Positions 1 through 33,579 of a stretch of 33,579 bases of DNA are shown in pieces. A program made the translations under genes and the position numbers. How positions within the stretch are numbered: position 1 is the stretch's first letter; every line of letters begins with the position of its first letter. The notes below the pieces were generated by a model. It worked only from the letters and a program-made list of their open reading frames with translations. It did not search any database and was not told the origin of the DNA. Origin of the DNA: Bacteroidota bacterium (GTDB taxonomy: Bacteria; Bacteroidota; Bacteroidia; 2-12-FULL-35-15); NCBI GenBank assembly GCA_947447995.1, contig CANFLQ010000018.1, positions 1 to 33,579 of the forward strand, given 5' to 3'.

Positions 1-1223
1 TCAAAGTCGAATGTTAAAGAAAAACGTAAGGTATTTTCAAGCGGATTTCTTTGTTTGGTAGGAATTAAATACGCAAAATCTAAACCAAATACATTGTATT
101 TAACACCTGCACCCAAAGTAACATATTGGCGATTGCCCTTCAATGGATTTTCATAAAAATAACCTCCTCTGATGGCAAACAATTTATTGTACCAATATTC
201 CATTCCGAAAGAATAATTAATCTCCTTTAACTCTTCTTTTGCTCCACCTGGAGCATCCGAAAACGACCCAAAAACACCACTAGCAACTCCTCTATTAGGA
301 TCTTTTCCATAAGCAATTTTATAACCACCACTACCATCAGGAATAACATTCCCTTTCGAATCCAGAAGGTACACAGGAGGTGTCGGCACTAATAATTTAT
401 TTGCATCAACTAGAAACGTTATACTATTATACTCATCTAAATTCAATGCCAATGAACTACCTAAACGCAAATTAATTGGAAGAAAATTTGAATTAGTTGC
501 GCTATTTCTATTTGAATATGACATTTTACCACCTATGTTAGAAATATTTGCTCCAAAAGTTAATATTCCTTCTTTACCACCTACTTTTATTTTGTCTTTA
601 CGATATGTTGCAGAAATATCTACAGCCAGTGTTCTTCCTGGTTTAGTTGCTGAACCATCCACAAAAGTACCTCCGGTTAAATTAGAATTTACATAACGCA
701 CTGCGCCTCCCATAGAAAAAACATTCGACAATTTTAATGCGTAACAAACATCCAAGGCAAATTCATTTGGTCTAAACTGACCAATTGTATTTCCATTAAT
801 ATCTGTAAATGTAATATCACCCAACGAAAAATATCTAAGAGATCCACCAAAAGTGCCATTCTTTTTAGTTTTATAATAACCCGATAAATAAGCAAGATTA
901 ATATCAGGAACTAATGCTCTTAACCAAGGAGTATAAGACACGCCAATTGCCATTTTTTTTTCTGCAAATGCTAATTTTGAAGCGTTCCAATGTACAGAAT
1001 TAGCATCAACAGAAGATGCTACTCCAGCATCCCCCATCCCTCCAGCTCTTGAATCGGGCGAAATCATTAAAAAAGGAACAGCTGTTGTAATTGTATTTAC
1101 ACGGGTATTTATTTGTTGACCCGAAATTTGATTGTAGTTAATTTGAGCATTTAAGCTATTTACAAGCGATGTAGCAAAAATTGCTGCTGCAAATTTTCCA
1201 TTTATTTTATTCATATAATCCAT
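1..1223 (-). CDS. porV: T9SS outer-membrane protein PorV (LptO), C-terminal end cut by window edge
   Basis: PorV is an outer-membrane beta-barrel of the type IX secretion system. In known systems it shuttles exported cargo from the translocon to the attachment complex and works with the sortase PorU. I translated the minus strand from 1223 and found an open frame of 407 codons to the edge. It has an N-terminal signal peptide ending near LNAQ, then the family hallmarks FLMISPDSRAGGMGDAG, SVHWNASKLAF and GGSLRYFSLG, then alternating barrel strands ending in LRFSLTFDF. That ending looks like the family C terminus, so only a few residues should be missing. ATG at 1223 gives the longest frame; ATG at 1214 (MNKINGKF) makes an equally good signal peptide. 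It lies 107 bases downstream of porU on the same strand and has a possible promoter of its own. A run of nine A occurs in the coding strand (953-961). Confidence 0.9.
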   Translation of the reverse strand, partial: MDYMNKINGKFAAAIFATSLVNSLNAQINYNQISGQQINTRVNTITTAVPFLMISPDSRAGGMGDAGVASSVDANSVHWNASKLAFAEKKMAIGVSYTPWLRALVPDINLAYLSGYYKTKKNGTFGGSLRYFSLGDITFTDINGNTIGQFRPNEFALDVCYALKLSNVFSMGGAVRYVNSNLTGGTFVDGSATKPGRTLAVDISATYRKDKIKVGGKEGILTFGANISNIGGKMSYSNRNSATNSNFLPINLRLGSSLALNLDEYNSITFLVDANKLLVPTPPVYLLDSKGNVIPDGSGGYKIAYGKDPNRGVASGVFGSFSDAPGGAKEELKEINYSFGMEYWYNKLFAIRGGYFYENPLKGNRQYVTLGAGVKYNVFGLDFAYLIPTKQRNPLENTLRFSLTFDF

Positions 1224-1318
1224 TTAATTACAATTTGATATTGAGTAAGTATTAAAAAAACTAAAAACTAAACGTTGATTAAACACAAATAGTATACAAC
1301 CTTTAAATTTAAAAAGCG

Positions 1319-1348
1319 CTAAAGTACAAATTAATTTAAAATGACCAA
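1319..1348 (-). promoter_or_regulatory. Candidate Bacteroidota promoter for porV
   Basis: On the minus strand, TTG (1348-1346) is followed by a 19-base spacer and TACTTTAG (1326-1319). This is one mismatch from the Bacteroidota -7 box TAnnTTTG and has the expected -33/-7 spacing. It overlaps the 3' end of porU, so porV may be transcribed separately as well as by read-through from porU. This is a pattern match only. Confidence 0.45.
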
Positions 1349-4300
1349 TTTTTCATATTTCTCAGCCGTTGAGCCATCATTTGTTTTTACTTTAATTCTA
1401 TATATATATACACCTCTCCCTATTTTATCTCCAAAATCATCTCTACCATCCCACTCTATTGGGTCTGATCGGTATCCATCAGTTCCAACAATTTTATTTA
1501 TTGTTTTTACAAGTTTTCCTGCAATTGTAAAAATTTGCACCTCTACATCCAACATATTACTTGATTGATTGTGCTCAAAATAAAATTGGGTTCTGGTTGT
1601 AAACGGATTTGGATAATTTAAAACATGACTTAATGCCAACTGTGCCGATTTAGCAACAACAAACTCCGTATAACACTCTGACGAATTATTGTATACATCC
1701 CAAACTTTTAATTTAAGAGTATGCTTTCCTTCTGTTAAATCGGAATAAGGATACCTTATTGTTCCACTTTTATAACTATTCAAATCAGCTTGATAATAGT
1801 CATTTAACACTGTTATTTTTTCATTGCTTCCATCTAATACTGCTGTAATATCGTGCCCAATGCCGTTACCCACTGTATTTACACCATTTGCATCTTTCAA
1901 AATTGAGTATAGGTAAGGATTTTCATTTGTTAAACCTCCAAAAACAAATTTGGTATCGTTCATATATAAATGAGTTTCAGGACCAACTAAATCTGCTATA
2001 GGAGAGGCGTTAGAACCGCCAACAACTATTTTCTCATAAAACCCATTTGCATCTTCTTCCCCATTATCTGAATAATAACTAATTCTACCTATTCCATAAT
2101 TATATGCAATATCTTTGGGTACAATAAATGAGAATTTAAACATACCATTGGTTACACTTACTTTACCATTATACAAAATATTTTTTTGAAGTTTAAAAGT
2201 AAATGGAGGACTTATATTGGAATCTGATCCATCATTGGAAAGTGTTGTTACCGATTGAGCTTTATCATAAACAGTAGGGTATAAAACGCCGTTAAATGTT
2301 GAATTCAAATTACCGTTACTATCTTTAACATGCCCACTCACGGTTACAAATGAAAGTGCTTTTATGGTATCCGCTGAGTTTGCTGATACAGCAATACTAT
2401 TGATACTATCTGTTGCGATATCATATTTGGGATATGCTAATGTTAACGCTGGGTCGCCAAGCAACGTAAAGTTTCTACTATTAACTGAATTACCTCCAGG
2501 TTGAGTTTTAGAGTATTTATAAATGTCTCCTAACCGAGGCATTTTACCATTAATAGGTTTAAATACGGCTTTATAAAAATCCCTGTTCAAATTAAAATTA
2601 GGATATGAATACACGACCCTAACAGTACTAAACAAAGCTATTGCACCACCATTGGAATTTAAAAATGCATATTCCCCTGCTGATGTTCTGTTAGGGTCAT
2701 CGTACCTACTCACTTCACAGGATGCAGTGTAAAATAAAAACAATTTATTACCATTACTCCATTTATTAATTTGAGGTATATCCACTATCCGTTCGTGAGC
2801 CAACCCTAACTCGCCACCATGACCTGTATAATTAATTACCAATGCCCCTTGATCTACCCTTCTATTAATAGCCTCTACAACTAAAGGGTAGCGATTCCCT
2901 CCTGGTTTGGTTTCCTGAAGATACGCATCCAAATAAATTTTATCCACGTTATAATCACCGTAAGTAGTATCTACTAAAGTAGCTAGCTGATCTGCTTGCG
3001 AAACATGTGTGTCTCCATCTTCATCATCACCAATAAAACAAATTACATTTCGCCAATTTCCAAATGTAGTACTGGAATTATTTTCAGATGTTGCACTACC
3101 TGTTTTTTTATAATTTACAACCTTATTAACTGCTGTTTGAGCTTCCAATTTAGATTTTACAGGAAAACGCCCAATACCTAAATCTACAGCATCTGCCGCC
3201 CACACGCCTTCATTATCATCCAATAAACCAAAAAAATCGTCGGACACATAAGAGGCGGTAGCAATGGATGAATTATCGGACTGGTATGTTATTATAAAAT
3301 TGGTATTGTTACTAAATCTATGTTTAGGATCAAAAGAACCATCGCCAAACAATAATAAATATTTAGGTAATTCGGCAGTTGTGTTAGCCTTATCATAAAA
3401 CATTTTTACAAAATCACGTATGGCAGAAACATCTTGAGCACCCGACGAAAATTCATTGTAAATTTGATCTGTTGTTACAACAACAGAAAACAACCCATCA
3501 ATATTTTCGTGATAGGCTGCCAATTGTTCTGCTTCTTGTAAAAAATTAGGATGAGCAATTATTATATACGCTCTATTTGATAATGCGTGCAAATTTTGAT
3601 TGAACACCTTACCAACAGCCGATGGTGTATAATAAGCCTGTCCGTTAAAAGCTACAAACTGACGTAATTTATCAGTAGGCAATGTAAACTCACTAACTGT
3701 TCCAGCAAATAATACATCTTGTTGTTTAACATTTGCAATGTCAGTAATATCCCAAACTTGAATAGGAGAATTACTTGTAATATTAAACTTAGAAATATTA
3801 CTAGCTCCAACTGAATTTACATCTCTAAAATTCAGTTGGTTGGCACTCAATATTAATTGACGCCTTACATTCACCTCCACATAATCAAGCCAAGCTATTG
3901 CATTAGAAGTTTGTTTGGCAACATTTACAGTTACTACAGGGCTAGTAGGATTAAAATTAAAACATCCAGTACCAACCTTAACATAGTCGCTATCCAATGC
4001 GTCTAATGTTTTAGGAATTGTAATTGAGGCGCTACCCAACTGACTACCGATTATATACGTTGCTGCATTTGTAAAACATCTAGAAGCAATGCTAACTTTA
4101 ACAACTGCAGGGGAACTCATGTCTATATCTGGAAATAAGAAAGGGAAATTATACGAGGGGTTATTTTCAAAATATTCGCCATACCAATATTTACCCGACT
4201 TCAGCGAATTTACATTGTCATTTTCATGAAAAGCGTAATCGTCAAAACTAGTAACATTTTTAGTTATCGGCAATATGGACGATGCTTGTATTTGAATTCT

Positions 4301-5170
4301 TTTTCCTACACCCATATCAAAATTGATAAAATAATATGCCGAATCTGAATATAAATTTAACGTATGACTAAATTTATTGCAAGCCGCACCACTATATGAC
4401 CAAGTATTTGAACCTTTGCCATAAAATAAAACGTAATCATTAACATTAAAAACACCATCCGATTCGCCATTCACAAATACCGCATTTTCAACAAGATCGT
4501 CAGGACGTGATACAGAATTTAATTCAGGCAACATGCCTCCTCCATTACCATAAATTCTAATATTCTTTGGATTTACCAAAGACATATCAATTCCTAAATT
4601 CTGTAAAAAGGAATACGATAACTTGTAGATACCATCACTGGCTATTGCTATTTTATACCAATCCCCTGTATTTAAAACTGAATTATTTGCATAAATGCGT
4701 GAAGACCGAACTCCTAATTTTAAATTACCACTATACCCTATTGATAATTCAAATGAAACTAGCTTTTCAAATTTCCCTGTATTTTTATTTTTACGAATTG
4801 GAATTAATGAAATTTCAGCATAATTCTTTTTTTGAGATATTAATACGGATGATTTAAGTTCAACCTCTTCCCCAATTTTTGATGGATTTTTTAACAATTG
4901 AACTTCGTCGTCCAACAATGGTTCAAAAACAGTATTGATAAAAGTTGCCTTAAAACTCTGTTGATTTTCAGTTAATAAAATTTGTTGTGTATACCTAGGC
5001 AAATAATTATCATCTAAATTATATTGCGCCCCATCAAATGACAAAAAGCGTTGTGTTTCTTCATCAGAAATTTTAACAGTAGTTGTAGCGTTCCAATTAA
5101 TTTTATACGACTGCGAAAAAATTAAACCTACAAACAAAAAAAAGAATAAAAATGTAAAACTAAATTTCAT
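1331..5170 (-). CDS. porU: Type IX secretion system sortase PorU (C25 gingipain-like peptidase)
   Basis: PorU is the cell-surface sortase of the T9SS. It removes the C-terminal sorting domain of cargo and, in Porphyromonas gingivalis, transfers the cargo to A-LPS. The product has 1279 residues with a signal peptide (residues 1 to about 21, ending FSQS). A long beta-rich N-terminal region precedes a peptidase C25 domain at roughly residues 530-910. The likely catalytic pair is His784 in NYTGHGGE and Cys818 in YTASCEVS; their 34-residue spacing is close to that of known PorU. The C terminus (about 1195-1279) is a FlgD/sorting-like domain with NYPNPFTT, EWDGRDDFG and GRGVYIYRIK. I chose ATG at 5170; the longer frame from 5176 would need a TTG start. 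Gene order porU then porV is typical of the phylum. The 270-base region upstream is shared with a divergent PorP/SprF gene. Confidence 0.95.
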   Translation of the reverse strand: MKFSFTFLFFFLFVGLIFSQSYKINWNATTTVKISDEETQRFLSFDGAQYNLDDNYLPRYTQQILLTENQQSFKATFINTVFEPLLDDEVQLLKNPSKIGEEVELKSSVLISQKKNYAEISLIPIRKNKNTGKFEKLVSFELSIGYSGNLKLGVRSSRIYANNSVLNTGDWYKIAIASDGIYKLSYSFLQNLGIDMSLVNPKNIRIYGNGGGMLPELNSVSRPDDLVENAVFVNGESDGVFNVNDYVLFYGKGSNTWSYSGAACNKFSHTLNLYSDSAYYFINFDMGVGKRIQIQASSILPITKNVTSFDDYAFHENDNVNSLKSGKYWYGEYFENNPSYNFPFLFPDIDMSSPAVVKVSIASRCFTNAATYIIGSQLGSASITIPKTLDALDSDYVKVGTGCFNFNPTSPVVTVNVAKQTSNAIAWLDYVEVNVRRQLILSANQLNFRDVNSVGASNISKFNITSNSPIQVWDITDIANVKQQDVLFAGTVSEFTLPTDKLRQFVAFNGQAYYTPSAVGKVFNQNLHALSNRAYIIIAHPNFLQEAEQLAAYHENIDGLFSVVVTTDQIYNEFSSGAQDVSAIRDFVKMFYDKANTTAELPKYLLLFGDGSFDPKHRFSNNTNFIITYQSDNSSIATASYVSDDFFGLLDDNEGVWAADAVDLGIGRFPVKSKLEAQTAVNKVVNYKKTGSATSENNSSTTFGNWRNVICFIGDDEDGDTHVSQADQLATLVDTTYGDYNVDKIYLDAYLQETKPGGNRYPLVVEAINRRVDQGALVINYTGHGGELGLAHERIVDIPQINKWSNGNKLFLFYTASCEVSRYDDPNRTSAGEYAFLNSNGGAIALFSTVRVVYSYPNFNLNRDFYKAVFKPINGKMPRLGDIYKYSKTQPGGNSVNSRNFTLLGDPALTLAYPKYDIATDSINSIAVSANSADTIKALSFVTVSGHVKDSNGNLNSTFNGVLYPTVYDKAQSVTTLSNDGSDSNISPPFTFKLQKNILYNGKVSVTNGMFKFSFIVPKDIAYNYGIGRISYYSDNGEEDANGFYEKIVVGGSNASPIADLVGPETHLYMNDTKFVFGGLTNENPYLYSILKDANGVNTVGNGIGHDITAVLDGSNEKITVLNDYYQADLNSYKSGTIRYPYSDLTEGKHTLKLKVWDVYNNSSECYTEFVVAKSAQLALSHVLNYPNPFTTRTQFYFEHNQSSNMLDVEVQIFTIAGKLVKTINKIVGTDGYRSDPIEWDGRDDFGDKIGRGVYIYRIKVKTNDGSTAEKYEKLVILN

Positions 5171-5352
5171 GAACAATAGTTAAAAACAATAAATAAATAT
5201 TAGAATTGATTAATCACAAGCTTAAAAAAATACAAGATTACAAAGTAATAAAAATATACAACATTAGACTACTTTAAAACTCTAAATTAAGGTTACTAAA
5301 GTTTTTTTTTTGAAGATTTGCTTTGATTAACGATTTTTTTAACCGAATATTG

Positions 5353-5413
5353 TATACTGAAAAATTAATTAATTGTTACCTATTTGAAACTTTTAATTAA
5401 TTTTTTCAGTATA
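5353..5413. repeat. Long AT-rich inverted repeat in the porU/porP-like divergent region
   Basis: The left arm 5353-5372 (TATACTGAAAAATTAATTAA) is the reverse complement of the right arm 5393-5413 apart from one extra T in the right arm. The 20-base loop is 5373-5392. The element ends 28 bases before the start of the PorP/SprF-family gene. It has no GC-rich stem or proper U-tract, so an operator or an mRNA 5' hairpin fits better than a terminator. The rest of the 5171-5441 gap is AT-rich and shows nothing else I can name. Confidence 0.7.
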
Positions 5414-5441
5414 ATTGTATCCCATTAAAAAAAAAGTGCTT

Positions 5442-6404
5442 ATGTCAAAACGAATTATTATACTCTTAACTGTACTATTTTCAGCCTTTTTAACTGAAAA
5501 TGTATTTGCTCAAGACCCCTTATTTACTCAATTCTACGCCAACCCACTATATCTAAACCCAGCATTAGCAGGTGCTGCAAGATGTCCTCGTATTTGTTTG
5601 AATTACCGTAACCAATGGCCTGGAATAGACGGTACCACTTACACTACCTATTCCGCATCTTACGATCAACATGTTGATGCCATTAGTGGAGGCTTGGGAT
5701 TACTTGTAACACATGACGATGCTGGCAATAAAGGGATTTTAAAAACAACAAACATTAGTGGGATGTACTCTTTCTTATTACCTGTATCGAGAACTTTTTC
5801 ATTAAAATTTGCTGCTCAGGGAACATGGTTTCAAAAAAAGATAGACTGGAATAGACTTACCTTTGGTGATATGATAGATCCAAGCAGAGGTTTTGTTTAT
5901 AATACTAACGAAGTAAAAAGACTCGACCAAAAATCTGGTATTGATATTTCTGCAGGTGCTTTAGGATATAGCAAATATATTTTTGTTGGTTTTGCTGCCC
6001 ACCATTTAACTCAGCCCGACGAGGGTTTATTGGGCAAAGCTCCGTTGCCTATGAAAATTACTGGTCATGCTGGTGCGGTTATACCTATAGGAGATAAATC
6101 CAGTGAAGTATCCATTTCGCCTAACATTTTATTCCAACAACAACAAAACTTTCAACAACTTAATATAGGAATGTATGTAACCAAAGGTCCGATTGTTGGA
6201 GGTTTGTGGTATAGAAACAGAGATTCTTTTATCATTTTACTAGGTATTCAACAACATTTTTTCAAACTTGGTTATAGTTACGATATAACATCTTCCAAGC
6301 TTACCAATACTACGGCAGGTTCTCATGAATTTTCTTTCGCATTAAATTTTGAATGCAAGAAGAAAATTAAAAAATTCAGAACAGTAAATTGCCCATCTTT
6401 TTAA
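5442..6404 (+). CDS. PorP/SprF-family type IX secretion membrane protein
   Basis: The product has 320 residues. A signal peptide (cleavage probably after VFA, residues 21-23) is followed at once by the family signature QDPLFTQFYANPLYLNPA. The rest is a predicted beta-barrel with ISGGLGLLV, FKLGYSYDI and SHEFSFALNF. Members of this family are outer-membrane proteins. PorP acts in the core T9SS with PorE/PorK, and SprF-type paralogues help secrete particular large adhesins. Bacteroidota often carry many paralogues, and sequence alone does not show which role this one has. I chose ATG at 5442 because it gives a clean signal peptide; the longer frame from 5415 would need TTG. It lies between porU and gldJ, 150 bases before gldJ and in the same direction, which suggests a role in the same machine. 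Confidence 0.88.
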   Translation: MSKRIIILLTVLFSAFLTENVFAQDPLFTQFYANPLYLNPALAGAARCPRICLNYRNQWPGIDGTTYTTYSASYDQHVDAISGGLGLLVTHDDAGNKGILKTTNISGMYSFLLPVSRTFSLKFAAQGTWFQKKIDWNRLTFGDMIDPSRGFVYNTNEVKRLDQKSGIDISAGALGYSKYIFVGFAAHHLTQPDEGLLGKAPLPMKITGHAGAVIPIGDKSSEVSISPNILFQQQQNFQQLNIGMYVTKGPIVGGLWYRNRDSFIILLGIQQHFFKLGYSYDITSSKLTNTTAGSHEFSFALNFECKKKIKKFRTVNCPSF

Positions 6405-6554
6405 ACTGTTTTTTTGAAATTATTTTTAGCTCATATAACACTTTTACATAATTAATAATGGAGTAAGTTTAATATACCTTAATAACGTGAATAAATAAAT
6501 TTGAAAATTTTATTTACACTAATTAATGTAAGTTGTAAACCAAAAATAAAAACA

Positions 6555-8099
6555 ATGAAAAAAGTATCAAACAGACTTATCTTATTCTCAGGAATTATTG
6601 CACTAGCATCATCGTGCAGTAAAGAAAGATCTCCTGTTACCGCTTGGGAATATAATAACCCTAAAAATGGAGGTTTTGAAGTTGTTCCATACGAAGAACA
6701 AGAAACTGGTCCAGGATTGGTATTAATTGAGGGGGGAACTTTTACAATGGGAAGAGCAGAACAAGATGTTACGTATGAATGGAATAACATTCCACGAAGA
6801 GTAACCGTTTCTTCTTTTTATATGGATCAAACAGAAGTTCGTAATCTTGATTACTTAGAGTATTTGCATTGGACTGCCAGAGTATTTGGTCCTAATTTTT
6901 ATGAAGTATTAAAAAAAGCATTACCAGATACTTTGGTATGGCGCGATCGTTTGGCATTCAACGAACCTTATGTTGAATACTACTTACGTCATCCATCATA
7001 CAGAGATTATCCAGTTGTAGGTATAAATTGGTTACAAGCATCTGACTTTTGTGCATGGCGTACCGACCGCGTAAATGAATTTATTTTGATTCGTGAAGGC
7101 GTTATCAATCATACACCTACACCTACTGAGGTTGATTATTTTAACACCGACCAATACCTTGCTGGAAAATGGACAGGAACAGTGGTAACACCTATCCCGT
7201 CAATGAGTCCAGATGGAGGAGACCGTATCGTAAGAATGGAAGATGGTATATTTTTACCAAGATACAGATTACCAACAGAAGCTGAATGGGAATTTGCTGC
7301 ATATAGTTTAATTGGAACTACTATAGGTGAAAGAATCAATGATAGAAGATTATATCCATGGAGCGGTGCAGGAACTCGTAACCCCGATGAATTATTTTTA
7401 GGTCAAATGTTAGCTAACTACCAACGTAGTAATGGAGATATGATGGGTGGTGCAGGTGCCTTAAATGATGCTGGAGACATTACAACCCCTGTATATTCCT
7501 ACTGGCCAAATGATTACGGTTTATACAACATGGCAGGTAACGTTAGTGAATGGGTTATGGATGTTTATCGTCCGCTTTCGGCTGAAGATAAATCTGACTT
7601 CCGCCCATTCAGAGGTAACGTATTTAAAACACAAGTTAGAGATGAAGATGGTATTGTTATTAACACAGACAGTATACGATATGATGCTGACAGCAATATT
7701 GTGAGCATTCCAGGTATGGTTGCATGGAGAGATGTTAGCATTACTGTAGCCGATGATAATTTGGATGAGAGAAGAAATTATAAATACGCAGACAACATCA
7801 ATTATTTAGATGGCGACACTAAATCACAAGCAGAACTTTTAAGTAATGTAAGTTGGAGCGAAAATTTTGATGCCGCAACAGCAACAAAATCAGAAAGTAA
7901 TGGAATGTATGAGTATAGCAAAACATCAATGATTAATGATAAAGCTCGCGTTTACAAAGGGGGGTCTTGGAAAGATCGTGCATATTGGATGGTACCAGGA
8001 ACTAGACGTTATTTAGATCAACGCCAGTCAACTGCTTGGCTTGGTTTCAGATGTTCGATGACACGTGTTGGAAGCCCTAGAGGTTTAGGTTCAAAATAA
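6555..8099 (+). CDS. gldJ: Gliding motility lipoprotein GldJ (FGE-sulfatase fold)
   Basis: GldJ is an outer-membrane lipoprotein needed for gliding and stability of the T9SS, and is a paralogue of GldK. The product has 514 residues with a lipoprotein signal (lipobox cysteine at residue 21, ALASSC). The formylglycine-generating-enzyme fold covers most of the rest, shown in order by LIEGGTFTMGRAE, FYMDQTEVRN, VVGINWLQASDFCAWR, RLPTEAEWEFAA, NMAGNVSEWVMD, YKGGSWKDRAYW and WLGFRCSM. The copper-binding cysteines of true FGE enzymes are absent after GGSW, so it is structural rather than catalytic. ATG at 6555 is chosen because it starts the lipoprotein signal; the longer frame from 6501 needs TTG. 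In Flavobacterium johnsoniae gldJ lies directly next to porU-porV, whereas here it is divergent from them with a PorP/SprF gene in between. Confidence 0.92.
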   Translation: MKKVSNRLILFSGIIALASSCSKERSPVTAWEYNNPKNGGFEVVPYEEQETGPGLVLIEGGTFTMGRAEQDVTYEWNNIPRRVTVSSFYMDQTEVRNLDYLEYLHWTARVFGPNFYEVLKKALPDTLVWRDRLAFNEPYVEYYLRHPSYRDYPVVGINWLQASDFCAWRTDRVNEFILIREGVINHTPTPTEVDYFNTDQYLAGKWTGTVVTPIPSMSPDGGDRIVRMEDGIFLPRYRLPTEAEWEFAAYSLIGTTIGERINDRRLYPWSGAGTRNPDELFLGQMLANYQRSNGDMMGGAGALNDAGDITTPVYSYWPNDYGLYNMAGNVSEWVMDVYRPLSAEDKSDFRPFRGNVFKTQVRDEDGIVINTDSIRYDADSNIVSIPGMVAWRDVSITVADDNLDERRNYKYADNINYLDGDTKSQAELLSNVSWSENFDAATATKSESNGMYEYSKTSMINDKARVYKGGSWKDRAYWMVPGTRRYLDQRQSTAWLGFRCSMTRVGSPRGLGSK

Positions 8100-8112
8100 T
8101 ACAAACTTTTAT

Positions 8113-8146
8113 AAAAAAAAACTCCCAATTTAGGGAGTTTTTTTTT
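8113..8146. terminator. Bidirectional intrinsic terminator after gldJ
   Basis: The stem ACTCCC (8121-8126) pairs with GGGAGT (8133-8138) around the loop AATTTA. It is extended by eight A on the left and eight T on the right, so it gives a U-tract on either strand. It starts 14 bases after the gldJ stop and also faces the end of the convergent transporter gene 110 bases away. Confidence 0.9.
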
Positions 8147-8256
8147 GATAAAAATTGACAAAAAAAAATTACACCAATTTTATTAAAACCGATATTTAAG
8201 GATGGTAATATTGAGTATATTTATAAATATAGGCTTTAATATAACCATATATCAAT

Positions 8257-9663
8257 CTATTCAGAAATAAAACCTTGAGCCTTTAATATCTTAGAAACCT
8301 TCCAGGCATAAAATACCAAATAAATATAACAGAATATTGGTATAATAAACGACAAATGAACTCCGAATTTATCAGCAAATAATCCTTGTAAAGGAGGTAT
8401 AAGTGCTCCACCCAAAATAGCCATGACTAACAAAGAGGAACCTTGACTTGTGTGTTTACCAAGCCCTGTAATTGCCAAAGCAAAAATTGAAGGCCACATA
8501 ATAGAATTGTATAATCCTAAACTAATTAACGACCACAAAGCAATATCTCCAGTATTTACTACTGAAATAATCAAAAGCAAAATACAAACAACAGAAAATA
8601 TAAATAATGTTCTGGAGGGTTTTTCCTGCCCAATAAAAAATGCAATGACACTAATTGCAATAAAAGGAATGTAATACTCTATCATGGTCTGATAATCTAA
8701 CACATCATTTTGACCTGATTTAATTTTAAAAATAAATAAAATAAACAAATAAGTAGCCACAGGTATTATTGCCGTAAGTACCCTTTTTAATGCTATTGGC
8801 ATCATAAAAACAGAGAGAGAACCAGTGAACCGACCAATCATTAAACTACCCCAATACAAAGCTATATAAACGGTTGCCCCTTCAACAGGTATTCCTTTTA
8901 TTTCATTCAAACCAACAAAACCCGACATAAAACTACCTACAGTTACTTCAGCTCCAACATAAAAAAAAATGGCTATGATACCTAAGGTCAATTGAGGAAA
9001 TTTTAATGCCCCAATACCCTTTTCAATGTTTTTTTCATTGTTAAATTTAGGAAGCTTTACAACCTTAAAAACAATAATTAATAGCAAAAAAGCAGCAGTA
9101 AGAAATAAATAAGGTGCTTTTACAGAATCTATCTCATTGCCTTTAGCTGTAACATTTGATAAAATAAATACTCCACCTACTATTGGGGCAATAGTAGTAC
9201 CAAACGAATTAATTGCACCAGCGAGATTAAGCCTGTGTGAGCCTGTTTCAGGATTACCCAATAAAATAACATAAGGGTTGGCAGCTATTTGCAACAGGGT
9301 AAAACCTAGCGCTAAAATAAATAGTGCTGTTAAAAACAAACCAAAGGATTGTATTTCAGCTGCTGGATAAAACAAAAATGTTCCTACGGATGATATTAAT
9401 AAACCGAGTAAAATACCATTCTTATAACCAATCTTATTAATTGGATCGCCAGATATGGATGAAATAATAAAATAAATGATAGACCCAACAAAATAAGCAC
9501 CAAAAAAAGCAAACTGTACCAACATGGATTCAAAATATGTTAATACAAATATGTGTTTAAAATGTGGAATTAAAATATCATTCAAACATGTTATAAATCC
9601 CCACATAAAAAATAACATGGTAAGAAATGCCAAAGGCAGGGAGTAATTTTTTTTTGGTTCCAT
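8257..9663 (-). CDS. Sugar MFS transporter, FucP/GluP (fucose/glucose-galactose) type
   Basis: This is a 468-residue polytopic inner-membrane protein with about twelve hydrophobic segments. The N terminus (FLTMLFFMWGFITCLNDILIP) and the segment LLQIAANPYVILLG are characteristic of the FHS family of proton-sugar symporters, which includes E. coli FucP and Bacteroidota glucose/galactose transporters. The substrate cannot be read from sequence. The start ATG at 9663 gives the usual family N terminus. Codons 3-6 contain a run of nine A (9647-9655 on the plus strand), a possible slippage site near the start. It is followed by an AT-rich gap and the gldJ terminator. The next gene upstream on the same strand is waaA, 86 bases away, but nothing ties their functions together. 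Confidence 0.88.
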   Translation of the reverse strand: MEPKKNYSLPLAFLTMLFFMWGFITCLNDILIPHFKHIFVLTYFESMLVQFAFFGAYFVGSIIYFIISSISGDPINKIGYKNGILLGLLISSVGTFLFYPAAEIQSFGLFLTALFILALGFTLLQIAANPYVILLGNPETGSHRLNLAGAINSFGTTIAPIVGGVFILSNVTAKGNEIDSVKAPYLFLTAAFLLLIIVFKVVKLPKFNNEKNIEKGIGALKFPQLTLGIIAIFFYVGAEVTVGSFMSGFVGLNEIKGIPVEGATVYIALYWGSLMIGRFTGSLSVFMMPIALKRVLTAIIPVATYLFILFIFKIKSGQNDVLDYQTMIEYYIPFIAISVIAFFIGQEKPSRTLFIFSVVCILLLIISVVNTGDIALWSLISLGLYNSIMWPSIFALAITGLGKHTSQGSSLLVMAILGGALIPPLQGLFADKFGVHLSFIIPIFCYIYLVFYAWKVSKILKAQGFISE

Positions 9664-9749
9664 AAATTTTAAAAATTGATTTTACCGAAAATAGGACTTA
9701 TGTAATAAAGTTAGGATCGCAATAATTATATATTGTTAATATTGAATTG

Positions 9750-10994
9750 TTAATTACTAAGTTCAATTGTACTTAATATTATGGAACATGCACCACTATG
9801 CGCACAAACATAGTTTTTAGAGATTGTTGAAATGCGACTTAAAGTGTCCAAATTATTAATAGTTTCTAAAATACTAATTAGGTTTTCTTTGGATGAAATT
9901 GAAAATGCTCCACCCAGCTTAATTAGCTCTTTTGCTTCAGAAAATTTTTTAAAATTAGGTCCGAAAATAACAGGCTTGCCAAATGTAGCTGCTTCTAATA
10001 TATTGTGAATACCCTTACCAAACCCACCACCAATGTATGCAATTGAAGCATATTGATAAATTGATGATAACATTCCAATATTATCAATAATTAAAACATC
10101 TGCTGTTATTACATTTTGTTCATTTGCTTGCGAATACCTTAATTTATTAGCTTTACCGAATAATTGTTCTATCGCCAGTAAATGATTTTCATCGATCTCA
10201 TGCGGAGCAATAATCAATTTGTAATTTGCAATTTGCAATTTGCAATTTGCAATTACCTCCTCATCTTCTAACCAGGTACTACCTGCAATAAATATATTTT
10301 TATTTTGTTTAAATTTTTCAATCAATGAAATTGAAACAACCTGTTTTGATATTTCAAAAACCCTATCAAATCTAGTATCTCCGCATACAGTAGCATTATT
10401 GTAACCTATACTTTTTAATAATTGTTTAGACTCCTCTGTTTGAAAATAAAAATGAGAAAAACAATTCAATTGTTTTCTAAACCATGTTCCATAAAACTTA
10501 AAAAAATAATGTTCTTTCCTAAAAATACCACTCACCAAATAAGTTGGGATATTGTTATTTTTTAATTCATTCAAATAATTGAACCAAAACTCATATTTAA
10601 TAAAAAATACAGCCTTTGGATTCATTATACGTATCAATTGTTTAGCATTACGAGGCGTATCTTTGGGTAAATAAAAAACAAAGTCGGCACCTTTATAATT
10701 TTTTCTAATCTCATATCCGGAAGGTGAAAAAAAAGTAAGAAAAATTTTATAATCCGGATGCTGAACTTTAAATTTCTCAATTAATGGTCTGCCTTGCTCA
10801 AACTCGCCAAGGGAGGCACAATGAAACCAGACAAGGTTTTTATGAGGATTGGATTTTGAGAATTCTAAACTTAATTTTTCAAAAATATTTTTTCTGCCAT
10901 TTACCCACAATTTAGCTTTAGGATTAAATACAGAAAAAACATGTATCAGTAAAGAATAAATATGAATTGAAAAAGTATAAAAAAAACGCATCAT
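9750..10994 (-). CDS. waaA: 3-deoxy-D-manno-octulosonic acid (Kdo) transferase WaaA
   Basis: WaaA adds Kdo from CMP-Kdo to the lipid A precursor at the cytoplasmic face of the inner membrane. The product has 414 residues with an N-terminal membrane anchor (about 3-24), then a GT-B fold. The motif WFHCASLGEFEQG contains the expected catalytic Glu64, and the C-terminal half has FIAGSTW, LIIAPHE and YIGGGFGKGIHNILEAA, as in the family. Length is normal. An unusual feature is that residues about 248-259 (ANCKLQIANYK) are encoded by five 7-base tandem repeats in a segment where homologues have unrelated sequence; the frame is kept. The gene is transcribed divergently from the sugar-nucleotide cluster. 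The first of two adjacent ATG codons (10994) is taken as the start; the second, at 10991, is equally possible. Confidence 0.93.
   Translation of the reverse strand: MMRFFYTFSIHIYSLLIHVFSVFNPKAKLWVNGRKNIFEKLSLEFSKSNPHKNLVWFHCASLGEFEQGRPLIEKFKVQHPDYKIFLTFFSPSGYEIRKNYKGADFVFYLPKDTPRNAKQLIRIMNPKAVFFIKYEFWFNYLNELKNNNIPTYLVSGIFRKEHYFFKFYGTWFRKQLNCFSHFYFQTEESKQLLKSIGYNNATVCGDTRFDRVFEISKQVVSISLIEKFKQNKNIFIAGSTWLEDEEVIANCKLQIANYKLIIAPHEIDENHLLAIEQLFGKANKLRYSQANEQNVITADVLIIDNIGMLSSIYQYASIAYIGGGFGKGIHNILEAATFGKPVIFGPNFKKFSEAKELIKLGGAFSISSKENLISILETINNLDTLSRISTISKNYVCAHSGACSIILSTIELSN
10218..10252. repeat. Five tandem copies of a 7-base repeat inside waaA
   Basis: One TTTGTAA unit is followed by four perfect TTTGCAA units on the plus strand. 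The array is 35 bases long, so the gain or loss of one unit would shift the waaA frame. It is read in all three phases, which yields the peptide ANCKLQIANYK. Confidence 0.95.
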
Positions 10995-11292
10995 ATTTAG
11001 CTTATTTAGTAGTATTTTATTGTGTTATTAGGTTTTAATTCTAGAATTTTAATTTGGTGTTTTTTATCCAAGTGTAACTTAACATGTTTTTTTTACGTTG
11101 AGGTTACTTTATATTTTTTGAATAAAGATATCGTACAACTTTTTATAAATATCACATAAAAAACGAAAATAAATTCAATCAAAATACAATGCTAATATAC
11201 AATTAAAAGCGAATTAGAATTATGGATTTCTTGCAAAAGGGTTATTAAATTTTACTAACTTCGCGCTAATAATTTCAAACTAAAAATAAAGA
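10995..11292. other. Divergent intergenic region waaA / wbpE
   Basis: This 298-base gap is AT-rich and contains no tRNA or convincing small ORF. It holds the candidate wbpE promoter near its right end. An imperfect hairpin at about 11069-11115 has arms resembling AAGTGTAACTTAACAT and ACGTTGAGGTTACTT around a T-run. I cannot assign a function to the hairpin. Confidence 0.5.
11231..11263 (+). promoter_or_regulatory. Candidate promoter of the sugar-nucleotide gene cluster
   Basis: TTG (11231-11233) is followed after 22 bases by TAACTTCG (11256-11263) and a CGC, close to the Bacteroidota -7 consensus TAnnTTTG. The spacer is slightly long. It would give a leader of about 20 bases before the wbpE start at 11293. 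All eight downstream genes point the same way with short gaps. Confidence 0.5.
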
Positions 11293-12435
11293 ATGGAAAA
11301 GGTATCAAAAAAAATTCAAATGGTTGACTTAAAAAGTCAATATGAAAACATCAAAACAGAAGTAGACGCTGCTATTCAAAACGTAATAAACAACACAGCT
11401 TTTATCAACGGGCCTGATGTTAAATTGTTTCAAACTGAATTAGAACAATACCTTAATGTAAAACACGTGATACCAGTTGCTAACGGCACCGATGCTTTGC
11501 AAATTGCAATGATGGCATTGGATTTAAAACCTGGCGACGAAGTTATTACTGCTGATTTTACTTATGTAGCTACTGCTGAAGTAATTGCTTTATTGGGCTT
11601 AAAGCCTGTTTTGGTAGATGTTAATCCCAACACATTTGATATTGATATTGCTGCTATTGAAAAAGCAATAACGCCAAAAACAAAAGCAATTGTTCCTGTA
11701 CATTTATTCGGACAATGTGCCAATATGGAAGCCATTATGGCTTTAGCTAAAAAACATAATTTATTTGTAATAGAAGATACAGCCCAAGCTACCGGCGCCG
11801 AATTCACATTTTCCGATGGCAAAAAACAAAAAGCCGGAACTATTGGAACCATTGGATGTACCTCCTTTTTTCCATCAAAAAATTTAGGTTGTTTTGGAGA
11901 TGGGGGAGCAATATTTACAAATGATGAAGTATTGGCTAAAAAAATAAAAATGATTGCTAATCACGGTCAATCTGTACAATATGTACATGATTCCATCGGC
12001 GTAAACTCCCGTTTAGATACTATACAAGCTGCTATTTTAAGAATTAAATTAGGCCATTTAGATGATTATGCTAAAGCACGTAACAAGGCGGCAGACTATT
12101 ATGACAAAGCCTTTGCAGGAAATGAAAAAATAAAAACTCCGGCTCGTGCAAAATTCTCAAACCACGTTTTTCATCAATATACTTTACAACTTAAAGGTGT
12201 TGACAGAACTGCTTTGAGAGAGTTTTTAACAGGCAAAGATATTCCTGCAATGATTTATTATCCAATCCCATTGCATTTGCAAAAAGCATACGTTGACCCA
12301 CGTTATAAGCAAGGTGATTTCCCAGTTACAGAAGCACTTTGTGCATCCGTAATCTCATTGCCTATGCATACGGAATTAGATGAAGAAACATTAAAATATA
12401 TTACTGATAATTTTTTAGAATTTGTGAATAAATAA
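11293..12435 (+). CDS. wbpE: DegT/DnrJ/EryC1 aminotransferase, WbpE/PorR type
   Basis: This is a PLP-dependent sugar aminotransferase of 380 residues. WbpE converts UDP-2-acetamido-3-keto-glucuronate to the 3-amino sugar, the third step toward UDP-GlcNAc(3NAc)A. The sequence shows the family start MVDLKSQYENIK, the cofactor region VANGTDALQIAM, the FVIEDTAQATGA motif, and the likely Schiff-base lysine Lys196 in FFPSKNLGCFGDGG. Length is as expected. The P. gingivalis homologue PorR is required for A-LPS and for surface retention of T9SS cargo. The assignment to WbpE rather than another DegT substrate class rests on co-occurrence with wbpD, wbpB and wbpA in the same cluster. It is the first gene of the cluster, next to a candidate promoter. 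Confidence 0.85.
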   Translation: MEKVSKKIQMVDLKSQYENIKTEVDAAIQNVINNTAFINGPDVKLFQTELEQYLNVKHVIPVANGTDALQIAMMALDLKPGDEVITADFTYVATAEVIALLGLKPVLVDVNPNTFDIDIAAIEKAITPKTKAIVPVHLFGQCANMEAIMALAKKHNLFVIEDTAQATGAEFTFSDGKKQKAGTIGTIGCTSFFPSKNLGCFGDGGAIFTNDEVLAKKIKMIANHGQSVQYVHDSIGVNSRLDTIQAAILRIKLGHLDDYAKARNKAADYYDKAFAGNEKIKTPARAKFSNHVFHQYTLQLKGVDRTALREFLTGKDIPAMIYYPIPLHLQKAYVDPRYKQGDFPVTEALCASVISLPMHTELDEETLKYITDNFLEFVNK

Positions 12436-12472
12436 AAATCAGATCAAGTAATAGGTTTCAAAATTTTGAAAC

Positions 12473-12493
12473 TTTGAACTTTGAACTTTGAAC
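12473..12493. repeat. Three perfect tandem TTTGAAC heptamers before ugd
   Basis: Units occupy 12473-12479, 12480-12486 and 12487-12493, preceded by a degenerate unit (TTTTGAAAC). The array ends 9 bases before the ugd start codon, inside the short gap after wbpE. Confidence 0.9.
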
Positions 12494-12502
12494 TCTTTTT
12501 AA

Positions 12503-13813
12503 ATGAATATTACAGTAGTTGGAACAGGATACGTTGGATTAGTTACCGGCACATGCTTAGCGGAAACAGGCAACCATGTAATATGTGTAGACATTGATGA
12601 AGTAAAAGTTCAAAAAATGAAATCAGGCATTGTTCCTATTTATGAACCACATCTGGATTCATTATTTGAGCGTAACATAAAACAAGGGCGATTAACCTTT
12701 ACCACCAATCTATCAGAAGCAGTTGAAAATGCAAAAATCATTTTTCTTGCTTTACCAACCCCTCCCGGCGAAGATGGCTCTGCCGACCTAAGTTACATTC
12801 TTGGTGTAGCAGATAATTTAGGAAAGCTGATAAAAGATTACAAAGTAATTGTTGACAAAAGCACCGTACCTGTTGGAACTGCAGACAAGGTGCGCGAAGC
12901 AATTGCCAAACATGCCAAAGTAGAATTTGATGTGGTATCTAATCCCGAATTTTTAAGAGAAGGATTTGCTGTGGATGATTTCCTTAAACCCGACAGAGTG
13001 GTTATAGGTACGAGTTCTGCCAAGGCTCAAAAAGTAATGGAAGAGCTTTACAAGCCTTATGTTCGCCAAGGTAATCCTATTATCATAATGGATGAAAGAT
13101 CGGCTGAATTAACCAAATATGCCGCCAATGCCTTTTTGGCAACCAAAATTACGTTTATGAATGAAATTGCCAACCTTTGCGAAAAAGTTGGTGCCGACGT
13201 AGATGCTGTTAGAATTGGCATTGGCAGTGATGCAAGAATAGGTAAACGATTTTTATTTCCAGGAATTGGCTATGGCGGAAGTTGTTTTCCTAAAGATGTT
13301 CAGGCATTAGCAAAATCATCGAGTGATGTAAATTACAGTTTTAAAATTTTGGAAGCCGTAATGAACGTTAATGACAAACAAAAAACAATCATCATTCCAA
13401 AAATTAAAAATTATTTTAAAAATAATTTAAAGGGTAAAAAAATAGCCATTTGGGGATTAGCTTTTAAACCCGATACCGATGATATACGGGAGGCTCCAGC
13501 ATTATATATCATAAATGAACTCATAAACGAAGGAGTGCAAATTTCGGCTTATGACCCTGAAGCAATGAATAATGTACGTAACCTTTTGGGCGATAAAATT
13601 GTATACGCCACAAATGAATATGACGCATTGCGCGAAGCTGATGCTTTGATAATTACAACAGAATGGAGTTTATTTAGAACACCAGATTTTGACAAAATGG
13701 CTCAACTTTTAAACAATAAGATTATTTTTGATGGTCGAAATTTGTATGATCTTCAGCAAATGAAAAACTTAGGATTTTATTATTCTTCGATTGGTAGAGA
13801 AATAGTAAAATAA
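12503..13813 (+). CDS. ugd: UDP-glucose 6-dehydrogenase
   Basis: This enzyme oxidises UDP-glucose to UDP-glucuronate with two NAD+ in the cytoplasm. The product has 436 residues with an N-terminal Rossmann motif (VVGTGYVGLVTG), LPTPPGEDGSADLSY, the STVPVGTAD segment, the central NPEFLREGFAVDDF motif typical of UDP-glucose dehydrogenases, and catalytic Cys261 in GYGGSCFPKD. The C-terminal domain contains WGLAFKPDTDDIREAPA. It belongs to a different subfamily from the second dehydrogenase of the cluster (16541-17830), so the two are not redundant. The next gene, a UDP-glucuronate decarboxylase, would use its product. Confidence 0.93.
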   Translation: MNITVVGTGYVGLVTGTCLAETGNHVICVDIDEVKVQKMKSGIVPIYEPHLDSLFERNIKQGRLTFTTNLSEAVENAKIIFLALPTPPGEDGSADLSYILGVADNLGKLIKDYKVIVDKSTVPVGTADKVREAIAKHAKVEFDVVSNPEFLREGFAVDDFLKPDRVVIGTSSAKAQKVMEELYKPYVRQGNPIIIMDERSAELTKYAANAFLATKITFMNEIANLCEKVGADVDAVRIGIGSDARIGKRFLFPGIGYGGSCFPKDVQALAKSSSDVNYSFKILEAVMNVNDKQKTIIIPKIKNYFKNNLKGKKIAIWGLAFKPDTDDIREAPALYIINELINEGVQISAYDPEAMNNVRNLLGDKIVYATNEYDALREADALIITTEWSLFRTPDFDKMAQLLNNKIIFDGRNLYDLQQMKNLGFYYSSIGREIVK

Positions 13814-13841
13814 TTACGAAATACGATTGACGAATTAGGAA
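13814..13841. repeat. Degenerate 7-base repeats (TTACGAA type) between ugd and the UXS gene
   Basis: Four successive heptads, TTACGAA, ATACGAT, TGACGAA and TTAGGAA, fill the gap right after the ugd stop and end 13 bases before the next start codon. Confidence 0.65.
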
Positions 13842-13854
13842 AGAAAAGATATAA

Positions 13855-14826
13855 ATGAAAAGAGTTTTAATTACAGGTGCTGCAGGTTTTTTAGGTTCAC
13901 ACCTTTGCGATAGATTTATTAAAGAAGGATTTCATGTAATAGGTATGGATAACCTAATTACAGGTGATCTAAAAAATATTGAACACCTGTTGAAACTAGA
14001 ACACTTTGAATTTTACCATCACGATATTTCTAAATTTGTTTTTGTACCTGGAGAACTGCATTATATTTTGCACTTTGCATCACCCGCAAGCCCTATCGAT
14101 TATTTAGAAATCCCCATACAAACACTTAAAGTTAGCTCACTTGGCACTCATAACTTACTTGGATTAGCAAAATCAAAAAATGCCAGAATCCTTGTGGCTT
14201 CTACATCCGAAGTTTATGGCGACCCGCTTGTTCATCCACAAACAGAGGAATATTGGGGAAATGTAAACCCTGTTGGTCCAAGAGGAGTTTACGATGAAGC
14301 TAAGCGTTTTATGGAAGCTATAACAATGGCATACCATACATATCATGGTTTAGAAACTCGTATTGTTCGTATTTTTAATACGTATGGTTCAAGAATGCGC
14401 CTGAATGACGGAAGAGTATTACCTGCATTTATAGGGCAAGCGCTAAGAGGCGAAGATTTAACCATGTTTGGCGACGGTTCACAAACTCGTTCGTTTTGTT
14501 ATGTAGACGATTTGATTGAAGGGATTTACAGATTATTGATGAGCGATTATTCACAACCAGTAAACATTGGAAACCCCGATGAAATAAGCATCAAAGAATT
14601 TGGTGAAGAGATAATAAAACTAACAAAAACATCGCAAAAATTAATTTCCAAACCATTGCCTCAGGACGATCCTAAACAACGTAAACCTGACATTTCCAAA
14701 GCAAAAACTATTTTAAAATGGGAACCCAAAGTAGGACGTGCAGAAGGATTAAAGATTACTTACGAATATTTTAAAAATCTTTCAAAAGAAGAATTAAATA
14801 AAACAGAACACCGATTTAAAAAATAA
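13855..14826 (+). CDS. UDP-glucuronate decarboxylase (UDP-xylose synthase), extended SDR
   Basis: This is an extended short-chain dehydrogenase of 323 residues that most likely converts UDP-glucuronate to UDP-xylose. It shows the NAD-binding GAAGFLGSH near the N terminus, then [20 protein letters not shown] and the [18 protein letters not shown] block, with catalytic Tyr146 and Lys150. SPASP together with EYWGNVNP is characteristic of UXS enzymes rather than of generic epimerases. [14 protein letters not shown] follows in the substrate domain. It sits 41 bases after ugd, which makes its substrate. A 4-epimerase would be the main alternative, but these motifs argue against it. Confidence 0.88.
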
Positions 14827-14831
14827 AATTT

Positions 14832-15401
14832 ATGGATTATTATGCGCACCCCACAGCCTTAGTTGATGAAGGTTGTAAAATTGGGAAAAACACTAAAATA
14901 TGGCATTTTTCCCACATCATGCCCAATTGCACTTTAGGAGAAAATTGCAATATTGGTCAGAACGTTGTTATTTCCCCAGAAGTTATTTTGGGAAAAAATG
15001 TAAAAGTACAAAACAACGTATCTATATACACAGGAGTTATTTGTGATGACGATGTTTTTTTAGGTCCATCCATGGTATTTACCAACGTAATTAACCCCCG
15101 TAGCGCTATTAATCGTAAAAACGAATATGCAAAAACACATGTAGGCAAAGGAGCTTCAATTGGTGCAAATGCAACTATCGTTTGCGGACATGATATTGGA
15201 GAATACGCCTTTATTGGAGCGGGTGCTGTGGTTACAAAAAATGTACCCCCTTACTCGCTTTGGATTGGCAACCCAGCCAAACAATTGGGATGGATAAGTG
15301 AATACGGACATCGTTTAAAATTTGACTCCAACAACATTGCCATTTGCCCCGAAAGCAAAGTAAGTTACAAATTAGATAATGGAACGATAATAGTACTATA
15401 A
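14832..15401 (+). CDS. wbpD: UDP-2-acetamido-3-amino-glucuronate N-acetyltransferase, WbpD type
   Basis: This is a left-handed beta-helix acetyltransferase of 189 residues. WbpD acetylates the 3-amino group made by WbpE, giving UDP-2,3-diacetamido-2,3-dideoxy-glucuronate. The sequence begins [15 protein letters not shown] and continues with hexapeptide repeats ([41 protein letters not shown]). It includes [17 protein letters not shown] and [18 protein letters not shown], which are typical of the WbpD/WlbB group. It starts five bases after the preceding stop and is followed 49 bases later by wbpB, so co-transcription is likely. Confidence 0.88.
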
Positions 15402-15450
15402 AAAACAATTAATTAAATTTAAGTCGTTAAATAATTAAAAAAAAAACATT

Positions 15451-16479
15451 ATGAGCAACAAAATTAAATTTGCAGTAATCGGTCAAGGACACATAGGTAA
15501 ACGCCATGCAGAAATGGTTCGCAGAAATAACGATTGTGAACTAATTGCAGTTTGCGATATCGCCTCAAAAGAGCAACTTGGATTAAACGAGTTAAAAGAA
15601 AGTTATTATACGTCTGCCGAAAAAATGTTGGCTGATCACCCTGAAGTAGAAGTTGTAAGTATTTGCACTCCTAATGGTTTACATGCCGAACATTCATTAG
15701 CAGCACTTAGAGAAGGTAAAAATATTATTTGTGAAAAGCCTTTGGCATTAACAAAAGCTGATTGTGAAAAAATTATTTTCAGAGCCCTAAAAAAGAACAA
15801 AACAGTATTTTGTGTAATGCAAAATCGTTATTCTCCACCCTCTATGTGGTTGAAAGAAATAGTTGAGAAAAAGATTATTGGCGAAGTTTTTATGGTACAA
15901 CTTAACTGCTATTGGAACCGTGACGACCGCTATTATAAAAAAGGAGGTTGGAAAGGAACTCAAAATTTAGATGGAGGAACCTTGTTCACTCAGTTTTCTC
16001 ACTTTATTGACATTATGTATTGGTTATTTGGGGATGTAAAAGATATACAAGCTAAATTCAATGATTTTACACACGCTAAATCAACCGATTTTGAAGACAG
16101 CGGATTTGTAAACTTTAATTTTGTGGATGGCGGAATGGGCAGTATTAATTACTCAACCGCTGTTTGGGATACAAATCTTGAAAGCAGTATTACCATTATA
16201 GGAAGTAAAGGTAGTGTTAAAGTTGGTGGGCAATACATGGAAAAAGTAGAATATTGCCACATTAAAGATTATACTATGCCAGAACTAGCTCCAACCAACG
16301 AAGCCAATGATTATGGCACTTACAAAGGATCGGCAAACAACCACCATTACATATTTGAAAACGTAGTGGATACCCTAAAAGGTAAAAACACAATTACTAC
16401 AAATGCAATGGAAGGACTTAAAGTTATTGATATTATAGAGCGCATTTATGACCTAAGAAAAGAAAACAGAAAAAGCTAA
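15451..16479 (+). CDS. wbpB: UDP-2-acetamido-2-deoxy-glucuronate 3-dehydrogenase, WbpB type (Gfo/Idh/MocA)
   Basis: This is an NAD-dependent oxidoreductase of 342 residues. WbpB oxidises C3 of UDP-GlcNAcA, and WbpE then aminates the product. The sequence shows a Rossmann nucleotide site (AVIGQGHIGKRH), the family EKP motif at residues 95-97 in ICEKPLAL, and QNRYSPPS and YWNRDDRYYKKGGWKGT, with GGTLFTQFSHFIDIMYW holding the likely catalytic His. These features match the WbpB/WlbA group. A run of ten A lies just upstream of the start (15437-15446); A-rich leaders are usual where no Shine-Dalgarno sequence is used. It lies between wbpD and wbpA. Confidence 0.88.
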   Translation: MSNKIKFAVIGQGHIGKRHAEMVRRNNDCELIAVCDIASKEQLGLNELKESYYTSAEKMLADHPEVEVVSICTPNGLHAEHSLAALREGKNIICEKPLALTKADCEKIIFRALKKNKTVFCVMQNRYSPPSMWLKEIVEKKIIGEVFMVQLNCYWNRDDRYYKKGGWKGTQNLDGGTLFTQFSHFIDIMYWLFGDVKDIQAKFNDFTHAKSTDFEDSGFVNFNFVDGGMGSINYSTAVWDTNLESSITIIGSKGSVKVGGQYMEKVEYCHIKDYTMPELAPTNEANDYGTYKGSANNHHYIFENVVDTLKGKNTITTNAMEGLKVIDIIERIYDLRKENRKS

Positions 16480-16540
16480 AATAGTTAAACTATACTTTAA
16501 AATATCGAAACATATTTATACCATCTAAAAATATAATAAC

Positions 16541-17830
16541 ATGTATAACAAAATTTTAAAAAAAGAAGCCAAAATTGCATTAATAGGCTTAGGATATGTT
16601 GGTTTACCAATAGCGTTGGCTTTTGCTAAAAAAGTAAAGGTTATAGGGTTTGATATAAACGAAGAAAGAGTTAAGATGATGCAAAATAAAATAGATCCTT
16701 CTAAGGAATTAGAATCTAAGGATTTTGACGGTTGCGACATTGAATTTACTTCCTCTTTAGATGTTTTAAAGCAAGCTAATTTTTTTATTGTTGCCGTACC
16801 TACAGATATTGACGAACATAAACTGCCAAACTTAAAACCTTTATTGGGAGCATCGTCTACTGTTGGAAAAGTAATTAAAAAGGGCGATTACGTAGTATTT
16901 GAATCCACGGTATACCCTGGATGTACCGAGGAAGATTGTATACCTGTGATTGAACAAATATCTGGATTAAAATTTAAAACCGATTTTAAAGTTGGTTACT
17001 CCCCCGAACGAATTAACCCAGGTGACAAGGAACATACCATCACCAAAATTTTAAAAGTAGTTTCTGGCTGTTGCGAAGAATCTTTAGAAACGGTTGCCGA
17101 TGTTTATAAGATTATTGTTGAACCTGGAGTTCATAAAGCTCCATCTATTAAAGTTGCCGAAGCCGCTAAAATAATTGAGAACACTCAACGCGATTTAAAC
17201 ATTGCTTTGATGAATGAATTATCAATTATTTTTAGCCGTATTGGAATTAATACTTTTGATGTATTGGAAGCCGCAGGAACCAAATGGAACTTTTTAAAAT
17301 TTTCGCCAGGATTGGTTGGAGGACATTGTATTGGTGTTGATCCTTATTATTTAACGTATAAGGCAGAATCATTAGGATACCACGCAAGAGTTATAAACTC
17401 CAGCAGATATGTTAATGATTCCATGGGTTTTTATATTGCAAAACAAACTGTTAAAAAAATAATTGCAGCCCGAAAAAATCTTACCGAATCTAGAATTTTA
17501 GTAATGGGCGCAACATTTAAAGAAAACGTAAGTGATATACGCAATTCTAAAGTTACCGACATCATAAAAGAATTCAAATCGTTTGGTGTATCAGTTGATG
17601 TTGTTGACCCTTATGCGTCTTCAAAAGACTTACAGCATGAATATGGATTTGGACTAGCTGCTACCATTGGAAAAGGTTACGATGCAGTTGTTGTGGCTGT
17701 TAACCATACAGAATATGCAGGTTTAAATGAAGCCTACTTTAAATCCATACTATCAGAAGGTGGAATTTTAGTAGATGTAAAAGGTATTTTTAAAGGTCAA
17801 ATTAAAGATTTAACATACTGGAGTCTTTAG
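16541..17830 (+). CDS. wbpA: UDP-N-acetylglucosamine 6-dehydrogenase, WbpA/TviB type
   Basis: This enzyme oxidises a UDP-N-acetylhexosamine to the uronic acid and would be the first step of the Wbp route. The product has 429 residues with the N-terminal motif LIGLGYVGLPIALAF, VPTDIDEHKLPNL, STVYPGCTEE, YSPERINPGDKEH and catalytic Cys263 in GGHCIGVDPYYLTYKA. The C-terminal domain carries VMGATFKENVSDIRNSK. These are hallmarks of the TviB/WbpA/WbpO group, distinct from UDP-glucose dehydrogenase. Whether it prefers UDP-GlcNAc or UDP-GalNAc cannot be read from sequence; its neighbours wbpB, wbpD and wbpE favour UDP-GlcNAc. Confidence 0.85.
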   Translation: MYNKILKKEAKIALIGLGYVGLPIALAFAKKVKVIGFDINEERVKMMQNKIDPSKELESKDFDGCDIEFTSSLDVLKQANFFIVAVPTDIDEHKLPNLKPLLGASSTVGKVIKKGDYVVFESTVYPGCTEEDCIPVIEQISGLKFKTDFKVGYSPERINPGDKEHTITKILKVVSGCCEESLETVADVYKIIVEPGVHKAPSIKVAEAAKIIENTQRDLNIALMNELSIIFSRIGINTFDVLEAAGTKWNFLKFSPGLVGGHCIGVDPYYLTYKAESLGYHARVINSSRYVNDSMGFYIAKQTVKKIIAARKNLTESRILVMGATFKENVSDIRNSKVTDIIKEFKSFGVSVDVVDPYASSKDLQHEYGFGLAATIGKGYDAVVVAVNHTEYAGLNEAYFKSILSEGGILVDVKGIFKGQIKDLTYWSL

Positions 17831-17838
17831 AAAGAATC

Positions 17839-17866
17839 AAGATTTAAGACATAAGATTTAAGATAA
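17839..17866. repeat. 7-base repeats (AAGATTT/AAGACAT type) before rfbB
   Basis: The heptads AAGATTT, AAGACAT, AAGATTT and AAGATAA run in tandem, giving an 11-base exact direct repeat with a 14-base period. The array ends 15 bases before the rfbB start codon. Confidence 0.8.
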
Positions 17867-17881
17867 ATTAGGAGTTTAAAA

Positions 17882-18955
17882 ATGAAAAAAATACTAATCA
17901 CCGGCGGTGCGGGATTCATCGGTTCACATGTAGTACGTTTATTTGTAAATAAATACCCTAACTATCAAATTGTTAATTTAGATAAACTTACTTATGCTGG
18001 CAATTTAGCTAACTTAACAGACATTGAAAAAAAGCCAAATTACGAATTTGTAAAAGGTGATATTGTTGATGCCGAATTTATCAATAACTTATTTTGCAAA
18101 TATAAATTTGACGGAGTAATTCACCTTGCAGCAGAAAGCCACGTAGACAGGAGCATTACCAACCCATTGGAGTTTGTAATGACCAATGTAATAGGTACAG
18201 TAAATCTTTTAAATGCAGCAAAAGCTAATTGGTTACAAATTCCTTCTCATATTGGTACTGATGGGAAAGAGTTTCGTTTTTATCACGTTTCCACAGATGA
18301 AGTATACGGTAGTTTAGGCGAAACTGGAATGTTTACAGAAAATACAGGATATGACCCGCATAGCCCCTACTCTGCTTCAAAAGCTAGTTCCGACCATTTT
18401 GTAAGAGCATATCACGATACGTATGGCTTAAATATTGCAATTTCAAATTGCTCTAACAACTACGGTAGTTACCATTTTCCCGAAAAATTAATTCCCTTAT
18501 CAATCAACAATATCAAAAACAATAAACCAATTCCTATTTACGGAAAAGGCGAAAACATTAGAGATTGGCTTTGGGTAGAAGATCATGCAAGAGCAATTGA
18601 CCTTATTTATCATAAGGCAAAAACAGGAACAACTTATAACATTGGAGGGCATAACGAATGGACTAATATTGATTTAATTCATTTGCTTTGTAAAATAATG
18701 GACAAAAAATTAAATCGTACTCCGGGAGATTCTGCAAAATTAATTACATACGTAAAAGACCGTGCTGGACACGATTTGCGTTACGCTATTGATTCATCAA
18801 AATTACAAAACGAATTAGGATGGACTCCCTCTTTACAATTTGAAGAAGGCTTAGAAAAAACCGTAGATTGGTATCTTCAAAATTCCGAATGGCTTAACAA
18901 TATAACTTCTGGTGATTATAAAAAATATTACGAAAAGCAATATTCAAAAAGATAA
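17882..18955 (+). CDS. rfbB: dTDP-glucose 4,6-dehydratase
   Basis: This extended SDR enzyme of 357 residues converts dTDP-glucose to dTDP-4-keto-6-deoxyglucose. It has the NAD motif TGGAGFIGSH, the diagnostic DKLTYAGNLANL block, HLAAESHVDRSI, the catalytic triplet Thr138-Asp139-Glu140 in STDEVYG, Tyr163 and Lys167 in YSASK, and NCSNNYGSYHFPEKLIPL. All are diagnostic of RmlB. No rmlA, rmlC or rmlD is present here, so they must lie elsewhere, or the keto sugar feeds another pathway. It follows wbpA by 51 bases, filled largely by heptad repeats. Confidence 0.93.
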   Translation: MKKILITGGAGFIGSHVVRLFVNKYPNYQIVNLDKLTYAGNLANLTDIEKKPNYEFVKGDIVDAEFINNLFCKYKFDGVIHLAAESHVDRSITNPLEFVMTNVIGTVNLLNAAKANWLQIPSHIGTDGKEFRFYHVSTDEVYGSLGETGMFTENTGYDPHSPYSASKASSDHFVRAYHDTYGLNIAISNCSNNYGSYHFPEKLIPLSINNIKNNKPIPIYGKGENIRDWLWVEDHARAIDLIYHKAKTGTTYNIGGHNEWTNIDLIHLLCKIMDKKLNRTPGDSAKLITYVKDRAGHDLRYAIDSSKLQNELGWTPSLQFEEGLEKTVDWYLQNSEWLNNITSGDYKKYYEKQYSKR

Positions 18956-18980
18956 GTGCAAATAAAAATGGAATGCAAAT

Positions 18981-19018
18981 TTCCAATTGAAAACGTCATT
19001 GCGAGGCAATAATTGGAA
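18981..19018. repeat. Palindromic REP-like element before the PHP phosphatase gene
   Basis: The outer arms TTCCAATT (18981-18988) and AATTGGAA (19011-19018) enclose an inner hairpin ATTGC-GAG-GCAAT (18998-19010). The core CGTCATTGCGAGG resembles a dispersed intergenic repeat I know from many bacterial genomes. Confidence 0.65.
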
Positions 19019-19033
19019 TACTTATTTAACCAT

Positions 19034-19061
19034 AAAAATCTGCGTCATCTGCGTTCCATTT
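19034..19061. repeat. Short direct repeat ATCTGCGTC/ATCTGCGTT before the PHP phosphatase gene
   Basis: Two adjacent 9-base units, ATCTGCGTC and ATCTGCGTT, lie immediately before the start codon at 19063. Similar ATCTGCG doublets are common intergenic sequence in Bacteroidota (from memory, not searched). Confidence 0.55.
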
Positions 19062-19062
19062 A

Positions 19063-19812
19063 ATGAGCATATTCAACATTTTTAAAAAAAACACCCGTTT
19101 ACACGTTCCAGTTGAACTTTCGGTATTAAAGTGCGATATTCACTCGCATTTTATTCCGGGCATAGATGATGGTGCAAAAACAATAGAAGATAGCATTTTA
19201 ATGTTATCTGAAATGTATAAATTAGGATATAAAAAAGTAATAACTACGCCTCATATTATGAGCGATTACTTTAAAAATACACCCGAAATAATTTTAGATG
19301 GGCTAGAAAAAGTAAGAGCTGCATTAAAGTCTGCCAATATTCCTATACAAATTGAAGCCGCCGCCGAATATTATCTAGATTTTGATTTTGAACGCAAATT
19401 AACAGAGGAAAAAATACTCACTTTTGGTGACAATTATGTGCTTTTTGAAATTTCATACTTAAATCCTCCCGACAATTTATTTGCAATTGTATTTAAAATG
19501 CAAACCCTCGGATTTAAGCCTGTGTTAGCCCATCCCGAACGATACAATTATTTTCATACTGATTTTAAAATATATGAATCTTTTATAGAAAAAGGCATTT
19601 TACTTCAGCTAAACATTAATTCATTAACAGGTTATTATTCCGATTCTACAAAAAAAATTGCAGAACAATTGATTGATAAAAATATGATTTCGTTTCTTGG
19701 TACAGACTGTCATCACGAAGGACATATAGGACTTATAAAAAAAGCCGTTTACGAAAAACATTTGCAACAACTTATCAAAAGTGAAACTTTATTAAATTCA
19801 ACATTAATTTAG
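19063..19812 (+). CDS. CpsB/YwqE-family PHP-domain protein-tyrosine phosphatase
   Basis: This is a 249-residue PHP-domain metal-dependent hydrolase. Relatives dephosphorylate the bacterial tyrosine kinase that controls polysaccharide polymerisation and export. The metal-ligand motifs are DIHSHFIPGIDDGA (His27, His29), TTPHIM, EAAAEYYLD, LAHPERYNYF and LGTDCHHEGH, in family order. The matching kinase/co-polymerase (Wzc type) is not in the window. Its place as the last enzyme of the sugar-nucleotide cluster fits a regulatory role in polysaccharide assembly. Two short repeat elements occupy the gap before it. Confidence 0.9.
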   Translation: MSIFNIFKKNTRLHVPVELSVLKCDIHSHFIPGIDDGAKTIEDSILMLSEMYKLGYKKVITTPHIMSDYFKNTPEIILDGLEKVRAALKSANIPIQIEAAAEYYLDFDFERKLTEEKILTFGDNYVLFEISYLNPPDNLFAIVFKMQTLGFKPVLAHPERYNYFHTDFKIYESFIEKGILLQLNINSLTGYYSDSTKKIAEQLIDKNMISFLGTDCHHEGHIGLIKKAVYEKHLQQLIKSETLLNSTLI

Positions 19813-19956
19813 TAATTTTATACAATCATGTTGGGATAGTATACTTTTTTAAATACTACTTAAAGCTTATTAACTTCTACAACCTTTTGGATCTTTATTG
19901 CGTCTTGTAAATCAGAAACTAATTTGAAAATAAATTAACTTAAAAAAAACATAAAA

Positions 19957-20760
19957 ATGAAATCAAAAAAAACAATTGCTAATGTTGCTTTAATGCTTGC
20001 TTTAGGTGTATTTTATACAGGATGCGATAAAACAAAAGATAGTGTAATTGATACGGATACTTCGTCAGCTACAGACAACTCTACTTCCGAAAATGTATTT
20101 TCTGATATGTTTAAATCAGTTAGCGAAATATCCGATGCGAATGCAGGTTTAAAATCTGGGCATTGTTATACTGTTTCAGTTGATACTACATTAGGAAGCA
20201 AAACTGGAGGTTTTCCAAAAACAGTTACAATTGACTATTCATCTTGCAGCGACAAAAAAGGAAAATTAATAGCCGTTTTTTCAGGACATTGGAGAAATGC
20301 TGGTTCTACTGTTATAATAACAACAGACACAAGTTATTGTTTTGGAGTAAACAAAGTAAATGTTGGAACACATATTATTATTAACAGAGGTTTATTTTTA
20401 GGCCATAAGCTATTTGATGTTAAAGTAACTGGAGCTAAAATACATACGCAAGGCGGGCATATTTCTTGGAGTACAACACGAACAATAACTTGGATTTCGG
20501 GTGATTCAACTGCTGACACATCTGATGATGTTTTTAAAATTGAAGGACAAACAACAGGTACAAGCGCAAAAGGGATTGCCTATACCGCAGCAATTACTAC
20601 CCCACTTATAATTGCCAACAATTGCCCTTGGATTGAAAGTGGTGTTATAACATTAACTCCTAAAAATAAAAAGATACGCACCATTGATTTTGGTAACGGC
20701 ACTTGCGATAACAAAGCAACGGCTACTGTTAACGGTAAAACGTATGAAGTAACCATGTAA
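19957..20760 (+). CDS. Putative lipoprotein of unknown function
   Basis: I do not recognise this protein. It has 267 residues with a clear lipoprotein signal (charged start, hydrophobic stretch, lipobox cysteine at residue 23 in FYTGC). A Ser/Thr/Asp-rich linker follows, then a beta-rich domain with repeated short strands (TVTIDYSSC, KLIAVFSGHW, RTITWISGDST, RTIDFGNGTCDNKATATVNG). Several cysteines occur in the mature part. It is probably a periplasmic or outer-membrane lipoprotein. It lies 144 bases after the phosphatase gene, so it may have its own promoter, and ends at a strong terminator. Confidence 0.75.
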   Translation: MKSKKTIANVALMLALGVFYTGCDKTKDSVIDTDTSSATDNSTSENVFSDMFKSVSEISDANAGLKSGHCYTVSVDTTLGSKTGGFPKTVTIDYSSCSDKKGKLIAVFSGHWRNAGSTVIITTDTSYCFGVNKVNVGTHIIINRGLFLGHKLFDVKVTGAKIHTQGGHISWSTTRTITWISGDSTADTSDDVFKIEGQTTGTSAKGIAYTAAITTPLIIANNCPWIESGVITLTPKNKKIRTIDFGNGTCDNKATATVNGKTYEVTM

Positions 20761-20765
20761 AAAAT

Positions 20766-20800
20766 AAAAAGCGTTTCGTAATACTTACGAAACGCTTTTT
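20766..20800. terminator. Perfect 16-bp bidirectional terminator
   Basis: The left arm 20766-20781 pairs perfectly with the right arm 20785-20800 around the loop TAC. The stem core is GCGTTTCGTAA, flanked by five A and five T, so it can stop transcripts from either side. It lies between the convergent lipoprotein gene and the MazG-like gene. Confidence 0.95.
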
Positions 20801-20828
20801 ATTATACTCTACTCCTACTGTACTCACA

Positions 20829-21173
20829 TTACTTAAGCAGCTTTTTATTTGATTTGTGCCTGTTTTTATCTCGCACAGTCTTCTTCTTCATGTTTTTTTC
20901 AAACGCTTGTGTAAGATCAATTCCTGTTTGATTTGCCAAACAAATTACCACAAACAATACATCTGCCAATTCATCCGAAAGGTTTTTATCCTTTTCTGAT
21001 TTCTTAAACGATTGATCACCGTAAGTACGGGAGATGATACGCGCCACCTCACCTACTTCTTCGGTAAGAATAGCCATATTGGTTAGCTCCGAAAAATAAC
21101 GGACACCATGCGTGTTTATCCATTCGTCAACTGTTTGTTGTGCTTTTTGTATAGTTATTGATTTGTTTTTCAT
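20829..21173 (-). CDS. MazG-like nucleotide pyrophosphohydrolase
   Basis: This is a small all-alpha NTP pyrophosphohydrolase of 114 residues. The magnesium-binding residues are visible as Glu38, Glu39 and Glu42 in LTEEVGEVAR and Glu68 and Asp71 in DELADVLF, the ExxE...ExxD arrangement of the MazG/dUTPase superfamily. It is the short single-domain form. Its substrate (dCTP, damaged or other nucleotides) is not determinable here. It lies downstream of the rpsF-rpsR-rplI operon on the same strand but is separated from it by a terminator. The C-terminal tail is very basic (KNRHKSNKKLLK). Confidence 0.85.
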   Translation of the reverse strand: MKNKSITIQKAQQTVDEWINTHGVRYFSELTNMAILTEEVGEVARIISRTYGDQSFKKSEKDKNLSDELADVLFVVICLANQTGIDLTQAFEKNMKKKTVRDKNRHKSNKKLLK

Positions 21174-21198
21174 TTTTATAGGAATCAGTTAAAAACAA

Positions 21199-21232
21199 AA
21201 AAGCATCCGTTCTAAACAGAACGGATGCTTTT
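21199..21232 (-). terminator. Terminator of the rpsF-rpsR-rplI operon
   Basis: A 15-bp perfect stem (21199-21213 with 21218-21232) has an AAAC loop. On the minus strand it is followed by a T-rich tract (TTTTGTTTTT). It lies 28 bases past the rplI stop. Confidence 0.92.
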
Positions 21233-21259
21233 ATTGTATTAATTAATCAATGTTGAGAT

Positions 21260-21706
21260 TTACTCTTGAACAACTTCAAAAGTTAAAGCACCTACAACAT
21301 CTTTGTGAAAACGAATTTCAGCAGTATACGTACCAACGGTTTTAACACCGTCTCCGTCTATTGTGATGTTTTTTCTATCCACATCGTATCCTATTTTTTT
21401 AATTGCATCAGCCAATTGAACTGAAGTTACGGAACCGAAAATTTTTCCAGATTCACCTACTTTTGCTCCAACTTTAACAACTACGTCTTTTAATTTAGCA
21501 GCTGTTGCTTCCGCAGCAGTTCTAATTTTTTGTTCTTTAAAAGCACGTTGTTTAACAGTTTCTGCCAACACTTTTTTTGATGAAACGGTAGCCAAAGCAG
21601 CCATACTTTTCGGAATCAAAAAATTTCTTCCGTAACCCGGTTTCACATTTACTACGTCATCCTTGTATCCAAGGTTCTTAACGTCTTGTTTTAGTATTAC
21701 TTCCAT
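21260..21706 (-). CDS. rplI: 50S ribosomal protein bL9
   Basis: This is a 148-residue L9, the two-domain protein bridging 23S rRNA helices at the base of the L1 stalk. The N-terminal domain begins MEVILKQDVKNLGYKDDVV with VKPGYGRNFLIPKSMA, followed by the long connecting helix and a C-terminal domain with GKIFGSVTS. The length is standard. It is the third gene of the rpsF-rpsR-rplI operon, nine bases after rpsR. The start codon is preceded by AATAACAAAACGAA rather than a Shine-Dalgarno sequence. Confidence 0.97.
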   Translation of the reverse strand: MEVILKQDVKNLGYKDDVVNVKPGYGRNFLIPKSMAALATVSSKKVLAETVKQRAFKEQKIRTAAEATAAKLKDVVVKVGAKVGESGKIFGSVTSVQLADAIKKIGYDVDRKNITIDGDGVKTVGTYTAEIRFHKDVVGALTFEVVQE

Positions 21707-21715
21707 TTCGTTTTG

Positions 21716-21982
21716 TTATTTTAACATATCAGCAACATAAGGCAATAAAGCTAAGTGGCGCGCACGTTTTACTGCTTTTGAAACTTTACGTTGATATTTT
21801 ATTGATGTACCAGTTAATCTACGAGGTAAAATTTTACCTTGTTCATTCACAAATTTTAATAAAAATTGAGGGTCTTTGTAATCAATATACTTAATTCCGC
21901 TTTTTTTAAAGCGGCAGTATTTCTTTTTCTTAACATCTACTGTAGTAGGAGCAAGATATCTGATTTCTGAATTGTCTGCCAT
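21716..21982 (-). CDS. rpsR: 30S ribosomal protein bS18
   Basis: This is an 88-residue S18 with the core motifs [29 protein letters not shown] and the [14 protein letters not shown] segment. It pairs with S6 on the 30S platform. In Flavobacterium johnsoniae ribosomes bS6, bS18 and bS21 have been found to hide the anti-Shine-Dalgarno tail of 16S rRNA, which fits the SD-free starts in this window. The start codon is preceded by AAAAACAAAACAA. Confidence 0.97.
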
Positions 21983-22006
21983 TTTGTTTTGTTTTTAGAG
22001 TTTAGA

Positions 22007-22354
22007 CTAAGCAGTAGGTGCTGCTTTCATTTTGTTTCTGCTTTTTTCGCTGTAAGCAATTGCGTGCTTATCAAGCGCAACAGTTAAAAAACGTAACAAG
22101 CGCTCATCGCGTTTGTAAGCAACCTCTAACTCTGCAACAAAAGTCGCTGGCGCTTTAAATTCAAACAGGTGATAAAATCCTGTTGTTTTTTTTTGAATTG
22201 GATACTGCAATTTACGCAAGCCCCAGGCTTTTTCCGTAACAATTGTGCAGCCATTGTCTGTAAGCATCTTTTTGTACTTACTTACCGTCTCCTTTGCCTG
22301 TTCTTCAGACAAAACGGGAGTCATGATGAAGACGGTTTCATAATGTTTTAGCAT
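22007..22354 (-). CDS. rpsF: 30S ribosomal protein bS6
   Basis: This is a 115-residue S6 starting MLKHYETVFIMTPVLSEEQ with WGLRKLQYPIQKKTTGFYHL and YKRDERLLRFLTVAL, the standard ferredoxin-like fold. It is the first gene of the rpsF-rpsR-rplI operon. A good promoter lies 50-90 bases upstream (22410-22440). The start is preceded by AAATAACAAAACA with no Shine-Dalgarno motif. Confidence 0.97.
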   Translation of the reverse strand: MLKHYETVFIMTPVLSEEQAKETVSKYKKMLTDNGCTIVTEKAWGLRKLQYPIQKKTTGFYHLFEFKAPATFVAELEVAYKRDERLLRFLTVALDKHAIAYSEKSRNKMKAAPTA

Positions 22355-22409
22355 TGTTTTGTTATTTAATTGGTTATTAATTAATTATTCCTTTTCTATA
22401 AAAGGGACG

Positions 22410-22440
22410 CAAAGATAACAAATTAGTTTAAAGTTAGCAA
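22410..22440 (-). promoter_or_regulatory. Promoter of the rpsF operon
   Basis: On the minus strand, TTG (22440-22438) is followed by a 20-base spacer and TATCTTTG (22417-22410), an exact match to the Bacteroidota -7 box TAnnTTTG, then CGTCCC. The predicted transcript starts near 22403, giving a leader of about 50 bases. The -33 TTG lies within the heptad-repeat sequence. Confidence 0.75.
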
Positions 22441-22572
22441 GTTCAAAGTTTAAAGTTTGGGATTTAGTTGTAAATCAGTGCTAATCCATCCTCAAACCCG
22501 ACTATTTAAGCCCGTCCCGCATTTAACTTTGAACTTTACAACTTTATAACTTTGAACTTTAAACTTAAAACT
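22423..22572. repeat. Oppositely oriented AACTTTG-type heptad clusters between rpsF and dnaX
   Basis: The left cluster (22423-22460) reads as AACTTTGAAC-type repeats on the minus strand, toward rpsF. The right cluster (22526-22572) reads AACTTTGAACTTTACAAC-type repeats on the plus strand, toward dnaX. Both clusters are therefore in sense orientation to the gene they precede. They flank about 65 bases of non-repeat sequence. Confidence 0.85.
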
Positions 22573-22581
22573 CTAAATTTG
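22551..22581 (+). promoter_or_regulatory. Promoter of dnaX
   Basis: TTTG (22551-22554) is followed by a 19-base spacer and TAAATTTG (22574-22581), an exact TAnnTTTG match. Transcription would start near 22588, about 13 bases before the dnaX start codon. The -33 TTTG is supplied by a heptad unit. Confidence 0.7.
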
Positions 22582-22600
22582 TAACCCTTTCAAAAAAAGT

Positions 22601-24382
22601 ATGGATAATTTTATTGTATCGGCTCGTAAGTACCGTCCGGCAACGTTCAACACCGTTGTTGGTCAGACGCATATTACCAATACCCTAAAAAATGCCATAA
22701 AAACAGGGCATTTAGCACAAGCATTTTTATTTTGCGGTCCTCGTGGAGTTGGAAAAACAACCTGTGCACGTATTTTGGCAAAAACCATTAACTGTACCAA
22801 CCGTACCGAAAATACGGAAGCGTGCGATAAATGTGAATCCTGCGAATCATTTAACAGTGGCTCATCCCTTAATGTATTTGAATTGGATGCCGCATCCAAC
22901 AACAGCGTTGATGATATTCGGAATTTAATTGACCAAGTGCGTTATGCTCCACAATTAGGTGCTTACAAAGTATATGTGATTGATGAGGTTCACATGCTTT
23001 CGCCAAGTGCATTCAACGCATTTTTAAAAACACTGGAAGAACCACCTAAACACGCTATTTTTATTTTAGCAACAACGGAAAAACACAAAATTATTCCCAC
23101 TATACTTTCACGTTGTCAGATATTTGATTTTAACAGAATTCAAATTGAAGACATTGCTAACCATTTAGCGTTTATTGCAAAAAGCGAAAATGTAACTGCC
23201 GAAATGGATGCCTTGCACGTGATTGCTCAAAAGGCAGATGGCGCTTTGCGCGATGCCTGTTCTATTTTTGACCAGATAGTTAGTTTTGCTGGGAATACAA
23301 TTACTTACAAAGCAGTAATCGACAATCTAAATATATTAGATTACGATTATTATTTTAAAGTTACCGATGCTATTTTAGGAGAGAATATTTCATCTGCTTT
23401 GCTATTGTTTAATGAGATATTAAACAACGGTTTTGATGGGCATAATTTTGTTGCCGGCATGGGCGATCATTTACGTAATCTGTTAGTGGGTAAAGACCCG
23501 GAAACATTACAATTACTGGAAGTTGGAAGCAATATAAAAGATAAATACAAAGAGCAATCCACCAAATGTTCTTTATCATTTTTGATACGAGGATTAACCA
23601 TCCTCAACAAAACAGATATACAATACAAATCCAGCAAAAACCAGCGGCTACAGGTGGAGCTGGCACTAATGCAGCTTTGTACTATTAACAGTATCACCAT
23701 GAATAACGGTGATAACGAAAAAAAAAAAGACCTGACCAAAGCTGAACCAAGTCCAAGCCCCCAACCCCCAAAGGGGAGTACAACATCTTCTCAACCAAAT
23801 ACTATTCCTTCGACACCGGTTACAACACCTGCAACACCTATTCAGGTTACAGCTACTCCGGTTGAAACTAAAGTAGCTGAAAGTATCGTTAAAAAACCAT
23901 TTATAAAAACATCAACGCCTTCTATTAATCCTTTGCTCAATGCTCAAAAAAGCAATGAGCAAAATGTTCAAAATACAAATGAAACAGCTGCACCATCTGG
24001 AGGACAGCCCATTGAAGCATTTACACGTTACGATTTGGAAACCGCTTGGGATGCGTATGCAAATGAGTTGAAAACAAAAGGAAAAACTAATTTAGCTATG
24101 GCATTGTTGGGTAAACGACCTGTACTTGTAAATGAAACAATCATTGAATTTACCGTTACCAACAAGGCTTTAGAGGAAACCATCAATGAAGACAAAATGA
24201 ATTTTTTGGGCTTTTTGAGAAGAGTATTAAAAAACTATTCCGTTCAGCTTAATTTGGTGATGGCTACTGCTGATGACAAAACAAATTTATATACCTCTAC
24301 CGATCGCTATAAACATTTAGCAGAAAAAAATCCTACCATCAACAAATTGCGTCAATCGTTTGATTTGGATGTTGAGTTTTAA
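22601..24382 (+). CDS. dnaX: DNA polymerase III subunit gamma/tau
   Basis: This clamp-loader ATPase has 593 residues. The AAA+ part has Walker A GPRGVGKTT (Lys52), a zinc-binding cysteine group (INC...CDKCESC), Walker B around Asp128-Glu129 in VIDEVHML, and LATTEKHKIIPTILSRC. The clamp-loader collar (domain III) ends at about residue 365. A Pro/Thr-rich linker (about 377-455) leads to a C-terminal tau-like domain (RYDLETAWDAYANEL onward) that would contact the polymerase. An uninterrupted run of eleven A (23718-23728) encodes Lys374-376 exactly at the collar/linker boundary. Both other frames stop at once after it, so slippage would make a 381- or 377-residue gamma-like form. dprA follows by 29 bases. 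Confidence 0.96.
   Translation: MDNFIVSARKYRPATFNTVVGQTHITNTLKNAIKTGHLAQAFLFCGPRGVGKTTCARILAKTINCTNRTENTEACDKCESCESFNSGSSLNVFELDAASNNSVDDIRNLIDQVRYAPQLGAYKVYVIDEVHMLSPSAFNAFLKTLEEPPKHAIFILATTEKHKIIPTILSRCQIFDFNRIQIEDIANHLAFIAKSENVTAEMDALHVIAQKADGALRDACSIFDQIVSFAGNTITYKAVIDNLNILDYDYYFKVTDAILGENISSALLLFNEILNNGFDGHNFVAGMGDHLRNLLVGKDPETLQLLEVGSNIKDKYKEQSTKCSLSFLIRGLTILNKTDIQYKSSKNQRLQVELALMQLCTINSITMNNGDNEKKKDLTKAEPSPSPQPPKGSTTSSQPNTIPSTPVTTPATPIQVTATPVETKVAESIVKKPFIKTSTPSINPLLNAQKSNEQNVQNTNETAAPSGGQPIEAFTRYDLETAWDAYANELKTKGKTNLAMALLGKRPVLVNETIIEFTVTNKALEETINEDKMNFLGFLRRVLKNYSVQLNLVMATADDKTNLYTSTDRYKHLAEKNPTINKLRQSFDLDVEF
23718..23728 (+). promoter_or_regulatory. A11 candidate slippage site in dnaX
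   Basis: Eleven consecutive A follow GATAACG. One added A leads to the stop TGA at 23743-23745 after RPDQS; one lost A leads to TGA at 23733-23735 after a single Thr. The position at the end of the collar domain matches that of the A9 transcriptional slippage site in Thermus thermophilus dnaX. Confidence 0.55.
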
Positions 24383-24411
24383 GCTTTTTATTTTTTCACT
24401 CTTTACCAATT

Positions 24412-25512
24412 ATGAACTCCGATTTAAAATATAAAATTGCGCTTACGCTTATCCCTAATATTGGCGATATTTTAGCAAAACGACTGGTTGCTTATTGCGG
24501 AGGTGTGGAAGCTGTTTTTAATGAAAAAAAAGCAGCACTCGAAAAAATACCGGGCATTGGAAGTGCTTACGCTCAATCGGTAATCAATCACAAAATTTTT
24601 GACCGTGCCGAAGAGGAAATAAAATTCATTGAAAAAAATAACATTACCCCACTTTTTTATCTGGATAAAGATTATCCGAAACGTTTATCGCATTGCGAAG
24701 ACAACCCAGTTATGCTATATTTTAAAGGCAATTGCAACCTCAATGCCGAAAAAATAATTAGCATAGTTGGTACACGCGAAGCAACCGAATATGGAAAAAG
24801 GATGTGTGAAAAATTAATTGCTGACTTGGCAATACACCATGTTACCATCATTAGCGGGCTGGCTTATGGGATAGATATTTGCGCACATAAAGCAGCATTG
24901 GACAATAAACTGCCAACAGTATGTACACTTGCGCATGGTTTGGACAGAATGTATCCGGCGGTACATAAAAACACTGCCGAAAAAATGCTGGAAAATGGCG
25001 GCTGGCTTACCGATTTTACAAGCAATACCATTCCCGACCGCGAAAACTTTCCAAGAAGAAACCGAATTGTAGCAGGCATTTCGGACGCAACCATTGTTAT
25101 AGAATCAAAAAAAAGCGGAGGTTCACTCATTACTGCTGACATTGCCAATAGCTATAACCGTGATGTATTTGCCTTTCCGGGAAGAGTGGATGATGTTTGC
25201 TCCGAAGGCTGCAATGCCATTATCAAACAAAACAAAGCAGCATTGATACAATCTGCAGCCGATCTGGTATATATATTAGGTTGGGAACAAACTAAAAAAT
25301 CAAATGCACCTCAGCAAAAACAATTATTCATTGAACTGAGCAACGAAGAAGAAACACTTGTGAACGCATTAAAGGAAAAGGAATCTGTTGGAATTGACGA
25401 CCTTTGTTTTATTGCTAAACTGCCTATGAGCAAAGTTTCGGCATTACTGTTAACATTGGAATTTTCGGGAATTGTAAGATCATTGCCTGGGAAAGCATAT
25501 CGGTTGAATTAG
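24412..25512 (+). CDS. dprA: DNA-processing protein DprA
   Basis: DprA loads RecA on incoming single-stranded DNA during natural transformation. The product has 366 residues: an N-terminal helix-hairpin-helix region (LIPNIGDILAKRLV, IPGIGSAYAQSV), then the Rossmann-like domain with ISIVGTREATEYG, IISGLAYGIDICAHKAAL, TLAHGLDRMYPAVH, FPRRNRIVAGISD, KSGGSLITADIA and VFAFPGRVDD. A C-terminal winged-helix domain (about 305-366) ends GIVRSLPGKAYRLN. It is complete and probably co-transcribed with dnaX. DprA is widespread and does not by itself prove competence. Confidence 0.95.
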   Translation: MNSDLKYKIALTLIPNIGDILAKRLVAYCGGVEAVFNEKKAALEKIPGIGSAYAQSVINHKIFDRAEEEIKFIEKNNITPLFYLDKDYPKRLSHCEDNPVMLYFKGNCNLNAEKIISIVGTREATEYGKRMCEKLIADLAIHHVTIISGLAYGIDICAHKAALDNKLPTVCTLAHGLDRMYPAVHKNTAEKMLENGGWLTDFTSNTIPDRENFPRRNRIVAGISDATIVIESKKSGGSLITADIANSYNRDVFAFPGRVDDVCSEGCNAIIKQNKAALIQSAADLVYILGWEQTKKSNAPQQKQLFIELSNEEETLVNALKEKESVGIDDLCFIAKLPMSKVSALLLTLEFSGIVRSLPGKAYRLN

Positions 25513-25578
25513 GGTAGTACGATTCTAAAAATAATATTCAAGTTTCACGAGATTTCACAATTAAAATACACAGATGTA

Positions 25579-25848
25579 TTATTTATCAGGTAATTCAAAA
25601 TTGAATAATTCTGACGGTTTTATTTCTAATGCTTTGGCAATAGCTATTAATGTGCTTAATGTGGGATTAATTTTTGCTGTTTCTATTCTAGCAATTTGGC
25701 TCAAAGATAGGCCTGATTCAAATTCTAACTGATCTTGGGTACACTTATACTCTTTCCTTAATTTTTTTAAATGAATAGCAAAGGCTTTTACAGCTTTCTC
25801 GTCAAAAATTAATTTTCTTTCTATTGAACTTTTTTGCCGCTTATTCAT
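25579..25848 (-). CDS. Small XRE-family helix-turn-helix regulator
   Basis: This 89-residue protein has a Cro/C1-type HTH at about residues 28-82 (FAIHLKKLRKEYKCTQDQLEFESGLSLS read in pieces, then ARIETAKINPTLSTLIAIAKAL and the ending KPSELFNFEL). There is no extra effector domain. ATG at 25848 is preferred; the longer frame from 25863 needs TTG. It is convergent with dprA and divergent from a T9SS cargo gene. The target is unknown and no toxin partner is adjacent. The 66-base gap after dprA holds a short TTTCACGAGATTTCAC repeat at about 25542-25559. Confidence 0.85.
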   Translation of the reverse strand: MNKRQKSSIERKLIFDEKAVKAFAIHLKKLRKEYKCTQDQLEFESGLSLSQIARIETAKINPTLSTLIAIAKALEIKPSELFNFELPDK

Positions 25849-26039
25849 AACGGAAAGTTTCAAAAACTTGAAAATTAATTATGGCACTTGTGCTATAATT
25901 AGAAAAACATTCTACATTTATCTCACTTTTAAAAAGTATGGTTTTAATTTAAGACTAAATTCACGGATGGAGTACAAGGAAAAATAAAAATGACTTCAAT
26001 ACTCTATTAGCTTTGTATAAAAACCTTAAACAAAAAATA

Positions 26040-26939
26040 ATGAAAAAAGTCTTAATTATTACACTATTTATTTATAGTCTTCAAGCAACCTTTGCACAAA
26101 CATATTGCCCAGCAGGCGCAAAATGGACGTATGGTACTTCCTGTGGAGGAACTTGTAACGGCATAATAGTTTTAACTTATTCAGGAGATACAATAATTAA
26201 TTCCATTAATTGTAAAAAGCTTCTAAAAACAGAAGATGGTCAAGATAGTGGAAATTTAAGTTTATTTCATTACACCTTAGGAACCGAAATAACTTATGAG
26301 CAAAATGGTGTTGTATATATTCGCAACAATAATAAGTTTGACACTTTATATAATTTTAAAGCATCAATAGGCGATAAGTGGAAAATGATATGGCAGTGTG
26401 ATAGCACAAGTAATATAACAGTACTTGATACTGGTACAATAATTATTAATTCTACTCCTTTAAAATTTCTCAAGGTAAATTTGCATTTTAATACCAACAA
26501 TTTACCAAAAGATTCTCAAGACACCATCATTGAAAAAATAGGGTTTATCGGTTCATATTATATTGCTTCCGACTTTTGTTACGCAGCACTTGACGGGGCT
26601 GAAGGAGGGAATTTACAGTGTTATAACGATGCTAATTTCAGCACCTACAAATCACATTGGGCTACTAGTTGCACTTTTACGGTTGGAATAGAAGAATTTA
26701 AAAAAGAAACATCTATTCACATTTTTCCAAACCCAGCTTCCAACTTTATAACAATTATCACAAACAAACCTTTTGAACAAATAAAATCAATTGAATTTTA
26801 TAACTCGTTCGGACAAATTGTTTTATTGCCAAAACAATTAAACAAAATTGATATTACAGAATTACAAAATGGATTATACTTTATTAAAGTAACGAATAAT
26901 ACAGGTTTGACAATGATTACCAAATTTTTGAAAGAATAA
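26040..26939 (+). CDS. Secreted protein with T9SS type A sorting domain
   Basis: The product has 299 residues with a signal peptide (ending ATFAQ), a mature region of unknown function with several cysteines (TSCGGTCNG, QCDSTS, SDFCYAAL), and a C-terminal type A sorting domain at about residues 228-299 (IHIFPNPASNFITI, EFYNSFGQIV, ITELQNGLYFIKV, ending TKFLKE). It should be exported by the T9SS, with its tail cut by PorU. A TAGCTTTG motif about 25-32 bases upstream matches the -7 box. ATG at 26040 gives the signal peptide; the frame upstream of it lacks an ATG. The substrate or role of the mature domain is not recognisable. Confidence 0.85.
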   Translation: MKKVLIITLFIYSLQATFAQTYCPAGAKWTYGTSCGGTCNGIIVLTYSGDTIINSINCKKLLKTEDGQDSGNLSLFHYTLGTEITYEQNGVVYIRNNNKFDTLYNFKASIGDKWKMIWQCDSTSNITVLDTGTIIINSTPLKFLKVNLHFNTNNLPKDSQDTIIEKIGFIGSYYIASDFCYAALDGAEGGNLQCYNDANFSTYKSHWATSCTFTVGIEEFKKETSIHIFPNPASNFITIITNKPFEQIKSIEFYNSFGQIVLLPKQLNKIDITELQNGLYFIKVTNNTGLTMITKFLKE

Positions 26940-26959
26940 TTTTACAAAATAAAAACATC

Positions 26960-28115
26960 ATGTAAAAATATCTATTTATTATCATTTCCCTTTTATCAAT
27001 TTCAAATGTAATTGCTCAGTCAAGTTGCCTAATGATAAATTCAACAAATCAAGCAAAAACTGGGACAGTCTCCTGTGGTAGCATTCACGATTATTCCGCC
27101 TATCCTGATAATCCTTATACGCCAATTAAATTTGTTCGAATTGCCTTTAATGTTTTTCAAAAAGCTGACGGTAGTGGTAGTTTTAACGCAAGTGATGCTA
27201 TTATTAAAAGTTATTTCCAAGCCTTCGTTGATAGCGTTAATTATCGTTTAGGAAATATCCAAGCAATTAATCCAGCCGCAACCTCTCCTAAAGTTATTGA
27301 TTCTAAAATCCGTGTAATACTAAACAATACATATATCTATAAAGATGACAAGTTGTTTAATTATGTTATACCTTATGGAAGAGACGTAAAAATGGCTGAT
27401 AGCCCAAGTAAAGCTGGATGCTAATAATTACTTACGTGTAGGTTATCAACAATGTACTCCTATTTTATTTGGTAGCAACCCGCAAAATGGAGTTGACTAT
27501 GGTGAATGGTGGCTTGAATTATGGGATAATGGTATATAGTTTTCCAAACCGTATACAACTCAAAACTGGGGGAACTATCATTTTTATATTGCAAATGCAA
27601 CAGGCAATGTTGGAATAGGAAAAAAACCATCATATAAGCTTGACGTAAATGGAGATGTTACAGTTATTACAGGCACTCCTAATTCTCCCAGTTCAGGCTT
27701 TTTATTTAGTGCTATTACAGTAGTTAATCCAACGCTCCTTGAACTGTCAAATAGTGGTGGTATTACATTTATAAAAGCTTCTTGTTTTCAAGTTGACAGC
27801 TTGAGACATAGCGGAATTTTAATAAATGTAGGTTGTATACCATGTAACACAAGTCCGACGGTTTTTACTCCTAATAGTGACGGAATCAATGATTTTTTTC
27901 TACCTACAGTTCATGAGCAAGTTAAATCTTATGAATTAAGTATTTTTAATAACTGGGGAAACCTTATTTATAATTCGAGAGATGTGAAAAATGGTTGGGA
28001 TGGAATGTCAAAGGGAGATAAATGCAATGATGGTACTTATTTCTGGATTGTTAATTATATCACCTCAGACAATAAATTTTCTACAATTAAAGGAAGTGTA
28101 ACCATTTTTAATTGA
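26960..28115 (+). pseudogene. Decayed chimeric T9SS cargo gene (stop at codon 2, frameshift, second stop, type B sorting domain)
   Basis: ATG at 26960 is followed at once by TAA (26963-26965) where a Lys codon is expected. The same frame then gives a signal peptide (KYLFIIISLLSISNVIAQ) and a domain to about 27415 (KFVRIAFNVFQKADGSGSF, IKSYFQAFVDSVNYRLGNIQ) like the N-terminal part of secreted Bacteroidota proteins. The frame then shifts. From about 27403 the new frame reads VKLDANNYLRVGYQ, a stop TAG at 27537-27539, then GNVGIGKKPSYKLDVNGDV, a tail-fibre-like segment. It ends with a gliding-motility/type B sorting domain (VFTPNSDGINDFFLP, IFNNWGNLIYNS, GWDGMSKGDKCNDGTYFWIV). The mix suggests fusion of remnants of two or three cargo genes. 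The last piece alone (27801-28115) is still open but lacks a secretion signal. Confidence 0.8.
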
Positions 28116-28167
28116 GAAACACCAAAAGACGAATCAATTTCCCTTAGCAAAATTGAAATTACAACCA

Positions 28168-29046
28168 TTATTTTATCCTTACTCCATTTGTTTTTATTTG
28201 GCCTACATTAAACCATCCTATGGCTTTTGTTGTTGAATTGGGATTTACATTTCTAATATTTGTACTCACATTACTTGGAGGCGTTGCAAATAAGCCACTA
28301 TTGGTAGTTTGACTAAATAGTTCATTTAAAAAATTATATGTTTCGGGGGTCAAGGCGTACAGGTTAACGGTAATGGAATCATTCATCTTAATTTTGTTTT
28401 CACGAGGAATAATAGCCTCTCGTATTGGTGAGATAAACAATAAACCATCGGTACCTCCACCAGCAAAGGCTCCATCTTGCGATAAATTTAAGTTTTCAGG
28501 TTTATCATAAAACGTATTATTGTTATATGATTTTACCCAGTAAAAATTAGGCATTCCAACAATATCTGTTGCATAAAAAGAACCCGTATATTCCACTTTT
28601 CCTTTGTTTATACCCGATGAAGCCACCTTTGCTAAATAGGTAACAGAATCAATTTTGGGAACAGGATATGCCACAGATAAAGCCTGAAAGTGTTCACCAG
28701 CAGTTGTAACCGACAAGGTATATGTATTAAATATTTTAACCAAAGTATCTGTAATTAATGGATTCCAAATATAATCACCCTTTGTAGCACTTTCTGAAAA
28801 ATTAAATATCCTGCCTTCGTTATCTGTAATTTTTACAATAGCACCAGTAACGTATTTGTTTGGTACATTATCAAAATACCCGCCTGTAGTAGTTAATCTA
28901 ATTTTTTGTGGTTTTACATCGCTATCTATAAAAGCATCAACGGTAAGTTGAGATGTACCTTCATCTAATTTAACAGGTATTACTTTTTCGCAACTACTAC
29001 TAAATAGTGCAATAAAAAACAAGATTAAACAATTATGTAATTTCAT
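28168..29046 (-). CDS. DUF4249-family lipoprotein
   Basis: This 292-residue lipoprotein has its lipobox cysteine at residue 19 (FSSSCEK), followed by the family start KVIPVKLDEGTSQLTVDAFI. Later features are TTGGYFDNVPNKYVTGA, the YTLSVTT segment and a late NVSTNIRNVNP...GWFNVGQI. DUF4249 proteins are nearly always encoded right after a TonB-dependent receptor in Bacteroidota and are thought to be its surface partner; their substrate is unknown. Here it starts 13 bases after the receptor stop. ATG at 29046 is chosen for the lipoprotein signal; the longer frame overlaps the receptor gene. Confidence 0.87.
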   Translation of the reverse strand: MKLHNCLILFFIALFSSSCEKVIPVKLDEGTSQLTVDAFIDSDVKPQKIRLTTTGGYFDNVPNKYVTGAIVKITDNEGRIFNFSESATKGDYIWNPLITDTLVKIFNTYTLSVTTAGEHFQALSVAYPVPKIDSVTYLAKVASSGINKGKVEYTGSFYATDIVGMPNFYWVKSYNNNTFYDKPENLNLSQDGAFAGGGTDGLLFISPIREAIIPRENKIKMNDSITVNLYALTPETYNFLNELFSQTTNSGLFATPPSNVSTNIRNVNPNSTTKAIGWFNVGQIKTNGVRIK

Positions 29047-29059
29047 TTTTTTTACGTAT

Positions 29060-31411
29060 TTAAAATTTAAAGTTAAATGATACTCCAGGAATAGGTGCCC
29101 CAATAATGGTGTAACGAACGGCTTCAGTTATTGTTGGGGTATCCTTGTTTTGTCGGAAAAATACAGAAAAAGCATTTTGATTATTGTAAACATTATAAAC
29201 AGAAAATACCCAACTTCCTTCCCATTTACGATTTTCTTTTTTCTTTAATTTTAATGTTGCAGATATGTCCAAACGATGGTATGCAGGAATTCTATAATTA
29301 TTTCTTCGCTCTTCCGAATTATGTGGTATAACGTAACCTTGAACTTCAATTCTATTGGTTGGGAATGTTGCAGGAGTGCCGGTAGCAAAAGCAAAATTGG
29401 CAGATAGAGTTAAGCGATTTCTTACATCATAACTAGTTACTAAATTAACATTGTGTAGCTTATCAAAACGATTAGGGAACCACTTATCTAAATTAACACC
29501 CACCACTTTTCTTTCTGTTCGGGCAAGGGTATAACTCAACCATCCATTAAATTTACCTTTTTCCTTTTTCAGAAAAAACTCAATTCCATAAGCTCTGCCT
29601 TTTCCTGTTAATAATTCACCCTCCAAATACTCGTTTAACAATAAATTTGCATTGTTTATATAATCCAACTGGTTTTGTAATTGCTTATAGTATACTTCGG
29701 CAGAGGCTTCAAACATAGAATTTTTTCCGAAATTATGAAAATACCCGAGCGCATATTGATCGGCAATTTGAGGCTTTATATTATTGGTGGATGATGTCCA
29801 AACATCCAACGGAACTGAAGCGGTTGTGTTGGAAATTAAATGTAAATATTGCGTTACCCTACAATAACTTGCTTTAATAGAACTCTTAAATCCTACATCC
29901 ATTTTTACTGCAGCCCGAGGTTCAAAATTAAAATATGTTTTAATTACCTCATTTTTTGAATAGCTTGTTGTATAATCTAACTCCTTTTTTAATCCGGCAG
30001 TAGTATCTTTATAAAAATAAGCTTTTCCATTTCCTAAATAATTATAATTGGAATAGCGAAGTCCGTATTGAAACAACAAAAAAGATCCTACTTTTTGTTC
30101 ATTACTAACATAAATTGCCGATTCTAATGAATACTTATCGGCTACTGTAATATTTGTTTTACGACCTCCACTTGTAGCTATTGCAGTACCGGGAACAAAA
30201 TTATAATACGATGTTTGTAAACCAAATCTAATTGTATTTTTTGAATTTAGGAAATAGCTAAATTCGGGTTTTATACTATATGTAATAATTTTCGACTTCC
30301 ATTCAAATGCGTCTTTATCATTATCTCCAAAGGCTAGCAAATAATCGTAATTGCTATAGATAAGTGATGTGTTTAAAAATAACTTAGATCCAAAAATATG
30401 ATTCCATCGTAATGTACCTGTTGCATTTCCCCAATTAAATTTGAATCCAATTCCTCCCAACACATCTCTGCCAAAGTAACCCGACAAAAATATCCTGTTT
30501 TTATCATTAATAGAATAATTGGCTTTTGCTGTTAAATCATAAAAATTTAACTGTGTGTTTTTTAAATCTCCTTTCAAAAAAGGTTTAGCTACTACATCAA
30601 TATATGACCTCCTACCTGCAATTATAAAAGAGCCTTTGCCTTTATTAATTGGTGCTTCAATTGATAACCTGCTAAATATTAAACCTAAACCGCCATTTAC
30701 TTCTAATTTTTTATTGTTTCCATCTTTCATTCTTACATCTAAAATGGATGAAACCCTACCACCATATTCGGCAGGTATTCCTCCTTTTATCAACTTCACA
30801 TCTTTAACCGCATCGGGATTAAATACTGAAAAAAAGCCTAATAAATGTGATGAATTAAAAACAGGTGCTTCATCCAGCAATATTAAATTTTGATCTATCC
30901 CTCCTCCCCTAACATTAAAACCACTGGCTCCTTCACCCACTGTGGATACACCTGGCAACATTTGAATACTTTTTATAACATCTACCTCACCAAGGAAGGC
31001 TGGCATTTTTTGAATTGTTTTTATATCCAATTCATTTACACTCATTTCCACATTTTTCACATTTGCATCGGGTTGATTGGCTGATACAACAACTTCCTCC
31101 AAAACCTGTTTACTCTCTTTTAATTCAATATTTAACGTAACATTTTGTGTTAAAGAAACTTTTTTTGTAACCGTTTCATAACCTATATAATTTACAACAA
31201 TGGTGTACTCATTTTTTGGAAGAGATAACGAATAAAAGCCATATACATTGGCTACTGCGCCTTCGCCAGATTCTGTTGCTACAACTGTAGCACCTATGAG
31301 TACCTCGCCATTGCTCGCATCTTTCAAATAACCACTTATAGTAACTTTTTCCTGAGCATATCCTATTAAAAAACAAAATGAGAATATTATTAAAATACTT
31401 ATTTTTTTCAT
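29060..31411 (-). CDS. TonB-dependent receptor with carboxypeptidase-like N-terminal domain
   Basis: This 783-residue outer-membrane receptor has a signal peptide (ending IGYAQ) and a CarboxypepD_reg-like domain (about 22-105; VTISGYLKDASNGEVLIGATV, GFYSLSLPKNEYTIVVNYIGYE). A plug domain (about 115-230) has MLPGVSTVGEGASGFNVRGGG, LILLDEAPVFNSSHLLG and IPAEYGGRVSSILDV. A beta-barrel runs to the end and closes with a terminal aromatic (FNFKF). Together with the DUF4249 lipoprotein directly downstream it forms a receptor/lipoprotein pair analogous to SusC/SusD but of a distinct class. The substrate is unknown. No anti-sigma/ECF sigma genes lie beside it. Confidence 0.93.
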   Translation of the reverse strand: MKKISILIIFSFCFLIGYAQEKVTISGYLKDASNGEVLIGATVVATESGEGAVANVYGFYSLSLPKNEYTIVVNYIGYETVTKKVSLTQNVTLNIELKESKQVLEEVVVSANQPDANVKNVEMSVNELDIKTIQKMPAFLGEVDVIKSIQMLPGVSTVGEGASGFNVRGGGIDQNLILLDEAPVFNSSHLLGFFSVFNPDAVKDVKLIKGGIPAEYGGRVSSILDVRMKDGNNKKLEVNGGLGLIFSRLSIEAPINKGKGSFIIAGRRSYIDVVAKPFLKGDLKNTQLNFYDLTAKANYSINDKNRIFLSGYFGRDVLGGIGFKFNWGNATGTLRWNHIFGSKLFLNTSLIYSNYDYLLAFGDNDKDAFEWKSKIITYSIKPEFSYFLNSKNTIRFGLQTSYYNFVPGTAIATSGGRKTNITVADKYSLESAIYVSNEQKVGSFLLFQYGLRYSNYNYLGNGKAYFYKDTTAGLKKELDYTTSYSKNEVIKTYFNFEPRAAVKMDVGFKSSIKASYCRVTQYLHLISNTTASVPLDVWTSSTNNIKPQIADQYALGYFHNFGKNSMFEASAEVYYKQLQNQLDYINNANLLLNEYLEGELLTGKGRAYGIEFFLKKEKGKFNGWLSYTLARTERKVVGVNLDKWFPNRFDKLHNVNLVTSYDVRNRLTLSANFAFATGTPATFPTNRIEVQGYVIPHNSEERRNNYRIPAYHRLDISATLKLKKKENRKWEGSWVFSVYNVYNNQNAFSVFFRQNKDTPTITEAVRYTIIGAPIPGVSFNFKF

Positions 31412-31505
31412 TTTTATTATTTTTTTAGAATTTCAATATTTATATTTTATAAAAAAAGGAACCCAAACAACTAAAGTCAATTACAGCTACAAACTCAAAT
31501 AAACA

Positions 31506-32078
31506 TTAATCTATCTCCGTAACACCACCAGATATAATAAACTTCATTACTTCGGCAGAAGAAGCATCAACAGACGTAATATTAGCACTGGGTACAATTA
31601 ATAAATTACCTGAAAAAGAATATGACATAGGAATATAAACGGCAACAGTGCCCTCTTTAATTTTTAATTCACTTAAATTTTGTTGCGTAATAAAACCTAA
31701 TTGTTGAATGTTATTTTCTTTATTAACAGTTACCAAAACAGGTTTATTAAAACGCTTTTTACTACCCACAAAAGCCGATAATAAATCCTTTATAGCAGTA
31801 TAAATAGTTTTAATAAAAGGTGTACGTTCCAACGCGTTATCAAACAAACTAAAAAGCGGCTGCAATAAAATAGAGGATCCCATTAATCCCATCAAAAATA
31901 TTATTGCTAATGCAATGGCAATAATTATAAAAGGGTCTACAACTGAACTAACAATTATTCCAAAGCCTACAAAAAACGACCTTACAAAATCAATTAACTT
32001 ATACACCACAAAGCCAGTAATGGCAATAGGTACAGTAACAATTAACCCTTGCACAAAATATAATACTATTTTTTTCAT
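31506..32078 (-). CDS. DUF502-family inner-membrane protein
   Basis: This 190-residue protein has two N-terminal membrane segments (about 5-30 and 48-80) and a soluble C-terminal domain. It shows the family motifs VPIAITGFVVYKLIDF, LERTPFIKTIYTAIKDLLSAF, KRFNKPVLVTVNKENNIQQLGFIT, VAVYIPMSYSFSGNLLIVP and MKFIISGG. The function of DUF502 proteins is not known. It lies 94 bases upstream of the TonB receptor on the same strand, but a functional link is not evident. Confidence 0.9.
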   Translation of the reverse strand: MKKIVLYFVQGLIVTVPIAITGFVVYKLIDFVRSFFVGFGIIVSSVVDPFIIIAIALAIIFLMGLMGSSILLQPLFSLFDNALERTPFIKTIYTAIKDLLSAFVGSKKRFNKPVLVTVNKENNIQQLGFITQQNLSELKIKEGTVAVYIPMSYSFSGNLLIVPSANITSVDASSAEVMKFIISGGVTEID

Positions 32079-32146
32079 TTTATTTTTTAATCAAATACAA
32101 AACTACTCAATTTATGTAATGGTTGGGATTAAATAGGAATTTACAA

Positions 32147-32506
32147 CTACTCCAAGTCCAACAATTCTTTTTGTTGCTTTTTTGAAAGTCCAGCAATAAT
32201 GAGTGTGTATGATTCAGCTATCCATTCATAGAGTAACTTAATATTTACCGAATCGTCTACAATCACTGTGTTCCAATGTTTTTTATTCATGTGATAGCCT
32301 GGGATTATACAACTATATTCTTCCCTAAGTTGAATCGCTTTTTCAGGATCACATTTAACATTAAATTGCAATGGTTTACTATCAATACCTACTAGTAAAA
32401 AAACTTTACCCATCACTTTAAATACAAGTGTATCTGGACCAAAAGGTGTGGATTCTTCTACCCCTTTTTTAGAAATGCAATATTCTCTTAGTTCTTCAAT
32501 ATTCAT
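32147..32506 (-). CDS. MmcQ/YjbR-family protein
   Basis: This 119-residue protein has the CyaY-like fold of the YjbR family. Typical elements are the N-terminal LREYCISKKGVEESTPFG, TLVFKVMGKVFLLVG, FNVKCDPEKAIQLREEY, IIPGYHMNKKHWNTV and LYEWIAESYTLI. Members are presumed to bind DNA or act as small regulators; their role is not established. It is complete and is transcribed divergently from the acyl-CoA carboxylase gene. Confidence 0.9.
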   Translation of the reverse strand: MNIEELREYCISKKGVEESTPFGPDTLVFKVMGKVFLLVGIDSKPLQFNVKCDPEKAIQLREEYSCIIPGYHMNKKHWNTVIVDDSVNIKLLYEWIAESYTLIIAGLSKKQQKELLDLE

Positions 32507-32631
32507 GATTTTAAAATGACTACTAATTAAAATGTACCAACATCAACAAATTGGGTTTAATTGGACACAAAATTAGAAATTTTTCTTCCGCTTTTTTTAT
32601 AAAATAGTACGATTAATTTAATTATTTTTAG

Positions 32632-32647
32632 GCTGTAAATTTACAGC
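32632..32647. promoter_or_regulatory. 16-base perfect palindrome upstream of the carboxylase gene
   Basis: GCTGTAAATTTACAGC is a perfect inverted repeat lying 27 bases before the start codon at 32675. Its size and symmetry suit a dimeric repressor site; TATTTTTA just upstream could be a weak -7 box. No regulator is assigned. Confidence 0.5.
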
Positions 32648-32674
32648 AGCTAACATTCCTAAACGGAAAAAAAC

Positions 32675-33579
32675 ATGAAAAACAAACTACAAGAATTAGA
32701 TAAAAAAATTGCTGAAGCACACTTGGGTGGTGGTGAAAAACGGATTGCTTCGCAACACAAAAAAGGTAAACTTACTGCTAGGGAACGTTTACATTTTTTG
32801 ATGGACGAAGGCAGTTTTGAAGAAATAGGAATGTTTGTAACCCACCGTTCTACCGAATTTGGGTTGGATAGTGAAAAATATTTGGGCGACGGTGTTGTAA
32901 CCGGTTATGGAACCGTGAACGGAAGATTGGTTTATGTATTTTCACAAGATTTCACTGTATTTGGTGGTTCTTTGAGTGAAACACATGCCGAGAAAATTTG
33001 TCGCATAATGGACTTGGCAATGCAAAACGGCGCACCTATTATTGGTTTAAACGATAGCGGTGGAGCCCGTATTCAGGAAGGCGTAGTATCCTTAGGCGGT
33101 TATGCCGATATATTTTACCGTAATACTAGAGCGTCGGGTGTTATTCCTCAATTATCAGCAATTATGGGGCCATGCGCTGGTGGAGCAGTTTATTCGCCTG
33201 CCATTACCGATTTTATAATGATGGTAGAAAACACTTCCTACATGTTTGTTACAGGCCCTAACGTAGTAAAAACAGTAACGCACGAAGAAGTTACGTCAGA
33301 AGAATTGGGCGGTGCGTCTGCACACTCCACAAAATCAGGTGTTACACACTTTTCTTGTGCCAACGAAATTGAATGTATCAACAACATCAAAGCATTGTTG
33401 AGTTATATGCCTCAAAACTGTGAAGATGAAGCTCCATCCGTTGCTTACAATAGTACAGGAAACGAAAAACGCGCAGAATTAACTAACATTATCCCTAAAA
33501 ACCCTAATCAGCCATACGATATACGCGAAGTGATAAATGGCACGCTTGACGCAGATACCTTTTTAGAAGTTCATAAAAA
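32675..33579 (+). CDS. Acyl-CoA carboxylase beta subunit (propionyl-CoA carboxylase / methylmalonyl-CoA decarboxylase type), 3' end outside window
   Basis: This is the carboxyltransferase subunit that moves CO2 between biotin and an acyl-CoA. About 301 residues of an expected 510 or so are present. The start MKNKLQELDKKIAEAHLGGG is followed by KGKLTARERLHFLMDEGSF, GDGVVTGYGTVNGR, the first oxyanion/CoA region GLNDSGGARIQEGV and MGPCAGGAVYSPAITDFI, then TGPNVVKTVTHEEVTSEELGG. These motifs fit propionyl-CoA carboxylase beta or MmdA; the substrate is not settled by the N-terminal half alone. ATG at 32675 follows an A-rich leader. Confidence 0.93.
   Translation, partial: MKNKLQELDKKIAEAHLGGGEKRIASQHKKGKLTARERLHFLMDEGSFEEIGMFVTHRSTEFGLDSEKYLGDGVVTGYGTVNGRLVYVFSQDFTVFGGSLSETHAEKICRIMDLAMQNGAPIIGLNDSGGARIQEGVVSLGGYADIFYRNTRASGVIPQLSAIMGPCAGGAVYSPAITDFIMMVENTSYMFVTGPNVVKTVTHEEVTSEELGGASAHSTKSGVTHFSCANEIECINNIKALLSYMPQNCEDEAPSVAYNSTGNEKRAELTNIIPKNPNQPYDIREVINGTLDADTFLEVHK

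What the first reader, a model, noticed from the sequence alone, without database searches (positions are those of the whole stretch)
1..18955. T9SS sortase genes close to a complete four-step Wbp linking-sugar pathway
Seen: PorU (His784/Cys818 intact) and PorV at 1-5170, the Kdo transferase at 9750-10994, and WbpE, WbpD, WbpB and WbpA homologues at 11293-17830. Known: in Porphyromonas gingivalis PorU attaches T9SS cargo to A-LPS through a linking sugar made by the Wbp and Vim enzymes, and PorR is the WbpE homologue there. Inference: this organism anchors T9SS cargo by the same route, and the genes have been kept near each other. The Ugd/UDP-xylose pair and RfbB in the same cluster could supply other sugars of the surface polysaccharide. 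No Vim homologue is present in the window.
Basis: partly seen in the sequence, partly recalled or inferred. Interest (0 to 1): 0.8.

Follow-up and report, generated by a model that had tools for sequence, protein, structure and literature searches.

The report
Split Wbp/Vim-like pathway beside T9SS genes
An uncultured Bacteroidota bacterium carries homologues of the enzymes that in gum-disease bacteria make the sugar tying secreted proteins to the cell surface, but the closeness of the sortase and sugar genes that drew attention looks like a local rearrangement in this genome.

Summary
The genes are as described: PorV (cut off at the contig end), PorU with His/Cys intact, PorP/SprF, GldJ, a WaaA-like gene, then wbpE-ugd-uxs-wbpD-wbpB-wbpA-rmlB. 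"Kept near each other" fails: PorU and WbpD share a contig in 1 of 34 genus genomes, PorU and WbpB lie within 20 kb in 1 of 44 phylum genomes; both times it is this genome. Two separately conserved blocks meet at 8099/8257. The pathway idea survives a test that could have hurt it. On another contig (C20) lies wbpI-vimE-vimA: a WbpI-type 2-epimerase, a VimE homologue (NF053580, 168 bits, below the 440-bit cut-off) and a FemAB-like protein of the group that aligns with the gene near an above-cut-off VimE (hhalign 1.9e-27). VimE is in 34 of 36 genus genomes, wbpI upstream of it in 30 of 30 loci. With 65 CTD matches, a Tannerella-like anchor (2-N-aminoacyl-3-N-acetyl-mannuronic acid) is the best reading, about 0.55. 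Main rival: the sugar serves ordinary O-antigen; the genome has a WbpG/HisH/HisF2-type module in a polysaccharide-type locus. New lead: 10 of 12 operons of relatives carry an AAC(3)-like acyltransferase between vimE and vimA, 11 a deacetylase-like protein; this genome has neither there.

The parts
3..1223 (-). PorV, T9SS shuttle protein (runs off the window edge)
   Evidence: NF033710 496 bits, cut-off 250
1331..5176 (-). PorU, T9SS C-terminal sortase, catalytic His and Cys present, own CTD
   Evidence: NF033707 1347 bits; TIGR04183 29 bits; His786/Cys820 from TTG start
5415..6404 (+). PorP/SprF family protein
   Evidence: TIGR03519 240 bits
6501..8099 (+). GldJ lipoprotein; right edge of the conserved PorV-PorU-PorP-GldJ block
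   Evidence: TIGR03524 461 bits, cut-off 458; block in 19 of 20 fetched genus PorU loci
8100..8256 (.). junction between the T9SS block and the FucP-WaaA-wbp block, not seen in the relatives fetched; holds a hairpin followed by a T run
   Evidence: sequence printed
8257..9663 (-). FucP/GluP-like MFS transporter
   Evidence: TIGR01272 283 bits
9750..10994 (-). WaaA-like Kdo transferase
   Evidence: NF004389 163 bits, below its cut-off
11293..12435 (+). WbpE (PorR-type) aminotransferase
   Evidence: PDB WbpE 3nyu/3nu7 E 2e-97
12503..13813 (+). UDP-glucose 6-dehydrogenase (Ugd)
   Evidence: NF047673 558 bits (below its cut-off), TIGR03026 over cut-off
13855..14826 (+). UDP-glucuronate decarboxylase (Uxs, gives UDP-xylose)
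   Evidence: PDB 4gll/2b69 E 5e-103
14832..15401 (+). WbpD/WlbB-type N-acetyltransferase
   Evidence: PDB 3mqg E 1e-63; in 35 of 36 genus genomes, 78-89% identity outside the own genome
15451..16479 (+). WbpB/WlbA-type 3-dehydrogenase
   Evidence: PDB 3q2i E 8e-58; 62 of 392 phylum genomes at E<=1e-45
16541..17830 (+). WbpA/TviB-type UDP-HexNAc 6-dehydrogenase
   Evidence: NF011729 458 bits, below cut-off; TIGR03026 over cut-off
17882..18955 (+). RmlB dTDP-glucose 4,6-dehydratase
   Evidence: TIGR01181 475 bits, cut-off 365
19063..19812 (+). CpsB/CapC-family protein near the wbp genes
   Evidence: PF19567 158 bits; near the wbp genes in many relatives
26013..26939 (+). predicted T9SS type A cargo
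   Evidence: TIGR04183 43 bits

Best explanation
The window joins two separately conserved gene blocks, PorV-PorU-PorP-GldJ and a surface-sugar cluster, by a rearrangement seen in this genome only among those sampled. The cluster makes UDP-GlcNAc(3NAc)A: WbpA oxidises UDP-GlcNAc, WbpB and WbpE put an amine on C-3, WbpD acetylates it. Enzymes of a second locus on contig C20 finish the job: WbpI epimerises C-2 to the manno form, a VimE-type deacetylase frees the C-2 amine, a VimA-type FemAB transferase adds an amino acid. That sugar becomes part of an LPS chain, and PorU joins the new C terminus of CTD cargo to its amino acid, as in Tannerella forsythia. Shown here: the genes, their homology and their conservation in the genus. 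Inferred: every reaction, the order of steps, which amino acid, the incorporation into LPS and the ligation to cargo.
For: wbpE/D/B/A homologues together; the run wbpE-ugd-uxs-wbpD-wbpB-wbpA-rmlB complete in 21 of 34 fetched loci of relatives. On C20 a WbpI-type epimerase (PDB E 5e-107), 3 bases on a VimE homologue (NF053580 E 2.5e-49; group aligns with an above-cut-off VimE at 2e-32), 3 bases on a VimA-like protein (20% identity, E 3e-10 to the FemAB-type gene near that VimE; its group by profile 1.9e-27). wbpI upstream of vimE in 30 of 30 loci, in one with a small ORF between; VimE in 34 of 36, WbpD in 35 of 36, PorU in 34 of 36 genus genomes. 65 over-cut-off CTD matches, PorU and PorU2 among them. 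Among 270 PorU+ phylum genomes VimA+VimE go with WbpB (24, 16, 32, 198; OR 9.3, p 2e-9), also counted by family (9, 4, 7, 35; p 7e-4). VimE-like genes lie beside T9SS core genes in 7 of 80 named loci. T. forsythia has a predicted epimerase (BFO_2566) and vimA (BFO_2568) with neighbouring tags (PMC7468200, passages).
Against: VimE is below the equivalog cut-off (168 vs 440 bits); Pfam sees only DUF7033 in it and no deacetylase domain, and none in the VimA-like protein; its TIGR03019 score is 25 bits, cut-off 260. VimE/VimA also occur where WbpB was not found (16 of 40 PorU+ genomes with both); 4 of 44 VimA+VimE genomes and 15 of 114 VimE genomes gave no PorU match. Within families the Wbp-Vim association is weak (Mantel-Haenszel OR 2.8, chi2 0.38, 8 families). 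VimE and PorU lie within 20 kb in 0 of 63 phylum genomes. VimF, the A-LPS-specific glycosyltransferases and a ligase were not sought. A WbpG/HisH/HisF2-type module in a polysaccharide-type locus offers another use for the sugar.
Confidence: 0.55

Rival explanations
1. The Wbp product is a plain O-antigen sugar (ManNAc3NAcA, possibly amidinated as in Pseudomonas aeruginosa) and has nothing to do with T9SS cargo; the VimE/VimA pair works on another sugar.
For: Contig C5 holds HisH (244 bits, cut-off 105) - AglZ/HisF2 (343 bits, cut-off 310) - WbuX (274 bits, cut-off 203) - AsnB-like downstream of an ABC-2/Wzt-type transporter and of ORFs that look like glycosyltransferases by eye (not family-tested). 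VimE/VimA occur without WbpB and, more rarely, without PorU. Wbp sugars are O-antigen parts in P. aeruginosa and Bordetella pertussis (PMC4031482, passages). Ugd, Uxs and RmlB in the cluster fit a general polysaccharide.
Against: A wbpI-vimE-vimA operon is what a linking-sugar pathway needs, and wbpI-vimE is genus-wide. An O-antigen role does not exclude a linking role: in P. gingivalis the linker sits on O-polysaccharide (PMC13086638, passages).
Confidence: 0.3
2. PorU-PorV and the wbp genes are held together by selection as one functional cluster.
For: They lie 6-12 kb apart here. In one other family (f25) PorU and WbpB are 35-92 kb apart in 9 genomes.
Against: Same contig in 1 of 34 genus genomes; 0 of 34 wbp neighbourhoods and 0 of 20 PorU neighbourhoods of relatives contain the other block; within 20 kb in 1 of 44 phylum genomes. 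In P. gingivalis the wbp genes are scattered (PMC4031482, passages).
Confidence: 0.04
3. The junction at 8099/8257 is an assembly or binning error, so the two blocks are not neighbours in any real genome.
For: 207-contig draft genome; the junction was seen in none of the relatives fetched.
Against: Convergent gene ends 157 bases apart with an intact hairpin and T run; base composition similar on both sides (33.6% against 30.0% and 34.3% G+C); the flanking genes keep the order they have in relatives.
Confidence: 0.1

Closest known systems
Wbp/Vim linking-sugar pathway of Tannerella forsythia (2-N-glycyl, 3-N-acetylmannuronic acid)
   Same: WbpA, B, E, D homologues plus a WbpI-type epimerase followed by VimE-like and VimA-like genes; PorU, PorV and CTD cargo present
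   Different: wbp and wbpI-vim loci lie on separate contigs; VimE is a distant homologue below the NCBIfam cut-off; the amino acid and the product are unknown; T. forsythia proteins were not compared directly
Wbp/Vim pathway of Porphyromonas gingivalis (SAGA linking sugar)
   Same: Same four Wbp steps, VimE/VimA-type genes, PorU sortase
   Different: P. gingivalis has no wbpI and scattered wbp genes (PMC4031482, passages); here wbpI is present, wbp genes are clustered, and WbpS is uncertain (two AsnB-like proteins below the TIGR03108 cut-off)
Wbp pathway to UDP-ManNAc(3NAc)A of Pseudomonas aeruginosa and Bordetella pertussis
   Same: WbpA/B/E/D/I homologues; a WbpG/HisH/HisF2-type module also occurs in the genome
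   Different: Those species lack T9SS (recalled); here the epimerase gene is followed by vimE-like and vimA-like genes
Prevotella intermedia T9SS anchor (N-alanyl deoxyhexose)
   Same: PorU and C-terminal sugar anchoring
   Different: P. intermedia lacks WbpB, WbpD, VimA and VimE (PMC11969387, passages); this genome has homologues of all four
Ugd-dependent glycosylation in Cytophaga hutchinsonii
   Same: A Ugd gene; there its deletion weakened glycosylation of a CTD-tagged protein, lowered xylose in glycoproteins and truncated LPS (PMC11858162, passages)
   Different: No Wbp or linking sugar is mentioned in that paper (0 occurrences)

Membership tests
T9SS sortase PorU | Full-length match to the PorU equivalog with catalytic His and Cys | tested here: met
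   NF033707 1347 bits, cut-off 420; His and Cys present
[quoted passage not shown]
   WbpA is the least specific assignment (TviB model below cut-off)
UDP-ManNAc(3NAc)A branch | WbpI-type 2-epimerase | tested here: met
   L007:6361-7530, PDB 8sxy (UDP-2,3-diacetamido-2,3-dideoxy-glucuronic acid 2-epimerase) E 5e-107; other 2-epimerases 1e-52 to 1e-21, except 4neq at 1e-92, so not a clean separation
Wbp/Vim linking-sugar pathway | VimE homologue | tested here: met
   L007:7534-8838, NF053580 E 2.5e-49; hhalign of its group with an above-cut-off VimE, E 2e-32
Wbp/Vim linking-sugar pathway | VimE at equivalog level (NF053580 cut-off 440 bits) | tested here: not met
   168 bits; 1 of 392 phylum genomes passes. 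Hence called VimE-like, and the system is said to work like the pathway, not to be a strict member
Wbp/Vim linking-sugar pathway | VimA homologue beside VimE | tested here: met
   L007:8842-9762; 20% identity, E 3e-10 to the FemAB-type gene near the above-cut-off VimE of G372; profile of relatives (A3, own protein not a row but matching it at 9e-100) against that gene E 1.9e-27
Wbp/Vim linking-sugar pathway | WbpS amidotransferase (not essential for conjugation; not apparent in T. forsythia) | tested here: inconclusive
   two full-length AsnB-like proteins, 563 and 495 bits, TIGR03108 cut-off 817
Wbp/Vim linking-sugar pathway | VimF and the A-LPS-specific glycosyltransferases; LPS ligase | not tested
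Wbp/Vim linking-sugar pathway | Cargo amide-linked at its C terminus to an aminoacylated diamino-uronic acid | not testable with these tools
   needs mass spectrometry
Conserved porUV-wbp gene neighbourhood | porU within 20 kb of wbp genes in relatives | tested here: not met
   1 of 34 in the genus, 1 of 44 in the phylum sample, the window's genome both times

The most novel reading that the evidence does not exclude
Linking sugars diversify by exchange of N-acylation modules at one spot, between vimE and vimA. In most relatives read that slot carries an AAC(3)-family N-acyltransferase plus a deacetylase-like protein, which would strip and re-acylate the second (C-3) nitrogen; one relative (G002) has a 117-residue protein, an FkbH-like protein and a divergent AAC(3)-like protein in place of the usual acyltransferase; the window's species lacks the module there and would make the plain one-amino-acid sugar. 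Related species would then anchor T9SS cargo through chemically different linkers made from one Wbp backbone.
Probability: 0.25. Interest if true: 0.6.

Novelty: new member of a known kind. Interest (0 to 1): 0.4.

Why it matters
How Bacteroidota outside the mouth anchor T9SS cargo is largely open: the papers whose passages I read give linking sugars for P. gingivalis, T. forsythia and P. intermedia, and the last differs. If the reading holds, a Tannerella-type linker reaches an uncultured Bacteroidota genus, and the combination of wbpB, vimE and vimA (24 of 270 PorU+ genomes sampled) tells which species to test by mass spectrometry. It also shows that closeness of two gene blocks in one draft genome, however suggestive, is not evidence of a functional link.

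Tried and rejected
Rejected: proximity as evidence. Corrected: from loci of ±1.5 kb I first took VimA to be replaced by an AAC(3)-like protein in most of the genus; wider loci showed the VimA-like gene further downstream in 12 of 12 operons of relatives. VimE-PorU proximity as a general rule: 0 of 63 phylum genomes within 20 kb, closest 21.65 kb. Within-family association of Wbp with Vim: weak (the 8 families that can contribute); the strong overall odds ratio is mostly a difference between families. Genome counts are floors: per genome only the best 2 (PorU), 4 (VimE) or 5 (WbpB, VimA) candidates were scored. The 80 named loci are the best 80 of 579 and biased to our VimE; L265 (a PorP-family hit only) and L211 (a 30% GldJ hit, not checked) were left out of the 7 of 80. 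A PF01522 search of the genome found three other deacetylases, not the C20 protein. A VimE profile found no solved structure. VimA as an NCBIfam member: even the VimA-like protein near the above-cut-off VimE matches no model at 1e-5, so that library cannot decide. Literature: in the listings of searches (10 of 17 shown; 15 of 177 shown), 82, 83 and 84 I saw no survey of Wbp/Vim genes over T9SS bacteria; PMC7468200 discusses vim/wbp/sortase association briefly and PMC4031482 names Zobellia and Odoribacter as Wbp carriers (passages).
Full report
What is in the window. The window is contig C18 of a 3.08 Mb draft genome. It holds PorV, PorU, PorP/SprF and GldJ, a FucP-like transporter and a WaaA-like Kdo transferase on the other strand, then wbpE-ugd-uxs-wbpD-wbpB-wbpA-rmlB and a CpsB-family gene. 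The catalytic His and Cys of PorU are there. The nearest named records are uncultured Bacteroidota MAGs, some with doubtful species labels such as Chitinophaga pinensis.

Is the closeness meaningful? No. The window's family is represented by one genus, 36 genomes. WbpD is in 35 of 36, PorU in 34 of 36; 34 have both, and only the window's genome has them on one contig. Many are drafts, but two in about 7 and 10 contigs also keep them on different contigs. I fetched 34 WbpD neighbourhoods of relatives (up to 10 kb each side, shorter at contig ends): at E<=1e-15 and 30% identity none contains PorU, PorV, PorP or GldJ. The run wbpE-ugd-uxs-wbpD-wbpB-wbpA-rmlB is complete in 21 of the 34; 4 are cut by contig ends (L074, L081, L096, L099), 8 lack uxs-ugd-wbpE upstream of wbpD (L076, L077, L080, L088, L090, L092, L094, L095) and one has uxs but not ugd or wbpE (L104) (my tally). 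I also fetched 20 PorU neighbourhoods: PorV-PorU-PorP-GldJ is intact in 19 (the other, L281, is one of two PorU copies of G019), and none contains wbp, WaaA or FucP. So two conserved blocks meet at 8099/8257 in this genome. In a phylum sample of 392 genomes, 270 have PorU and 62 have WbpB at E<=1e-45 (at most 5 candidates scored per genome, so possibly an undercount). Of 56 with both, PorU positions were printed for 44; PorU-WbpB lie within 20 kb in one, the window's. In family f25 they lie 35-92 kb apart in 9 genomes, a loose linkage.

Are there Vim genes? A first search with a FemAB model found a weak match on contig C20 (23 bits). Reading around it showed radC, a WbpI-type 2-epimerase, a 434-residue DUF7033 protein and a 306-residue protein in a row, with 3 bases between each of the last three. 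The DUF7033 protein matches NCBIfam deacetylase_VimE (E 2.5e-49, 168 bits; cut-off 440); Pfam gives DUF7033 only, and nothing for the 306-residue protein. One phylum genome, G372 (unnamed), has a VimE above the cut-off (675 bits), then a PIG-L-type gene, then a FemAB-type gene. Our VimA-like protein is 20% identical to that FemAB-type protein (E 3e-10). Profile comparison puts our VimE-like group against that VimE at E 2e-32 over 328 columns, and the VimA-like group (A3, which the own protein matches at 9e-100) against its FemAB-type companion at E 1.9e-27 over 277 columns. Against solved structures the VimA-like profile finds FemX first, weakly (E about 0.01), which fits an amino-acid transferase. 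VimE-like genes are in 34 of 36 genus genomes; wbpI lies upstream in 30 of 30 loci shown, in one (L071) with a small ORF between; a VimA-like gene is in 12 of 12 operons of relatives read. So the genome has homologues for the Wbp, epimerase, VimE and VimA steps of a Tannerella-type linking sugar. It also has 65 over-cut-off CTD matches, PorU and PorU2 among them.

How well does the set travel together? Of 392 phylum genomes, 114 have VimE (E<=1e-15) and 57 VimA-like (E<=1e-12). Among 270 PorU+ genomes, WbpB is present in 24 of 40 with VimA and VimE and in 32 of 230 without (OR 9.3, p 2e-9). Counted by family (my hand count of 55 PorU+ families) the table is 9, 4, 7, 35, p 7e-4. Within families the signal is weak (Mantel-Haenszel OR 2.8, chi2 0.38), so shared ancestry explains much of it. 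VimE and VimA lie within 3 kb in 18 of 44 genomes with both; WbpB and VimE within 20 kb in 7 of 37; VimE and PorU in 0 of 63. Against an exclusive link: 16 of 40 PorU+ genomes with VimA and VimE lack WbpB, and 15 of 114 VimE genomes gave no PorU match. VimE-like genes do touch T9SS core genes elsewhere: in L240, L243 and L270 they lie a few genes upstream of PorP-GldK-GldL-GldM-GldN, in L231 and L273 PorV and the VimA-like gene are neighbours about 5-6 kb from VimE, in L250 PorU is 4.8 kb away, in L259 GldJ is 7 kb away: 7 of 80 named loci, perhaps three or four independent arrangements (family models were run for L270, L231, L250 and L259 only). I have no measured chance rate for this.

The rival. 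The genome may have another use for a Wbp sugar. On contig C5, downstream of an ABC-2/Wzt-type transporter and of ORFs that look like glycosyltransferases by eye, lie HisH, AglZ/HisF2, WbuX and an AsnB-like protein, a set that in P. aeruginosa amidinates such a sugar for the O-antigen (recalled). The two uses do not exclude each other: in P. [quoted passage not shown] Uxs and RmlB in the window's cluster could supply a pentose and a deoxyhexose of such a linker; this is only a match of composition. In Cytophaga hutchinsonii a ugd deletion weakened glycosylation of a CTD-tagged protein and truncated LPS (PMC11858162, passages).

What is new. The reading makes this genome a new member of a known kind, with the pathway split over two loci and a VimE below the equivalog cut-off. 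The unexpected part lies in the relatives. In 10 of 12 operons of relatives an AAC(3)-like protein (PF02522 in both members tested) sits between vimE and vimA, and in 11 of 12 a deacetylase-like protein (PF01522 at 21 bits, cut-off 23, in one full-length member; no match for a partial one); the window's genome and G033 have neither there, and G002 keeps the deacetylase-like gene but has a 117-residue protein, an FkbH-like protein and a divergent AAC(3)-like protein (PF02522, 79 bits) in place of the usual one. I did not search the rest of the window's genome for the missing pair.

Limits. All functions are by homology. The amino acid, the epimer and the ligation are not shown. VimF, ligase and Wzx/Wzy were not searched. 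P. gingivalis and T. forsythia proteins themselves were not compared; G372, whose species is unknown, stands in for them. Contig breaks hide some neighbourhoods. 

Noticed in passing
L106:7278-9169, L108:6930-8818 and other genus operons: AAC(3)-like N-acyltransferase (family PF02522) plus a deacetylase-like protein with a conserved HDIQLHIHPHWED stretch between vimE and vimA; both missing at this place in the window's genome and in G033.
   Followed up: partly
L107:11391-14238: In G002 the slot between vimE and vimA holds a 117-residue protein, an FkbH-like protein (PF21211) and a divergent AAC(3)-like protein, suggesting a different acyl group.
   Followed up: partly
L240, L243, L270: VimE-like gene a few genes upstream of PorP-GldK-GldL-GldM-GldN in Bacteroidota MAGs (family models run for L270 only).
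   Followed up: partly
L231:15884-18105, L273:14933-17279: PorV and the VimA-like gene are convergent neighbours, with VimE-like about 5-6 kb from VimA.
   Followed up: partly
L298:10828-15312 (contig C5): HisH - AglZ/HisF2 - WbuX - AsnB-like run downstream of an ABC-2/Wzt-type transporter (L300:9649-11907).
   Followed up: yes
G007:C114:3400-11217 and G017:C5:159535-167387: PorU is duplicated in tandem in two genus members (55-62% identity of the copies to the window's PorU).
   Followed up: no
L011:11332-16377 (contig C61): PorU2, a second C25-type protein (NF052324, 751 bits).
   Followed up: no
27032-28115: Two short ORFs, the second with a CHU_C type B sorting domain; may be one cargo gene interrupted by a frame change. 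Described only.
   Followed up: no
phylum genomes of family f25 (e.g. G350, G104, G210): PorU and WbpB lie 35-92 kb apart on one contig in 9 genomes, a loose linkage not seen in the other families of the sample with printed positions.
   Followed up: partly
L188, L118 (G372): A PIG-L-type gene lies between the VimA-like and the above-cut-off VimE gene.
   Followed up: no
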